DNA of 64,000 nt, taken from the NCBI GenBank assembly GCA_946615865.1, contig CAMOIJ010000003.1, positions 54,149 to 118,148 of the forward strand, written 5' to 3'. The position numbers and the translations under genes are program-made. Numbering within the stretch: position 1 is the first letter of the stretch; the number at the start of each line of letters is the position of its first letter. This document shows, piece by piece, positions 1-64,000 of the stretch. This stretch comes from an uncultured Lachnospiraceae bacterium (GTDB taxonomy: Bacteria > Bacillota > Clostridia > Lachnospirales > Lachnospiraceae). The notes under the pieces are model-generated. The model was not told the origin of the DNA. It saw nothing but the letters and a program-made list of their open reading frames with translations, and made no database searches.

Positions 1-2386
1 CCGGGAACTCAAACTCTTTCACTTTTGACTCACCACCCAGCTCATAATTGACTGTGATCGTGGTGATCCACTGTCCGCCGCTGAAAATCGTAAGATGGCC
101 GCCGGCATTGTCTTCAACCGTCTTGGTTCCGGCACCGATCACCTCAGGCAAAGTGTGCTCATAATGATCGGAAGCCGACGGATCATATGTGATCTCAGCC
201 TGAGATGTGATGTTCGTCGCGTCATTTGCCGTGATATCATACCCGAGTTCCAAATGATCGACCATCTGATACCAATATAGGTGATCAAAACTCAACTCCG
301 GCTCCACCAGCGTGACGCCGGGCAGCGGTATAGATGCCATCTCCACAGAAAGCGGGCGATGGACTTTGTAAACGGCTCTATCCGGATCGATTGTATCGGT
401 ACCCGTTCCTTCTGTATGGCAGATCAGGTAATAATGCGTCGCTCCTTCCGCGTCCGCGAGAGGCGTGGCGTCCAGAGTTCCCTCATAGTGGAAAGTCAGA
501 TTTTTATGGTCCCCATCGATCACAGGTCCTGTAGGGCCGGTTACCGGGCTGGGATCCAAACCGTTCCAAACGGTCCTTGTACTTCCGATCTTATTGCCTT
601 TCTTATCTTTCCATCCTATATCGATTCCGGTCACATTTATATTGTATTCATGGCGGTCATCGGCCGGATATTCGAAAACAATGTCCGCTGTAACTGCCTG
701 GCTGTCAACGTCAGTTCCGCTTCCCGAAACTCCCAGGCCATATAACGACAGGTTCCCCTTGAACTCCGGCGGCATTGAAACGCTGACAGTGCGCGTCCTG
801 TTTTCTCCGTGCAGCGTGTAGTTCAGTTCCACTTCAACCGTCCAGGAGTCGCCGCTGTGGTGCCACCACAGTTTATCTGAGCCGTCCGCATTCACGCTGA
901 TCGGGCCCGATCCTGTTTGTTCAGTCATTGTAACCGTCTTTGAGGAATCGATATCAGACGTCACTGTCGCGACTGACCTGATATCCTCGGCGTCACCGGG
1001 CGTGATCGTATATCCGACTTCAATATGATTGAGTTCGTCCCACAAATAAATGTAGTTGATCGTCACCTCCAGATCCTTTTCGATCTCACAGGGCGTCGAC
1101 CGCCCGAATGTCGGTTCGTGAATCGTATATACAGTCCCGTCCGTATCGGTTCCGGTGCCCTTCATGTAATAGTCGAGGTAGAAATGCGTGGCTCCCGCTG
1201 CATCCGCGGGCGGAACGACGTTGAGAAGGTCGTGGTAATCAAATGTCAAAACCTTGTAGTCCCCATCAGTTGTCGGTCCTGTGGGTCCCGTGATCGGAGA
1301 GGTTCCGGTGCCGTTCCAGACTGTTTTTTTGGTACTGCCGACTTCCTCGTATGTACTGCCGCCTCCGCTGAGAGGGACCTCCTTCATCCAGCCCATCTCT
1401 ATTTTGGCAAATGACACGTCATAGGTATGGCGGTCATTCTTTCCATACCTGAATTTAATCGTATCGCTGACGACTTTATTTGTAGTCGAGCTGTTTCCCG
1501 ACAGATACTGCGGATCCAGCCACAGGAAGTCCATGAACTCCGGCTGCGCCGTATTGCTGACGGTGAGAGTCTTGCTCTCCCCGTTAAGCGTATACGCAAG
1601 CGTCACGTCTGTTTTCCATTCGTCCGCGCTCATATACGTGATCTTCCCGTAACCGTCCGCGTTTGCGTCGATCGTTCCGGCGCCCGTCTTGGAGGGCATA
1701 CCGACCGTCATAGACGGATCCCTCATAGAGGTGACAGTGGAGTAGGATGTGATAGATTCCCCATCGTTAGCTGTGATATTATACTCCACCTCAATGTGAC
1801 CCAGGCAGTACCAGTAATAAACATGAGCGATGCTCACAGTGGGATCCTTGTAGGTCGGTTCCTCCGGCTCTACAGGTAAATCAGGCTCAGTCGGGCTGCT
1901 TGGCTCGTCTTCAGGTTCGGATGTCTCCGGTGAATCCTCCGATGTCTCCGGCGAGTCTTCCGGCTCATCGAGCTCATCGGGCGAATCCGGCGTTTCAGAA
2001 CTGCTTGTGGAAGCCGGTGTCTCAGGCGTCACAGGCTCTTCCGGCTTTTTGGGTTCTTCAGGAGTTTCCGGAATGTCCTTGTGCTCCTCCGGGTTTATCG
2101 GGGGCTCCGGCATATCGGGCTCAGAAGGTTCCTCCGATTTCGTCTCTGATGTGACTACCGTCTTCTTTTCATCAGTCTGGGGCTCCGTTCCCGGCATCTC
2201 CCCGCCGGGACGAGTGGACACAAGCAGCAGGAGCAGCAGCCCGATGAGCGCAAAAAACAGGAACCGCTTCGGGCTGTTCCTTCTTTCCGGCCCGCGTGTC
2301 CCATAAATTCCTTTATGATGTTTTCCGCCCTTTATCGGTTCGTACGGCTCCGCATACTCCGGGTACTGGTCGTTGATCTCACGCAT
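1..2386 (-). CDS. Membrane-anchored modular surface protein, 5' part (C-terminus beyond window)
   Basis: The frame stays open from the ATG at 2386 to the window edge, about 795 codons, so this is the N-terminal part of a larger protein. Residues 1-41 are cytoplasmic and basic, residues 42-57 are a Leu-rich membrane segment, and roughly residues 60-185 are a Pro/Glu/Ser/Thr-rich stalk. After that come at least three repeats of about 258 residues. Each starts with a Tyr/Trp-rich strand followed by a motif like HIEVxYxITxxD, and each contains TSPITGPTGP or a close variant and an ATHFYL-like motif; repeat starts fall near 1840, 1060 and 290. The layout suggests an exported beta-sandwich adhesin or cell-wall protein. 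No sorting signal is visible because the 3' end is missing. A purine-rich GGGGA precedes the start. Function unknown; confidence in a real coding region is high. Confidence 0.85.
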   Translation of the reverse strand, partial: MREINDQYPEYAEPYEPIKGGKHHKGIYGTRGPERRNSPKRFLFFALIGLLLLLLVSTRPGGEMPGTEPQTDEKKTVVTSETKSEEPSEPDMPEPPINPEEHKDIPETPEEPKKPEEPVTPETPASTSSSETPDSPDELDEPEDSPETSEDSPETSEPEDEPSSPTEPDLPVEPEEPTYKDPTVSIAHVYYWYCLGHIEVEYNITANDGESITSYSTVTSMRDPSMTVGMPSKTGAGTIDANADGYGKITYMSADEWKTDVTLAYTLNGESKTLTVSNTAQPEFMDFLWLDPQYLSGNSSTTNKVVSDTIKFRYGKNDRHTYDVSFAKIEMGWMKEVPLSGGGSTYEEVGSTKKTVWNGTGTSPITGPTGPTTDGDYKVLTFDYHDLLNVVPPADAAGATHFYLDYYMKGTGTDTDGTVYTIHEPTFGRSTPCEIEKDLEVTINYIYLWDELNHIEVGYTITPGDAEDIRSVATVTSDIDSSKTVTMTEQTGSGPISVNADGSDKLWWHHSGDSWTVEVELNYTLHGENRTRTVSVSMPPEFKGNLSLYGLGVSGSGTDVDSQAVTADIVFEYPADDRHEYNINVTGIDIGWKDKKGNKIGSTRTVWNGLDPSPVTGPTGPVIDGDHKNLTFHYEGTLDATPLADAEGATHYYLICHTEGTGTDTIDPDRAVYKVHRPLSVEMASIPLPGVTLVEPELSFDHLYWYQMVDHLELGYDITANDATNITSQAEITYDPSASDHYEHTLPEVIGAGTKTVEDNAGGHLTIFSGGQWITTITVNYELGGESKVKEFEFP

Positions 2387-2540
2387 AGGCTTCCCCTTTT
2401 CCTATGTCCCGCTGCGGGTTCCCCATAATCTGATCTATGATCGGGATTTGTTAAATATAAGACATGAAAATGAAATATTTCGTTAACAATATACTACTGG
2501 GCGTCCGCCTCAATGTCAACAAGATTGGTCAAAATAGCAA

Positions 2541-2571
2541 AGAAAAAAGCCCGTGATTTCGTCACGGGCCA
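2541..2571 (-). terminator. Rho-independent terminator of the GPH symporter gene
   Basis: An 8-bp stem (GCCCGTGA/TCACGGGC) with a 5-base loop is followed on the minus strand by a run of T. It lies just past the stop codon of the transporter gene. Confidence 0.85.
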
Positions 2572-2582
2572 CAGACTCTCTC

Positions 2583-4070
2583 TCATTTCTCGTTATTCTC
2601 CCTGATCCTCTTTCGGTCCTCCTCGGAATACTTCTCGACATCCATTTTCCACAGGAGAATGATGGAAATCGTAAAGGCGATCAGGTCCATCCCCAGATAA
2701 GTAAAGATCAGTACATTCTCCACCGCTGCCGGCTGTCGTACCAGCGACGCGTCGTACCCGGCAAGGCCAAGAAGGCCGCTTACAATACCTACTGCAAGGC
2801 CCCAAAGTCCCACCATGATCGCGCTGTAGACAGACATCGTGAAGCCGTCGCTGCGAAATCCGTTCTCTGCCTCCAGGTGATCCAGGACGTCAGAAATGAG
2901 CGCCAGCAGGATAAACTGCGAAGGCACAATACCGATCGCCTTGAGCGCCACGCCGGCGCACACTATTTTGAAATCATGTACGCCGAGGAACGCGGCCAGC
3001 CCGCCTGCCAGCGACAGGATCAGCCCGGTGACGATGGATCGCTGTTTGCCGAACTTGTTGGCGAGAGGCCACACTATGAACATACCAAACGCCGCGGGAA
3101 GGCCGCCGATCAGGCCAAGGGCGCTCATCAATGCTCCTGAAGCTTTTTCAGGGTCTTCCGCCCATAGAACGCTTTCAAACATCCACCGCGAGTAGAAGCT
3201 CATGGAAGTGTTCTTGATCAGCTGTCCCATCAGATAGAACAGCACATACAGCATGACCATCCACCAGTAGCGGCTGCGGAAGCAGGCCTCCCTGTGCCTT
3301 GCGGCCGGAATCTCCTCCTCTCCGGGCTGCTCCATTGTCTCCTCCGTTATGCGCTCCCTTGTGAAAAAGAACTCAGTCAGTATCCCGGCAGCCGTAACAA
3401 GGGCCAGGACAATCGCCAATGTTCTCCAGTGACGATAGGACGCCGCGGCGTCGAGTTCCCTTCCGTCGTACACGAACATGTAACTCTGCAGGAGGACCGG
3501 CACGAGAATGCTCGCCCCTATACCTGCCGCCGCCACAAGGGCCGCGTTGGACGTCGTCGCCAGAATCCCCCTCTTATTGCTGTCCCGGGTCGAGAGCGAT
3601 ACCATCGAACTGTGCGCAGTATAATAGCAGGGATACGCAAACGCGTAGTACAGGTTGTAACTAAAAGCGATCCAGATCATCTCCAGGATAGTTCCGTTGT
3701 TGGGAGATGAAAAGATGAGCAAAATAGCGACGATCAGGAGAGGGATCGACGCCAGCATATAAGGACGGGCCTTTCCCGCTTTCGTCTTCGTGTTGTCGAT
3801 CCACCTGCCGATCGTGAGATTTCCAAACACCACAAAGATCACCGATACGATCGGAAGAAGCGCCGCGAACGCGCCGAAGGCGTGTTTGGTCCATCCCAGG
3901 ACGTCCGCGTAATATCTTGTCAGATACGCGCCGAAGATCGCGTTCGTCAGCATCGCGCAAAAAGGCGCAAGAAAATAGCCGAGAGCGATCTCCGGCAATC
4001 TGATCTCGTCGCTGCTGATCTTAGTATGAAACGCGGGCTGCTCAACGATCTTTTTCAAAAAATCCATCAT
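2583..4070 (-). CDS. GPH-family (glycoside-pentoside-hexuronide) cation:sugar symporter
   Basis: The 495-residue protein has about twelve hydrophobic segments and the MelB/XynP-like pattern: an N-terminal KISSDEIRLPEIALGYF stretch, the loop 2-3 sequence GRWIDNTKTKAGKARPY, and the R-D-x-N-K-R-G motif after the fourth segment. Such proteins import glycosides with Na+ or H+ across the plasma membrane; the substrate cannot be inferred. A charged central loop (TMEQPGEEEIPAARHRE) joins the two halves. Two ATGs stand in tandem at 4070 and 4067; the second is better spaced from GGGG. The gene stands alone and has its own terminator. Confidence 0.85.
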   Translation of the reverse strand: MMDFLKKIVEQPAFHTKISSDEIRLPEIALGYFLAPFCAMLTNAIFGAYLTRYYADVLGWTKHAFGAFAALLPIVSVIFVVFGNLTIGRWIDNTKTKAGKARPYMLASIPLLIVAILLIFSSPNNGTILEMIWIAFSYNLYYAFAYPCYYTAHSSMVSLSTRDSNKRGILATTSNAALVAAAGIGASILVPVLLQSYMFVYDGRELDAAASYRHWRTLAIVLALVTAAGILTEFFFTRERITEETMEQPGEEEIPAARHREACFRSRYWWMVMLYVLFYLMGQLIKNTSMSFYSRWMFESVLWAEDPEKASGALMSALGLIGGLPAAFGMFIVWPLANKFGKQRSIVTGLILSLAGGLAAFLGVHDFKIVCAGVALKAIGIVPSQFILLALISDVLDHLEAENGFRSDGFTMSVYSAIMVGLWGLAVGIVSGLLGLAGYDASLVRQPAAVENVLIFTYLGMDLIAFTISIILLWKMDVEKYSEEDRKRIRENNEK

Positions 4071-4191
4071 CTTCCCCTGTATTGTGTAATAGTCTGATGG
4101 CTGTTAATAAATTATAACATTTCGAGTTGGTTTCCGCCCGAATCGGCCGCGAATTCTCCCTCCTTCCATACAATATTTTCCTTTTTGCGGA

Positions 4192-4219
4192 TATAATAAA
4201 AAGAGCAAGCTTAAGGAGG
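4192..4219 (+). promoter_or_regulatory. -10 box and strong ribosome binding site for the O-acetyltransferase gene
   Basis: A perfect TATAAT at 4192-4197 precedes AAGGAGGG at about 4212-4219, seven bases before the ATG. No good -35 is visible, so the promoter assignment is an inference. Confidence 0.5.
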
Positions 4220-4226
4220 GTATCCC

Positions 4227-4892
4227 ATGAACAATATTGAACGCAGAGACAGCGGCATTCTGTACATTTCCGATGAATCCGTTTTTGAACAGCAAAAACG
4301 CGCCCGCCGTCTCACCCAGAAACTCAACACAATGGACCGATCTGATTTCGAGGGCATCAGCGCTGTCGTTAAGGAACTGCTCGGCAAGTCAGAGGGCGCC
4401 TTTATCAATCCGCCTTTTTACTGCGACTACGGCTTCAACATTGAAGTCGGCAAGAATCTGTTCTGTAATTACAACTGCACCATTATTGACGTGGGCAAAG
4501 TAGTGATCGGCGACAACTGCCAAATCGCCCCCGGCGTCTCCATCTATACGGCCGGCCACCCGGTCCATCCCGCCGCGCGCAACACTGCCTATGAGTACGG
4601 GATCGACATCACGATCGGCAATAATGTCTGGATCGGAGGAAACTCTGTCATCCTGCCCGGCGTCCATATCGGCGACAATGTCGTGATCGGCGCCGGAAGC
4701 GTCGTCACCAAAGACATTCCTTCCTGGTACATCGCCGCGGGAAATCCCTGCAGGCTGATCCGCAAGATCACCGAAACTGACCGCTATACCTACTTCAAGG
4801 GCACGGTGGCTGACCCGGAGTGCGAAGCCGACATGCGGCGCATGTGGGAGGAAAACACGGATCCCGTGAAATACCCTACTGCCGAGGACTGA
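4227..4892 (+). CDS. Sugar O-acetyltransferase (maltose/galactoside acetyltransferase family)
   Basis: The 221-residue protein has an N-terminal helical cap (residues 10-60) followed by a left-handed beta-helix of hexapeptide repeats (VGKVVIGDNCQIAPGV, ITIGNNVWIGGNSVILPGV, IGDNVVIGAGSVV). The catalytic His is in the YTAGHPVHP segment near residue 110. LacA/Maa enzymes transfer acetyl from acetyl-CoA to sugars, probably to detoxify non-metabolisable ones. The tail of about 35 residues after PCRLIRKI is a little longer than usual. Its neighbour is a sugar symporter on the other strand, so a joint role in sugar handling is possible but unproven. Confidence 0.88.
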   Translation: MNNIERRDSGILYISDESVFEQQKRARRLTQKLNTMDRSDFEGISAVVKELLGKSEGAFINPPFYCDYGFNIEVGKNLFCNYNCTIIDVGKVVIGDNCQIAPGVSIYTAGHPVHPAARNTAYEYGIDITIGNNVWIGGNSVILPGVHIGDNVVIGAGSVVTKDIPSWYIAAGNPCRLIRKITETDRYTYFKGTVADPECEADMRRMWEENTDPVKYPTAED

Positions 4893-4920
4893 ATCACAAA
4901 CTAAATCAAATGCAAATATA

Positions 4921-4967
4921 GCCCCGGGCAGTTAGTAATATTCCACTAATACCAACTGCTCGGGGCT
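4921..4967. terminator. Hairpin terminator between convergent genes
   Basis: A 13-bp stem (GCCCCGGGCAGTT pairing with AACTGCTCGGGGC, one G-T pair) follows the acetyltransferase stop and faces the HAAS gene. T-richness is modest on both sides, so it may serve both genes. Confidence 0.65.
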
Positions 4968-5005
4968 TCATTCCTTAACCCTTTGTCATAGAGAATCCCT
5001 CTCTA

Positions 5006-6139
5006 TTATACGGGCTCGCCATACCGGCTTTCTATCACTTTTTTGACAGCTCCCGCCGCGATCCAGATCAGCCACGAGATACCCCAAAGGCCCGTCATGA
5101 AACTGATGCCGAAATAGAGACATGTCACGATTTCCCAGTAAATGGGCATCAGGGTGCGGAGATTGTTGTCTCTGTAGTAAAACTTCTCTTTCCTGCCCTT
5201 ATTGCCCTTTCTGCCTGTGCTGACATAGCGCCTGCCGCCTGATGTGCCGCCATAGCCGGCGCCGCCTGCATCTGAGCGATCATTAAATGTACCGCTGTAC
5301 GCTTCGCGGTTCATGCTTCTTGCCCTGGCCGCCCGCTCCTGGGCTTTCCTGAGCCTCTTGTACAGCGCCTTCTTCGAGCCGTGGTAGACAAGCAGGAAAA
5401 CTCCCGCCCCGACTAAAACAAGCATCAGCGCCGGTCCGAAATTGTCGCCGAACAGAATTGCCGGAACGATACTGAGAATGATCATCACAATGCCTGTGAC
5501 CTTCTGCTTCGTACTCTCGTTCTCGGCGATCCTCTCCTGGTCCGCCACGATCTCCTCCGCCTCTCTGTCAAGTTCGAGGGGCTCCGAGTCGATAAACTTC
5601 CAGGGCTTATTATAAGCGCCTGAGATCAAAAAGCAGGCCACCGCCGCCGCGATGAACACGAACAGCAGCGCTATGCCAAAAGATTGCACCGCTCCGCTGA
5701 GCCAGTTATCCCCGGGAATATCCAGAAGGATCGGTCCGGTCACAGATGTGATGCACAAAAAGATCCCGAAGCACTTTAACATCGCCGCGAAGTTCCCGAC
5801 GCCCAGATAGTCGCATACTTCCCCGGCGGAGATCACTCTGAACTGTTCGTGATCTTCCGGAATGGGATCATCCGCGGTTCTCTCCTCGCTCTGCCGGGCA
5901 GAATTCTGCCGCGCTTCTCCCATATATTCCTCAATCCCGAGGGTCTGCGCCAGTTCCTCAAGGTTTCCAAACTCCGAGATCACAGTTCCGACCGCCTCGT
6001 TCTCACCGCAGCCCTCCGCGATCAATTCCGTATATTTGTCTTCCATCATCGCCGCGAGCTCTTCGTAAGCCTTGCGGACTTCCGGCGTATCAGGAAGACC
6101 TGCAAACATCGTACTCAGATAGTTTCTGATCGTTTCCAT
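5006..6139 (-). CDS. HAAS/DUF1700-like multi-spanning membrane protein, partner of PadR
   Basis: Residues 1-75 form the helical 'permease prefix/HAAS' module seen in PadR-linked membrane proteins, including the EAVGTVISEFGNLEELAQTLG stretch in two parts. Residues 130-180 and 215-250 hold four hydrophobic segments, and two more lie near the C-terminus (residues 335-370). Between them is a basic, low-complexity Arg/Gly/Ser linker. Proteins of this class are usually encoded beside a PadR repressor, as here: the PadR gene ends 12 bases upstream. The role is unknown but is often linked to envelope stress. AAAGGAG precedes the ATG. Confidence 0.7.
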   Translation of the reverse strand: METIRNYLSTMFAGLPDTPEVRKAYEELAAMMEDKYTELIAEGCGENEAVGTVISEFGNLEELAQTLGIEEYMGEARQNSARQSEERTADDPIPEDHEQFRVISAGEVCDYLGVGNFAAMLKCFGIFLCITSVTGPILLDIPGDNWLSGAVQSFGIALLFVFIAAAVACFLISGAYNKPWKFIDSEPLELDREAEEIVADQERIAENESTKQKVTGIVMIILSIVPAILFGDNFGPALMLVLVGAGVFLLVYHGSKKALYKRLRKAQERAARARSMNREAYSGTFNDRSDAGGAGYGGTSGGRRYVSTGRKGNKGRKEKFYYRDNNLRTLMPIYWEIVTCLYFGISFMTGLWGISWLIWIAAGAVKKVIESRYGEPV

Positions 6140-6151
6140 GCTGTCTCCTTT

Positions 6152-6517
6152 CTACCTGGCGCCGCCATCGGTCAGCGCTCTCGTTCCTGTCACAGAGATG
6201 AAGTGCTCGACCACTTCCTTAGTCAGATTCCACTCCTCGCATTTCTCTCTGTAATACTCTCTTCCCGCATCGGTTATGCTGTAGTAAGTGCGCCGCTTTC
6301 CGTTCTCCGCGCTGCGGCTGAAAGAGACGATGTAGCCGTTCTTCTCCATGCGCGTGAACGCCGAATAGAGCGTGGTCTCCTTGATCACATACTTCCCGTC
6401 GGAGAGCTGCCGGATCATCCTTGAGATCTCATAACCGTAGGAAGGCCTGTCCAAAAGAAGGTATAGAATGATCGTATCATTATATCCGCGAATTACATCG
6501 CTGCTGATCGTAGTCAA
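6152..6517 (-). CDS. PadR-family transcriptional regulator (TTG start)
   Basis: The 121-residue protein is a PadR winged helix: YNDTIILYLLLDRPSYGYEI, then the IKETTLYSAFTRMEKNGYI recognition region, the Y-Y-S-I-T-x-x-G-R wing, and a C-terminal dimer helix. The best start is TTG at 6517, because AAAGGAGG lies seven bases before it; an upstream ATG in the same frame would add 85 unrelated residues and has no such site. It is the first gene of a two-gene unit with the HAAS membrane protein, and PadR proteins normally repress their own operon. Confidence 0.88.
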   Translation of the reverse strand: MTTISSDVIRGYNDTIILYLLLDRPSYGYEISRMIRQLSDGKYVIKETTLYSAFTRMEKNGYIVSFSRSAENGKRRTYYSITDAGREYYREKCEEWNLTKEVVEHFISVTGTRALTDGGAR

Positions 6518-6566
6518 GTGCCTTCCTCCTTTCCTGCGTGCCATATATTGACAGTCGGTGTATCGC

Positions 6567-6623
6567 CTGTCGTTACAACGTCTGTCGTAGTATATCTGTC
6601 GTAGTAAGAATATAGCACTATAT
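6567..6623 (-). promoter_or_regulatory. Candidate PadR operator region with iterated motif
   Basis: Upstream of the PadR start the heptamer CTGTCGT (plus strand) recurs at 6567, 6582 and 6596, spaced 15 and 14 bases. Next to it is the palindrome ATATAG-CA-CTATAT at 6610-6623. The position suits autoregulation; binding is inferred. Confidence 0.45.
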
Positions 6624-6703
6624 AGCGCATTTGTAAAGGGGGTGGAGAAGAGGATATATTCTTCATACGTTTTTTGGCCCGTTACGTACCTGATTTTTAC
6701 AGC

Positions 6704-6733
6704 AAAGACCGGACTCACTGGAGTCCGGTCTTT
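6704..6733. terminator. Perfect 13-bp hairpin, possible bidirectional terminator
   Basis: AAAGACCGGACTC and its exact complement enclose a four-base loop. It lies between phased array A and the PadR promoter. Only short T runs flank it. Confidence 0.5.
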
Positions 6734-6802
6734 GTGTGATCTGAATCTAATATAAATCATTGTATCCGGCATGAGGATCAGCCTGAGCGGTTACTTGTTC
6801 TC

Positions 6803-7154
6803 CATCGGATTTGACTTAAGGCCATATTTGGATGTAGCCCTTTTTGGCGTTTCTTGCCGGGTGCCCCATCGGATTCAACTAAAACCATATGTGGATGTAG
6901 CCTGTTTTGGTGTTTATTGGTTTGTACTACATCGGATTCAGCCAATGTCTCGATTTGGATGTAAAATTCAAGCAAGACAAGCTTTGCGAAATCCATCGGA
7001 TGTGGCGAAAAACTGGAATAGATGTAGAAATTCAGTTGAACTGACATTTCGAGCTACATCCGATTTGGCAACAAGCCGGAAATGGATGTAGAGTTTGTGC
7101 CAGACAAGCATTTTGAACTACATCCGATTTGACGACAAGCCGAAAAGGATGGAG
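6803..7154 (+). repeat. Phased repeat array A: six CATC...GATG units, 63-64 bp period
   Basis: CATC occurs at 6803, 6867, 6930, 6994, 7057 and 7121, and GATG at 6831, 6894, 6958, 7021, 7085 and 7148. Spacing within a unit alternates 28, 27, 28, 27, 28, 27. The inner and outer sequences have diverged between units while the spacing has not. In unit 5 the arms are a full CTACATCC/GGATGTAG. It lies between the 3' end of the SRAP gene and the promoter side of the PadR gene and is not coding. The outer segment GAGTTTGTGCCAGACAAGC of unit 5 is nearly repeated, reversed, in array B. Confidence 0.85.
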
Positions 7155-7211
7155 ATTTTGTGCTGGACACGCCTTAATCCTTCACGCTTAATACAACAGC
7201 CTTGAGTTTCT

Positions 7212-7799
7212 CTAAAATTCAAAACTTATCTGCTCGTACGGCCTCTCCGCCTTCAGCATCGGCAGCTCCTTTGTCAAAATATCGCCGGCCTTTGCAGCGT
7301 CGCTCACCCAGGGAAGCACTTCATCCCCGGTAAGGATGAGCGGCATCCGGTCGTGCACCGGCTCCATGGAGGCGTTCGCCTCTCTGGTCAGCACGACAAA
7401 CCTCTTCTCCTCGCCGTAAGGCCGGAAGATTCCCGCCAGATAGAGGATCGGCCGGTCAGGAAGGGTGAAGATCACCTTTTCTTTCTTTTTGTCCCATTCG
7501 TAGAAGCCCGCTGCCGGCAGCGCACAGCGCCGCCCGGCAAAGCTGTCCGCAAATGTCGGCCGGTCTTTCACACTCTCCGCCCGAGCATTGATGAGGAGCC
7601 TTCCCTTGTCAAATCCCGGAAATCCCCATAGAAGAGGCTCCATACAGACGCCGCTTCCGGTTCCGGCGGCAATCGCCGCCGCGCTCATTCCAGGCGTATA
7701 GTCCCCTGCCCGGAGCCTCATGACCTCGCCAGCCAGGTCGGGGAAGTCCTCGAGAAACGCGTCCTCCGCGTCGTCATTCCAGAAGTACCTGCCGCACAT
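7212..7799 (-). CDS. SRAP (HMCES/YedK-type) abasic-site DNA-protein crosslinker
   Basis: The 195-residue protein matches the SRAP family. Cys2 follows the initiator Met and is the residue that forms a thiazolidine crosslink with abasic sites in single-stranded DNA once Met is removed. The other active-site residues are visible: N71-A-R-x-E75, E101 in GFYEW and H149 in HDRMP. It shields abasic sites during replication. It starts two bases after the purine nucleoside phosphorylase stop, so the two are surely co-transcribed. The alternative 'SOS-associated peptidase' label refers to the same family. Confidence 0.93.
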   Translation of the reverse strand: MCGRYFWNDDAEDAFLEDFPDLAGEVMRLRAGDYTPGMSAAAIAAGTGSGVCMEPLLWGFPGFDKGRLLINARAESVKDRPTFADSFAGRRCALPAAGFYEWDKKKEKVIFTLPDRPILYLAGIFRPYGEEKRFVVLTREANASMEPVHDRMPLILTGDEVLPWVSDAAKAGDILTKELPMLKAERPYEQISFEF

Positions 7800-7801
7800 C
7801 T

Positions 7802-8629
7802 TCAGATTCTCCTGACGACTTCCTTTACAAGTCTCTGAAGCTCTTTGCCGGCGCGGTTCGCCACCTTCTGGATCTCCTCATGTGAAGTCTCGAAGGTCGT
7901 ATTTACGATGGCCATATCCGTTATGCAGGTGATGCCCATGATCCGCATGCCCATGTGCTTGAGCGCAACACCCTCGCAGCCCGTGCTCATTCCTACCGCG
8001 TCTGCGCCGAGCATCGCGTACATCGCGACCTCGTTGGGCGTCTCATAGGCGGGACCTGTGATCTGAAGATAGAAGCCATCCTCAAGTTCAATGCCGAGGT
8101 CATCCGCTGTCTTATGCAAAAGCTCCTGCAGGTCTTTGTCATAGATCGCGCTCACATCGGGGAAGCGGACGCCCAGTCTGTCGTCATTGGGGCCGATCAG
8201 CGGCGAAGGCACAAATGCCGTGTTCTGGTCGTTGATGCACATCAGTGTGCCGGGATGGAAATTCTTGTTGAGGCCTCCAGCAGCATTGGTCAGGATGATC
8301 ACGTCTACACCCAAAAGCGCCATGACACGCACCGGCAGCACTACTTTCTGCATGGGATAGCCCTCATAGAAATGCACTCGGCCGTTCATCAGGACCACCG
8401 GGATCGAATCGATATAGCCGAAGATGTACTCTCCCTTGTGGCCTTCCACTGTCGAGCGAGGGAATCCCTCGAGTTCGGAATAGGGAATTCTGGTCACAAC
8501 TTCGATGTCATCCGCCAGTCCGCCGAGGCCGGATCCAAGCACGATACCTACCTTCGGCACAAAGTCTGTGCGCTCGCGCACTGCGTTCAGAGCCAGTTCA
8601 TAATCCTTCAAATTTGCGTTATCTGCCAT
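7802..8629 (-). CDS. punA: Purine-nucleoside phosphorylase, trimeric (PunA) type
   Basis: The 275-residue enzyme cleaves purine nucleosides with phosphate. Seen motifs are the phosphate loop GSGLGG (32-37), GHKGEY, the NAAGGLN loop, GPAYETPNE with the purine-binding Glu, and GADAVGMST. The base-recognition position that is Asn243 in human PNP (ITNKV) reads ITD here, Asp238. In mammalian PNP an Asp there favours 6-aminopurines, so adenosine use is possible. It is the third gene of a GNAT-mazG-punA-SRAP run, with GGGGA before its ATG. Confidence 0.9.
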   Translation of the reverse strand: MADNANLKDYELALNAVRERTDFVPKVGIVLGSGLGGLADDIEVVTRIPYSELEGFPRSTVEGHKGEYIFGYIDSIPVVLMNGRVHFYEGYPMQKVVLPVRVMALLGVDVIILTNAAGGLNKNFHPGTLMCINDQNTAFVPSPLIGPNDDRLGVRFPDVSAIYDKDLQELLHKTADDLGIELEDGFYLQITGPAYETPNEVAMYAMLGADAVGMSTGCEGVALKHMGMRIMGITCITDMAIVNTTFETSHEEIQKVANRAGKELQRLVKEVVRRI

Positions 8630-8667
8630 TTTGTTCCCCTTTCTAAATCTCGCCGGTCATTCCCGGT

Positions 8668-9174
8668 TTATTCTTTCCTGAATCCCTTGCGCCTCTCAGC
8701 GACGTCGATCAGTTCCTTCGCCTCTTCCATGGCGGCTGCCAGATACGGCTCCTGCCATTCCCGTCCTTCTTTTTCCGCCCGTTTGATCTCCTCCCAGGCG
8801 GCGTCTTTCTCCGCTTCCGAGCTGTATTTTGCCCCGCCGAAGAGATGCGGATGCCTGCGCACCATCTTGTCCGCGGCAGTCTTCGCCACATCCTCCAGTG
8901 TAAAGAGCCCCTCTTCCTCCGCAAGGCTCGCGTGGAAGATCACCTGGAAGAGCAGGTCGCCCAGCTCCTCCCTCAGATTCTCGGGATCGCCCGTAGCTGT
9001 CAAAATATTGATCCCGCACACGACCTCCGCAGCCTCCTCAATGCACATCGCCTTGATGCTCTCATGGGTCTGTGTGCTGTCCCAGGGGCATCCGTCTTTG
9101 GCGCGGAGGCGCTCTATGATCGTTTTCAGTCTTTCCATTTCACTCATTCTGCTCATTTCCCCGGCCTGCGTCAT
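8668..9174 (-). CDS. mazG: MazG-family nucleoside triphosphate pyrophosphohydrolase
   Basis: The 168-residue protein is a single MazG domain: RLRAKDGCPWDSTQTHESI, the metal-binding EEAAEV helix and the EELGDLLFQVIFH helix, then KMVRRHPHLFG. MazG enzymes hydrolyse (d)NTPs to monophosphates and pyrophosphate and so clean the nucleotide pool or lower (p)ppGpp. E. coli MazG has two such domains; this one has one, as is common in Clostridia. The start ATG overlaps the upstream acetyltransferase stop (ATGA), which supports translational coupling and this start. Confidence 0.92.
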   Translation of the reverse strand: MTQAGEMSRMSEMERLKTIIERLRAKDGCPWDSTQTHESIKAMCIEEAAEVVCGINILTATGDPENLREELGDLLFQVIFHASLAEEEGLFTLEDVAKTAADKMVRRHPHLFGGAKYSSEAEKDAAWEEIKRAEKEGREWQEPYLAAAMEEAKELIDVAERRKGFRKE

Positions 9175-9734
9175 TTGTGTTCACCGATCATTTTCTCCAT
9201 CCAGATCATGCTGTACCACCGCCCGAACTTGTATCCGCACTGGTGGAAAGTGCCGACCGTTCTGTATCCCAGATGTTCGTGAAACTGCGCGCTGTTGTAG
9301 TCCAGGTATTCGTCCGCTTCATCCGGATATCCGATGCAGGCGTAGAGATTGAGGATCCCCCGCACCTTCAGGGCTTCCTCAAGGGCCTCGTAGAGTTTTC
9401 TTCCAAGGCCTCCGCCGACCGCTTCGCGGTCCAGGTAGATCGTCATCTCGCAGGAGCGGTCGTAAGCCGCCCTATCCTTGAAGACGCCGGCATACGCGTA
9501 TCCCTCGATCACTCCGCCGCGCTCGATCACCAGATAAGGATAGCGCTCCTTTATATGCGCGATCCTGCCCCTGAACTCCTCGAGTGAAGGCACATCGTAT
9601 TCGAAAGTGATGGCTGTCTTCTCAACATAGTAGGCGTAAATCTCCAGAAGACGGGGAGCGTCATCTACTATCGCCTCTCGGATGCGGATCCCGGCTTGAG
9701 AAGCCGCGGTTCCGCCGTGCTGACCTGTTCTCAT
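9171..9734 (-). CDS. GNAT N-acetyltransferase, phosphinothricin/methionine-sulfone type
   Basis: The 187-residue protein is a GNAT fold of the Pat/MddA group: IREAIVDDAPRLLEIY at the N-terminus, FEYDVPSLEEF, the acetyl-CoA loop GGGLGRKLYEAL near residue 115, and the terminal HEHLGYRTVGTFHQCGYKFGRW. These enzymes acetylate amino groups of glutamate-like toxic compounds. The ATG at 9734 lies nine bases after GGAGG; a TTG three codons earlier touches the GGAGG and is a worse start. It heads the mazG-punA-SRAP operon. Confidence 0.85.
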   Translation of the reverse strand: MRTGQHGGTAASQAGIRIREAIVDDAPRLLEIYAYYVEKTAITFEYDVPSLEEFRGRIAHIKERYPYLVIERGGVIEGYAYAGVFKDRAAYDRSCEMTIYLDREAVGGGLGRKLYEALEEALKVRGILNLYACIGYPDEADEYLDYNSAQFHEHLGYRTVGTFHQCGYKFGRWYSMIWMEKMIGEHK

Positions 9735-9875
9735 CTCATTCAACCTCCAAACCCTATATTTAATAATACCGCATCCCCGGATTATTTCATACTTTTGTTT
9801 CTCATAAGGATTTAGCAGGGGCTTTGTGGTATTCTATAAGTGCAGAACTTTTATGCGCACGAAAGGATCAAGATC

Positions 9876-9992
9876 ATGTCCGAATACGGAATTTCCCAGA
9901 TTTATCCCACAGACCGGTACTCCAACGACCAGGTCGACAAACTGCTCCTGGCAGAGGGGATCCGGAGTGAAGAAAATGTGATCCACTATTGA
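9876..9992 (+). pseudogene. 38-residue ORF resembling the N-terminus of a citrate-lyase-ligase-like GNAT protein
   Basis: AAAGGA nine bases before an ATG opens a short frame beginning MSEYGISQIYPTD and ending LLLAEGIRSEENVIHY. The pattern 'short helix, LL-x-x-EGI-R' resembles the first 40 residues of CitC-type acetyltransferase domains, where the protein would normally continue. Here it stops 48 bases before the GH32 start. It may be a remnant or a leader peptide; the family resemblance is by eye. Confidence 0.35.
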
Positions 9993-10039
9993 CGCTTCCG
10001 GAGATTCCGGCTGACAGATTCTCTCAAACAGGAGGAATT

Positions 10040-11641
10040 ATGAAAAAGAGTTACAGACCCTATTATCACGCTTCCGTGCCTTCGGGCTGGTCCAACGACC
10101 CCAACGGAACCATCTATTATAACGGCAAAGCGCACCTCTTCTTCCAGCATTACCCCCATAAACCCGCGTGGGGCACCATGCACTGGGGCCATTTCACAAC
10201 CGAGGACTTCGTGCACTGGGATGTGCTCCCGGTCGCTCTTGTTCCGGACCGGGATTATGAAGTCATCTGCGGCTGCTGCTCCGGTTCCACCATCGAGAAG
10301 GACGGCAAGCTGTACCTGATGTACACCGCCGCGCAGCCCACGCTGCAGAGACAGTGCATGGCAGTGTCTGAAGACGGCGGAGTCACATTTACCAAAGATG
10401 AGTCCAATCCCATCCTGACCGCTGACATGCTCAGCAAAGAAGTGTCCCCTCTGGATTTCAGGGATCCCCGCCTCTTTAAAAAGGACGGCTGGTACTACTT
10501 CATCGCCGGCGCGCGCGTGATCGATCTGAATGCGAGCAAGGAAGAGCTCGATGAGCGCACCTCAAAATGGGACAAGCACGCCCCCTCCTCCTCTCTCCGC
10601 TACGCAGAGGTGGACGGAGCTCAGCATGTGGGCGTCAGTCACAAAGGGCAGTCTCCTTCTCTGGACGATGTCTTTGGCATAGAGCCTGCGGACGCAGGTT
10701 TCGGAAACCTCATTCTGTGCAGGAGCCGCGACCTGATGAAGTGGGAATATGTGGGGCATCTGCTTCACAGGCAGCCGGAGTTTGAAGATGACTTCTATAA
10801 CCTTAACGGCGTCTATGAATGTCCGGACTATCTGGTGATCGACGGAAAGGAAGTCATACTTACCAGCCCCCAGAACCTGCCTCAGATGGACAACCACTTC
10901 CAGAATGTCCACTCCGGACTCTACCTTTTGGGAAAACTGGACTTTGAGACCGGCCGCTTCGATCTTAAAAAGATCGGAGAGCTCGACAACGGTTTCGACT
11001 TCTACGCCGCGCAGAGCCTGCACATGCCCGACGGGCGCTATATCATGATCTCCTGGAAAGAAATGTGGGACCGCAACTACCCCACCCAGGCTGAAGGCTG
11101 GGCAGGCACCTATTCTTTCCCCAGAGAACTCAGCATGGACGGAGACTGTCTGATCCAGAAACCGGCAAGGGAGCTCGACAGGTTCTGCAAGAACAAGGTG
11201 ACCTGCCAGTCCCTCTCCATCACCGACAGTGAAGTATCCGTCAAGGGCATCAGCGGCACAGTCACAAGGATCCGCCTGACTCTGGAGCCCGGCACCGCCG
11301 CCCGCGCAGGCGTCAAACTCTTTGCGGGGGAGGAACATGAAACCGTAGTATATTTTGACCGCGAAGAGGGCGTTCTCGCTATCGACCGCAGTAAGTCCGG
11401 GATTCCTTTCACGGGCAGTGAGGACAACGTGAATGTCCGCAAACTGGACATTGACTCCCCGGAATCCATCGAGCTGGAGATGCTGCTCGACATCAGCTCG
11501 CTGGAAGTTTTCATCGACGGAGGCAGACATGTGATGACCGCAAACGTATACCCCGATCCCGAGGACACCGATGTCCGCTTCTTCGCTGAAGACGGCAGCG
11601 CGGCCTTCCACAATATCGAGAAATTTGACGTGATCGTGTAA
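10040..11641 (+). CDS. Glycoside hydrolase family 32 beta-fructosidase (sucrose/fructan hydrolase)
   Basis: The 533-residue enzyme has the three GH32 catalytic motifs: WSNDPNG with nucleophile Asp20, FRDPRLF with the transition-state Asp142, and YECPD with acid/base Glu260. A five-bladed propeller (1-370) is followed by a C-terminal beta-sandwich. No signal peptide is present, so it should act in the cytoplasm on sucrose, sucrose-6-phosphate or imported oligofructose. The ATG at 10040 has GGAGG four to five bases before it; an in-frame ATG 51 bases upstream lacks one. It has its own terminator and no adjacent transporter. Confidence 0.93.
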   Translation: MKKSYRPYYHASVPSGWSNDPNGTIYYNGKAHLFFQHYPHKPAWGTMHWGHFTTEDFVHWDVLPVALVPDRDYEVICGCCSGSTIEKDGKLYLMYTAAQPTLQRQCMAVSEDGGVTFTKDESNPILTADMLSKEVSPLDFRDPRLFKKDGWYYFIAGARVIDLNASKEELDERTSKWDKHAPSSSLRYAEVDGAQHVGVSHKGQSPSLDDVFGIEPADAGFGNLILCRSRDLMKWEYVGHLLHRQPEFEDDFYNLNGVYECPDYLVIDGKEVILTSPQNLPQMDNHFQNVHSGLYLLGKLDFETGRFDLKKIGELDNGFDFYAAQSLHMPDGRYIMISWKEMWDRNYPTQAEGWAGTYSFPRELSMDGDCLIQKPARELDRFCKNKVTCQSLSITDSEVSVKGISGTVTRIRLTLEPGTAARAGVKLFAGEEHETVVYFDREEGVLAIDRSKSGIPFTGSEDNVNVRKLDIDSPESIELEMLLDISSLEVFIDGGRHVMTANVYPDPEDTDVRFFAEDGSAAFHNIEKFDVIV

Positions 11642-11656
11642 TTGATCTGGAAAGCT

Positions 11657-11704
11657 TAAAAGACCGGCCGGCGGCACATGAACTGCCGCTGACCGGTCTT
11701 TTTT
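11657..11704 (+). terminator. Rho-independent terminator of the GH32 gene
   Basis: A long GC-rich stem starting AAAAGACCGG and closing CCGGTCTTTT is followed by TT and an AT-rich tract directly after the GH32 stop. Confidence 0.85.
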
Positions 11705-11724
11705 ATATATTTCAGCCCCTTTTT

Positions 11725-11802
11725 TCAGTGCATCATCAGAAAGAGGGGGATCTGCAGGATCAGGATGAATCCTATCAGGATCCAGAACATCTTCTTATTC
11801 AT
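11725..11802 (-). CDS. 25-residue hydrophobic membrane peptide downstream of the DUF937 gene
   Basis: The frame begins MNKKMFWILIGFILILQ and ends IPLFLMMH: a basic start, one uninterrupted hydrophobic helix and a polar end, the typical form of a small membrane protein. It begins 15 bases after the DUF937 stop on the same strand. A GGGGA lies 10-14 bases before its ATG, which is weak. I know no family; expression is inferred from composition and position. Confidence 0.5.
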   Translation of the reverse strand: MNKKMFWILIGFILILQIPLFLMMH

Positions 11803-11817
11803 CTCATTGTCCCCGGT

Positions 11818-12363
11818 TTACTTTCTCGCATTCAGCAGTGCCTGAAGAAGCGCTGTGCCGTTGATGGCGTCATCCTTCTCCTCAGCCTGGACCTGGGCGC
11901 CTGTTCCCAGAAGAGCGCTGAAGATGCCGGGTGCCGCGGACTGCGCGGCGGGCTTGTTGTTAGATGCAGCCTCGGAGACGCCGCTGAGGATCGCGGGCGC
12001 CATGATAGCCAGGATCTGGTTGACCTGCTCCTGGGTCAGACCGGACTGAGCAGAGAGATTCTGTGTGACAGTTTCCTCCTTCTTGCCGAGGATGTGACCA
12101 ATGATCTTGTGGCCGTCTTTCTCATCGGCGTCCTTGAGCTGAATGCCCATATCCTCTTTGTTGCTGTGCTGGGCAAGAGCTCCTAAAAGAGAATGCGCGC
12201 CGTCGCCTGATGAAGCGTTCTTGGTCAGGTATTTGATCAGGATCGGAATCGCGATCAACATAAGCTTTTTGATCTGCTTCTCAGAGAGACCGGTCTTCTT
12301 AGCAATCTGTCCCAAAGCATTCTTCGTTGTCATAGCAGCCATCAGTAAACCAAGCAGATTCAT
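11818..12363 (-). CDS. DUF937-family protein
   Basis: The 181-residue protein begins MNLLGLLMAAMTTKNALGQ and contains the DUF937 pattern of Gly/Ala-rich helices: KKLMLIAIPILIKYLTKNAS, GIQLKDADEKDGHKIIGHIL, LSAQSGLTQEQVNQILAIMAP. Such proteins are small, helical, cytoplasmic and of unknown function. Start at 12363 is set by GGAGGGAGG just upstream; an ATG 32 codons earlier lies within the leader hairpins. The leader between aroF and this gene carries three GC-rich hairpins in a row, so expression may be controlled there. Confidence 0.75.
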   Translation of the reverse strand: MNLLGLLMAAMTTKNALGQIAKKTGLSEKQIKKLMLIAIPILIKYLTKNASSGDGAHSLLGALAQHSNKEDMGIQLKDADEKDGHKIIGHILGKKEETVTQNLSAQSGLTQEQVNQILAIMAPAILSGVSEAASNNKPAAQSAAPGIFSALLGTGAQVQAEEKDDAINGTALLQALLNARK

Positions 12364-12378
12364 AAAATCCTCCCTCCT

Positions 12379-12452
12379 GTGCCCTCGCGGCACCTGCCGG
12401 CTTTGGCCGGCCTGATTATTATTTGTATTCGCTTCCGGGCCCGTACAGGGCC
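12379..12452 (-). promoter_or_regulatory. Three consecutive hairpins in the leader of the DUF937 gene
   Basis: GTGCC/GGCAC (12379-12393), GCCGGC-TTTG-GCCGGC (12396-12411) and GGCCC-GTACA-GGGCC (12438-12452) are perfect short stems placed end to end before the ribosome binding site. The one nearest aroF is followed by an AT-rich stretch on the minus strand and could end the aro transcript; the others may be leader structure. Confidence 0.5.
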
Positions 12453-12489
12453 TGCGCATATTATTATTTTAGCGCAATCAGCGCGTAAA

Positions 12490-13521
12490 TCACAGTAGTT
12501 CCGCCATATCGTAAATCAGTTTCTCCGTCTTTTTCCACCCGATGCATGCGTCTGTGATGCTCTTTCCGTACACGCCGCCGTCGACCGGCTGATTTCCGTC
12601 TTCTATGTAGCTCTCCACCATAAAGCCCTTCACGAGCTTCTTTACCTTCGGGTTGTAGCGGCAGGAATGCAGAACTTCCTTGAGGATGCGCGCCTGCTCG
12701 AAGGGCTTCTTTCCGCTGTTGGCGTGGTTGCAGTCGACCACGACGGCGGGATTCTTCAGCTCCCATTTCTTGTAAAGATCCGAGAGATAGAGCAGGTCCT
12801 CGTAGTGATAGTTAGGGTGTGAGACACCCTGTCTGTTCACATATCCTCTGAGGATCGCGTGCGCGAAGGGATTTCCGTAGGAATGTCCCTCCCAGCCGCG
12901 GTAGATGAAATCGTGCTCGTGCTGTGCTGCCAAAATACTGTTCATCATGACAGTCAGGTCCCCGCTGGTGGGGTTCTTCATACCGACAGGGCACTCAATT
13001 GCGCTGGCAGTCAGTCTGTGCTGCTGGTCCTCCACGCTGCGGGCACCGACCGCCACATAGCCCAGAAGGTCGTCCAGATATTTGTGGTTCTCCGGATAGA
13101 GCATCTCGTCCGCGCATACAAATCCTGTCTCCTTCACCGCGCGCATGTGCAGTTCGCGTGTGGCAATGATCCCCTTAAAGAGATCGGGCTGCGCGTTGGG
13201 ATCCGGCTGGTGGACCAGCCCCTTGTAGCCTTCGCCGGTCGTCCGGGGCTTGTTCGTGTAAATGCGGGGGACAATGAGGATCTTATCCTTCACCTGTTCC
13301 CGCAGAGGCATAAGCCTGGATATATAGTCAATGACGCTCTCCTCGTTGTCAGCCGAGCAGGGCCCGATGATCAGGGCGAGCTTTTCGCTGTCGCCGGAGA
13401 AGATCGCTTTGAGCTCTGTGACTGTTCTCTCCACTGTCTCAGCCATGTCGCCGGTCAGAGGATACATCTCCTTGGTCTCCATAGGGATCGGGAGTTTGCG
13501 CTTGAAATCCATGTACATCAT
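12490..13521 (-). CDS. aroF: 3-deoxy-7-phosphoheptulonate (DAHP) synthase, type I
   Basis: The 343-residue enzyme condenses phosphoenolpyruvate and erythrose-4-phosphate, the first step of the shikimate pathway. Seen motifs are IIGPCSADN, RIYTNKPRTTGEGYKGL, GARSVEDQQHR, VDCNHANSGK and VESYIEDGNQP, including the metal-binding Cys, His, Glu and Asp. It is the last gene of pheA-aroB-aroF, 39 bases after aroB. With pheA in the same run, phenylalanine feedback is likely, but which aroF/G/H subclass it is cannot be decided. Confidence 0.93.
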   Translation of the reverse strand: MMYMDFKRKLPIPMETKEMYPLTGDMAETVERTVTELKAIFSGDSEKLALIIGPCSADNEESVIDYISRLMPLREQVKDKILIVPRIYTNKPRTTGEGYKGLVHQPDPNAQPDLFKGIIATRELHMRAVKETGFVCADEMLYPENHKYLDDLLGYVAVGARSVEDQQHRLTASAIECPVGMKNPTSGDLTVMMNSILAAQHEHDFIYRGWEGHSYGNPFAHAILRGYVNRQGVSHPNYHYEDLLYLSDLYKKWELKNPAVVVDCNHANSGKKPFEQARILKEVLHSCRYNPKVKKLVKGFMVESYIEDGNQPVDGGVYGKSITDACIGWKKTEKLIYDMAELL

Positions 13522-13560
13522 AATTCTATTCTCCTATTCGCATAGCAGCGTGTATCCGCG

Positions 13561-14574
13561 TCAGAGCCTCACCACTACATCAATACCGTAGCGGAGCACA
13601 GCGGGGTCGACTTTCTGTATTTTATAACTGCCGATACTGTCGACACTCACTACGCTGACATAGCCGTCTCCCATCTTCTTGTCGTGCAGCACAGCATGAT
13701 AGACTTCCTCGGGATCCGCGTGGACCCTGGCGGGAAGGTGCAGCGCTCCGAGCACAGGAAGCAGGCGGGATCTCACTGCCGGAGAGCACATGGGGATCAT
13801 ACCCATTGCGACGCATTCTCCGTGCAGAAGGCCGGTGACGCTCTCAATGCCGTGGCCGATGGTATGCCCGAAGTTCAATATTTTGCGCAGGCCGCTCTCG
13901 CGCTCGTCCTGTTCCACGACGGTTTTCTTGACGATCAGGGACGCAGCGATGATTTTCTCAAGGTCCAGAGGCGCCCTTGTATTCGCGAAGTCCTCGAACA
14001 TCGCGAAGAGCTCCGGATCAGCGATCAGCCCTGCCTTTACAGCCTCCGCGAGGCCGCTGGACTTCTGGCGGTCAACGAGAGTATCGAGCGTATCGGGATC
14101 GATCAGCACCTTTTTCGGCTGCCAGAAAGCGCCCACGATGTTCTTGACGCCTGCGAGGTTGATCGCTGTTTTGCCGCCTATCGAGCTGTCCACCTGGGAC
14201 AGGATCGTAGTCGGAATGTTGTAAAAGTCGATCCCCCGCATATAGCATGCCGCTGTGAAGCCGCCCAGGTCTCCCACGACGCCGCCTCCCACGGAGCATA
14301 CGCAGTCGCCGCGGGTAAAGCCGAGCTCAAGCATCCTGGTCAGAAGTTCTTCCAGGACCGCGAAGCTCTTGCTTCCCTCTCCCTGGGGCACTGTATAGAT
14401 ATGAGCCTCTCTGCACCGGTCCGCGACTGTCTGCGCGTACTGCGCCGGAACGCCGTCGTCGGTGAGAATGAACACCTTCCTGTCGAGGTTTAAGAGTTCC
14501 CCTGATTTCTGAAGGCAGCCTCTCTCCAGCACTATATCGTAACCCGATTCTCCGAGTTCCATGCGGATGATCAT
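13561..14574 (-). CDS. aroB: 3-dehydroquinate synthase
   Basis: The 337-residue enzyme makes 3-dehydroquinate from DAHP using NAD+ and a divalent metal. Visible are the NAD-binding GGGVVGDLGGFTAACY, PTTILSQVDSSIGGKTAINL, and the metal ligands in Glu-A-V-K-A-G and NFGHTIGHGIE. Length is slightly below the usual 350. Its ATG overlaps the pheA stop (ATGA) and GGGAGGAG lies a few bases upstream. Confidence 0.95.
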   Translation of the reverse strand: MIIRMELGESGYDIVLERGCLQKSGELLNLDRKVFILTDDGVPAQYAQTVADRCREAHIYTVPQGEGSKSFAVLEELLTRMLELGFTRGDCVCSVGGGVVGDLGGFTAACYMRGIDFYNIPTTILSQVDSSIGGKTAINLAGVKNIVGAFWQPKKVLIDPDTLDTLVDRQKSSGLAEAVKAGLIADPELFAMFEDFANTRAPLDLEKIIAASLIVKKTVVEQDERESGLRKILNFGHTIGHGIESVTGLLHGECVAMGMIPMCSPAVRSRLLPVLGALHLPARVHADPEEVYHAVLHDKKMGDGYVSVVSVDSIGSYKIQKVDPAVLRYGIDVVVRL

Positions 14575-15683
14575 ATCGTCTCTCCTCCCTGCTGTATATT
14601 TGATGTCGCGGTATAGCGCCCGACTACCTTAAGTCCCGGGCAGGTCCCGCGGAGCGCGCTGATCATGCGCTTTCCGTTCTCGGAGGAGTCATCTCCCTCC
14701 ACTTCCGCGTAAAAATAGTAATGCCACGGAAGGTCTTTCATGGGACGTGAGCGCAATACGCGCATGTTGAAATTGTAGGCGCTGATCACATTGACCGCTT
14801 TGGCAAGGCCGCCGGCCTCATCCTTGACGGTGAACAGAAGCAGGAACGCGCCTGCGTCTTTCCTGATCGCCATCTTGGTCTCTACTCTTGAAAATACCGC
14901 GAAGCGGGTCGTGTTCACCTTGCTCTCGTTGATATCGTGATCCAGGATCTGCAGCCCATAGAGATCGGCGGTCTCTTCACTGGCAATGGCCGCTGTGCTG
15001 CAGTCTCCGTCCTGGGCCACTTTCTGGGCTGCCAGAGCCGTGTTGGCCATACTGACCGCGTCAAAGCCGTGCTTGCGGATGTATGACCTGCACTGAGAAA
15101 TTGCCTGAGGATGGCTGTACACAGTCCTGATCTTGGAAATATCAGTCCCGGGCATTCCCAGAAGATTCTGGTTGATCGAAAGATCGTAAACACCGTTCAC
15201 ATACAGATCTCCGGAGAACATCAGGTCCAGCACCTGTCCGACTTCGCCGGCAAAACTGTTCTCGATGGGCAGCACCGCCACATCGCATTCTCCCTTTTCC
15301 ACAGCTTCGTACGCTGACTCGAAGGACGGATAAGATTCCAGTTCACCGTCAGGGAAAATGCGCCCCGCGGCAATGTGCGCAAACGCGCCCTCCACGCCGC
15401 TGTAAGCTACCCTGAGGCCTTCCATCAGATAGTGCTGCCAGCGCTTGCTGACATCCATCGTATCCTGCAGGAAATTCACGTAGAAAGAACGCAGTTCCGG
15501 ATCCTCCACCAGAGCGCTCCTGCCCTTAATGACTCTGGCCTCCTGCTCTTTATCTTCGATGGGAAGCCCTCTCTCTTTCTTATATGCAGCGACTGATCTG
15601 ACGGCTTCCATTCTCTTTACAAAAAGCTTCGCCATCTCCTCGTCGACCTGTCTGATCACTTCCCTGCTTTCCTGCAAATCCAT
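14571..15683 (-). CDS. pheA: P-protein: chorismate mutase / prephenate dehydratase
   Basis: The 370-residue fusion carries an AroQ chorismate mutase (1-90), a prephenate dehydratase (about 105-285; VAYSGVEGAFAH, ANTALAAQ, and catalytic TRF at NTTRFAVF), and a C-terminal ACT domain (295-370) for phenylalanine binding. The usual ACT motif ESRP reads RSRP, and GALV reads GGLA, so feedback may differ. The ATG at 15683 has AGGAG eight bases before it. It heads an operon with aroB and aroF. Confidence 0.94.
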   Translation of the reverse strand: MDLQESREVIRQVDEEMAKLFVKRMEAVRSVAAYKKERGLPIEDKEQEARVIKGRSALVEDPELRSFYVNFLQDTMDVSKRWQHYLMEGLRVAYSGVEGAFAHIAAGRIFPDGELESYPSFESAYEAVEKGECDVAVLPIENSFAGEVGQVLDLMFSGDLYVNGVYDLSINQNLLGMPGTDISKIRTVYSHPQAISQCRSYIRKHGFDAVSMANTALAAQKVAQDGDCSTAAIASEETADLYGLQILDHDINESKVNTTRFAVFSRVETKMAIRKDAGAFLLLFTVKDEAGGLAKAVNVISAYNFNMRVLRSRPMKDLPWHYYFYAEVEGDDSSENGKRMISALRGTCPGLKVVGRYTATSNIQQGGETI

Positions 15684-15883
15684 TGTAGTCTCCTGTCTGC
15701 AGGCACCTGAGTGCCCGTTATTTAGCACTTTAAACCGTTAACATGTCGACCGTATCACTTCTTATTAGTCCAGTCAAGCGAGAATCTCTGTTTTGCGGTA
15801 TTCTTTTCTCAAATCCTGCGTTATAATTGCGTGGACACAAAACATTGTAAACAACCTGATCTGTATTTTGACGAGGCAAATTC

Positions 15884-16786
15884 ATGCAATCGAAAACACC
15901 CGATAAAAAAGCCCCCGCAGGGGCTTCTCCTGCCCCCGCCGCCAACCGCACAAAGGGAATCCTGTTCATCTTGTCGGCTGCCTTTTTCTTCTCGCTGATG
16001 ACCGTCTTCGTGCGGCTCTCCGGCGATGTGCCGACTATGCAGAAAGCTTTCTTCAGAAATATTGTCGCCGCCTTCCTCGCGGCCTTCATCCTTATGCGCT
16101 CGGGAGAAAAGTTCTATATTCCCCGCACAAGCCTGATGGATATGTTCCTGCGCTGCAGCATCGGCACAATGGGCATCCTCTGCAATTTCTGGGCTGTAGA
16201 CCACATGCGGATCGCTGACGCCAATATCCTGAACAAGCTCTCTCCCTTTTTTGCCATTCTGATGTCTATCTTCATCCTGAAGGAGAGACCAAACAGAGTC
16301 GAGTGGCTCAGCGTCCTGCTTGCTTTCATCGGCGCAGCGTTTGTCGCCAAGCCGGGCGCAGGCATCGCTTCCTTCCCGGCGCTGGTCGCCGTCCTCGGCG
16401 GCTTTACAGCGGGAACTGCCTACACCTATGTCCGCAAACTCGGCCTCAGCGGCGTGAAAGGACCGGTGATCGTCTTCTCCTTCTCTGTGTTCTCGACGCT
16501 CATCCTGCTGCCCAACATTCTGCTCAACTACCATCCTATGTCTGTAAAGCAGTTTGTCTTTCTGGTACTGGCAGGATGTTCCGCGGCGATCGCGCAGCTC
16601 TCCGTCACTGCCGCTTACCAGAACGCGCCGGCCAGGGATATCTCCGTTTTCGACTACTCACAAGTCGTATATGCGGCGATGTTCGGCTTCCTGCTGTGGG
16701 GTGAGATCCCGGACGCCTGGAGCTTTCTGGGATACGCGATCATCATCGGAACAGCGTTTGGAAAATGGTATTGGATGATGAAATAA
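15884..16786 (+). CDS. DMT-superfamily (EamA) transporter
   Basis: The 300-residue protein has ten hydrophobic segments in two EamA halves; each ends with a typical NFWAVDHMRIADANIL or QLSVTAAYQNAPARDIS motif. These proteins export amino acids or other small metabolites; the substrate is not predictable. Residues 1-22 are a Pro/Ala-rich cytoplasmic extension. No strong ribosome binding site is seen before the ATG. Confidence 0.85.
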   Translation: MQSKTPDKKAPAGASPAPAANRTKGILFILSAAFFFSLMTVFVRLSGDVPTMQKAFFRNIVAAFLAAFILMRSGEKFYIPRTSLMDMFLRCSIGTMGILCNFWAVDHMRIADANILNKLSPFFAILMSIFILKERPNRVEWLSVLLAFIGAAFVAKPGAGIASFPALVAVLGGFTAGTAYTYVRKLGLSGVKGPVIVFSFSVFSTLILLPNILLNYHPMSVKQFVFLVLAGCSAAIAQLSVTAAYQNAPARDISVFDYSQVVYAAMFGFLLWGEIPDAWSFLGYAIIIGTAFGKWYWMMK

Positions 16787-16811
16787 GTTATGATGTGCCT
16801 GACATGGCCCT

Positions 16812-16847
16812 AATCGAGCCCTTAGAGATACCTCTAAGGGCTCGATT
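16812..16847. terminator. Perfect 16-bp hairpin between convergent genes
   Basis: AATCGAGCCCTTAGAG pairs completely with its complement around a four-base loop. It lies between the DMT transporter and GH2 stops. No T run follows on either strand, so termination is plausible but not certain. Confidence 0.6.
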
Positions 16848-16895
16848 ACAGCACTAACAGTCTGATCTCCTACAAGTATGCCCCAGCAAAAGGCC

Positions 16896-18713
16896 TCAAG
16901 CCTTCCTGACCTTCCTGTCATAGGTAAGAAGCCCGTTGGTCTCCTCCTCGATATCTGAGACCTGCGTGTACACAGCAGCGCAAAGTCCATCGAAGACAAG
17001 TCCCTTAACAGTCTCCATCATCTCTGCAAAAGCGCCGGGAAACTCCTCCGCTGAAGTCTGGTGATATCCGTAAACCTCAGAGCTCATGGAATGCTCCGGA
17101 ATCTGGCAACCTATTCCGCCGTATTCAGAAATCACAAGGGCTCTGTTGTCTTTCTCAACCTTCAAAGGACGGAAGTAATTGTGCACGCTGCGCACATCTC
17201 CGCCTCCCTGATCGAACCATCCGCTGGCATGGTCCACAGGTCTTGTGGGATCCGCCTTTTTGACGATATCCGTGATACGGAGCGCGTCGAACTGGCCCCA
17301 CCCCTCATTGAAGGGAACCCACAAACCCACACAGGGGTAGTTATACAGCTGCCGGATCATGCGGACGATATCTCTCTCGAACCGCAGCCTGGCCTTCTCA
17401 TCTTCCCTGGCAAAGAGCTTGTAATGGTTGTCGCGCAAGATCCTCCCTGCCGCGGGAATGACCGTCGGCAGATAGGTTTCCAGAAGTGACTGCACAGGTC
17501 CTCCGCCGTTGACCATGTCCTGCCAGACCACCATTCCCAGGCGGTCGCAGTGATAGTACCAGCGGGCGGGCTCTATTTTGACATGTTTGCGGAGCATGTT
17601 GAAGCCGAGTTGCTTCATCTGCTCGATGTCGTAGACCATCGCCTCGTCCGCAGGCGGCGTCATAAGGCTCTCAGGCCAATATCCCTGATCCAGGATCCCG
17701 TTGAAGAAATACGGCTCGCCGTTCAGCAGCAGCCGGGCCTTTCCTGCCTCGTCTGTCCCCACGCCAAAAGAGCGCATGGCAAAATAGCTCTCGACCACAT
17801 CTTCTCCCGCTTCGATCCGCAGGTTGTAGAGTTCCGGGTGTTCCGGGCTCCAAAGGCGGGGGTTCTTAACGGGAATTCGAACTTTGAGACGGGAAGTCCG
17901 AGGATATGTGAAAGATTCCGCGCAGTCCGTGACTGTAATATAAATTGCCCGGTCAGGGCGTGAAGGGCCTTCCTGCTCCGCATCTCCCTGACACATCTTA
18001 GCATCTTTCGACATCCACAGCGCCACTTCAACTGCTTCCTCTTCTAGAAGAGGCGTGATTCTCATATGCCGGATGTAGGTCTCCGGAACTGTCTCCATCC
18101 AAACTGTCTGCCAGATCCCGCTCTGGGCGTGATAGAACATGCCTCCGGGATTGAGGGTCTGCTTGCCGCGGCACTCATTGCCTTCGTCGGTGTCATCCCA
18201 CACGAACACTATGAGTTCATTGTCACCGGGCTTCACATAATCCGTCACATCGAAACTGAACGATAAATATCCATTTCTGTGGCTTCCGACTTTCTGATCA
18301 TTCCAATATACAACGCAGCGCTCGTCCACCGCGCCAAAGTGCAGGATTAGACGCCTGCCCTCCGGCAGATGAAGATCTTCAATTGTTCTTCTGTACCAGA
18401 GAGTCTCTCCGGGCTGCAGAACACGCTTTACTCCTGAGCGCTCTGTCTCGGGGGAAAAGGGCACCAAAATCAGCCCGTCGGATGAAAGATCCGAGCAGGT
18501 CTCAGTTAGAGATCCTGTGAAGAATCCGTAGTCCCACCAGCCATTCAGGCAGGTCCAGTCCGCACGCCGCATCTGCGGTCTGGGGTACTCCGGCAGCGGA
18601 ACGGCCTGAGGACCGTTGTCTGCCTTCTCGCTCCACACAGTGCACAGTTCCCGGATCTCCGCTTCCTTCTTCCTGCCAAGCTGCAGGGATGCGATCGCGT
18701 CTTTCAGTCTCAT
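16896..18713 (-). CDS. Glycoside hydrolase family 2 (beta-galactosidase/glucuronidase-like)
   Basis: The 605-residue enzyme has the GH2 order: jelly-roll sugar-binding domain (50-225), Ig-like domain (225-330) and TIM barrel (330-605). Acid/base Glu470 is in FNEGWGQ and nucleophile Glu530 is in ISEYGG. Compared with LacZ it lacks the C-terminal domains, as in smaller Clostridial GH2 enzymes. No signal peptide, so cytoplasmic. The ATG at 18713 lies ten bases after GGGAGG; an ATG six codons upstream overlaps that site. Exact substrate is unknown. Confidence 0.92.
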   Translation of the reverse strand: MRLKDAIASLQLGRKKEAEIRELCTVWSEKADNGPQAVPLPEYPRPQMRRADWTCLNGWWDYGFFTGSLTETCSDLSSDGLILVPFSPETERSGVKRVLQPGETLWYRRTIEDLHLPEGRRLILHFGAVDERCVVYWNDQKVGSHRNGYLSFSFDVTDYVKPGDNELIVFVWDDTDEGNECRGKQTLNPGGMFYHAQSGIWQTVWMETVPETYIRHMRITPLLEEEAVEVALWMSKDAKMCQGDAEQEGPSRPDRAIYITVTDCAESFTYPRTSRLKVRIPVKNPRLWSPEHPELYNLRIEAGEDVVESYFAMRSFGVGTDEAGKARLLLNGEPYFFNGILDQGYWPESLMTPPADEAMVYDIEQMKQLGFNMLRKHVKIEPARWYYHCDRLGMVVWQDMVNGGGPVQSLLETYLPTVIPAAGRILRDNHYKLFAREDEKARLRFERDIVRMIRQLYNYPCVGLWVPFNEGWGQFDALRITDIVKKADPTRPVDHASGWFDQGGGDVRSVHNYFRPLKVEKDNRALVISEYGGIGCQIPEHSMSSEVYGYHQTSAEEFPGAFAEMMETVKGLVFDGLCAAVYTQVSDIEEETNGLLTYDRKVRKA

Positions 18714-18755
18714 CCTTATATAACCTCCCAATGCATTGTGGCAACCCCCTTTATA

Positions 18756-18860
18756 TCACTCATACTCAACAAGCAACCCTTCAGCATGAACGGCATAGCC
18801 ACGAACACCTACTATTCTCAGTTCTTCCAACAACTTCTTGCCAAGTTCCTTTTGTTTCAT
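18756..18860 (-). CDS. 34-residue ORF of unknown status
   Basis: The frame starts MKQKELGKKLLEELRIVG and ends with GLLVEYE. It has a bacterial-like amphipathic helix at its start but no clear ribosome binding site. It lies upstream of the GH2 gene, next to a gene remnant, and could itself be a remnant. Confidence 0.25.
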   Translation of the reverse strand: MKQKELGKKLLEELRIVGVRGYAVHAEGLLVEYE

Positions 18861-18884
18861 TTATCAAACAAGAATCCAATTTGA

Positions 18885-19082
18885 TTACTGATGGTTATCC
18901 GAATCTGTCTTAATGATATTCTTCCTGCGCATATAAGTCAAAATTGTATTAATTCTGCCGTTCTTCTGTCTACTGGATAATGTATCCGGAAGCATATCCC
19001 AAAGCAACTCCATATAATTTGCTTCAGTTTTTATAAAACTATCTGTAACTCCTGCCAAATGACTCTGCCCGGCAAATCCAGA
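18885..19082 (-). pseudogene. C-terminal remnant, probably of an AlbA_2/Schlafen-type ATP-binding protein
   Basis: The minus-strand frame contains TEANYMELLWDMLPDTL followed by RQKNGRINTILTYMRRK and ends in KTDSDNHQ. This resembles the winged-helix tail of putative DNA-binding (AlbA_2/AAA_4) proteins. Upstream the frame runs straight into repeat array C, so the body of the gene is gone. The family call is from pattern only. Confidence 0.45.
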
Positions 19083-19094
19083 TTTCGCAGCATC
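19068..19094. repeat. Left copy of a 26-27 bp direct repeat flanking array C
   Basis: CCCGGCAAATCCAGATTTC followed by GCAGCATC. The same sequence with two changes lies on the other side of the array at 19471. Confidence 0.8.
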
Positions 19095-19121
19095 GAGACA
19101 AATGGAAGTTGTCTGTCTTGT

Positions 19122-19447
19122 GCCGTTTGAGTGCCGCTGGAGACAGTCCAGGGGCACTTCGGCGGCAATATGCTTGAATTGTGGGGCCTACTGCCGCTTG
19201 AGTGCCGCTGGAGACAGTCCAGGGGCACTTCAGCGGCAATATGCTTGAATTGTGGGGCTACTGCCGCTTGAGTGCCGCTGGAGACAGTCCAGGGGCACTT
19301 CAGCGGCAATATGCTTGAATTGTGGGGCTACTGCCGCTTGCGTGCCGCTGGAGACAGTCCAGGGGCACTTCAGCGGCAATAAGCTTGAATTGTGGGGCTA
19401 CTGCCGCTTGAGTGCCGCTGGAGACAGTCCAGGGGCACTCAAGCGGC
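19122..19447. repeat. Array C: five hairpin units, 70-bp period
   Basis: Each unit is a 45-base inverted repeat: GCCGCTTGAGTGCC, then G-CTGGA-gacag-TCCAG-G, then GGCACTTCAGCGGC. Units start at 19122, 19193, 19263, 19333 and 19403. The linkers of about 25 bases (around GCTTGAATTGTGGGGC) are almost identical. In unit 1, GCCGTT faces GGCGGC, which keeps pairing through G-T pairs; in unit 5 the right arm is changed to GGCACTCAAGCGGC and is a perfect complement. Small open frames across the array are by-products. Confidence 0.9.
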
Positions 19448-19470
19448 AATAAGCCCTGGAATCACTTCAT

Positions 19471-19508
19471 CCCGGCAAATCCAGATTTCACAACATCCCG
19501 GCAAATCC
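19471..19508. repeat. Right copy of the flanking direct repeat, plus a partial second copy
   Basis: CCCGGCAAATCCAGATTTC with ACAACATC, followed at once by CCCGGCAAATCC. With the copy at 19068 it brackets array C. Confidence 0.8.
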
Positions 19509-19510
19509 CC

Positions 19511-19880
19511 ATTAATGATCACATTATAATTCTACACTCAGTACAAATTCGAACTCTTACATTGATTAATTATATTCGCTGAGGCGAATACTCAACATTC
19601 TCATAAATAGTATGGGTATGCTCTTGTTAGGCACATATCTTTGAGCGGAGTCAGCCTTTGCCGTTCATAGGTACAAATCAGTAATTCCTGAGCACTGTGC
19701 CCAACCGATAGATATTTCCAAGAGAGGAACGGAATTGACAGGCTTTCATGTAAGAAAATTTGTGAAGGGGGGTGTCGCAGGCCCGGCTCGACCGCGCCCG
19801 AGGGCGCGCTCGAGCTGTATGTTGGCGGAGTATACCTTCCCACAGAAGTGAAACCTCCTGCTTGTCGGTTTTACGAGATA
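19511..19880. other. Non-coding stretch between array C and the guaA terminator
   Basis: AT-rich DNA with no convincing gene. At 19777-19808 there is a GC-rich hairpin (GCTCGACCGCGCCC facing GGGCGCGCTCGAGC, one mismatch). Short frames on both strands here have no ribosome binding site or recognisable product. Confidence 0.5.
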
Positions 19881-19881
19881 A

Positions 19882-19930
19882 AAAAGAGAGCGTCTGCTCG
19901 TGCAAGCACGGCATCCGCTCTCTTTTATTA
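19882..19930 (-). terminator. Terminator of guaA
   Basis: AAAGAGAGCG and CGCTCTCTTT enclose an inner CGTGC/GCACG hairpin, and the minus strand continues with a T run. It is 55 bases past the guaA stop. Confidence 0.8.
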
Positions 19931-19984
19931 TCTCTACATCCGCTTCGCGTCTGTCACTTCTGTGTGAAGGTGCATTCCTTGTTA

Positions 19985-21541
19985 TCACTCAAGTTCGATC
20001 GTTCCCGGCGGCTTGCTCGTCAGGTCATAGAGCACGCGGTTGACGCCCTTCACCTCATTGATGATACGCGTCATGCAGATCTGCAGCACATTCCACGGAA
20101 TCTCTGCTGCTTCCGCCGTCATAAAATCGCTCGTCAGCACGCCTCGCAGGGCTACGGCATAGTCATAAGTTCTTCCGTCGCCCATGACGCCTACAGACCT
20201 CATATTGGTTAGCGCGGCAAAAAATTGTCCCTTCCCGGTATCAATGCCGCCCTTTTCCAGCTCCTCGCGAAAGATCGCGTCCGCCTCCTGTACGATCCGA
20301 ACCTTCTCGGCGGTGATATCACCGACGATCCTGACGCCAAGGCCGGGTCCCGGGAAGGGCTGCCGGAACACAAGATGCCTGGGAAGGCCCAGTTCCAGTC
20401 CGGTCTGCCTGACTTCATCCTTAAAGAGCATCCGAAGAGGCTCTACGATCTCCTTGAAGTCCACATGCTCAGGCAGTCCGCCGACGTTGTGGTGGGACTT
20501 GATCACAGCTCCTCCGTTTCCGGTGCCGCTCTCCACTACGTCGGGATAGATGGTCCCCTGGGCCAGGAAGTCCACTTCGCCGATCCTCTTGGCCTCTTCT
20601 TCAAATACATTTATGAATTCCGCGCCGATGATCTTTCGCTTCATCTCGGGGTCTGTTATTCCCGCAAGTTTGATATAAAATCTGTCCTGCGCATTGACTC
20701 TGACGAAGTTCAGTTCAAAGGGTCCTTCAGGACCGAATACCGCTTCCACTTCATCCCCTTCGTCTTTTCGAAGGAGTCCGTGGTCCACGAATACGCAGGT
20801 GAGCTGCTTTCCGATCGCTTTTGCGAGCAGGGCCGCTGCTACAGACGAATCCACGCCTCCGGAGAGGCCCAGAAGGACCTTGCCGTCTCCAATCTTCTCG
20901 CGCAGTTCCTTCACAGTTGTCTCCACATAGGAGGACATCTTCCAGCTTCCGCTGCATCCGCAGATATCCATCACAAAATTGCGCAGGAGCTGCGTTCCGA
21001 AGGGGGTATGCACCACCTCAGGGTGGAACTGGACAGCGTAGAGCCTGCTGCCGGAGTTCTCCATTGCGGCCACAGGGCAGTTTTCTGTGTGGGCAGTGAT
21101 CTTAAATCCTCTGGGGGGATTTGCAATATAATCTGTATGGCTCATCCAGCAGGTATTCTCCGCAGTAGAAATCCCTTTGAACAGTTTAGAGCCGCTTTCC
21201 ACGCCGTCCAGCTCTATTTTGGTATGTCCGTATTCGCTGACAGGCGCCGTCTTCACAGTGCCGCCCAGTTTGTGCGCCATGAGCTGCGATCCGTAGCAGA
21301 TGCCCAGCACAGGAATTCCCAATCCGAAAAGAGCCTTGTCGCAGGTCGGTGAATCCTCTGCATAGACGCTGTTAGGGCCTCCCGTGAGAATGATTCCCTT
21401 GGGGTGCATCGCCAGGATCTCCCCCGGCGTCCTGGTATAGGGATGAATTTCGCAGTATACATTGCACTCTCTGACTCTTCTTGCGATCAGCTGCTTGTAC
21501 TGGCCGCCAAAATCCAGAACGATGATCAGTTCTTTCTCCAT
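19985..21541 (-). CDS. guaA: GMP synthase (glutamine-hydrolysing)
   Basis: The 518-residue enzyme aminates XMP to GMP. The class I glutamine amidotransferase domain (1-195) has nucleophile Cys in [10 protein letters not shown] and the His-Glu pair in FHPEV. The ATP-pyrophosphatase domain has the P-loop [14 protein letters not shown] near residue 225, and the C-terminus ends KPPGTIELE as expected. The ATG at 21541 follows GGAGGGAAT; an upstream in-frame start seven codons earlier has no such site. It follows asnS after a hairpin. Confidence 0.97.
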
Positions 21542-21563
21542 ATTCCCTCCATAATACAACAAT

Positions 21564-21589
21564 GAGACAGGAGCTCCCGCTCCTGTCTC
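21564..21589 (-). terminator. Hairpin between asnS and guaA
   Basis: A 10-bp stem (GAGACAGGAG with its complement) sits between the asnS stop and the guaA ribosome binding site, followed by a T-containing tract. It may end or attenuate transcription from asnS. Confidence 0.55.
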
Positions 21590-21599
21590 ACGTGGTTTC

Positions 21600-23003
<1,404 letters not shown>

Positions 23004-23039
23004 AGTCTTATTTCCCACTCCTTTTATTTCAAAATATAT

Positions 23040-24272
23040 TTACTTGACCGTTTCTGTCTCAGCCGCCGCTGCTGTCGCACCGGTAGATCCCTCTTCTGCT
23101 GCAGGTGCGTTCACAGTGGTCTTGCTCTTGAGGAAATCCATGACTTTCCTGCGGTCGAGGATCTCTCTGTAGGACTCCTGGTCCTCTCTGGGAACGTCAT
23201 CAGCCGAAGTATATCCGCTGTTGCTGATAGCTACTTCCAGTTCCGCCTGGAAGTCTTCATCGCTCATGCTCAGTCCCTCTTTGTCGCCGATAGCCTTGAG
23301 AATGATGTTCTTCTTGATGCTCTCGGAAGCCATGTCCTTGATATCCTGCTCGTAGCTGTCCTCAGTGGATCCGTATGCGAGCTGCATGAGTGTCTTGAGG
23401 TCAACACCGTACTGCTGCGCGTAAGCAGTGAGTTCCGATGCGATAGACTCGTTCATTCTCTCTATCATAGCCTCAGGAATGTCCTTCTTGAAGGTGCTCT
23501 TCTCATACAGAGAATTCCTGATCGCCTCCTCAAGTCTCTGAGTATACTGGCTCTCGTAATTCTCCACAAGGTAATTTCTCACGTAAGTGCGCAGTCCGTC
23601 AACCGTATTCACAGCGTTGCCGAAATCATCGGTGATTCCCAGTTCCGTCACAAACTGGTCTGTCAGCTTGGGAACCTCATACTGCTGGATCGAATTGATG
23701 GTGACATCGAACTCAGCGTCTACCCCGGCCTTTGTGGAGTCCGCGTAGTCCTTCGGGAATGTCAGTTCCAAAGTGACGGTCTCGCCGACCTTGCTGCCGA
23801 CCAGTCCGTCCTCAAATCCCTCGATAAATGTCTTCGAACCGATCTCAAGATCATATCCTTCAGCAGATCCGCCGTCAAACTCTTCTCCGTCGATCCTGCC
23901 GACATAATCGATATTGACGACATCTCCCTCCTGGACCTTAGTCCGCTTTGTCACTTCCTTGAGCTCTCTTCTCGCCTGTCTATACTGGTCGATCATCGCC
24001 TCGACTTCATCGTCCGAGACTACCGTGACAGGCTCCACTTCAATGGTCATGGACGCGTAATCAGCGGGAACATCCACATAATCCGCGGCTGTGATACCGG
24101 ACAGATAAGCGGTCGGCTCATTCATCCATTCTTCCGCGGCCGCAACTTCCTCCGCGGACTCCTGCGTCGTAGCCGCCGTGGCAGATTCCGTTTTCGCGCC
24201 TGAATTTCCGCACCCTGTCATCGCCAGCACTACCATCGCTGTCATGACAGCTGCCAATGTTCTTTTCTTCAT
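23040..24272 (-). CDS. Exported lipoprotein with FKBP and trigger-factor-like C-terminal domains
   Basis: The 410-residue protein starts with a lipoprotein signal peptide, MKKRTLAAVMTAMVVLA, then the lipobox MTGC with Cys21. After an acidic linker there is a helical part, an FKBP-type prolyl isomerase domain (about residues 113-190; VQEGDVVNIDYVGRI, SKTFIEGFEDGLVG) and a helical region (190-385) like the C-terminal chaperone arm of trigger factor. The tail is Ala/Glu/Thr-rich. It lacks the ribosome-binding N-domain, so it probably folds exported proteins at the outer face of the membrane. Confidence 0.85.
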   Translation of the reverse strand: MKKRTLAAVMTAMVVLAMTGCGNSGAKTESATAATTQESAEEVAAAEEWMNEPTAYLSGITAADYVDVPADYASMTIEVEPVTVVSDDEVEAMIDQYRQARRELKEVTKRTKVQEGDVVNIDYVGRIDGEEFDGGSAEGYDLEIGSKTFIEGFEDGLVGSKVGETVTLELTFPKDYADSTKAGVDAEFDVTINSIQQYEVPKLTDQFVTELGITDDFGNAVNTVDGLRTYVRNYLVENYESQYTQRLEEAIRNSLYEKSTFKKDIPEAMIERMNESIASELTAYAQQYGVDLKTLMQLAYGSTEDSYEQDIKDMASESIKKNIILKAIGDKEGLSMSDEDFQAELEVAISNSGYTSADDVPREDQESYREILDRRKVMDFLKSKTTVNAPAAEEGSTGATAAAAETETVK

Positions 24273-24504
24273 AAGTTCATTCTGCCTTTCTATAGCATTC
24301 TTGAAAAGTGTTTCATCTAATTCGAGAATAACTAGTATAGTTTAGCATAATAGGCCGATTCTTAAAAGCATTTTGTATTACGCAATTGTGAACTTGCTAT
24401 AAATTTTTGCCATAAATGCGCGCTTTAACTTTAAATTCGCTTGTTGCCTTGCCTATCATTCAATGTTAAAATGCATAGTAGCGTATTTGTAGGAGGGTAC
24501 TGAT

Positions 24505-24984
24505 TTGAAGACAGGTACAATCGTTTTACTGGTAATCTTGGTCATCCTGATCGGAGTTCTCGTGGCGCTCTATTTCATAGGCAAGCGTCTTGAGAAGCAG
24601 CAGGCGGAGCAGAATGAGCGCATACAGGCCAACAAGCAGCCTGTGGTCATCATGGCCGTTGACAAGAAGAGACTCAAACTCAAGGAGTCGGGACTTCCCG
24701 AGGAAGTCATCTCGCAGACACCGTGGTATGCCCGCCGGTCCAAGGTGCCGATCGTTAAGGCCAAGGTTGGATCACGGTTCATGAATCTTATCGCAGACGA
24801 GAAAGTATTCGACTATATCCCCATCAACAAGCAGGTCAAGGCAATGGTCAGCGGTATTTACATCGTCGAAGTCAAGGGCATGCGCGGACAGAAGCTTGTT
24901 TCCGACAACCCCGTCAAGAAGAGCTGGTTCCGCAAGCAGATGGACAAGCTGCAGGAGAAGGCAGGCGCCAAGCCCCTCAAGTGA
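24505..24984 (+). CDS. Single-span membrane protein of unknown function (TTG start)
   Basis: The 159-residue protein begins at a TTG with AGGAGGG seven bases upstream. Residues 5-25 are one hydrophobic helix, followed by a charged coil (KRLEKQQAEQNERIQANK) and a conserved-looking basic beta domain (PVVIMAVDKKRLKLKESGLP, KVPIVKAKVGSRFMNLIADE). The C-terminus is Lys-rich. The domain should lie on the cytoplasmic side if the helix acts as a start-transfer anchor with its charged end inside. No family is recognised. Confidence 0.75.
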   Translation: MKTGTIVLLVILVILIGVLVALYFIGKRLEKQQAEQNERIQANKQPVVIMAVDKKRLKLKESGLPEEVISQTPWYARRSKVPIVKAKVGSRFMNLIADEKVFDYIPINKQVKAMVSGIYIVEVKGMRGQKLVSDNPVKKSWFRKQMDKLQEKAGAKPLK

Positions 24985-25023
24985 TCCCGGGCAGAATCCA
25001 CAATTCATTACCGTAAGAACAAT

Positions 25024-25061
25024 AAAAAAGCGTGCCGCATTACTGCGGCACGCTTTTTTTA
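25024..25061. terminator. Bidirectional terminator
   Basis: AAAAAGCGTGCCGCA and its complement enclose TTAC, with A and T runs on the two sides. It serves the membrane-protein gene and the convergent DUF1934 gene. Confidence 0.92.
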
Positions 25062-25073
25062 TACTGTGTTTGT

Positions 25074-25496
25074 TTATACAGGCTCAGCTTTGATCGTCAC
25101 CGCGCACTCCATGGAATCTCCTCCCTGAAGGTGCAGGTCGTATGAAACTCTGCCGTGGAAATTACTGCCGACCTCCCTCATGGCCAGGCGTTTTGTAAAA
25201 ATCTTCATCGGGATCGATCCAAATCCCGTCTCATACATACATTCCAGTTCTCTCTCAGGCTCAAAGCGCATCATGGTGCTGACAACGCCTGTTCTCTCAA
25301 TGCTGCAGCCGGTCTTCGAAAAGACCAGTCTCGAATCCGTGAACTCTCCGCTCTGCGGATCCGTCTCGCGGTACTCAAAAATATGCAGATCCTCTCTCTT
25401 CTCATACCATGCGCGGCACTGAGTCGAATTGCGGTCTTTCCGGCCGTCCGCGTCCTTTTGCTCTCCTGTCACTGTGAGCCAGACTTCTCTACCCAA
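25074..25496 (-). CDS. DUF1934 beta-barrel protein (probable TTG start)
   Basis: About 140 residues in the lipocalin-like DUF1934 family: short N-terminal strand REVWLTVTGEQ, central DSRLVFSKTGCSIERTG and MMRFEPERE, and a closing VSYDLHLQGGDSMECAVTIK. Function of the family is unknown. A TTG at 25496, eleven bases after GGAG, gives the usual family length; an ATG at 25547 would extend it far into the gntR gene. It overlaps nothing if the TTG is used and is the last gene of the plsC-pyr-ispE run. Confidence 0.8.
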   Translation of the reverse strand: MGREVWLTVTGEQKDADGRKDRNSTQCRAWYEKREDLHIFEYRETDPQSGEFTDSRLVFSKTGCSIERTGVVSTMMRFEPERELECMYETGFGSIPMKIFTKRLAMREVGSNFHGRVSYDLHLQGGDSMECAVTIKAEPV

Positions 25497-25501
25497 CTCT
25501 G

Positions 25502-26215
25502 TCAGTCTCCGTTTTCCGAAAGAAGCTGCTGTCTGATCGCTCTGCACTGGCGGTCAATATGAACGTGTGCCGCCTTCTCTGCTTCTTCCCTTTTTCCGTT
25601 CACGATCGCGTCACAGATCTCGGAGTGCTCGGCGATCAGATGCTCATACCGCAGGTCGTCCTGAATGAACTCATAGCGGTACCGGTAAATATTATCGGCC
25701 AGCCCGTCCAGAATCCCCTTCAGCTTCTCGTTCCTGGCGGCTTTCAGGATCAGATCATGGAAACGTACGTCCGCTTCCGCGATCATGACGCTGTCCCCAG
25801 TCTGTGTGATCCGGTTAAAAGACGCGCAGGCCACCCGGAGCTGCTCCTTCTCCTCTTCTGTGATCCTCTCGCTCGCAAGCCCTGCGCTGAGCTGCTCCAG
25901 TGCGCTTCTGATCTCCATTACTTCCTGCAGGTCCTCCACAGTCATCCTGGAAACTCTCGCGCCGCTCCCCGCGACGATCGTCACAAGCCCGTCCGCTTCC
26001 AGTAGTCTGATCGCCTCTCTGATCGGCGTCCGGCTGGTTCCGAGGATCTTTCCTAGTTTTACTTCCGTGAGCCTGTCGCCGGGTTTAAGTTTTCCTGTCA
26101 GGATCGCTTTGCGAAGAGACATAAACACCGCGTCGCGAAGAGGCATTGACTGCTGTTCCTCGGTCATCGACATACCCGCGCTAGTAAGATTATCTTCTCC
26201 CATTGAGTCCTCCAT
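25502..26215 (-). CDS. GntR-family regulator, FCD (FadR) subfamily
   Basis: The 237-residue protein has an N-terminal winged helix (25-95; PLRDAVFMSLRKAILTGKL, LGTSRTPIREAIRLLEADG) and an all-helical FCD ligand domain (100-225) with the metal-binding D-x-x-F-H and terminal His pair pattern. FCD regulators respond to organic acids. Its stop-start junction with ispE has no gap. Its target cannot be inferred; pyr/ispE neighbours may just share the transcript. Confidence 0.88.
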   Translation of the reverse strand: MEDSMGEDNLTSAGMSMTEEQQSMPLRDAVFMSLRKAILTGKLKPGDRLTEVKLGKILGTSRTPIREAIRLLEADGLVTIVAGSGARVSRMTVEDLQEVMEIRSALEQLSAGLASERITEEEKEQLRVACASFNRITQTGDSVMIAEADVRFHDLILKAARNEKLKGILDGLADNIYRYRYEFIQDDLRYEHLIAEHSEICDAIVNGKREEAEKAAHVHIDRQCRAIRQQLLSENGD

Positions 26216-27103
26216 TTAAATCCGGTAAATAAATTCACACGCAATGACCTTGCAGTTTTTCTCTCTGTTCACCGCTTCAAATGCGTCAGCCGCCCTCTTT
26301 GCCTCCTCTTTGCTCGCGAAGATAGAAAAAACTGTTGGTCCACTGCCGGTCATTTTGGATTCCAGCGCTCCCTTACTCACAAAAAATTCCTCGATCTCTC
26401 CGATCTCGGGATACATCGTCCCGGTCACTTCCTCCAGGACATTACCGCAGAGCCCCGCCATTCCCGCGAGATCGCCCCGCGAGATCGCATCTATCTGCGC
26501 GTCGATGTCGGGGTGAGTGACCGCCTCAAGGCTGTCATATTTTCTATAGATCTCTGCTGTAGAGACATTCACCGGCGGTTTGCAGACCACCAGTCCGCAC
26601 TGCGGCGCGTCCGGGAGCACAGCCAGGACCTCTCCGATCCCCTCTGACAGCTGCGTCCCTCCGGTCACACAGTACGGAATGTCCGCTCCCAGGCTCACTC
26701 CGATCTTCTGCAGTTCTTCATCGCTTACTTCCGGCACGAACAGGTCCCTGACCGCGCGAAGAGCGGCAGCCGCGTCTGTGCTTCCGCCGGCCATTCCGGC
26801 AGCCACCGGTATGTTCTTCTTCAAAGTGATCTTAAGATCTCTCCGTATTCCATATTTTGCCTCCATGCGGCGTACGGCCCGAACGATCAGATTGTCCTCT
26901 CCTCCCGGAATCTCACCGCTGTCTGACATAAGAGTGATCTCCATGGAGGAGCACTCCCTATCCTGCGTCTCAAAGACAAGCTCGTCATACAGGTCGATCG
27001 TCTGCATGATCATCTTTACAATGTGATAGCCGTTGTCAAGACGCCCCAGCACATCGAGGCTCAGGTTGATCTTGGCGTATGCTGTTTCTTTCGTTTTTCT
27101 CAT
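26216..27103 (-). CDS. ispE: 4-diphosphocytidyl-2-C-methyl-D-erythritol kinase
   Basis: The 295-residue GHMP kinase phosphorylates CDP-methylerythritol in the MEP isoprenoid pathway. It has AYAKINLSLDVLGRLDNGYH at the start, the ATP loop PVAAGMAGGSTDAAAAL near residue 100 and MTGSGPTVF near residue 250. Its ATG overlaps the pyrD stop (ATGA). Confidence 0.95.
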   Translation of the reverse strand: MRKTKETAYAKINLSLDVLGRLDNGYHIVKMIMQTIDLYDELVFETQDRECSSMEITLMSDSGEIPGGEDNLIVRAVRRMEAKYGIRRDLKITLKKNIPVAAGMAGGSTDAAAALRAVRDLFVPEVSDEELQKIGVSLGADIPYCVTGGTQLSEGIGEVLAVLPDAPQCGLVVCKPPVNVSTAEIYRKYDSLEAVTHPDIDAQIDAISRGDLAGMAGLCGNVLEEVTGTMYPEIGEIEEFFVSKGALESKMTGSGPTVFSIFASKEEAKRAADAFEAVNREKNCKVIACEFIYRI

Positions 27104-28029
27104 TGGACAGCCCCCGTCAGTTCTCTGACTGTTTGAATGTTATGCCGAAGCAGGTACTGCTCCATACCGTCCACAACTTTCTGCGTCAGGCAGGGATCAT
27201 GGAAGTTCATTGCGCCCACCGCGACGGCTGACGCGCCGGCGAGAATGAACTCCACCGCGTCTTCCGCGGAAGCTATGCCGCCCATCCCTATGATCGGGAT
27301 CTTTACGGCCTGAGCCGCCTGCCACACCATTCTGACCGCCACCGGCTTGATCGCGGGCCCGGACAGCCCGCCGGTCTTGTTGGCCAGCACAAAACTTCTC
27401 TTCTCTATGTCGATCTTCATGCCTGTGATCGTATTGATCAGCGAAATGGCGTCTGCGCCTCCTGCCTCCGCCGCGCGGGCCATCTCCGCGATGTCCGTCA
27501 CATTGGGCGTTAGTTTCATGATCACAGGCTGCCTGGCAGCCTTTTTAATCTTCGCCGTTATATCCGTCAGGCATTTCGGGTCCTGCCCGAACTGGATCGC
27601 GCCCTGTTTGACATTGGGACAGGATACGTTGATCTCAAGCATGTCCACCGTCTCATCCGCGAGGCGCTCAACCACCTCCAGATATTCCTCTTCCGTGTGT
27701 CCGCACACATTTACGATGACCTTCGTATCGAACTGTTTCAAAAAAGCGAGATCCCTCTCGATAAAGACATCGATTCCGGGATTCTGAAGGCCGATCGCAT
27801 TGAGCATGCCCCCGTAGACTTCCGCCACGCGGGGGGTGGGATTTCCCTCCCAGGGCTTGTTTGCCACGCCTTTCGTGACAACCGCGCCCAAATGGTTCAG
27901 GTCCACAAATTCCGAATATTCCATACCGGAGCCGAACGTCCCCGACGCCGTCATCACCGGATTTTTAAGTTCTACGCCGGCGATGTTCACTGACATATCA
28001 GGCTTCACTCCGCAAGTTCCTTCCCTCAT
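27100..28029 (-). CDS. pyrD: Dihydroorotate dehydrogenase, type 1B catalytic subunit
   Basis: The 309-residue flavoprotein oxidises dihydroorotate to orotate, using NAD+ through PyrK. It shows NPVMTASGTFG, the catalytic Cys in NVSCPNVKQG, KLTPNVTDI and the FMN-binding GMGGI and AGASAVAVG. The ATG at 28029 shares one base with the pyrK stop (TGATG), which fixes the start although an internal Met would also fit the family. Confidence 0.95.
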   Translation of the reverse strand: MREGTCGVKPDMSVNIAGVELKNPVMTASGTFGSGMEYSEFVDLNHLGAVVTKGVANKPWEGNPTPRVAEVYGGMLNAIGLQNPGIDVFIERDLAFLKQFDTKVIVNVCGHTEEEYLEVVERLADETVDMLEINVSCPNVKQGAIQFGQDPKCLTDITAKIKKAARQPVIMKLTPNVTDIAEMARAAEAGGADAISLINTITGMKIDIEKRSFVLANKTGGLSGPAIKPVAVRMVWQAAQAVKIPIIGMGGIASAEDAVEFILAGASAVAVGAMNFHDPCLTQKVVDGMEQYLLRHNIQTVRELTGAVQ

Positions 28030-28820
28030 CAGATCTCCACCTCCTCTGCATCAAAGACCGGGCCTTCCGTGCAGATCCTCGCGTTCCGGACATGGGAATG
28101 GCTGTCTGTCTTCACTGTCTTCGTCACGCATCCCAGGCACGCGCCGACGCCGCAGGCCATTCTCTCCTCCAGAGAGATATAGGCGGGGATCCCCTGCTCC
28201 CGCGCGAACTTCTTTACTGCGCGCAGCATGGGCATCGGTCCGCAGGCACAGACCGCGTCCGCTCTCACGGACGCTTCCCTTACCGCGTCAAGGACATTTC
28301 CCTTCGTCCCAACGCTTCCGTCCTCTGTAGCGATCAAAAGATTGCCGTATCTCTCCAGCTCCTGTGTCAGGAACAGATCGCTGTTTCTGTATCCCATTAC
28401 GGCCGTCACTCCGGTTCCCGGTCTCCCCGCGAGAGCCGCCGCCAGTTCCACCATGGGCGGGATTCCTATACCTCCGCCGAGGAGCAGCACTCTTTTTCCT
28501 GCAAGTTTCTCCAGATCATATCCGTTTCCGAGGATCCCCAGCATGTCCACACTGTCGCCGGGCCTCTGCGCAGCCAAAGAGGCGGTTCCCGCCCCTGCCA
28601 CACGGAATACAAACTGCAGCTCGCCTGTGTCAGGATCCCATCTGCAGATGCTGATGGGCCTTGGCAGAAGCTTTGAGGGATCGTTCGGATAAAGCCCCGC
28701 AAACTGGCCGGGCTTTACTTCCTCCGGCAAATCCCCCTCGGGATACCGGAGTTTCATGCTGAAGACGCCCTCCGCCAGTCTCCTTATATCCGTCACTGTC
28801 ATAGTTGTCTTTTTCTTCAT
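28029..28820 (-). CDS. pyrK: Dihydroorotate dehydrogenase electron-transfer subunit
   Basis: The 263-residue protein has an FAD domain (RPISICRWD), an NAD domain (LLLGGGIGIPPMVELA) and a C-terminal [2Fe-2S] site: CGVGACLGC with a fourth Cys in RICTEGPVF. It passes electrons from PyrD to NAD+. Gene order plsC-pyrK-pyrD is tight. Confidence 0.95.
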   Translation of the reverse strand: MKKKTTMTVTDIRRLAEGVFSMKLRYPEGDLPEEVKPGQFAGLYPNDPSKLLPRPISICRWDPDTGELQFVFRVAGAGTASLAAQRPGDSVDMLGILGNGYDLEKLAGKRVLLLGGGIGIPPMVELAAALAGRPGTGVTAVMGYRNSDLFLTQELERYGNLLIATEDGSVGTKGNVLDAVREASVRADAVCACGPMPMLRAVKKFAREQGIPAYISLEERMACGVGACLGCVTKTVKTDSHSHVRNARICTEGPVFDAEEVEI

Positions 28821-28895
28821 AAACAGTATTCTCCAAGCGGGTGATCAGGTAACTTACCATTAACCGTGCCCGGACCGCATGCAGCGTACCGCCGG

Positions 28896-29642
28896 TCACT
28901 TGCCTGCGATCAGTGCCTTGTCTCTTTTGTAAGTCTCTTCAATGATCGCCTTCACCCTGTCCGGAAGCTCCTTCTGGGTGTTTCTGTCCATATCCGCGGT
29001 CTCGATCGGATCTCCGAATTCGATCACGACCGGCACGCGCTTGATGCGGGGAAAATGGTCTTCAAAAATATCTCCCATCCCCACTAACGTCACCGGGATT
29101 ACCGGTACCTTGGCCTTCGTCGCTATTTTGAAACTGCCGGCGTGGAAAGGAAGAAATGTTCCCTCCACCTTGCAGCGCGTTCCCTCGGGGAAAATGAACA
29201 TCGAGATGCCGTCCTTGACATAATCGATGGCCGTCAGGATCGTCTTGAGGCCTTGCCTGGGATCCTCGCGGTCCAGAAACAGGCAGTGGATCTCCTCCAT
29301 GATCAGTGTGATCGGCGTTCCCTTCAGCTCTTTTTTGGCAACAAAACCGACCGGATATCTGATCAGCGATCCCGCCAGGATGATGTCAAAAATGCTCCTG
29401 TGGTTGCCCACAAACAGCACAGCCTTATCTGTCGGCACCTTATCAAGTCCGAGAATGATGGCCTTGCCGCCCGCCAGCGTCCAGATCCCTTCCATCGCAA
29501 GTCTCGCGAAGTTGTGCCTGAACTCAGTGCAGGAGCCCGGTTTGGCCTTCTCGATCAGCGATGTGATCAGATGCAGCGGCAGATCGATCAGGATGACCAG
29601 AGCCGCGAATAAAAGCGCAAGCGCCATGCGTATAACCCACAT
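28896..29642 (-). CDS. plsC: 1-acylglycerol-3-phosphate acyltransferase
   Basis: The 248-residue membrane enzyme makes phosphatidic acid. It has an N-terminal hydrophobic segment, the catalytic HxxxxD box in NHRSIFD (about residues 80-86), and FPEGTRCKVEG. AAAGGA lies about ten bases before the ATG. It precedes pyrK by 75 bases and probably heads that operon. Confidence 0.92.
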   Translation of the reverse strand: MWVIRMALALLFAALVILIDLPLHLITSLIEKAKPGSCTEFRHNFARLAMEGIWTLAGGKAIILGLDKVPTDKAVLFVGNHRSIFDIILAGSLIRYPVGFVAKKELKGTPITLIMEEIHCLFLDREDPRQGLKTILTAIDYVKDGISMFIFPEGTRCKVEGTFLPFHAGSFKIATKAKVPVIPVTLVGMGDIFEDHFPRIKRVPVVIEFGDPIETADMDRNTQKELPDRVKAIIEETYKRDKALIAGK

Positions 29643-29783
29643 ATAACAATATCCTTTCTTAACGAATCACATACTTTAACATATTAATTATAGCAGAAAA
29701 TACAGATTCTGCTACAATGCTGTCAGCCACTTCCATGTTATACTGTAATTGTCCCGATAACCATGCACACAGGAGAGAACTTT

Positions 29784-31055
29784 ATGCTTTTAATCCAGAA
29801 CAGTTATCTGATCGATCCCGCCTCCGGCACCGAAGGCAGGCGGGACATTCTGATCGACCACGGCCGCTTTGTCAAAATAGAGAAGCACCTGATGGCTCCC
29901 GCCGGCGCCTCTGTCCTGGACGCGTCCGGCATGATCGTCTGCCCGGGACTCATCGACACGCACTCCCATTTCCGCGATCCCGGTTTTACTTACAAGGAAG
30001 ATCTCTCCACCGGCGCGCAGTCCGCGGTGAAGGGCGGCTATACCTCCGTCGTTCTGATGGCCAACACGAAGCCCCCTGTAGATTCTCCCGAAATACTGAA
30101 TGATATTCTTGAGAGGGGCCGCACGCTTCCGGTCCGTCTCTACAGCTGCGCCAACGTCACCAAAGGCATGGCCGGCAGGGAACTGAACGACCTTCGCGCC
30201 CTTGCCTCCTGCGGAGCCGCCGGTTTCACCGATGACGGCCTGCCCATCATGGACGCTTCCCTTCTGGCAGAAGCCCTGGCGATCGCCAAAAAACTGGAAC
30301 TCCCGGTCAGCCTGCACGAGGAAGACAAGAGTTATATCTCCGAAAACGGCATCAACGGCGGCGGCACAGCAGCCCGGGCTCTGGGCCTCAAAGGTTCCCC
30401 CCGTGAGGCTGAATACACACTGATCGCCAGAGATGTTGAAATTGCCGCTTCCCTTGACGCGCCTTTGTGCATCCAGCACATCAGCACTGAGGAAGGCGTT
30501 GAATACGTGCGCCGGACCCGCACTCAGCACCCTTCCATTCACGCTGAAGCGACGCCCCATCACTTCTCCCTCACAGAAGACGCGATCCTTACCCGCGGAA
30601 CACTCGCCAAGGTCAATCCACCTCTTCGCACCGAGCGCGACCGTATGGCCATCATCCGGGGCCTTCAGGACGGCACTATTGATATCATCGCCACCGACCA
30701 CGCCCCCCATTCGGCAGAGGAAAAGGCCCGTCCCTTCGTCGAAGCTCCGAGCGGCATGATCGGTCTCGAGACGGCTCTTTCCCTTGCGATCCGCAATCTG
30801 GTAAATCCGGGCCATCTCACTATGATGCAGGCGCTTTCCTGCCTCACCTGCAATCCGGCTGATTTCTATCACCTCGACGCAGGCCGTATCGAGCCCGGCG
30901 CGCCGGCCGACCTCACGATCTTCGATCCCGACGAGGAGTGGATCGTCCCGCCGGAATTCGCCTCCAGATCAGCTAACTCGCCTTTCATCGGCATGAAACT
31001 TCCCGGCGTGGTGCACTACACCATCGTAGATGGGGAGGTTGTGTACAGGGGGTGA
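29784..31055 (+). CDS. pyrC: Dihydroorotase, type I
   Basis: The 423-residue amidohydrolase closes carbamoyl-aspartate to dihydroorotate. Metal ligands are seen in DTHSHFRDPG; later motifs include GFTDDGLPI, SLHEEDK, IQHIS and ATDHAPHS. The ATG at 29784 follows AGGAG by eight bases; an ATG seven codons earlier precedes that site. It is divergent from plsC-pyrK-pyrD, so the pathway genes flank one promoter region. Confidence 0.95.
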   Translation: MLLIQNSYLIDPASGTEGRRDILIDHGRFVKIEKHLMAPAGASVLDASGMIVCPGLIDTHSHFRDPGFTYKEDLSTGAQSAVKGGYTSVVLMANTKPPVDSPEILNDILERGRTLPVRLYSCANVTKGMAGRELNDLRALASCGAAGFTDDGLPIMDASLLAEALAIAKKLELPVSLHEEDKSYISENGINGGGTAARALGLKGSPREAEYTLIARDVEIAASLDAPLCIQHISTEEGVEYVRRTRTQHPSIHAEATPHHFSLTEDAILTRGTLAKVNPPLRTERDRMAIIRGLQDGTIDIIATDHAPHSAEEKARPFVEAPSGMIGLETALSLAIRNLVNPGHLTMMQALSCLTCNPADFYHLDAGRIEPGAPADLTIFDPDEEWIVPPEFASRSANSPFIGMKLPGVVHYTIVDGEVVYRG

Positions 31056-31168
31056 AAATCCTAAGTCTGAAATTAAGAAAACACTTAAAAGATGGAAGGA
31101 AGTAATAAGCAATCCCGTCGTGCTGCCAAAAGCTGTGGAGTGACCTGGCTTGTTTGGCACAAACTCTC

Positions 31169-31576
31169 CATCCTCTATCGGTTGCTGCCATATCCGATGG
31201 GCTGGAAAAGCTAGTTTGGCACAAATTCTCCATCCCTTTATCGGCATCGCCTAAACCGATGGTATGACAGATGCAAAATGTCCTAATGAACTCCATCTAT
31301 AGAGAAAAACAATCGTATCCGATGGATGCTTCAGGCAGAAGTGCCCAAATAAGCTCCAACCAAAAAGGAATTCTCTCTGTATGGATGTAGGGTACAGCCG
31401 GAAGTGCGCAGACAAGCCCCAGCCAAAAAGGAATTCTCTCTGTATGGATGTAGGGTACAGCCGGAAGTGCGCAGACAAGCCCCAGCCAAAAAGAAATTCT
31501 CTCTGTATGGATGTAGGGTACAGTCAAAAGTGCATAAACAGGGCCCATCCAACAAGAAATACTCACTAAAAAGATG
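31169..31576 (-). repeat. Phased repeat array B: seven CATC...GATG units, 62-63 bp period
   Basis: Left motifs start at 31169, 31231, 31294, 31357, 31420, 31483 and 31546 (units 4-6 read CAAC or CAGC); GATG starts at 31196, 31258, 31321, 31384, 31447, 31510 and 31573. The within-unit distance is 27 in all seven. Units 4-6 are nearly identical (around CTGTATGGATGTAGGGTACA). Read on the minus strand, the units resemble arrays A and D. It sits between convergent pyrC and murF and runs directly into palindrome E1. Confidence 0.88.
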
Positions 31577-31583
31577 GAGATAA

Positions 31584-31750
31584 GTAAGCAAGGAAGAATA
31601 TACCCTGTCAGTAACGACTTTTGAAGGGCGGGGAAGTCCCGCAGCAATAAGAAAAGAGACGGCTCGGCTGAGTCGTCTCTTTATATTACTAATCTGAACT
31701 TCCCCGCCCTTGAAATCGAACTGAATGGAAGGCTATATCCTCACGCGCGC
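31584..31750 (-). mobile_element. Nested palindrome E1 (MITE-like), copy 1
   Basis: GGAAGAATATACCCTGTCA (31592) opens a left arm that contains TTTTGAAGGGCGGGGAAGT (31619); the right arm starts ACTTCCCCGCCCTTGAAA (31698) and ends in a decayed copy of the terminal sequence. The centre (31653-31682) is a 13-bp hairpin AAAGAGACGGCTC/GAGTCGTCTCTTT with one G-T pair and T runs on both strands, suiting a bidirectional terminator for pyrC and murF. The reverse complement matches element E2 (42118-42284) along its whole length. No transposase is present. Confidence 0.85.
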
Positions 31751-31757
31751 ATTCCTG

Positions 31758-33206
31758 TTACGACCGGTTTTCTCTCACAAACGCACACAGTTCCTCCAGC
31801 GCCATCCCTCGGGAAGCCTTGAAAAGGAAAGCCGTATCAGGTGCAATAAGTTCAGCCAGCACCTTCCTGGCTTCTTCCTTGTCCTGGCAGGGACGGACGT
31901 CCTCCATATCACCCTCCAGTGCCGCTTCCGCGAGCCAGCCCGCGCGGGTGCCCACAGTCACAAGTGTGTCAATGGGGAGCTCGGCGGCATACTCGCCGAC
32001 TTCGCGGTGAAGTCTCTCGGCGAAGGGCTCGAGCTCGAGCATATCGCCTACCACCGCGACCTTGCGCGCAGCCGGCGCATTGGCCAGGATGCCCAGCGCC
32101 GCTTTCATCGACTGCGGATTTGCATTGTAAGTGTCGTTGTAAAGGATGACACCATTCTCCAGTTTCTCGACGTCCATACGCATGCGTGTCGCCTTGAAGT
32201 TCGCTATGCCGTCCGCGATCTCCTGATCAGACAGGCCAAAATACTGTCCTACTGCAGCAGCTGTCATCGCAGGGTAGATCATGTGCCTGCCCAGGCTCGG
32301 GATCTCGACAACAAATGTGCCCGCAGGAGTCTGCGCCTCGCAGCGCACTTCGTCGGGAAGCGTGTCCTCGATATTTACTGCTCTGTAATCGCAGCCTTCG
32401 GACTCTCCCACCCAGTGGAAAGTAAAGCCGCCGGCGTCGATCCCGGCATACATCTCATTAAACTCACCGGTGCCGGGATCAGCCACTCTGTCCGCGCCCG
32501 GTTTCAGGGTCGTGAGCAGCGCGTCGTCACCGTTAAGAACAGCCGTGCCGCCCTTTTTAAGGCCGTGGAAGATCTCACATTTTGCTCTGAGGATGTTCTC
32601 CCTGCTGCCGAGATTTCCGATATGGGCGTCTCCGACATTTGTGATCACCGCCACATCCGGCTGCGCGATGCGGACCAGATAGTCGATCTCGCCGAGGTGG
32701 TTCATGCCCATCTCAAGCACCGCGATCTCGTCCTCTGCAGTGAGGCGAAATACCGTCATCGGAAGGCCGAGGTGATTGTTAAGGTTTCCTGCGGTCTTAA
32801 GGGTGCGGAATCTGGACGAGAGGACAGAGGCTACCATATCCTTGGTAGTAGTCTTGCCTACGCTTCCCGTGATCGCCACCACCGGAAGCCCGAGTTTGCG
32901 GCGGTAGTAAGCCGCCAGATCGCCCATAGCCTTTGCTGTGTCGGGCACCAGCACACAGAATTTCCCCTCGGGGATGTCCTCCGGCGCAGTGCTGACAAGG
33001 CAGCCCTCGGCTCCGGCCTCCATGGCGCCCTGCACAAAGCGGTGCGCGTCCAGGCGCTCGCCCACGATCGCGACAAAGAGGTCCCCTGCCGCGGCTGCTC
33101 TGCTGTCCGTCTGTACATTCACCACAAAAGTGTTCTCCGCGTCGATATTTCCCAAAAGCTGTCCTCCGACCGCTTCAAGAATCTCTTTTACGTAAATCTT
33201 CTCCAT
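31758..33206 (-). CDS. murF: UDP-N-acetylmuramoyl-tripeptide--D-alanyl-D-alanine ligase
   Basis: The 482-residue Mur ligase adds D-Ala-D-Ala to the UDP-MurNAc tripeptide. Its N-domain binds UDP, the ATP loop is TGSVGKTTTKDMV near residue 110, then EMGMNHLGEI and YNDTYNANPQSM. The ATG at 33206 has GAGG six bases upstream, better than a GTG four codons earlier. It follows ddl by 74 bases, whose product it uses. Confidence 0.95.
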   Translation of the reverse strand: MEKIYVKEILEAVGGQLLGNIDAENTFVVNVQTDSRAAAAGDLFVAIVGERLDAHRFVQGAMEAGAEGCLVSTAPEDIPEGKFCVLVPDTAKAMGDLAAYYRRKLGLPVVAITGSVGKTTTKDMVASVLSSRFRTLKTAGNLNNHLGLPMTVFRLTAEDEIAVLEMGMNHLGEIDYLVRIAQPDVAVITNVGDAHIGNLGSRENILRAKCEIFHGLKKGGTAVLNGDDALLTTLKPGADRVADPGTGEFNEMYAGIDAGGFTFHWVGESEGCDYRAVNIEDTLPDEVRCEAQTPAGTFVVEIPSLGRHMIYPAMTAAAVGQYFGLSDQEIADGIANFKATRMRMDVEKLENGVILYNDTYNANPQSMKAALGILANAPAARKVAVVGDMLELEPFAERLHREVGEYAAELPIDTLVTVGTRAGWLAEAALEGDMEDVRPCQDKEEARKVLAELIAPDTAFLFKASRGMALEELCAFVRENRS

Positions 33207-33280
33207 AATCTTCCTCACTGATGGTCATCCGCAGGTCCGTTCACGGGCACTCTGTATTTTGACAGGCGGGACTGCCTTTC

Positions 33281-34345
33281 TTATCTGTCAAGACCGTCAT
33301 TTACAATGATCTCGCACAGATCCTCGTAAGAGATGCCTACTGCCGCCGCTTCCTGGGGCACAAGGCTTGTGGGCGTCATGCCGGGCAGCGTGTTGACCTC
33401 GAGGAACCACGCGTTATCGTATTTATCCACTATGAAATCGCTGCGGGAGTATGTGCGCAGTCCCAGAGTATTGTGGACCTTCAGGGCCATGTCGCCCATC
33501 TGCTTCTCCACTTCGGGCGTGCAGCGCCCGGGGCAGATCTCTTCCGTAGCGCCTGCCTTGTACTTGTTCTCGTAGTTGTAGAAATCGACCTTGGGCACGA
33601 TCTCGACTGAAGGAAGCGCTCTGTCCTGCAGGACCGCGCAGGTAAACTCCCTGCCCTCGATCATCTGCTCCACCAGGATATCCGGGCCGAATCCGAGGCA
33701 TTTCTCCACCGCGGGACGGACCGCGTCCTGGCTGGTCACGATATATACGCCGACGGAAGAGCCGCCTGTGGGAGTCTTGACGACGCAGGGCGCCTCTATT
33801 TTGGCCGCGATCTCTTGTGCGGACTTCACGATATCCTCTTCGCTCGTGATCGCCCCCGCGTTGAAAGTCTTCCAGGCAGGGGTTCTTACGCCTTTATCCT
33901 TCACCATCTCCTTGGTGAGCATCTTATCCATAGCGATCGCGGCGCCGAGATAGCCCGATCCTGTATAAGGGATTCCAAGCATGTCGAAGGTCGCCTGCAC
34001 GCGCCCGTCTTCGCCGTTCATTCCGTGAAGCGCCACAAATACGATATCCGCCTCGCGGCAGATCTCGAGCACTCCCTTTCCGAACAGAGAAGGGCTCTTC
34101 CACTTTCTCGCTTTTCTTACCGCCTTAAGATCCGGCGCCGAACCGTCAAAAGTCAGATCCTTCAGCGGCGGAAGCTTCTTAAAGAGTTCTGCCGGCTCTC
34201 CTTCTACGTCCTCAAGACCCATGAACAGGTCCACCAGTACTGCCTGATGTCCCCTCTTTCTGAGCGCTCTGCATACCTTTGTTCCCGAAAGAAAGGATAT
34301 ATTTCTTTCCGTGCTCAATCCGCCGCACAGAACTACGATCTTCAT
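33281..34345 (-). CDS. ddl: D-alanine--D-alanine ligase
   Basis: The 354-residue ATP-grasp enzyme makes D-Ala-D-Ala. Motifs are VLCGGLSTERNISF, HGMNGEDGRVQATFDMLGIPYTGSG in two stretches, KTPTGGSSVGV, EFTCAVL and FLEVNTLPGMTP. YTGSG is followed by Y-L-G-A rather than a Lac-ligase pattern, so normal D-Ala use is expected. AGGAGG precedes the ATG. First gene of ddl-murF. Confidence 0.94.
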   Translation of the reverse strand: MKIVVLCGGLSTERNISFLSGTKVCRALRKRGHQAVLVDLFMGLEDVEGEPAELFKKLPPLKDLTFDGSAPDLKAVRKARKWKSPSLFGKGVLEICREADIVFVALHGMNGEDGRVQATFDMLGIPYTGSGYLGAAIAMDKMLTKEMVKDKGVRTPAWKTFNAGAITSEEDIVKSAQEIAAKIEAPCVVKTPTGGSSVGVYIVTSQDAVRPAVEKCLGFGPDILVEQMIEGREFTCAVLQDRALPSVEIVPKVDFYNYENKYKAGATEEICPGRCTPEVEKQMGDMALKVHNTLGLRTYSRSDFIVDKYDNAWFLEVNTLPGMTPTSLVPQEAAAVGISYEDLCEIIVNDGLDR

Positions 34346-34441
34346 AATGACCTCCTGATGATTGCTGTTTAAAGTTGCACCATTGCATGATGATTATAGC
34401 ATATTGCTTTGTCTGTTGCCTACTGGACTTACAGGACTGCG

Positions 34442-34523
34442 AAAAGACCGGTTATATACCTGAGGACTTGTTTCTGAGTCCATGGAAGCGCGGAACTTCC
34501 ATAAGGTATATAACCGGCCTTTT
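34442..34523. terminator. Three-way-junction element after glgP
   Basis: A 20-bp closing stem (AAAAGACCGGTTATATACCT facing AGGTATATAACCGGCCTTTT, one mismatch) encloses two further perfect hairpins: GGACT/AGTCC (34464-34481) and ATGGAAG/CTTCCAT (34482-34502). It follows the glgP stop and ends in T runs on both strands, so it can terminate, but it is far more elaborate than needed. Confidence 0.75.
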
Positions 34524-34542
34524 AAAGCCTATGCGTTAATGA

Positions 34543-37050
34543 TCAGGAATTCTTCGGCTTTCTGCCCCTTCTTGCAGGGATGAAGACCTTCTCAAGATGC
34601 CAGATCTCCTGTGCGTACTCCTCGATCGTCCTGTCGGAAGAGAACTTGCCGACATTGGCCACGTTCATCATAGCCATGCGGGCCCATCTCTTAGGATCGT
34701 TGTAAGCTGTCTCGACATCTCTCTGCGCTGCCGCGTAGGACTCGAAGTCCGCGAGGATGAAGTATCTGTCCGCGCGGTCGGTTCCGTGTCTGTTGAGCAG
34801 GGAATTGTACAGGGGACGGAACAGATCCGGATCGTCCGGGGAATATGTGCCGTCGATCAGCTGTACGAGCACTCTGCGGACGTTCTGGTCCTCGTTGAAG
34901 ATCCTCATGGGATCGTAGCCGCCGTAGTTCTCATAACGGATGACCTGCTCGGAAGTCAGTCCGAAGATAAACGCGTTATCCTGGCCAACTTCTTCGACGA
35001 TCTCGACGTTCGCGCCGTCCATGGTTCCCAGAGTCACAGCGCCGTTGAGCATGAACTTCATGTTGCCGGTGCCGGACGCTTCCTTGGAAGCCGTGGAGAT
35101 CTGCTCGGAGACGTCTGCCGCCGCGATGATGATCTCCGCGTTGGATACTCTGTAGTTCTCGATGAATACGACTTTGATCTTGTCCTCGATGTCGGGATCG
35201 TTGTTGATCACGTCCGCGACGGAGTTGATCAGCTTAATGGTCAGCTTCGCGGTCTTGTAGCCGGCTGCCGCCTTGGCGCCGAAGATGAAGGTTCTCTTTT
35301 TGAACTCCATGTTCGGGTTTTCTTTGAGCTGATTGTAAAGGTACATGACATGCAGGATGTTCAGGAGCTGTCTCTTGTACTCGTGCAGTCTCTTGACCTG
35401 TACGTCGAAAATAGAGCGGGGATCGACTTCGATTCCGTTGTGCTCGAGGATATATTTTGCCAGGCGGACTTTGTTCTTGTACTTGATGTTCATGAACTCT
35501 TTCTGCGCCTTGGCGTCGTCCACGTAGACTTCCAGTTCCTTCATCTGGGACAGATCCGTGATCCACTCGTCGCCGATCTTGTCGGTGACCCACTTGGCCA
35601 GGTTCTGGTTGGCGTGAAGAAGGAATCTTCTCTGCGTGATGCCGTTGGTCTTGTTGTTGAACTTCTCGGGGAACATCTCGTAGAAGTCCCTGAGCTCCTC
35701 GGTCATGAGGATGGCTGTGTGCAGCTCCGCAACACCGTTTACGGAGAAACCTGCGACGATCGCGAGGTTGGCCATGCGGACCTGTCCGTCATAGATGATG
35801 CCCATCTTGTAGATCTTGTGGCCGACATCTACGCCCGTGTTGTCATAGCGGGCATGAATCTCTCTCTCAAATCTTCTGTTGATCTCCTCCACGATGGAGT
35901 AGATACGGGGAAGGAGTCTGGAGAAGAGCTCGATGGGCCACTTCTCAAGCGCTTCCGCCATGATGGTGTGGTTGGTGTACGCGCAGCTCTTTGTGACGAC
36001 ATTCCATGCCTCGTCCCATGTCAGAGCGTACTCATCCATGAGGATGCGCATGAGCTCGGGGATGGCCAGCGTGGGATGTGTGTCGTTGAGCTGGAAGACA
36101 TACTTCTCATGAAGCTTTCTGATGTCGTCGTGTGTCTTCATGTACTTCTGGATCGCGCACTGAAGTGTGGCGGACACGAAGAAGTACTGCTGTTTGAGAC
36201 GCAGCTCCTTGCCCTGGATATGGTCATCGCAGGGATAGAGGACGTTGCAGATCGTGCGGGCCAGGTTCTCCTGTTCCACGGATTTCTGGTACTCACCTCT
36301 GTCAAAAGAGTCCAGCTTGAAGCTCACTACCGGCTCCGCGTCCCAGATTCTCAGAGTATCTACAAAACCGTTGCCGTATCCGATGACCGGCAGGTCATAG
36401 GGAACAGCCTTTACAGCGCTGTAGCCTTCCTGTTTGTACATGGTGCGGCCGTTTCTGTCCAGATAGGAGGTGACATATCCGCCGAAGTGGACTTCCTGTG
36501 TGTACTCAGGTCTTCTCAGTTCCAGAGGGTTGCCGTTCTCCAGCCAGTTGTCCGGAACTTCCACCTGATAGCCGTCTCTGATCTCCTGCTTGAACATACC
36601 GTACTGGTAGCGGATACCTGCGCCGTATGCGGGATAGTTCAGAGTTGCAAGGGAATCCAAAAAGCATGCCGCAAGTCTTCCAAGACCGCCATTACCGAGA
36701 GCCGCGTCGGGCTCCTGGTCTTCGATGGCGTCAAGCTTGAAGCCGAGCTCTTTGAGCGCCTGCTTGATGGGCTCATAAGCCATCAGGTTGATGGCGTCAT
36801 TGCCGAAAGCGCGGCCCATGAGGAACTCCATGGACAGGTAAACGACCTGCTTGGGATCCTTTTCGTCGAAGACCTTCTGGGTCCTCATCCAGCAGTCGAT
36901 GATCTGGTCCTTCAGAGCCATAGCGGAAGCCTGGAAGACCTGCTGGTCTGTCGCTTCCTTCATGGTGCGGCGGTACATGGTACGTACATTGTACTCAACA
37001 CTTCTCTTGAAAAGATCTTTGTCAAAATTAAACGTAGGTCTCTTTATCAT
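34543..37050 (-). CDS. glgP: Glycogen/alpha-glucan phosphorylase
   Basis: The 835-residue enzyme releases glucose-1-phosphate from glycogen. The family's QEPDAALGNGGLGRLAACF (residues about 110-130), KRLHEYKRQLLN and the pyridoxal phosphate Lys in EASGTGNMKFMLNG are all present; length is normal. It starts 14 bases after the ileS stop, with AAGGAG ten bases before the ATG, so it is probably read from the ileS transcript. glgC and glgD lie 12 kb away. Confidence 0.96.
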   Translation of the reverse strand: MIKRPTFNFDKDLFKRSVEYNVRTMYRRTMKEATDQQVFQASAMALKDQIIDCWMRTQKVFDEKDPKQVVYLSMEFLMGRAFGNDAINLMAYEPIKQALKELGFKLDAIEDQEPDAALGNGGLGRLAACFLDSLATLNYPAYGAGIRYQYGMFKQEIRDGYQVEVPDNWLENGNPLELRRPEYTQEVHFGGYVTSYLDRNGRTMYKQEGYSAVKAVPYDLPVIGYGNGFVDTLRIWDAEPVVSFKLDSFDRGEYQKSVEQENLARTICNVLYPCDDHIQGKELRLKQQYFFVSATLQCAIQKYMKTHDDIRKLHEKYVFQLNDTHPTLAIPELMRILMDEYALTWDEAWNVVTKSCAYTNHTIMAEALEKWPIELFSRLLPRIYSIVEEINRRFEREIHARYDNTGVDVGHKIYKMGIIYDGQVRMANLAIVAGFSVNGVAELHTAILMTEELRDFYEMFPEKFNNKTNGITQRRFLLHANQNLAKWVTDKIGDEWITDLSQMKELEVYVDDAKAQKEFMNIKYKNKVRLAKYILEHNGIEVDPRSIFDVQVKRLHEYKRQLLNILHVMYLYNQLKENPNMEFKKRTFIFGAKAAAGYKTAKLTIKLINSVADVINNDPDIEDKIKVVFIENYRVSNAEIIIAAADVSEQISTASKEASGTGNMKFMLNGAVTLGTMDGANVEIVEEVGQDNAFIFGLTSEQVIRYENYGGYDPMRIFNEDQNVRRVLVQLIDGTYSPDDPDLFRPLYNSLLNRHGTDRADRYFILADFESYAAAQRDVETAYNDPKRWARMAMMNVANVGKFSSDRTIEEYAQEIWHLEKVFIPARRGRKPKNS

Positions 37051-37064
37051 TCTTTGCGTTCTCC

Positions 37065-40000
37065 TTAAATCTTCTGGACACCGATCGTGACCTTCTCACC
37101 GTTGATATCCCATTTCTTCTGATTTGCCAGTTCCGTATCCTTCTCGATCCTGTCTGCCAGAACCTTGCCTGCGATCGCCGCCTCATTCTTGGCAGCAACT
37201 GCGGACAGTTTGTCATTTCCGTTAAGAGATACACGGATGCGGTCCATGACTTCGAAACCGGATTCTTTTCTCATGGTCTGAATCTTGCTGATCAGCTCGT
37301 AAACATAGCCTTCTTCCACAAGTTCAGGGGTCAGGTTCGTATCAAGAACAGTGGTAAATCCTCCGTCTTCCTGGCTCACATAGCCTTCCTTGCGGGCAGT
37401 GTCGATCAGCAGATCTTCTTCTGTCAGCTCGACTCCGACGCCGTTCACGTCAAAGCGGAGAGCGCCCTCTGCCTTGAGGTCGTCCATCGCGGCGTTTCCG
37501 TCCAGAGAGGCCAGGTACTTCCTGATGCCGCCCAGCTGCTTGCCGTACTTAGGTCCGACAGTGCGAAGCTGAGGCTTGAAGGTATAACTTGTAAACTCGC
37601 GGACATCGTCCGTGAAATTCACTTTTTTGACATTGAGCTCATTCTTGATGATGTCCTGATAGAAAGCGTCAAGGCCCTTTGCCGCCTTTACGAACATCTG
37701 CGCGATGGGCTGTCTGTTCTTGATATTGGAGGCGTTGCGGCAGGCGCGTCCCATGACGACGATCCTGAGGACCTCGTCCATGCTCTCCTCGAGTTCCTTG
37801 TCGATATGTGTCTCATCCGCCTCGGGGAACAGGCACAGGTGAATGCTCTCGGGGGCAGCGGGATCTACGCTTCTGACGATATTCTGGTAAATCTCCTCTG
37901 TCATGAAGGGGATCATGGGCGCTGCGCACTTACAGACATTGACCAGGGCAGTGTACAGCGTCATGTAGGCGTTGATCTTATCCTGCTCCATGCCCTTAGC
38001 CCAGAAGCGGTCGCGGCAGCGGCGCACATACCAGTTGGACATCTCGTCCACGAATGTCTCCAGAGCGGAAGCTGCTTCAGGAATCCTGTAGTTCTCAAGA
38101 TTCTTGTCGGTGCTCGCGATCATGGTGTTCATTCTGGAGAGCAGCCACTTGTCCATGACGCTCAGTTTGTCATAATCCAGCGTATACTTTGTGGGATCGA
38201 AGCCGTCGATCTCCGCATACAAAGTATAGAACGCGTAGGTGTTCCACAGTGTTCCGAGGAACTTGCGCTGGCCTTCCTTAACGGTCTTGTCAGAGAACTT
38301 GTTGGGCAGCCAGGGCGCGCTGTTGGTATAGAAATACCAGCGGATCGCGTCCGCGCCGTGTGTCTTAAGCGCCGTGAAAGGATCAACTGCGTTGCCCTTG
38401 CTCTTGGACATCTTGTTGCCGTCCTCATCAAGAACCAGTCCCAGGACGATAACATTCTCATAGCAGGGCTTGTCAAAGAGGAGTGTAGACTCCGCGTGCA
38501 GGGAATAGAACCAGCCGCGGGTCTGGTCCACCGCTTCAGAGATGAATGCGGCGGGGAACCACTTCTCGAAGAGTTCCTTGTTCTCAAAAGGATAGTGGAG
38601 CTGCGCGTAAGGCATTGCTCCGGAGTCGAACCAGCAGTCGATGACCTCGGGCACACGGTGCATCACGCCTCCGCAGTCGGGGCAGGTGATCGTAAACGCG
38701 TCCACATAAGGTCTGTGCAGTTCTGTGTGCTCAGCTTCCGGATTACCGGACAGTTCGGCGAGCTCTTTCCTGCTGCCGACACTGATCTGATTGCCGCAGC
38801 CCTCGCACTCCCAGATGTTCAGGGGAGTACCCCAGTATCTGTCGCGGGAAATGCCCCAATCCTGAATATTCTCGAGCCAGTTGCCGAAACGGCCCTCTCC
38901 GATGGTCGGAGGGATCCAGTTGATCTTCTTATTGCCGCTTACAAGGTCATCCCTGACGGAGGTCATCTTGATAAACCATGACTGGCGCGCATAGTACAGA
39001 AGCGGTGTTCCGCAGCGCCAGCAGTGAGGATAATCGTGCTCGAACTTGGGCGCGGAGAACAGGATCCCGCGGGCGCTCAGGTCCTTAAGCACTTCGGGAT
39101 CAGCGCTGACAGCGCCCTTTTCCATCTCTTCGTGCGTAGGCTTGCAGCGCATGCCCGCGAAAGGAGTTCCCTCGACGAGGCGTCCCTGCGCGTCAACGAG
39201 CTGTACGAAAGGAGCGTCGTATTTGCGGCCGACTCTCGCGTCGTCTTCACCGAAAGCAGGCGCGATATGAACGATGCCGGTACCGTCTGTCATTGTTACG
39301 TAATCGTCGCAGTATACGAAGAAAGCTTTCTTGTGCTGCTGCGCGGTCCTTCTTGCGGCCTCCTCATAAAGAGGTTCGTAAGGCTTATACTCCAGATCCT
39401 TGCCCTTCATGGTCTCAAGGACTTCGTAAGCCTTGTCGTCGGCAGTCGCGTCATACTTCTCTTTCAGAGGCTCAAGGACCTTGTCCAGAAGAGCTTCCGC
39501 CATGTAGTAAGTGCAGCCGTCGATAGCCTTGACCTTGGCATATGTGTCCTCAGGGTTCACGCAGAGCGCGATGTTAGAGGGCAGTGTCCAGGGAGTCGTC
39601 GTCCATGCCAGGAAATAAGCATCTTCGCCCTCAACCTTGAAGCGCACGATAGCTGAGCGCTCCTTAAGAGTCTTGTAACCCTGCGCCACCTCGTGGGAGG
39701 ACAGCGGCGTTCCGCAGCTGGGGCAGTAAGGAACGACCTTGAAGCCCTTGTAGAGAAGGCCTTTCTTCCAGATCTCCTTGAGAGCCCACCACTCGGACTC
39801 AATATAGTCGTCGTAATATGTTACGTAAGGGTTGTCCATGTCAGCCCAGAAACCGACAATGCCGGAGAATTCCTCCCACATCGATTTGTATTTCCAGACA
39901 CTCTCCTTACACTTCTCGACAAAGGGAGCGATCCCGTATTCTTCGATCTGCTCCTTGCCCTCGATACCGATCTCTTTCTCAACTTCCAACTCTACAGGAA

Positions 40001-40268
40001 GACCGTGGGTATCCCATCCGGCCTTTCTGGGAACCTGATATCCCTTCATCGTGCGGTAACGCGGCACCATGTCCTTGATGACTCTTGTAAGAACATGGCC
40101 GATGTGCGGCTTTCCGTTTGCCGTGGGCGGGCCGTCATAAAACATATATGTGGGGCAGCCCTCGCGCTCCTTCACGCTCTTTTCAAAAATCTGATTGTCT
40201 TGCCAGAATTTCAGTGTATTGTGTTCTCTTTCCACGAAATTCAGGTCGGTGTTAACCTTTTTGTACAT
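37065..40268 (-). CDS. ileS: Isoleucyl-tRNA synthetase, eukaryote-like (IleS2) type
   Basis: The 1067-residue class I synthetase has the HIGH box in TANGKPHIGHVL (near residue 55) and KMSKS in NKMSKSKGNAVDP. The opening FYDGPPTANG, the length and the C-terminal region without the bacterial zinc finger match the second type of IleRS, found in eukaryotes and some bacteria and often less sensitive to mupirocin. No T-box leader is visible upstream. AAGGAG precedes the ATG. Confidence 0.95.
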   Translation of the reverse strand: MYKKVNTDLNFVEREHNTLKFWQDNQIFEKSVKEREGCPTYMFYDGPPTANGKPHIGHVLTRVIKDMVPRYRTMKGYQVPRKAGWDTHGLPVELEVEKEIGIEGKEQIEEYGIAPFVEKCKESVWKYKSMWEEFSGIVGFWADMDNPYVTYYDDYIESEWWALKEIWKKGLLYKGFKVVPYCPSCGTPLSSHEVAQGYKTLKERSAIVRFKVEGEDAYFLAWTTTPWTLPSNIALCVNPEDTYAKVKAIDGCTYYMAEALLDKVLEPLKEKYDATADDKAYEVLETMKGKDLEYKPYEPLYEEAARRTAQQHKKAFFVYCDDYVTMTDGTGIVHIAPAFGEDDARVGRKYDAPFVQLVDAQGRLVEGTPFAGMRCKPTHEEMEKGAVSADPEVLKDLSARGILFSAPKFEHDYPHCWRCGTPLLYYARQSWFIKMTSVRDDLVSGNKKINWIPPTIGEGRFGNWLENIQDWGISRDRYWGTPLNIWECEGCGNQISVGSRKELAELSGNPEAEHTELHRPYVDAFTITCPDCGGVMHRVPEVIDCWFDSGAMPYAQLHYPFENKELFEKWFPAAFISEAVDQTRGWFYSLHAESTLLFDKPCYENVIVLGLVLDEDGNKMSKSKGNAVDPFTALKTHGADAIRWYFYTNSAPWLPNKFSDKTVKEGQRKFLGTLWNTYAFYTLYAEIDGFDPTKYTLDYDKLSVMDKWLLSRMNTMIASTDKNLENYRIPEAASALETFVDEMSNWYVRRCRDRFWAKGMEQDKINAYMTLYTALVNVCKCAAPMIPFMTEEIYQNIVRSVDPAAPESIHLCLFPEADETHIDKELEESMDEVLRIVVMGRACRNASNIKNRQPIAQMFVKAAKGLDAFYQDIIKNELNVKKVNFTDDVREFTSYTFKPQLRTVGPKYGKQLGGIRKYLASLDGNAAMDDLKAEGALRFDVNGVGVELTEEDLLIDTARKEGYVSQEDGGFTTVLDTNLTPELVEEGYVYELISKIQTMRKESGFEVMDRIRVSLNGNDKLSAVAAKNEAAIAGKVLADRIEKDTELANQKKWDINGEKVTIGVQKI

Positions 40269-40641
40269 CTTTCTCCTTCCGCCTTTCTCGTCAGCATTTG
40301 TAGGATGGAAGAAATACAGAACTCTGCACTTTCTCCATAGTAACCAATCGATTATAACGTTTGGGGCAAAATACTGTCAAGGACTGCTTCATCTTTTGTC
40401 ACAATCCCGTAAAATTTATTCAGGCCGGCCGCACCGTCAAAATGCTCAACAAAATGCCCCTGTTTGACAAAAATTCCTCAAAGAATTTGCTAAATAGAGT
40501 ATTTCGTAGTATCATCATGGAAAATAGTGCTGTCAAGACACCTCATATTTGAACAGTTTTTCTGTACAAATCTCAGCAATCACCACATGCTGTGTCCATT
40601 GACAACACTTTGTTTCAGTCATTGTCTCCAGGAGGAAAAAA
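40269..40641. other. Divergent intergenic region ileS / pncB
   Basis: I find no gene, T-box, or strong hairpin here. It must hold the promoters of both genes; AT-rich tracts occur around 40330-40360 and 40480-40520 but no confident promoter can be marked. Confidence 0.5.
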
Positions 40642-42114
40642 ATGGACAGACAGAACCTGACATTGCTCACAGATCTCTATGAGCTTACCATGATGCAGGG
40701 ATATTTTAAGAATAAGGAAGAGAACAATACTGTCATCTTCGACGCGTTCTTCAGAAATAATCCCTTCGGCGGCGGCTATTCGATCATGTGCGGGATCGAA
40801 CAGCTTGTAAAGTATATCAAAGAGCTCCATTTCAGCAAAGAAGACATCGATTATCTGCGCGGGCTCGGCATCTTTGACGAGGATTTCCTCTCTTATCTTT
40901 CCGAATTCCGCTTCACCGGCACGATCTACGCGATCCCCGAAGGATCCCTTATGTTCCCCAGAGAGCCTATGGTAAAAGTCATTGCCCCGATCATGGAAGC
41001 ACAGCTCGTGGAGACAGCGATCCTCAATATCATCAACCACCAGAGCCTGATCGCCACAAAGGCGGCAAGGATCTGTTATGCGGCCCGCGGTGACGGAATC
41101 ATGGAATTCGGACTTCGCCGCGCTCAGGGGCCCGACGCGGGAACTTACGGCGCACGTGCGGCAGTTATCGCCGGATGTGTCGGAACATCCAATGTACTAT
41201 GCGGACAGCTCTTTGACGTCCCCGTAAAGGGCACGCACGCCCACAGCTGGATCATGAGCTTCCCGGACGAGCTGACCGCCTTCAAGACTTACGGCGATCT
41301 GTATCCCAACGCCTGCATCCTTCTCGCGGATACCTATGACACCCTTAAATCCGGTGTCCCGAACGCGATCAAGACCTTCCAGTATCTGCGCGACAAAGGC
41401 AAACTCGGTAAAGGCTACGGCATCCGCCTCGACAGCGGCGACCTTGCCTACCTCTCCAAGAAAGCCCGCAAGATGCTCGATGAGGCCGGTTTCCCGGATG
41501 CCATCATCTCCGCCTCCAACGACCTGGATGAGCACCTGATCGATTCCCTGAAGAACCAGGGCGCGACCATCACTTCCTGGGGCGTCGGCACACACCTGAT
41601 CACAGCTAAAGACAACCCGTCCTTCGGCGGCGTCTACAAGCTTGCTGCGATCCAGAACCCGGACGGCTCCTTCGAGCCCAAGATCAAGCTTTCCGAGAAC
41701 ACCGAAAAGGTGACCAACCCCGGCAACAAGAAGATCTACCGCGTCTACGAGAAGGCTTCTCACAAGATCATCGCAGACCTCATCTGCCTCGAGGAAGAGA
41801 TCTTCACCGACGAGCGTCCTCTGGTGCTCTTCGATCCCGCAGAGCCCTGGAAGAAGACCCGCCTGGAAGCCAACGAATTCGAGCTCAGAGAGCTGATGAT
41901 CCCTCTGTTCGTAAACGGCGAGTGTGTCTACACATTCCCCAAGACCATGGACATCCGCAAAGAGTGCCTTGCCGAACAGGACACCCTCTGGGAGGAATCC
42001 AGACGTCTCGTCAACCCTCACCAGATCTACGTCGACCTTTCCAGGAAGCTGTATGACACCAAGCTCCGCCTGCTCGACGAAGTCGGCGAGAAGACGCAGG
42101 GCATCCAGAGCTGA
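40642..42114 (+). CDS. pncB: Nicotinate phosphoribosyltransferase
   Basis: The 490-residue enzyme converts nicotinate and PRPP to nicotinate mononucleotide for NAD salvage. It begins LLTDLYELTMMQGYF, has the FGLRRAQGPDAG and GTHAHSWIMSF (catalytic His) motifs, the DSGDLAYLSK loop and the GVGTHLITA phosphate site. AGGAGGAAAAAA precedes the ATG. It stands alone on the plus strand and ends at element E2. Confidence 0.95.
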   Translation: MDRQNLTLLTDLYELTMMQGYFKNKEENNTVIFDAFFRNNPFGGGYSIMCGIEQLVKYIKELHFSKEDIDYLRGLGIFDEDFLSYLSEFRFTGTIYAIPEGSLMFPREPMVKVIAPIMEAQLVETAILNIINHQSLIATKAARICYAARGDGIMEFGLRRAQGPDAGTYGARAAVIAGCVGTSNVLCGQLFDVPVKGTHAHSWIMSFPDELTAFKTYGDLYPNACILLADTYDTLKSGVPNAIKTFQYLRDKGKLGKGYGIRLDSGDLAYLSKKARKMLDEAGFPDAIISASNDLDEHLIDSLKNQGATITSWGVGTHLITAKDNPSFGGVYKLAAIQNPDGSFEPKIKLSENTEKVTNPGNKKIYRVYEKASHKIIADLICLEEEIFTDERPLVLFDPAEPWKKTRLEANEFELRELMIPLFVNGECVYTFPKTMDIRKECLAEQDTLWEESRRLVNPHQIYVDLSRKLYDTKLRLLDEVGEKTQGIQS

Positions 42115-42117
42115 AAA

Positions 42118-42284
42118 ACTCGCGCGGAAGAATATACCCTGTCATTCACTCCGATTTGAAGGGCGGGGAAGCTCAAATTAGTAATAAAGAGACGGCTCGA
42201 GCGAGCCGTCTCTTTTCTTATTGCTGTTGTACTTCCCCGCCCTTCAAAAGTCGTTACTGACAGGGTATATTCTTCCTTGCTTAC
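42118..42284 (+). mobile_element. Nested palindrome E2 (MITE-like), copy 2
   Basis: A perfect 19-bp terminal inverted repeat, GGAAGAATATACCCTGTCA at 42126 and its complement at 42258, encloses a second pair of arms (TTTGAAGGGCGGGGAAG and complement) and a central 14-bp hairpin AAAGAGACGGCTCG (42186-42215) with T runs on both sides. It begins just after the pncB stop and can act as its terminator. It is the inverted counterpart of E1; both have GTAAGCAAGG on the array side. Confidence 0.88.
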
Positions 42285-42399
42285 ACTTTCCCTGCCCTTG
42301 CAGGGCCTTCTAAGGGCTCGATTGCGGCAGCCACCTGGCTGGCACAAGCTTCTTACCAAACTCCGCTCCTACTGCGGACTGGGCTTTTGGCTGCACCTA
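42285..42399 (+). other. Linker between E2 and array D
   Basis: Holds a small CCCTG/CAGGG hairpin and a segment (TGGCACAAGCTTCTTACC) resembling degenerate array-unit sequence in array B. Probably a decayed part of the array. Confidence 0.4.
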
Positions 42400-42809
42400 C
42401 ATCCGTACAGAGAAAATTTCTTTTTGGATGGAGCCTTTCTCAGCACTTCTGCCAGGACCATACATCCATACAGGAAAATCTTCTTTTTGGATGGACCCTT
42501 TCTCAGCACTTCTGCCTGCACCATACATCCGTACAGGAAAATCTTCTTTTTGGATGGACTCTTCACTCGGCACTTCTGCCTGGACCATACATCCATTCAG
42601 AAAAATCTTCTTTTTGGATGGACCCAGTCTCAAAACTTCAGCCTGCACCATACATCCATTCAGGAAAATTTTCTTTTTGGATGGACCCAGTCTCAAAACT
42701 TCAGCCTGCACCATACATCCATTCAGGAAAATTTTCTTTTTGGATGGACCCAGTCTCAAAACTTCAGCCTGTACCATACATCCATTCAGAAAAATCTTCT
42801 TTTTGGATG
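42400..42809 (+). repeat. Phased repeat array D: seven CATC...GATG units, 63-64 bp period
   Basis: CATC starts at 42400, 42463, 42526, 42590, 42653, 42716 and 42779; GATG at 42427, 42490, 42553, 42617, 42680, 42743 and 42806; the within-unit distance is 27 each time. The inner part has an A run and a T run (CATCC ... TTTTTGGATG) that add pairing next to the arms. Its reverse complement is similar base by base to array B. One 64-base step breaks the reading frames, so it is not a coding repeat. Confidence 0.9.
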
Positions 42810-42967
42810 GAACTAATGCAATATTCTCACTCCATGTCTCCTGACCCTTGATAAAGTGCCAGGCTACTACAGCTCCATCCGGCTTTCACAAAGCTGATAT
42901 CCCTAGATTTACCTGAGCCGGCACCTCTTTTAAAGGGCAAAAGTCCAGCCACCGCGAAGCGGCTTGG

Positions 42968-43088
42968 CCTTGACAGGCGGCAGATGCGCGATACAATCGC
43001 TTGTTCCGGCGGGAAGGGTTCCTGGATCTGATATCCCTGAGTTCCCGTCGCCGGGAACGGCACATCGCGCAGATGCCGCCTGTCAAGG
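42968..43088 (+). ncRNA. Long-stem foldable element F (candidate structured RNA or cruciform)
   Basis: CCTTGACAGGCGGCA-GA-TGCGCGAT pairs with ATCGCGCA-GA-TGCCGCCTGTCAAGG: 15 and 8 base pairs around facing GA dinucleotides, which on the plus strand would be a tandem G-A mismatch. The 71-base interior has another imperfect stem (GTTCCGGCGGGAA with GTTCCCGTCGCCGGGAAC) and a GGAT/ATCC tip. No known RNA family recognised. Confidence 0.5.
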
Positions 43089-43171
43089 CTGGCGTACGGT
43101 AAGGGTGATCATAAATACATCATTCATGAATCCTTAAAATAAAGCCAACTGTACTGCCACACCAACATACA

Positions 43172-43205
43172 AAAGCCCCCTGCTGCAACGCGGCAAGGGG
43201 CTTTA
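43172..43205 (-). terminator. Terminator of the ECF S-component gene
   Basis: AAAGCCCC and GGGGCTTT enclose a GC-rich interior, followed by TTTTG on the minus strand, 17 bases past the stop. Confidence 0.85.
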
Positions 43206-43221
43206 CATATAACCAATATTA

Positions 43222-43836
43222 TCAGAAGTAGAAGAACAATCCTGTCTTCTTGAGCGGTGCCCTGAGCGACATGTAAAGGCCTGTCGCGATGAAAGCGGAA
43301 ACCACGGAATTGATGGCCGTCACGCCGATGTTGATCGCGAAGGATACCTCTGCAGCCGGTTTGCCGAGGATCAGGATCTTGTAGAAGTAGCGGATCGTGG
43401 GATCGCAGACCGCGTTGAACAGAAGCCCTGCGACAACTGCTGCCACTGTCCAGCGGAATACCTTGGACAGATCTTTCTCCGTGGAAATATGGCCCATCTT
43501 GTGCGCGATGGTGCCTACGAGGATACCCATCAGGAACTTGATCACAAATGTGATCGGCGCCTGCACGATGTAGACGGGATCCATAAGGTCCGCGATCGTA
43601 AGGCCGAGGGCGCCGCCGGCTCCCCCGTAGAAGCTGCCGAGGATCAGCGCGCCCAGCACACAGAATGCGTTGCCGAGGTGAACTGTCACTTTATCTCCGG
43701 CGATAGTGGGAATCGGGATTGATAAAAATGTAAATACAATGTATGTGAGCGCCGCGAAGATTCCCGCGAATACAAGTTTTTTCAGACTGTCTTCTTTAGT
43801 GCTGCTAAGTGCAGCGGCTGAGTTCATAGTGTCCAT
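43222..43836 (-). CDS. ECF transporter substrate-binding (S) component
   Basis: The 204-residue protein has about six hydrophobic helices and the S-component pattern: LVFAGIFAALTYIVFTFLSIPIP with the Ala-rich helix 1 that contacts EcfT, HLGNAFCVLGALILGSFYGGAGGALG, and PTIRYFYKILILGKP. It binds a vitamin or similar nutrient at the membrane and works with EcfAA'T encoded elsewhere. The ATG at 43836 follows GGAGGTCATT; a start 40 codons upstream has no such site. The substrate is unknown; nearby pncB would fit niacin but repeats lie between them. Confidence 0.85.
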   Translation of the reverse strand: MDTMNSAAALSSTKEDSLKKLVFAGIFAALTYIVFTFLSIPIPTIAGDKVTVHLGNAFCVLGALILGSFYGGAGGALGLTIADLMDPVYIVQAPITFVIKFLMGILVGTIAHKMGHISTEKDLSKVFRWTVAAVVAGLLFNAVCDPTIRYFYKILILGKPAAEVSFAINIGVTAINSVVSAFIATGLYMSLRAPLKKTGLFFYF

Positions 43837-43994
43837 AATGACCTCCTGTCTGTTACTTTTTTGTTTACAATCAGTATAGCCACATCTGAACATATTAATA
43901 GCATCAAAAAATGTATTTTTTATATAACCAGTTTGTGTTTCTTTTGAATGTGCCATTCATCAGGCCAAAAAGCAGTTCATCTTAGCACTCACCT

Positions 43995-46900
43995 TCACCC
44001 GATCAGTTTGTTCGCCATCGCCACAAGAAGTTCCTCAACTGACGTCAGGAGGATCTCCTCGTCGCGGACAGTCACGCCTACCGCCTTGTACTGGTACAAG
44101 AATTCCGGAACGCCGCGGCCGCTGAAGCCTTTGACGCTGAAAGCAAGGTTTTTGCGGTAGTTGCGCAGCAGGGACGGGATATTCTCCGCGTGGACTCTGG
44201 CCTTGAGATCCATGTAGAATCGGATCGTGCCGGGTGTTCCCGCGATCTCGCTGATCCCGATCCTGGCTGCCACCGAGCGGATGAGCGCGATCCGCAGAAG
44301 ATTTCCCGCGGGCGCCGGGATATCCCCGAAGCGGTCCTTCAGTTCTTCCCTCACGTCGTCGTAATCTTCTGTGGATTCGATAGCTGCGATCTTTTTGTAG
44401 ATCTCCAGTTTCTGTTCCTCGTTGATGATATAGCTCTCAGGCAGAAACGCGTCCACACTCAGGCCTACGCGCACGGTGCGCTCTTCCTTCACCGGCTCGC
44501 CCTTTGCCTGTTTGACCGCAGTGTTAAGAAGCTTACAGTAAAGGTCGTAGCCGACCGCCTGCATGTGGCCGTGCTGCGCCCTGCCGAGTATACTGCCCGC
44601 TCCCCGGATCTCAAGGTCCCTCATCGCTATTTTGAACCCGCTGCCGAGCTCCGTGTATTCCCTGATGGCGCGCAGGCGCTTTTCGGCAACTTCGCGCAGG
44701 ACGCGGTCTCTGCGGTACATCAAAAAGGCGTAGGCTGTGCGTCCCGTCCTTCCGACTCTTCCTCTCAGCTGATAGAGCTGCGACAGGCCCATTTTATCCG
44801 ATTCGCGGATGATGATCGTGTTGACATTTGAAATATCAAGGCCGGTCTCGATGATAGTCGTGGAGACGAGAACATCGATCTCCCCGTCGATGAAGTCATA
44901 CATGATCTTCTCAAGCTGCTCTTCGCTCATCTGGCCGTGCGCGAAGGCGATCCGCGCCTCCGGGACGAGCTGCTGCAGGCGGGCTGTCACTACATCGATG
45001 TCATTTACCCGGTTGTGCACAAAGTAAACCTGCCCTTTTCTGGACAGCTCACGGATTATGGCCTCCCTGACCATTTCCTCATCGTATTCCATGACGTAGG
45101 TCTGTATAGGCACACGTCCCTCCGGCGCTTCCTCAAGGACCGACATATCACGGATCCCGACAAGGCTCATGTGCAGCGTCCTGGGAATGGGAGTCGCGGA
45201 CAGAGTCAGGACATCCACATTTTCCTTCATTTTCTTGATCTTTTCCTTGTGGGAGACGCCGAAGCGCTGCTCTTCGTCCACCACAAGAAGGCCAAGGTTC
45301 TTGAATTTGACGTCCTTGGACAAAAGCCTGTGAGTTCCGATGACAATGTCGCAGAGACCCTTGGAGACCTCGCTGATCGTCTGTTTCTGCTCAGCCGGCG
45401 TGCGGAACCTGGAAAGCATCCCGATAGTAATGGGATACCTGCGCATTCTCTCCACAAATGTGTTGTAATGCTGCTGGGCCAGGATCGTGGTAGGAACGAG
45501 AACTGCCACCTGCATTCCTTCCATGACCGCCTTGAAGGCAGCCCGTACCGCGATCTCTGTTTTGCCGTAGCCGACATCTCCGCAGATCAGGCGGTCCATG
45601 ATGCGGTCGCTCTCCATATCCTTTTTGGTATCTTCAATAGCCGTGAGCTGGTCATCTGTCTCCTCGTAGGGGAACAGCTCCTCGAACTCCTTCTGCCACA
45701 CGGTATCAGGGCCGAACTGATGCCCTTTCTTCTCCCGCCTGGCCGCATAAAGCTGCACAAGGTCCTCCGCGATTTCGTCCACGGCGCTCTTGACCTTGCT
45801 CTTGGTATTGCCCCACTCCTGCGTGCCGAGTTTGTTCAGTTTGGGCTTGGCCGATCCTGCAGAGGCATATTTCTGCAGAACAGAGAGCTCTGTGGGCAGC
45901 ACATAGAGAGTACCGCCTCCGCCGTACTCTATTTTGATATAATCCTTGGCGATATGGTTGACCTCGATCTTCTCCACGCCGCGGTATATGCCGATCCCGT
46001 GGTCCTCGTGCACCACGTAATCGCCTGTCTTGAGCTCCGAGAAGGCCTGGATCTGCTCGCCCTCGTACTTTTTCTTCTTCGCTTTCTTCTTTTTCTCGGC
46101 GCCGAAAATATCGGACTCCGCAATGACCGCGAATTTTATATCAGGATACTCAAAGCCCTGCTTGATCTGACCGTAATAGGTCATGATCTCCCCGGGATCG
46201 AGCTTCCGCTCCGGATTCTCGCTGTAGAAAGCGGTGATCCCGTCACCGGTCAGGTCCTGCGCCAGTCTCCGGGCTCTCGTCCTTGAAGGCGAATACAGGA
46301 TCGTCCTGTATCCTTTCTTTCTATAGGACATCAGGTCCTTCTCAAGCGCATCGAAACTCTTGTTAAAGGCGGACATGGACCTTGCTCCGATCGACACAGT
46401 CAGGTCCGGATTCATGTAGCCGCATCCGTTCGCGAGACCCGCAACTCCGACGCATCGGTACCCCAGCATCTGCTGAGTTACTGCCTCCGCGGATCTCAGC
46501 AGCGACATCTGGCCAGGAAGGATGTATCCCTTCTCCGCGCGGCTCGTCATGCTCTGTGTAAATTCCATTTCCACCGCGTCCGCGTGCTGCTTTACCCTGT
46601 AGGGCTCGTCCACAAAGATCATGGCTGCGCGCTTTGGAAAGAGATTGAGAAAGTTCTCGGTCATCGGGTAAAAATAGTGAATATAGCTCTCAAGCGGTCC
46701 GAACTGCCGCCACTCCATCGCCTCCTCTTCCATGCGGGCGATACTGGACTTAAGGCGATGCGCCTCCTCAGTGTGATTTTGATCTCTGTAGATCTTCTCT
46801 ACCCTCTTTTCCTCTTTCCGGATGCGCTCAAAACCGTCCCTCAGCTTGGAGTTCGAGAGGATCATCTCTGTAGCAGGATAGACCGTCACTTTGCCCAGGG

Positions 46901-47558
46901 GCGCTATGGATCTCTGGCTCAGCACGTCAAAAGAGTGGATCGCCTCCACTTCATCTCCCCACAGTTCGATCCTGACAGGATTGTCCTCCGTCAGGTCATA
47001 AATATCCAGGATTCCGCCCCGGATCGCGAACTGCCCCGGCTTTTCCACCTGGTACTGCTTTTCATAACCCAGATAGACCAGGCGGTCCGCTGTCTCTGTC
47101 AGGGACAGTTCTCCCCCTTTGGAGACCTCTATGACGCTCTTTTGAAGAACGTCCAAAGGCACCTGTGGCGTCATCAGGGCGGAAAAAGTCGTGACGACTG
47201 TTGTCTGACTTCCCTCCATGATCCTTCTAAGGCATCGGATCCGCTCGGTATCGAGCTCTCTTCCTCGGATATCTGCCTGATAAAAGATCAGGTCTTTGGC
47301 CGGAAACAGGACGGTATTCCTGTCATAAAACTGAAACGCCTCCTTGATCTCTCTCGCCCTCTGGTCGCTGTAAGTCACGATCAGTCGAAATCTCGCCAGC
47401 GCCGAGAGCGAACTCTCCCTGTAAAGGCTGTAGATCAAGTGAAGCTTCTGCGCTTCCGCGCAGCCTTCGGCCAATACGCTGAAAGAACCGTTCTGCAAAG
47501 CTTCCACTATTTTGTTATAATTTTCAGATTCCTTCAGCGGAGCTGTTATTGTCGGCAT
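43995..47558 (-). CDS. mfd: Transcription-repair coupling factor
   Basis: The 1187-residue Mfd removes stalled RNA polymerase and recruits UvrA. Visible are the UvrB-like N-part, the RNA polymerase interaction domain (QAFSELKTGDYVVHEDHGIG split), the helicase P-loop CGDVGYGKTEIA, DEEQRFG box, TATPIPRTLHMS, and the C-terminal TRCF domain. GGAGG lies nine bases before the ATG at 47558, inside the end of pth; the two genes overlap by 35 bases. Confidence 0.96.
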   Translation of the reverse strand: MPTITAPLKESENYNKIVEALQNGSFSVLAEGCAEAQKLHLIYSLYRESSLSALARFRLIVTYSDQRAREIKEAFQFYDRNTVLFPAKDLIFYQADIRGRELDTERIRCLRRIMEGSQTTVVTTFSALMTPQVPLDVLQKSVIEVSKGGELSLTETADRLVYLGYEKQYQVEKPGQFAIRGGILDIYDLTEDNPVRIELWGDEVEAIHSFDVLSQRSIAPLGKVTVYPATEMILSNSKLRDGFERIRKEEKRVEKIYRDQNHTEEAHRLKSSIARMEEEAMEWRQFGPLESYIHYFYPMTENFLNLFPKRAAMIFVDEPYRVKQHADAVEMEFTQSMTSRAEKGYILPGQMSLLRSAEAVTQQMLGYRCVGVAGLANGCGYMNPDLTVSIGARSMSAFNKSFDALEKDLMSYRKKGYRTILYSPSRTRARRLAQDLTGDGITAFYSENPERKLDPGEIMTYYGQIKQGFEYPDIKFAVIAESDIFGAEKKKKAKKKKYEGEQIQAFSELKTGDYVVHEDHGIGIYRGVEKIEVNHIAKDYIKIEYGGGGTLYVLPTELSVLQKYASAGSAKPKLNKLGTQEWGNTKSKVKSAVDEIAEDLVQLYAARREKKGHQFGPDTVWQKEFEELFPYEETDDQLTAIEDTKKDMESDRIMDRLICGDVGYGKTEIAVRAAFKAVMEGMQVAVLVPTTILAQQHYNTFVERMRRYPITIGMLSRFRTPAEQKQTISEVSKGLCDIVIGTHRLLSKDVKFKNLGLLVVDEEQRFGVSHKEKIKKMKENVDVLTLSATPIPRTLHMSLVGIRDMSVLEEAPEGRVPIQTYVMEYDEEMVREAIIRELSRKGQVYFVHNRVNDIDVVTARLQQLVPEARIAFAHGQMSEEQLEKIMYDFIDGEIDVLVSTTIIETGLDISNVNTIIIRESDKMGLSQLYQLRGRVGRTGRTAYAFLMYRRDRVLREVAEKRLRAIREYTELGSGFKIAMRDLEIRGAGSILGRAQHGHMQAVGYDLYCKLLNTAVKQAKGEPVKEERTVRVGLSVDAFLPESYIINEEQKLEIYKKIAAIESTEDYDDVREELKDRFGDIPAPAGNLLRIALIRSVAARIGISEIAGTPGTIRFYMDLKARVHAENIPSLLRNYRKNLAFSVKGFSGRGVPEFLYQYKAVGVTVRDEEILLTSVEELLVAMANKLIG

Positions 47559-48204
47559 TTTCACCCACCTCCGAAGCCGCTTCCGCGATCTCGGTCTCTT
47601 TTTTCTGTTTCTTCTGCTTCTTCTGTTTTTTCGTATTATAAAGGTTCATCGCCTTGTCCGGGCCCTGACTGAGCGCGCACTCGACCGCATCCGCGGCCTT
47701 CGCGCATGCCTCTTCAATGACCGTTCTGTCCTCAGCGGAAAAATGTCCGAGCACGTGGTTCGCAAGATCCGCTCCCGGGGCCGGTTTTCCTCCCACGCCG
47801 ATCCTGACTCTTGTAAACTCATCGGTGCCCAGGTGCAGGATAATATTCTTGAGCCCGTTATGTCCACCTGCGCTGCCCTTCTTTCTGATCCGCAGATGTC
47901 CCACGGGAAGGTCCACGTCATCGGAGATCACTATGAGATGGTCTGCGGGGTCTGCTTTGTAATAACTGCAGATCTCTCTTACCGCCTCTCCGCTGAGGTT
48001 CATGTATGTCAGCGGCTTGACCAGGATCACTTTCTCTCCACCGATCATTCCCTTCCCGATCATGGACTTCCCAAAACGGACGGGCCTGTCAATATGAAAA
48101 CGGTCAGCCAGCTCGTCGATCACTTTAAACCCGACATTATGCCGTGTGCCGTCATATTTAATTCCAGGATTGCCGAGTCCGGCGATGATATAGTAAGTAT
48201 CCAT
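47524..48204 (-). CDS. pth: Peptidyl-tRNA hydrolase with Lys/Gln-rich tail
   Basis: The 226-residue enzyme frees tRNA from stalled peptidyl-tRNA. IIAGLGNPGIKYDGTRHNVGF holds the catalytic His (in two stretches), followed by LVKPLTYMNLSG and SAGGHNGLKNI. The normal domain ends near residue 190; the rest is an added tail, three KKQ units and then an acidic stretch ending SSAEGI. GGAG six bases upstream sets the ATG at 48204. It is followed by mfd, as in many Firmicutes. Confidence 0.95.
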   Translation of the reverse strand: MDTYYIIAGLGNPGIKYDGTRHNVGFKVIDELADRFHIDRPVRFGKSMIGKGMIGGEKVILVKPLTYMNLSGEAVREICSYYKADPADHLIVISDDVDLPVGHLRIRKKGSAGGHNGLKNIILHLGTDEFTRVRIGVGGKPAPGADLANHVLGHFSAEDRTVIEEACAKAADAVECALSQGPDKAMNLYNTKKQKKQKKQKKETEIAEAASEVGENADNNSSAEGI

Positions 48205-48305
48205 TATGTGCTCCAATCAGCTGTTTTTCACTGTTTTGACCTGCCGCCGCGCGCATTGCGCCGCGTATTTCCTTACATACCACAAATACAGGCCTAACGT
48301 CAAGA

Positions 48306-48349
48306 AAAGTATCGGCGCGGCGCCTTTAAAAGGCGCGCGGCGATACTTT
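48306..48349 (-). terminator. Terminator of the glgC-glgD-spoVG operon
   Basis: AAAGTATCG and CGATACTTT enclose a GC-rich inner palindrome GGCGCC/GGCGCG; TTTTC follows on the minus strand. It separates spoVG from pth. Confidence 0.85.
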
Positions 48350-48389
48350 CCGTAATTTCGATATTCAGCTATTAAGTGTTCGTGCGATG

Positions 48390-48680
48390 CTATGCTGTTG
48401 TACCTGTAGGTGTAGTATCCTCCTGCAAAGCACTCTTTTCATACTCATCCAGGATAATGCTCTCAAGCATTGCCCTGGTCTCTGTATTGATGGGATGGGC
48501 TATGTCTCTGTACTCTCCATCAGCCGATTTCTTGCTCGGCATTGCGATAAAAAGACCTTTTTCGCCTTCGATAACCTTGATATCGTGTACCACGAAAACC
48601 TGATCGATAGTAATAGAGACGACTGCCTTCATCTTGCCTTCTTTGGCAATTCTTCTAACTCTTACATCCGTCACCTGCAT
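48390..48680 (-). CDS. spoVG: SpoVG RNA/DNA-binding regulator
   Basis: The 96-residue protein matches Spo[35 protein letters not shown] split around the conserved [15 protein letters not shown], and [11 protein letters not shown]. SpoVG affects septation and many mRNAs. GGAG six bases upstream supports the ATG at 48680 over one four codons earlier. It follows glgD closely and lies before the operon terminator. Confidence 0.96.
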
Positions 48681-48694
48681 AGCGTTCTCCATTT

Positions 48695-49813
48695 CTAAAT
48701 GGTATAACGTTCGCCCTTTTCCACAACGATCCTTATACCATTTTCACCTTTGTAACAGGAATTTGCCTGAATGGTGTCGCCGCTCTCCACGATGCAGTTC
48801 TCAATGATTGTATTGTCTCCGATGTAAACATCATTCAAAATGAGTGAATTCCTAATTACACAATTATTGCCAACATAGACCTGTTGGAACAATACGGAAT
48901 TCTCCACCGTTCCGTTCACGATACATCCGCTTGACAGCAAGCTGTTTCGGATATGCACCCCCACATTGTACTTCGCGGGAGGAAGGTCGGCCACCTTCGA
49001 GTGAACGTCCGGATACTGTTTGAAGAAATAATTCCTGATCTCCGGATTCAGAAAATCCATATTTGTTCTGTAATAATCCTCAACAGTCGCAATATTGCTC
49101 CAATAGTTGTGCAGCATGTAACCGTAGATCCTCTTCAGGCCTCTGTAGCGGATGAGGATATCCTGGACCAGATCATACCGGTTCTCTTCCATGCTCTTCT
49201 CCAGAAGTTCGATAAGCAGTCTCCTTCTGATCACGTAGATTCCGCATGAAATCGTGTTGAATTGCGCAACGACCGGTTTTTCCACAAATTCCTGGATCCT
49301 GCCGTCCGCATCCATCTGCACTGTGCCATACCGTTCCACATTAAAGTTTTCCGGCATTTCCTTGACCACAACAGTAATATCCGCTCTCTTGTCCATATGA
49401 TATTCGAGAACATCATTGTAGTCCATTTTGTAAACGCAGTCCCCCGATGTGATCACCACATAGGGTTCGTGAGACGTCTTGAGAAAACTGATATTCTGCG
49501 CGATCGCGTCAGCTGTTCCTCGGTACCACTGACTGCTGGCGTCCGCAAAGGAAGGCGTAAAGAGGAATAGTCCTCCCTGCTTGCGCCCGAAATCCCACCA
49601 TTTTGACGATGCAAGGTGTTCATTCAGACTCCGGGAATTATACTGTGTAAGGACAGCTACTTTCTGAATTCTGGAGTGCTCCATGTTGCTGAGCGCAAAG
49701 TCTATGCTGCGATAACTTCCCGCGACGGGCATCGCGCACACAGCCCTCTTCTTGGATAATTCCTTCATTCGTTTGCTGTTGCCGCCGGCTAAGATAATTC
49801 CTACCGCCCTCAT
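48695..49813 (-). CDS. glgD: GlgD, non-catalytic partner of ADP-glucose pyrophosphorylase
   Basis: The 372-residue protein has a nucleotidyltransferase fold ([20 protein letters not shown] in two parts) and a C-terminal left-handed beta-helix ([16 protein letters not shown]). The GlgC-type R-L-x-x-L-T motif is changed, as usual for the GlgD subunit, which modulates GlgC. Its ATG overlaps the glgC stop (ATGA). Confidence 0.93.
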
Positions 49814-51087
49814 TCCACGTCACCTTCTTTCACCAGAGTTCTGCCGCTTTCAAGCATTCCATCAGGGTAATCATCTGCGGTCGTGGCACCGGAAATCATG
49901 ACATTCTTCCCGATGCGCACTCCGGCCGGAATCTCCGTTCCTTCACCCAGCGTCACAAGACCGTCTCTGTAAATATCGGATCTCGTTTCGTTGGGGATGT
50001 CGCGGCCTTCGCCAAGGACTGCTCCGCTGCCGATCGTGACATTCTCCGCAGCAATGACTTTATAGAGTCTGCTGCCTGCACCGACGCGGGTCCCGTTCAT
50101 AAGGATCGAATCCCTTACTTCCGCGCCCTCCCCGATGGTCACGTCACAGCCGATCACAGAGTTGTAAACCCTGCCGTAGATTTCTGTTCCCTCACCGATG
50201 ATCGTTCGCTCCGCAGTGCTTTCTGTGCCAAAATACTGCGGAACATTGGAAGTGCTCTGTGTGTAGATCTTCCAGTACTCCTCATACAGGTTAAACTCCG
50301 GGACGATGTCAATCAGCTCCATATTGGCTTCCCAATAGGAGGTCAGGGTTCCGACATCTTTCCAATATCCGTTAAACTCGTACGCATAGAGCGGAGATCC
50401 CTTACTGCGGCAGTACGGAATGATGTGCTTGCCGAAATCCAGATTGGGCTGTTCCTTATTGGTCACCAGCGCCTCCCTGAGCGTCTTCCAGTTGAATATG
50501 TAAATACCCATGGAAGCCAGATTGCTGCGGGGATGCGCGGGCTTCTCCTCAAAGTCCACAATCCGTCTGTTCTCGTCAGTGATCATGATCCCGAAACGGC
50601 TCGCCTCTTCCTTAGGGACCGGCATGACAGCGATAGTTACGTCAGCATTGTTTTCCTTGTGGAAATCCAACATCGACTCGTAATCCATCTTATAGATATG
50701 ATCGCCAGACAGAATAAGCACATAATCCGGGTTGTAGCTCTCCATATACGTGAGATTCTGATAGATTGCGTTCGCAGTGCCCGTGTACCAGTCCGTATGG
50801 GCGATCTTCTCATACGGAGACAGCACCGTGACTCCTCCCACATTCTTATCGAGGTCCCACGGAATTCCAATCCCGACGTGCGTATTCAGCCTCAGCGGCA
50901 TATACTGTGTCAGTACGCCTACAGTATCCACACCTGAATTAATGCAGTTACTGAGCGGAAAGTCAATGATCCTGTACTTCCCGCCGAAGGATACCGCCGG
51001 CTTAGCCATATTTGATGTAAGAACTCCAAGTCTGCTTCCCTGGCCGCCTGCCAACAGCATAGCGATCATTTCTTTCTTAACTATCAT
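49810..51087 (-). CDS. glgC: Glucose-1-phosphate adenylyltransferase
   Basis: The 425-residue enzyme makes ADP-glucose for glycogen synthesis. [42 protein letters not shown] and FEEKP are present, followed by a beta-helix. GAGG seven bases before the first ATG sets the start. With glgD and spoVG it forms an operon divergent from murC. Confidence 0.96.
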
Positions 51088-51387
51088 GTTGCCACCTCTG
51101 GTATGGTTTTTGCAAAATCCTTTACATAATAACGTTTATAATTTTGCAATGATATTATACCATACCGATTACAGAAATGAAACCGTACATTATATGTACC
51201 AAATCATTCTACTTTATACGTAATTATGTTTTATTGCCAGACAATTTCTGCTTATTTCGGGAGGATCATATACTCCATTCGGATACTCCTTTGACTTGTA
51301 TGACTTCTTATTGTATGATACGATCGTCAACTCAATCAGATTAAGAAGCACTGCGCTTCTGACTATCAATACATTCAGGGAGGGCAT
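51088..51387. promoter_or_regulatory. Divergent promoter region glgC / murC
   Basis: On the minus strand a perfect TATAAT lies at 51154-51159, about 65 bases before glgC; its -35 is poor. No clear operator is seen. The murC ribosome site AGGGAGGGC lies just before its ATG. Confidence 0.4.
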
Positions 51388-52776
51388 ATGTATCAGCTCG
51401 ATTTTGACAAGCCGATCCACGTCTATTTTTCCGGGATCGGCGGAATCTCCATGAGCGGTCTCGCACAGATCCTTCGCAGCAGAGGCTTTGAGGTCTCCGG
51501 ATCCGACCGCGCCGCTTCTTCCATTACCGATGAACTGGCTGCTGACGGCATCAAAGTCATTATCGGCCAGAAGAAGGAAAATATAACACCCGACATCGAC
51601 CTCGTCGTCTTTACAGCAGCGATCCGTCCGGATAATCCGGAGTATATAGCTGTTATGGAAAACAAGATCCCGCACATAACAAGGTCCGTTCTTCTTGGCC
51701 AGATCATGCGCGGATATAAGAATCCCGTCGCTATAAGCGGAACCCACGGCAAGACCACTACGACATCCATGATCTCGGAGATCATGATGGCCGCCGGAAC
51801 GGATCCCACACTGTCCATCGGCGGCATCCTTGACAGCATCGGAGGAAACGTCAGGATCGGAAACAGTCAGTATTTTGCCGCCGAAGCATGCGAGTACACG
51901 AACAGTTTCCTCGATATGTTTCCGGGCATCGGCATCATTCTGGATATCGACGCGGATCACCTGGACTTCTTCAAGGATCTGGATGACATCCGCCGCTCTT
52001 TCCGCAAATTTGCGCAGCTCATACCCGCGGACGGCGCGCTGATCATCAACACGCAGATTCCCAACTATGAGGAGATCTCCGGCGGCCTTAACTGCAGGGT
52101 GATCCTGTACGGCCCCGACGACAGCGCGGATTACTGGCCCGAGGACATCACTTATGATCAGTTCGCCCGCGCCTCCTATACTCTCTGTTCGCGCGCTGCA
52201 GACGGTACAGTCAGCAGACAGGCTGTAACCTTAGGCGTCCCCGGCGAGCACAATGTCTATAACTCCCTCGCCGCAGCAGCGGCTGCGGACTGCCTCGGCA
52301 TTGACCGCAAATACACGGCGGCAGCTCTGGCAGGCTACACCGGAACCGAGCGGCGCTTCCAGATCCTGGGAAGCAGGAATGGCTTTACGGTCATCGACGA
52401 CTACGCACATCATCCCACAGAGATCGAGGCTACGCTCAGGACCGCCCAGAGTTTCCCTCACAGGGAAGTCTGGTGCGTCTTCCAGTCCCACACCTACACA
52501 AGAACCAAGGCGCTGATGGATGAATTCGCCCAGGCACTTACGCTGGCGGACCACGTGATCCTCGCCAAAATATACCCTGCCAGAGAGACCGACGATCTGG
52601 GAATCAGTTCCCATACTCTGGCCGAAAAGATCGAGCAGCTCGGGCATCCCTGCCTCTGCCTTGATTCTTTTGAAGAAATTGAAGAGTATCTCCTGAAAAA
52701 TTGCCAATCGGATGATTTGGTGATAACTATGGGGGCCGGAAATATCAATGAAGTAGGGAAAAAGCTGGTTATGTGA
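51388..52776 (+). CDS. murC: UDP-N-acetylmuramate--L-alanine ligase
   Basis: The 462-residue Mur ligase adds L-Ala, the first residue of the stem peptide. Motifs are YFSGIGGISMSGLAQIL, SGTHGKTTTTSMI near residue 115, EACEYTNSFL, and DDYAHHPTEIEATL. Length and motifs are standard. Confidence 0.96.
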   Translation: MYQLDFDKPIHVYFSGIGGISMSGLAQILRSRGFEVSGSDRAASSITDELAADGIKVIIGQKKENITPDIDLVVFTAAIRPDNPEYIAVMENKIPHITRSVLLGQIMRGYKNPVAISGTHGKTTTTSMISEIMMAAGTDPTLSIGGILDSIGGNVRIGNSQYFAAEACEYTNSFLDMFPGIGIILDIDADHLDFFKDLDDIRRSFRKFAQLIPADGALIINTQIPNYEEISGGLNCRVILYGPDDSADYWPEDITYDQFARASYTLCSRAADGTVSRQAVTLGVPGEHNVYNSLAAAAAADCLGIDRKYTAAALAGYTGTERRFQILGSRNGFTVIDDYAHHPTEIEATLRTAQSFPHREVWCVFQSHTYTRTKALMDEFAQALTLADHVILAKIYPARETDDLGISSHTLAEKIEQLGHPCLCLDSFEEIEEYLLKNCQSDDLVITMGAGNINEVGKKLVM

Positions 52777-52844
52777 GCTTCCCTTTCCGACTTTTCCACA
52801 TCATCCCCCCAATACAGCCGCAAAAACGATGTGGATATCCTGTT

Positions 52845-52888
52845 CTCCCGAAGTGCCCCTTATTAGGGCATTTCGGGAGTTTTTTCCA
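52845..52888 (+). terminator. Terminator of murC
   Basis: CTCCCGAAGTGCCC faces GGGCATTTCGGGAG (one G-T pair) and is followed by TTTTTT. Confidence 0.92.
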
Positions 52889-52984
52889 CTTTATCCTCAT
52901 TATCCACAATTGTTCCGGCCGCCGTCCGATTCCCGCCGCCGCCAAAAATTATGGACAAAATGCCCATTTCAGTGCATGTTTGCC

Positions 52985-53060
52985 TATGCTATACTGCATT
53001 TATCAAATTATGCTATATTGCCGCAGGTATCGACAGGCTTTCAGCGGCTGAGACTATAAT
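52985..53060 (+). promoter_or_regulatory. Direct repeat and -10 box upstream of dnaD
   Basis: TATGCTATACTGC at 52985 is repeated as TATGCTATATTGC at 53009, 24 bases apart. A TATAAT at 53055 with TCGACA 19 bases upstream may be the promoter of the dnaD-dnaI genes. The rest of the 390-base gap shows nothing else. Confidence 0.4.
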
Positions 53061-53166
53061 GACTTTATCCGCACCGGGACTGCGCAGCGCTCTGATAAGA
53101 CTTGGGGAATCACGAGCGAATGTGCGCCTATCCTGACCCGACGGACAGATAAGGGAGGTTTGTGCA

Positions 53167-54135
53167 TTGTTCACGGTTTACAGCGAGGCAGATCTGGGCT
53201 CCACCCTGATCTCCAATCTCTTTATCGACAAATACATGAAGGACGCCAATGACGCGCAGCTCAAGGTCTATCTCTATCTTCTTCGAATGATGAACGCGGG
53301 AAGGACCACGAGCATTCCGGATATGGCCGATCAGTTCAACCACACAGAGAGAGAAGTAATGCGCTCGCTCCGCTATTGGGAGCGACGCGGCCTTATTGTG
53401 CTTGAATACAGCGGCGCCGGTGATCTTATGTCCCTGCGCATGGTGTCTCCCAAAGCGGAAAGCGAAACCCAGGGATACCCTGTGCCTTTCCGAGGCGGTC
53501 TTGTCTCCGGCGGCACAGAGGAGGACCCTGACTATCCCGAAAAAGAGAACCGCACTGCGCCGGCAGTTCCCAGGCTCCAGGCCATGGCGATCCCCGCGCA
53601 GCACAGTGTCCCCGCAGAATCTGCCTCCGCGCAGACCGCCTCTTCGCAGGCAGCCGGCTCACTGACTTCTGCCGAACAGCTTTCCCCCGATAAGACAGGC
53701 GTGGAAGCCGAAGACCGCAAGACCTCCTTCCGCCACCCTGACGCAGCTTCCGTGGAAGCTTTCAAGAGCAGCACCAAGCGGGCACAGCTTCTGTATATCA
53801 TCGAGCAGTATATCGGGAAACCCCTTGCGCCCAGCGAGGTTGAGTCTGTATACTATATTTCCGAACAGCTCCACTTCTCTGACGCGCTGATCGATTATCT
53901 CCTGCAGTACTGCATCGACAGGGGTAAGAAGGATTTCCGCTATATCCAGAAAGTGGCTGTCAACTGGGCTGAGCGCGGTATTACCACCCCCAAACAGGCG
54001 GAGCGCTCCGTATCCAGTTTCAGCAGAAAAGGGCGCGGCGCTCAGGGTGTCAGGCCTTCCGCCAATCCCTTCAACCAGTTCGAGCAGAATCAGTATGACT
54101 TTGACGAGCTCGAGAAAGATATTCTTAGCAACTAA
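53167..54135 (+). CDS. dnaD: DnaD-domain replication initiation protein (TTG start)
   Basis: The 322-residue protein has an N-terminal winged helix (1-95; DAQLKVYLYLLRMMN, FNHTEREVMRSLRYWERRGLI split), an Ala/Ser-rich linker (135-195) and a C-terminal DnaD/DnaB2 domain (205-275) ending near YIQKVAVNWAERGI. Such proteins load the replicative helicase together with DnaI. The TTG has GGGAGG eight bases upstream. dnaI begins 15 bases after its stop. Confidence 0.92.
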   Translation: MFTVYSEADLGSTLISNLFIDKYMKDANDAQLKVYLYLLRMMNAGRTTSIPDMADQFNHTEREVMRSLRYWERRGLIVLEYSGAGDLMSLRMVSPKAESETQGYPVPFRGGLVSGGTEEDPDYPEKENRTAPAVPRLQAMAIPAQHSVPAESASAQTASSQAAGSLTSAEQLSPDKTGVEAEDRKTSFRHPDAASVEAFKSSTKRAQLLYIIEQYIGKPLAPSEVESVYYISEQLHFSDALIDYLLQYCIDRGKKDFRYIQKVAVNWAERGITTPKQAERSVSSFSRKGRGAQGVRPSANPFNQFEQNQYDFDELEKDILSN

Positions 54136-54150
54136 TCCGGGAGAAAACAG

Positions 54151-55140
54151 GTGTCACTGACAAGAGAACAGTATGACGAGATCATGCGCGGCTATATGCA
54201 GAAGCAGAACCGGCGGCATCAGCTGACTCTGCAGCGCAGGGATGAGGTCTATGCCCGAATTCCCGAATTCCGGCAGCTTTCGGACCGTGTCTCAGAGATT
54301 GCCGTGGATTATCTTCATTCACGATTGGGAGAAAAGAAGAATGACTCTTCCGTTTCTCCCGGTTTTGTGCGCCCGCAGCTCGAAGAGATCGCGGCAAGAA
54401 AAAAAGAGCTTCTTGTCTCTCACGGCTACCCTGAGGATTATCTCACTGTAAGCCCCGAGTGCCCTTTATGCGGCGACACCGGCTTTGTGGACGGGCAAAA
54501 ATGCCGCTGCTTCCGCCAGAAAGAAGTCGAGATCCTCTACAGCCATTCCCATCTGAAAGAACTGGTGACCGAGCAGAATTTTGGCATTCTTTCAGAGAAC
54601 TATTATCAGGGCGAGGACCTCAAGCGGTTCCGAATTGCTGCCGCCGCATGCAGAAGAATGGCAGCGGAATTCGATACAGTATACCGGAATCTCTATTTAT
54701 ATGGTACAGTAGGAACCGGGAAGTCCTTTTTATCCATTTGCATCGCAAAGGAAGTCCTTGAGACAGGACATTCCGTCCTCTACTTCAGCGCGGCCGCACT
54801 CTTTGACAAGCTTTCCATGTATTCCTTCGACGTAAGGACCAAGGAGGAGCTGCGGAGTTTTATCCTGGATCTCTACGAATGCGACCTGCTCATCATTGAT
54901 GACCTCGGAACAGAACTTACCAACCAGTTCATATCGGCGCAGCTCTTTGCCTGCCTGAATGAACGCCATCTGAACCGTAAATCGACCGTGATCTCAACAA
55001 ACCTTTCCCTTGCTGAAATGCAGTCCAGGTATTCCGACCGCGTTTTTTCAAGGATTACCAATGATTACGAACTCTACAAGCTCACCGGCAGCGATATCCG
55101 CGTCCTCAAGCGCAGGCAGCGGAACGCCGCTCATCATTAA
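54151..55140 (+). CDS. dnaI: DnaI/DnaC-type helicase loader ATPase (GTG start)
   Basis: The 329-residue AAA+ protein has an N-terminal region with a zinc-finger-like CPLCG ... KCRCF cluster (about residues 105-120), Walker A GTVGTGKSF, Walker B LLIIDDLG, and sensor STNLS with an Arg finger region. It loads DnaB helicase. GTG start follows GGGAGAAAACAG. Confidence 0.92.
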   Translation: MSLTREQYDEIMRGYMQKQNRRHQLTLQRRDEVYARIPEFRQLSDRVSEIAVDYLHSRLGEKKNDSSVSPGFVRPQLEEIAARKKELLVSHGYPEDYLTVSPECPLCGDTGFVDGQKCRCFRQKEVEILYSHSHLKELVTEQNFGILSENYYQGEDLKRFRIAAAACRRMAAEFDTVYRNLYLYGTVGTGKSFLSICIAKEVLETGHSVLYFSAAALFDKLSMYSFDVRTKEELRSFILDLYECDLLIIDDLGTELTNQFISAQLFACLNERHLNRKSTVISTNLSLAEMQSRYSDRVFSRITNDYELYKLTGSDIRVLKRRQRNAAHH

Positions 55141-55186
55141 AAAGATCCACTAATTTCTTACTAAAGTCAGAAAGCGAGGATGGCTA

Positions 55187-56437
55187 ATGGAACCAATCAA
55201 AAACGCCGAAAATCTACATCTCAACACGATGGAACCGATCAAGAAGCACGACAAACGGCATTTGGATTCAATACCTACAGGTTCCCTGGGGATCATTCCC
55301 GTCCAGGGCTGCGAGCAAATGGCTTCCGAGATCGATTACTATCTCACCCGTTGGAGAGCGGAGCGCGAAAGTGAGCACAAGGGTTCCGTCGCTTATATCG
55401 GTTACAAGAGCCCTTCTTATATCATTAACTGTGATCTTCCCCGTTTCGGTACCGGTGAAGGCAAAGGCGTGCTTTCCAAGTCTGTCCGCGGAATGGATCT
55501 CTATCTCCTTGCAGATGTTGTAAATTACAGTGAGACCTACAAAATGTTCGGGATCACCAACCACATGTCCCCCGACGATCACTATCAGAACCTCAAGAGA
55601 GTGATCGCATCTATCGGCGGCAAGGCGCGCAGAATCACCGTGATCATGCCCTATCTCTATGAGAGCCGCCAGCACAAGCGCACCTCCAGAGAATCTCTCG
55701 ACTGCGCCATCGCGCTTCAGGAATTGGTGCGCATGGGCGTAGACAATATTATCACCTTTGACGCAAATGATCCCCGCGTCATGAACGCGATCCCGCTTAA
55801 CGGGTTTGACACTGTCCAGCCCGCCTACCAGTTTATTAAAGGACTCCTGCGCAGTGTGGATGACCTTAAGGTCGACAAAGATCATATGCTCATCATCAGC
55901 CCGGACGAGGGCGGCATGAAGCGCGCAGTTTACTATGCCAACGTACTGGGCCTGGATATGGGTATGTTCTACAAGCGCCGCGATTACTCCACTTTTGTAA
56001 ACGGCGTAAACCCGGTTCTCGACCATGTATTCCTCGGCTCAAGCGTCGAAGGCAAGGATATGGTCGTCATCGACGATATGCTCTCCTCCGGCGACAGCAT
56101 TATTGAAGTGGCCGGAGCCCTCAAGAAAAGAAAAGCCCGCAGAGTTTTCATCTGCGAGACCTTCGGACTCTTCACTGATGGAATCGAGAAATTTGATAAA
56201 GCCTATGCGGAAGGCAAGTTCGACAAGATCATCACAACAAACCTGATCTACCAGAAGCCCGAACTCAAGGAGCGCCCCTGGTACGTGTGCTGCGGCATGA
56301 GCAAATACCTCGCTTATCTCATCGACACGCTCAACCACGACAGCTCCATCAGCGACCTGCTCGATCCCAGGGAAAAGATCCTGAAGATCATCGAACGCTA
56401 CAACAAGGCGCAGGCAGAAGGCAAAAAATTCTATTAA
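55187..56437 (+). CDS. prs: Ribose-phosphate pyrophosphokinase, long divergent type
   Basis: The 416-residue enzyme makes PRPP. The PRPP-binding loop VVIDDMLSSGDSI, the RQHKRTSRESL catalytic region and ITVIMPYLYE are recognisable, but the protein is about 100 residues longer than standard Prs and the usual D-L-H-x-x-Q-x-Q-G-F motif reads DANDPRVMNAIP. The N-terminus has two MEPIK stretches 14 residues apart; GAGG supports the first. Its product feeds upp, pncB and pyrimidine synthesis in this window. Confidence 0.85.
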   Translation: MEPIKNAENLHLNTMEPIKKHDKRHLDSIPTGSLGIIPVQGCEQMASEIDYYLTRWRAERESEHKGSVAYIGYKSPSYIINCDLPRFGTGEGKGVLSKSVRGMDLYLLADVVNYSETYKMFGITNHMSPDDHYQNLKRVIASIGGKARRITVIMPYLYESRQHKRTSRESLDCAIALQELVRMGVDNIITFDANDPRVMNAIPLNGFDTVQPAYQFIKGLLRSVDDLKVDKDHMLIISPDEGGMKRAVYYANVLGLDMGMFYKRRDYSTFVNGVNPVLDHVFLGSSVEGKDMVVIDDMLSSGDSIIEVAGALKKRKARRVFICETFGLFTDGIEKFDKAYAEGKFDKIITTNLIYQKPELKERPWYVCCGMSKYLAYLIDTLNHDSSISDLLDPREKILKIIERYNKAQAEGKKFY

Positions 56438-56463
56438 GCCGCAGCAACTATTCAATAACAACA

Positions 56464-56500
56464 AAAAAAGAGGCATGCCTTAGATGGCTGCCTCTTTTTT
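56464..56500. terminator. Bidirectional terminator prs / dCMP deaminase
   Basis: AAAAAAGAGGCA and TGCCTCTTTTTT enclose a 13-base loop between the two convergent stops. Confidence 0.92.
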
Positions 56501-56513
56501 GATGCGTCGTTAT

Positions 56514-57011
56514 TTACAGGTCCACTTCGACCTTTCTTCCGGTCCTCTGGTACTGATAGTAACGGACTCCCGCCGCGTCAAACATCCGCTTGCTTGCGAT
56601 CGTCATGTCGGAAGAAGCGTATTTGTCGCTGTCGTAAACCACTGTGCTGATCCCGCTCTGAATGATCGCTTTTGCGCACTCATTGCAGGGGAACAAAGAT
56701 ACGTACAAAGTTGCGCCCTCCAGGCTCCCTCCCCGGTAATTGAGTATGGCGTTGAGTTCACTGTGTGTCACGAAGGGATACTTGGTATTGAGCGTATCGC
56801 CCTCCCTCGCCCAGGGGAAGTCATCATCCGAGCAGCCGATCGGAAACCCGTTATATCCCATGGAAAGGATCTTATGCGCTTTGCTCACAATACAGGAGCC
56901 GACCTGCGTATTGGGGTCCTTGGAACGGAGAGCCGAGAGCTGGGCCACTCCCATGAAATACTCGTCCCAGGTAATATAATCGCTTCGTTTACCGGTCATT
57001 TTGACAGCCAT
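56514..57011 (-). CDS. Deoxycytidylate (dCMP) deaminase, ComEB family
   Basis: The 165-residue zinc enzyme turns dCMP into dUMP. Zn ligands are in THSELNAIL and FPCNECAKAI, with catalytic Glu in HSE. SKDPNTQVGSCIV and GYNGFPIGCSDDDFPW match the family. GGAGGAG precedes the ATG. Last gene of GH18-tsaC-upp-dCMP deaminase. Confidence 0.95.
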   Translation of the reverse strand: MAVKMTGKRSDYITWDEYFMGVAQLSALRSKDPNTQVGSCIVSKAHKILSMGYNGFPIGCSDDDFPWAREGDTLNTKYPFVTHSELNAILNYRGGSLEGATLYVSLFPCNECAKAIIQSGISTVVYDSDKYASSDMTIASKRMFDAAGVRYYQYQRTGRKVEVDL

Positions 57012-57026
57012 GCTCTCCTCCTGAAA

Positions 57027-57656
57027 TTACTTTGTTCCGAAGATCCTGTCGCCCGCGTCGCCAAGGCCGGGAACGATATAGCCGTGATCGTTCAGGTGAT
57101 CATCTACAGCGCCGATGTAAAGATCTACGTCGGGATGTGCCTCTGTGAAGGCCTTGATTCCCTCAGGGGCAGCGATGATGCACAGGAAGTGAAGCTTTCT
57201 GCAGCCGTGTTTCTTGAGCATCTCAACAGCTTCCAGAGCGGAGCCGCCTGTAGCCAGCATAGGATCGACGACGAAGATCTCTCTCTCCGCGCAGTCAGCG
57301 GGGAGCTTGCAGTAGTATTCCACAGGCGCCAGTGTCTCGGGATCTCTGTAAAGTCCGATGTGGCCGACCTTCGCAGCGGGGATCATTGTCAGCATGCCGT
57401 CCACCATTCCAAGGCCTGCTCTCAGGATCGGAACGACCGCAAGCTTCTTGCCCTTGATCTCCTGCACAGTTGTCTTGCAGATGGGTGTCTCGATCTCGAC
57501 ATCCTCGAGTTCCAGATTTCTTGTAGCTTCATAGCACTCGAGCATAGCGATCTCGCCGATGGTCTCGCGGAACTCCTTGGTTCCGATCTCCTTGCGCCTG
57601 ATCAGGCCGATCTTGTGCTTGATCAACGGGTGATCCATGATAAATACATTTTTCAT
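57027..57656 (-). CDS. upp: Uracil phosphoribosyltransferase
   Basis: The 209-residue enzyme salvages uracil to UMP using PRPP. It begins [17 protein letters not shown]; the PRPP loop is [12 protein letters not shown] and the uracil site is [13 protein letters not shown]. Length is normal and GGAGG precedes the ATG. Confidence 0.97.
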
Positions 57657-57707
57657 TTCAGTCCTCCATCATATTGAGTGTATAAAAACCGCATCCCTGT
57701 CAAAATA

Positions 57708-58784
57708 TCATTTGAAATGCAGTGTTTCTCCTTCGTCAGTCCGTACTACCCTGTGCCCGGCCGCTTTCATAAGCCGGTTCATGATCGCCTGTCCGAGCTC
57801 CCCGCCGCTGAAGGATTCCGAATAGATGCGCTCAGCGCCGTCGTCATCAAACTCCCTCAGGATCCGGAACAGCTCTCTGGCGACGCTGTCCTCGTCTCCG
57901 CGCGGTCCCGCGCTCTTGACGCAATCCGCGTCGTACAGGTCCCGCGTCTCATCCGTGCAGATGACGCCGGTCCTTATGCCGTGCGCCCTGTTATATCCGG
58001 CTGCTTTATTGATCTCCGATACTACTTTATCACGTTCTCCCTCAATAATCACCAGTTCGCCTTTAGGAGCGTAGTGCCGGTACTTCATTCCCGGCGCCTT
58101 GGGGGCGATCCCCGAATCAGGCGTGATCAGCGTCGAGTCCACATCCACACGTCCGAGGACTTCCTGCAGCATCTTTCTGTTAATAAATCCGGGCCTTAGT
58201 ATCACCGGCTCGTCTTCTGTGAGATCGATAATGGTGGATTCCAGTCCGATTCCCACCTGTCCGCCGTCGATGATCATTTCCACTCTGCCGTCCAGATCTT
58301 CCAGGCAGTATTTTGCCAAAGTAGGACTGGGTCTTCCGGATCTGTTGGCGCTGGGAGCAGCGATATAACCGCCGGACGCATCGATCAGGGCCTTCGCGAT
58401 CTTATTGCTCGGAAAACGCACAGCAACCGTATCAAGGCCGCCCGTCGTCTCCTTCGGGACAAGGCCGCTCTTTCTAAAGATCATGGTCAGAGGCCCCGGC
58501 CAGAAGGTTCCGGCAAGTTTCTTCGCCTCCGGCGGTATTTCGCTGACGATAGGATCCAGATCTTCCAGTCTGCATATATGCACGATCAGCGGGTTGTCCG
58601 AGGGCCTCCCCTTCGCTTCGTATATCTTTCGGGAGGATTCCGGGTTAAGCGCGTCGCCGCCCAGCCCGTACACTGTCTCAGTAGGAAAAGCGACAAGGCC
58701 GCCTTCCTTAATGATCCGCCCTGCCCGCCTGATCGCAGACAGGTCCGGCGCCTCCTCATTCATAACCACATATTCTGTTGTCAT
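57708..58784 (-). CDS. tsaC: L-threonylcarbamoyladenylate synthase (Sua5 type)
   Basis: The 358-residue protein makes threonylcarbamoyl-AMP for the t6A37 modification of tRNA. The YrdC domain (12-210) has VAFPTETVYGLG, KGRPSDNPLIVH and SANRSGRPSPT; the C-terminal Sua5 domain (235-355) follows a PGMKYRHYAPKGEL hinge. AAAGGAAG precedes the ATG. It lies 16 bases after the GH18 gene. Confidence 0.95.
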   Translation of the reverse strand: MTTEYVVMNEEAPDLSAIRRAGRIIKEGGLVAFPTETVYGLGGDALNPESSRKIYEAKGRPSDNPLIVHICRLEDLDPIVSEIPPEAKKLAGTFWPGPLTMIFRKSGLVPKETTGGLDTVAVRFPSNKIAKALIDASGGYIAAPSANRSGRPSPTLAKYCLEDLDGRVEMIIDGGQVGIGLESTIIDLTEDEPVILRPGFINRKMLQEVLGRVDVDSTLITPDSGIAPKAPGMKYRHYAPKGELVIIEGERDKVVSEINKAAGYNRAHGIRTGVICTDETRDLYDADCVKSAGPRGDEDSVARELFRILREFDDDGAERIYSESFSGGELGQAIMNRLMKAAGHRVVRTDEGETLHFK

Positions 58785-58800
58785 TGCTTCCTTTCCGGAC

Positions 58801-60492
58801 TCACTTGTTCATGTAATCGGCGATGACGGTCCAGACATCCGCGCTTTCCATTCCGAGGCACCACTCCGCAACGCCTGCGATGCCGTGCGCCTGCATAACT
58901 TCAAGCTTTTTCTCGATGGATTCCGCATCCTCTATCCAGATCTGGTATGTCGCGTCATCCTCGGAGACCTCGGCGTAATTCTGTTCCGACGCGGCGTTCC
59001 ATTCCACTGCCATGTTGTGGTTGGCTATGAAAGTCTGCAGTTCGTTCATACCATAGGCCGTACTTGTCACGCCATCCGCCGCGGTCTTCCAGATCCTGGA
59101 ATAGAACGGGATACCGTTGATCAGCTTCTGGGCGGGAACGCACTTGAGGGCTTCCTCGATCCCGTAAGTCACATAACCGATGGACGCGACGCTTCCGGGC
59201 TCCTGGCTGCCGGCGTAATGCTCGTCATATCCCATGATCACCACATAGTCGGCAAAGACGCCCTGCTCGTCAAGGCGGTAATGGTTGTTGAAATTGTAAG
59301 GCACGTAATTGTCCACAGACAGCACAAGTCCCGCGCCGCGGCAGGCGATGGAGAGTTCTCTCACAAATTCGATAAAATCATCGCCGTACTTCTCCGAGAT
59401 TCCCTCGATATCCACATTGATGCCGTCGATGCCCATCGCCAGCGCCGTGTCAACCGCCTTGGAAATGACTGCGCTTCTCGCCTCGTCAGAGGCCAGGAAC
59501 TGCTGCTGTACTCCATCGGGGCCGGTGAAATTGTCCAGCACAGCCCAGACTTTCATCCCTCTCTCGTGAGCCGCGTCCACATAGGCCTGGGCCGCGCGCA
59601 CTTCCACGGAACCGGTTTCATTAAGTACTACAAACCATGTGGGCGCCGCGACATTTACGGACTGGGTATTGGCGATCCTGCCGGCAAAAGTATCATTTCC
59701 CGCCGCTCCGGCTATGTTGTGCCAGACCATGTTCACTTTGCCGTCCAGCGCCGTGCGCTTATACTCCGGCTCCTGATAATCCGTGACCGGCGTCATTGCG
59801 GCCGCAGTCGGCTCAGTCATCTTTCGGTTCTCTACATAGCCGATCAGAGCGTCCGGCGTCACGACCTTGCTCCAGTTGTCCATTCTCTCAATGACCGTCA
59901 CTTTTGTTCCCGTTGAAACTTCAGCGACTACTTTGCTCTTCACGCCGCCCGATGACCTGAGTTTCGTGTCTCTGGTCATCTCTGCCTCCTGGCGTTCTCC
60001 CCAGCTGTTGTAAATGCTCATGCGGTTGGGTTCTGTGAACACCTCGTAAGAGAAGTTGGTGTACTTGCGGACAAAATCCAGCGCAACATACAGTGTATCG
60101 CCCTCTTTCACGCAGATAGTATACGGCTCCTGCGTCTCGGCGCCGGAGGAATCGGTCCAAACATTTTCTCCGGCCTTCGCCGTTATGCGCGTATCGGGAA
60201 GACAGTAGCAGAGCTCTTCGTCCTCCTCTCCGTAGTAGAACCTGTCGTTAAGAAGCGACGTCACAGTCTCATAATCAAGATAATACTGCTCCCCGATCTT
60301 CCTGGCATGATAATCGGACCAGTTGTCCTGGAGTATCACCGGATAATCGTCTTCGCCTTTAACTTCATAGTATAAATTAAGATCCACCTTATCATCAGTG
60401 TAGGTGTATTTTACGAAATAGTTATTGTAAAACACTACGCCAAGCACACCGATCAGGACCAGGATCACTAATGTCGGCAATACTTTCTTCAT
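58801..60492 (-). CDS. Membrane-anchored GH18 protein with SH3 domain
   Basis: The 563-residue protein has an N-terminal signal anchor (about 4-24), a copper-amine-oxidase-N-like beta region (30-170), an SH3b domain (about 178-225; GGVKSKVVAEVSTGTKVTVIE in part), and a GH18 barrel (245-560). The catalytic motif is DGINVDIEGI with Glu as proton donor. It resembles YaaH/YdhD-type cell-wall or spore-cortex hydrolases acting outside the membrane. First gene of its operon. Confidence 0.88.
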   Translation of the reverse strand: MKKVLPTLVILVLIGVLGVVFYNNYFVKYTYTDDKVDLNLYYEVKGEDDYPVILQDNWSDYHARKIGEQYYLDYETVTSLLNDRFYYGEEDEELCYCLPDTRITAKAGENVWTDSSGAETQEPYTICVKEGDTLYVALDFVRKYTNFSYEVFTEPNRMSIYNSWGERQEAEMTRDTKLRSSGGVKSKVVAEVSTGTKVTVIERMDNWSKVVTPDALIGYVENRKMTEPTAAAMTPVTDYQEPEYKRTALDGKVNMVWHNIAGAAGNDTFAGRIANTQSVNVAAPTWFVVLNETGSVEVRAAQAYVDAAHERGMKVWAVLDNFTGPDGVQQQFLASDEARSAVISKAVDTALAMGIDGINVDIEGISEKYGDDFIEFVRELSIACRGAGLVLSVDNYVPYNFNNHYRLDEQGVFADYVVIMGYDEHYAGSQEPGSVASIGYVTYGIEEALKCVPAQKLINGIPFYSRIWKTAADGVTSTAYGMNELQTFIANHNMAVEWNAASEQNYAEVSEDDATYQIWIEDAESIEKKLEVMQAHGIAGVAEWCLGMESADVWTVIADYMNK

Positions 60493-61240
60493 CTGTCACT
60501 CTCCTTTCAAATTTACGTGCCTATTATAGCAGAGTATTGGGAATGTAACAAATGAATAAATCCTAACCTGACGGAACGCTTCGAATACCGTCTGCCGCAA
60601 GCGGGTCCCGCAGCACTGCCTGATATACGAAGCGTTCCCAGAAATGACTCAATATGCTCAAGACTTGAATAAAGATATAAGATCTTCCGCGATCTTATTT
60701 CGATTTGCAGACGGACTGCAGAGATCTGAAGGCTGCAATTTTTCCCGTGAGAATTGTCCTGCCGTATCCTGTATCCGCCCAGGGAAACACAGAAACTGTA
60801 CCTTTAATAAATGACATTAAAAATCAGACGCAAAATTAACATGCTGAATTCTCTTTTTTGCCTGACCGGCAATAGATTTCAGATAATGGGAAAGTCCCAT
60901 ATAAATGTGTTGTTAGATATGAATATTAAACAAAAACTAAGTGTTGCATCACCTCCCGGCCGGTACAGACTGTTTCATCTGTTTCCGAGAGTCATTCTAG
61001 TACAACCTCATCCGGCCGCACAACACTCGGAGGCTCCTAAAATACGAAAGCGGCCATTCTTGTGATTTTCGCACAATAGTGTAAACTGCCGTTAATGTAA
61101 GCGAAACAAATAATCATTGACGCGGGTTCCATATATGCGTCAAAATATTAATAAGTACAGAAAGATGAAAAACACTCTGCCAAAAAACCGCAGATGCGTT
61201 ATTCTTTTAATCCTTCCGTTTTGATCAAGAGGAGAAATCC
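60493..61240. other. 748-base intergenic region with two hairpins
   Basis: At 60573-60638 an 11-bp stem GGAACGCTTCG/CGAAGCGTTCC encloses a GC-rich 44-base interior with smaller stems. At 60677-60698 ATAAGATC-TTCCGC-GATCTTAT is followed by a T-rich tract. A frame at 60811-61065 has no ribosome site and an unlikely composition. The rest is AT-rich. The promoters of the GH18 gene and mecA must lie here. An unrecognised small RNA is possible. Confidence 0.45.
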
Positions 61241-61981
61241 ATGAAGATAGAGAAGATCAGCAACAGCCAGATCCGGTGCATCCTTACCGGCGAAGATCTG
61301 GCCAGCAGGCAGCTTCGCCTCAGCGAGCTGGCATACGGCTCCGAAAAAGCGCGCGCGCTGTTCCGCGATATGATGGAACAGGCGGCGATCCAGTGCGGGT
61401 TCGACGCGGAGAACTACCCGCTCATGATCGAAGCCATCCCTCTCGGATCCGACAGCATTGTCCTTATAGTCACCAAAGTCGACAACCCGGATGAACTTGA
61501 CACCCGGTTTTCAAACTTTGCGCCTTCCGTGCAGAAGGACGCCCTGCCCGCGCAGGAGCCGCCCTCTCCCCTTGCCCAGCTTCTAAGCTCGCTCAGGGAA
61601 AACAGCGGCGGAGCGCAGGGACCGGCCGGGGCTTCAGGCGGCAGGACTCCGGACGAGGCTATGAAAGAACGCAGGGAAATGCTTCTCACTTCGAGAGTAT
61701 ACTCATTTGAGACCATGGCGGACGTGATCCGCGCTGCCAGGGTTCTTTCGGCCGCCTATACCGGAAGCAGTTCACTGTATCGCGATGAGAAGACAGGCAC
61801 TCTCTATCTTCTCCTGAAAATGAGCGGGCTTGAGGAAGTCGGAGCCATGCAGAGCACCCTTGCCGCCCTCTCCGAGTACGGGCACCTTGAAAAGGTGAGT
61901 CCGGCCCGCCAGCAGTATCTGATCACCCACTGCACTCCTGTCTGCAGTTCGAATGCTCTCGAGACTCTCAGCCAGCTGTAA
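61241..61981 (+). CDS. mecA: Adaptor protein MecA
   Basis: The 246-residue protein has the short N-terminal substrate-binding domain (MKIEKISNSQIRCILTGEDL), a variable Pro/Ser/Gly linker (about 100-140), and a C-terminal ClpC-binding domain (150-246; YSFETMADVIRAARVL, LYLLLKM). MecA delivers targets such as competence regulators to ClpCP. GAGGAG precedes the ATG. Confidence 0.93.
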   Translation: MKIEKISNSQIRCILTGEDLASRQLRLSELAYGSEKARALFRDMMEQAAIQCGFDAENYPLMIEAIPLGSDSIVLIVTKVDNPDELDTRFSNFAPSVQKDALPAQEPPSPLAQLLSSLRENSGGAQGPAGASGGRTPDEAMKERREMLLTSRVYSFETMADVIRAARVLSAAYTGSSSLYRDEKTGTLYLLLKMSGLEEVGAMQSTLAALSEYGHLEKVSPARQQYLITHCTPVCSSNALETLSQL

Positions 61982-62009
61982 CGGCATTTTTTCTATATGC
62001 TTTTTATCA

Positions 62010-62040
62010 GGGACAGACGCTCCGGCATCTGTCCTTTTCC
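62010..62040 (+). terminator. Terminator of mecA
   Basis: GGACAGA and TCTGTCC enclose a ten-base loop and are followed by TTTT, about 30 bases past the stop. Confidence 0.8.
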
Positions 62041-62162
62041 TATCTTGACCGATGCCCCTGCGAGCGCTCAAAACCGTCAAAATCCCCCATAAACCGCGCT
62101 TTTATTTATTAAATCCATTTAGACACTTATTAATTCTTTTGTGACATCAGCTTCATAAGTAC

Positions 62163-64000
<1,838 letters not shown>

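Follow-up and report, generated by a model that had tools for sequence, protein, structure and literature searches.

Intergenic arrays of a two-fold symmetric site at helix-phased spacing in closely related Lachnospiraceae species

Three arrays in the window and their relatives in the genome

The window, the whole stretch of 64,000 nucleotides that was analysed, contains three arrays of repeated units, A, B and D. Each unit holds a core delimited by a left arm (CATC) and a right arm (GATG), and neighbouring cores are joined by linkers. The first-pass annotation had counted 20 units, six in A and seven each in B and D, and all were found at the places given there. They are listed below, the single cores without strand.

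6803..7151, minus strand (family orientation): array A, six cores
6803..6834: core A1
6867..6897: core A2
6930..6961: core A3
6994..7024: core A4
7057..7088: core A5
7121..7151: core A6
31169..31576, plus strand: array B, seven cores (units 1 to 3 oriented on the plus strand, units 4 to 7 fitting better inverted)
31169..31199: core B1
31231..31261: core B2
31294..31324: core B3
31357..31387: core B4, left arm CAAC
31420..31450: core B5, left arm CAGC
31483..31513: core B6, left arm CAGC
31546..31576: core B7, a terminal unit type common to arrays in loci L064 and L075
42400..42809, orientation ambiguous: array D, seven near-identical cores, like the inverted B units 4 to 6
42400..42430: core D1
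42463..42493: core D2
42526..42556: core D3
42590..42620: core D4
42653..42683: core D5
42716..42746: core D6
42779..42809: core D7

The distance between the starts of CATC and GATG, given earlier as 27 or 28 bp, had either of these values in 20 of 20 units. The three variant left arms reported for B (CAAC, CAGC and CAGC) were those of B4 to B6, and the unit step of 62 to 64 bp was reproduced in all three arrays, with the alternation of 64 and 63 bp in A. The longest run of perfect in-register cores in the window was seven, compared to a maximum of two in 100 dinucleotide shuffles. Units B4 to B6 read on the opposite strand resemble D, and the linkers of B1-B2 and A5-A6 have words in common; A, B and D thus look like one family.

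The genome carrying the window (2.68 Mb in 106 contigs, 88% complete) showed 149 + 149 matches to a two-linker pattern, compared to 2 + 2 for a reversed-pattern control. The original observation is correct and far larger than stated. A, B and D are three of at least 28 arrays in this genome, and the 28 read around the matches listed have 175 cores and 154 linkers together. Fifty arrays from five other genomes brought the number read to 78 in six genomes, and an array typically has 5 to 8 sites. Among the perfect arm pairs of the window's own genome, the distance from CATC to GATG was 27 bp in 118 cases, 28 bp in 38 and 26 bp in 2 (n = 158), and that from GATG to CATC was 36 bp in 106, 35 bp in 26, 37 bp in 3, and 34 and 33 bp in one each (n = 137).

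All 28 arrays of this genome lie between predicted genes, as judged from the codon-based gene predictions made in this analysis, which also underlie the context counts. Twelve of them are in convergent, 14 in co-directional and 2 in divergent gaps, whereas the comparison set from the same loci, 61 further intergenic gaps of 80 bp or more, comprised 10 convergent, 32 co-directional and 19 divergent ones. Convergent gaps were thus over-represented (12/28 vs 10/61, p = 0.016) and divergent gaps under-represented (2/28 vs 19/61, p = 0.015). Relative to co-directional genes, seven arrays were in sense and seven in antisense orientation, so that a strand bias was absent.

Constraint on spacing, arms and symmetry

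The first-pass annotation proposed selection on spacing and suggested aligning arrays across strains. When orthologous arrays were aligned, with each pair entered in both directions, 149 of 171 core intervals were unchanged, 12 differed by 1 bp, 1 by 2 to 4 bp and 9 by more; for the linkers, the corresponding numbers were 127, 22, 4 and 15 of 168. The larger changes were mostly whole units. Neighbouring non-array DNA contained indels of many sizes.

Linkers of 20 to 60 bp between consecutive perfect cores were then collected from the 78 arrays and their 200-bp flanks, with orthologous copies counted separately, and 320 of 334 were 34 to 37 bp long. The full distribution was 24 bp (1), 25 (5), 26 (2), 33 (1), 34 (6), 35 (58), 36 (249), 37 (7), 44 (1), 45 (1) and 46 bp (3); no linker of 27 to 32 or 38 to 43 bp was found in these arrays and flanks. 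Fourteen linkers were thus out of the ordinary, eight at 24 to 26 bp, five at 44 to 46 bp and one at 33 bp, and 13 of these deviate by about one helical turn. The mean period, taken over steps of 60 to 66 bp, was 63.05 bp. Gaps beyond 60 and up to 130 bp were seen at 68 bp (2), 89 to 90 bp (5), 95 bp (1) and 98 to 100 bp (20, each with a missed arm). Four of the 89- to 90-bp gaps (L082, L174, L206 and L185) consist of a missed arm plus a linker one turn short, and the fifth (L215) is one long linker.

Grouped by eye, the exceptions amount to about nine independent ones, eight of which are one-turn changes, with a chance of 9e-5 given the indel sizes in the flanks. This count leaves aside L197, which is ambiguous owing to a second CATC inside, the 68- and 90-bp gaps of L069, L179 and L215, and the missing-arm cases. 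Adding the -4 bp change in L196, where an arm is lost, gave 8 of 10 (chance 3.5e-4), and the internal exceptions alone gave 4 of 4 (0.0036) or 4 of 5 (P = 0.014). The helical-phase signal is clear in the histogram and comes from few independent events. As in an operator array, the distance from site to site is in whole helical turns, with the exception of the 33-bp linker and the -4 bp case. The ortholog spacing, together with odd linkers that are mostly one helical turn off the norm, supports the proposed selection on spacing.

Between orthologous arrays, the arms hardly change whereas the interiors drift. From 40 valid ortholog pairs, the 23 with an array identity of at least 0.85 were kept and the most diverged pair at each locus was used, which leaves out pairs with replaced array content. 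At the resulting 12 loci, with one pair each, 5 of 539 arm positions had changed, compared to 271 of 3590 interior positions (Fisher p = 1.4e-11), while 37 arm and 216 interior positions lay in gaps. Since demanding arms in both species biases an ortholog comparison, both this count and a recount were one-sided. The recount gave 21 changes in 2731 arm positions (37 in gaps), 451 in 3952 core positions and 651 in 5410 linker positions, with pairs counted both ways and with segments of more than 97% or less than 75% identity excluded, which raises the interior rates.

These data bear on the possibility that the arrays are neutral tandem repeats whose register is kept by slippage and gene conversion only. 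Such a process would fit the homogeneity of some arrays (D and parts of L064 and L080) and the variation in copy number. However, substitutions in orthologous units are about 8-fold rarer in the arms than in the interiors, and conversion would not spare the arms alone. Spacing shifts between orthologs, moreover, are mostly of 1 bp or whole units, as opposed to the broad range of indels in the flanks. We consider neutral repeats very unlikely.

Within the 31-bp core, substitutions were few at positions 4/26, 6-8/22-24 and the centre (15). The two halves of the substitution profile mirrored each other (r = 0.88, permutation p = 0.0003), and the profile showed no simple decay away from the arms. 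Base conservation in 79 non-redundant cores was symmetric as well (r = 0.70, p = 0.01), with an excess of complementarity (p = 0.02). The linkers are also symmetric with a weaker conservation signal (r = 0.54, p = 0.03; complementarity p = 0.002), which makes the choice of the segment that serves as the site less certain. The arrays thus have a two-fold symmetric site with constraint on each copy, again as in an operator array.

A repeating folded transcript was the second of two readings that the first-pass annotation had offered for the spacing, and such an RNA might act in the 3' regions of transcripts. The arrays fold better than dinucleotide shuffles, with median z values of -2.45 and -2.83 for the two strands. 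However, chimeric cores and linkers with swapped halves fold as well as the native ones on both strands (z of -1.2 to 1.2), and whole arrays fold no better than their chimeras. Both per-unit hairpins and long-range pairing across whole arrays were rejected on the basis of these half-swap tests. Linkers that differ by 10 to 11 bp would be an unexpected requirement for an RNA, and there was no Rfam match across the window at gathering scores. Given the lack of compensatory pairing and of strand bias (7:7), a repeated folded transcript is highly improbable. Because half swaps leave folding unweakened, the dyad symmetry points to recognition rather than base pairing, and the other reading, a DNA-binding protein, gains indirect support from the dyad-symmetric constraint.

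Distribution and turnover among species

A search across genomes, also suggested in the first pass, found the specific pattern in six of the 62 genus genomes, many times in G000, G003, G032, G045 and G060 and once in G044, with zero matches for the reversed control in each of the six. The bare core pattern was present in 5 of the 62 (control zero). A looser pattern had a background of about 10 to 60 matches in most other members of the genus, which we read as chance matches in coding DNA. In a sample of the whole order, the specific pattern occurred in 1 of 392 genomes, the window's own, and no arrays were found with it in the other 391. Among the 62 genus genomes, the family is limited to five close species, plus a partial array in a sixth.

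The NAPRTase gene adjoins array D, and its product was used to gauge kinship. Identity to the window's protein was 99% in G060, 99 to 100% over two pieces in G003, and 99% over residues 1-280 and 94% over residues 304-484 in G045; no NAPRTase match was found in G032. The array-less G053, G023 and G054 and the single-array G044 were at 95%. The closest named relatives were those of a Lachnospiraceae MAG (85%) and Butyrivibrio sp. VCD2006 (81%), and 80 named loci around NAPRTase (1.39 Mb) contained no array. Array D had no match among plasmids and array A none among phages. The core pattern matched 38 viral contigs once each, and in none of them were two cores present at array spacing. An origin from a phage or plasmid was rejected on these grounds.

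Single arrays are dispensable. Site D is without an array in G060, and in G003 it carries one that is largely different but includes D-like stretches (the site could not be resolved in G045 and G032). At site B, the array is one unit shorter in G003, whereas G060, G045 and the four sister species G044, G053, G023 and G054 have no array (G032 was uninformative). Clustering assigned 488 cores to 120 types and 437 linkers to 118, with recurring runs common to several loci. One recent tandem duplication and random spacing in other strains had been named as outcomes that would speak against the first-pass reading; the diversity of core and linker types argues against the former, and the same spacing in four related species against the latter. 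A mirror-image layout, in which left linkers would be the reverse complement of right ones, was rejected, as the excess was weak (0.40 to 0.41 at most, compared to a baseline of 0.34) and the direct similarity of left and right linkers was about equal to their reverse-complement similarity.

Syntenic arrays with matching flanks differed by whole units (gaps of 61 to 65, 180 and 192 bp), and at one locus the array content differed despite matching flanks. Both observations would fit substrates of a site-specific recombinase or of unit exchange, with the arms as recombination sites. A Pfam scan of 55 of the 56 genes adjoining arrays in the window's own genome, however, returned mostly housekeeping functions, with eight genes without a match and no match to a transposase or recombinase. 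Furthermore, simple exchange needs no helical phasing over several units, although a synaptic complex might. We regard this explanation as unlikely.

Known systems and a putative binding protein

A little less likely still is a selfish repeat like REP/BIME, spread through the action of a Y1 (RAYT) transposase on hairpins. The arrays share with REP/BIME elements, as described in PMC2817692, PMC3686654 and PMC3733652, an extragenic, high-copy, clustered, palindromic, mosaic and lineage-specific nature, and regular spacing is described there for BIMEs; gyrase and IHF are among the proteins that bind them. The arrays lie at gene 3' ends and vary between species, and Y1_Tnp genes are present in 6 of 6 array-bearing genomes. 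However, such genes are also present in 44 of the 62 genus genomes, and an array was present in 0 of 19 stretches around them. These stretches cover 20 of the 24 Y1_Tnp matches from the five array genomes, and several end at contig ends. The arrays lack a regular tag of the GTAG/GTGG class, with TAG outward of the arm at 195 of 821 arm ends. Complementary changes preserve the palindromes of Stenotrophomonas REPs, and their inter-REP lengths vary substantially (PMC2817692). In the arrays, by contrast, complementary stem mutations are not seen, swapped halves fold like native ones, no Y1 gene was seen next to an array, and a 31-bp symmetric core recurs at helix-phased spacing. Selfish copies would not be expected to retain arm and phase constraint copy by copy in synteny.

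Other known repeats were also compared. Neisserial NIMEs resemble the arrays as intergenic arrays of short repeats with conserved inverted ends, a variable middle and other repeats in between, with dRS3 being the 20-bp ATTCCC(N8)GGGAAT and the accompanying RS units 30 to 160 bp long (PMC3898611). Direct reading of the units sets the two apart, since the arms CATC and GATG are 27 to 28 bp apart and the linkers are near-constant. Pneumococcal BOX elements are likewise modular and intergenic, with a tandem middle module in variable number; they are bounded by boxA and boxC modules, and an RNA fold is predicted for them (PMC3049150), whereas the arrays are without a supported RNA fold and their ends differ from each other, yet some terminal units recur. 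CRISPR arrays consist of identical repeats and unrelated spacers, as opposed to cores and linkers that both vary gradually. No earlier description of such an array family was found in a literature search covering the best-ranked matches and few subscription papers.

Helically phased repressor operators are known from araC and lambda as well as from lac. For the lac operators, the strength of repression follows from whether the sites are separated by whole helical turns; operators in phase repress strongly, and adding half a turn leaves repression weak or absent (PMC2553838). The arrays differ in that lac-type systems have few operators at promoters and a known protein, whereas here the protein is putative and the arrays, which number in the dozens, are mostly not at divergent promoters.

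This family of intergenic arrays is real and clade-specific, and what is conserved in it is a short arm, a dyad and a helical phase. We consider the arrays to be helix-phased sets of a palindromic site that is probably bound by a DNA-binding protein, with a probability of about 0.6; that such a protein exists, that it binds cooperatively and what role it has are inferences. The site is two-fold symmetric and 31 bp long, with a half-site of roughly MCATCSNWTT, and recurs about every 63 bp, or six helical turns. Protein copies would contact one another along the DNA only when their sites are in helical phase. Since the arms lie about 13.75 bp from the dyad, a simple dimer on one face of the DNA does not fit, and a single dimer could reach both arms only by wrapping or bending the DNA. 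The role may be architectural, as a local nucleoprotein structure or a boundary at gene 3' ends, and this is likelier than classical promoter repression because convergent gaps are favoured and divergent ones avoided.

The flanking-gene scan and the Y1 checks identified no candidate for the binder, and no neighbour gene was common to the arrays among the 55 of 56 scanned. The 55 genes included two helix-turn-helix regulators, unlike each other. One belongs to the PadR family and begins 31 bp from array A; the other, of the AraC type, adjoins the L081 array.

Short repeats in bacteria are often interpreted either as selfish palindromes or as hairpins of RNA. In these arrays the signature is helical phase, since linkers that cluster at whole-turn steps make protein-DNA geometry readable from sequence. 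More tentatively, the arrays may form an architectural system of the clade's own, with dozens of helix-phased arrays at gene 3' ends, a dedicated protein seeding nucleoprotein filaments, and selection keeping the phase and the four-base arm over the sequence; we regard this as possible rather than probable. If true, it would be a nucleoprotein system of few species, one not found in species whose NAPRTase is 95% identical.

Size and internal order of the arrays

The number of arms per array was strongly modal: among all 78 arrays read, 31 had exactly 14 arms (seven CATC-to-GATG cores) and 15 had 12, whereas a broader spread would be expected from free slippage. When the arrays were placed in a common family orientation, the linkers between cores showed a polarity, with the GCTTGTCTGGCACAAAC type lying toward one end and the CAGAAACGCTCAAATTC type toward the opposite end, and the order of these types was identical across many of the oriented arrays. 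The listing of core-pattern matches also contained an array type with almost perfectly symmetric cores (CATCGGATTTCGGTATCGGCAGAATCCGATG), at 19716-20132 of contig C106 in the array-rich genome G032.

Elements beside and between the arrays

The following features lay in the window.

31590-31715: large palindromic element adjoining array B
42126-42276: large palindromic element adjoining array D
42845-43097: inverted-repeat stretch (GGCGGCAGATGCGCGATACAATCG...) adjoining array D
19121-19451: second kind of tandem array, unit 70 bp, 4.7 copies, 96% matches

The palindromic element had the ends ACCCTGTCA...TGACAGGGT and a terminator-like stem inside, and it or a variant was present at both sites B and D in the array-less sister species G023. 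At site B, array-less G054 retained homology from window 31592 onward. No plasmid match was found for the copy beside array B. The inverted-repeat stretch had an 87% copy at the same site in array-rich G003, and the G003 array there was largely different. The 70-bp unit enclosed a palindrome, GTGCC...GGCAC, and CATC/GATG arms at a 63-bp step were absent from this array.

Other array-bearing loci

Locus L076 carried, at 4814-6280, a gene for a Sel1-repeat protein whose TIR domain matched the ThsB_TIR family of Thoeris, and 863 bp separated the gene from one array. In genome G044, of a species otherwise without arrays, a lone partial array of seven arms was found at L190 3710-3903. Its unit types were the same as those of locus L086, and one flank matched that of L086 at 96.5% over 315 bp. 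The G044 array is possibly a recent transfer.
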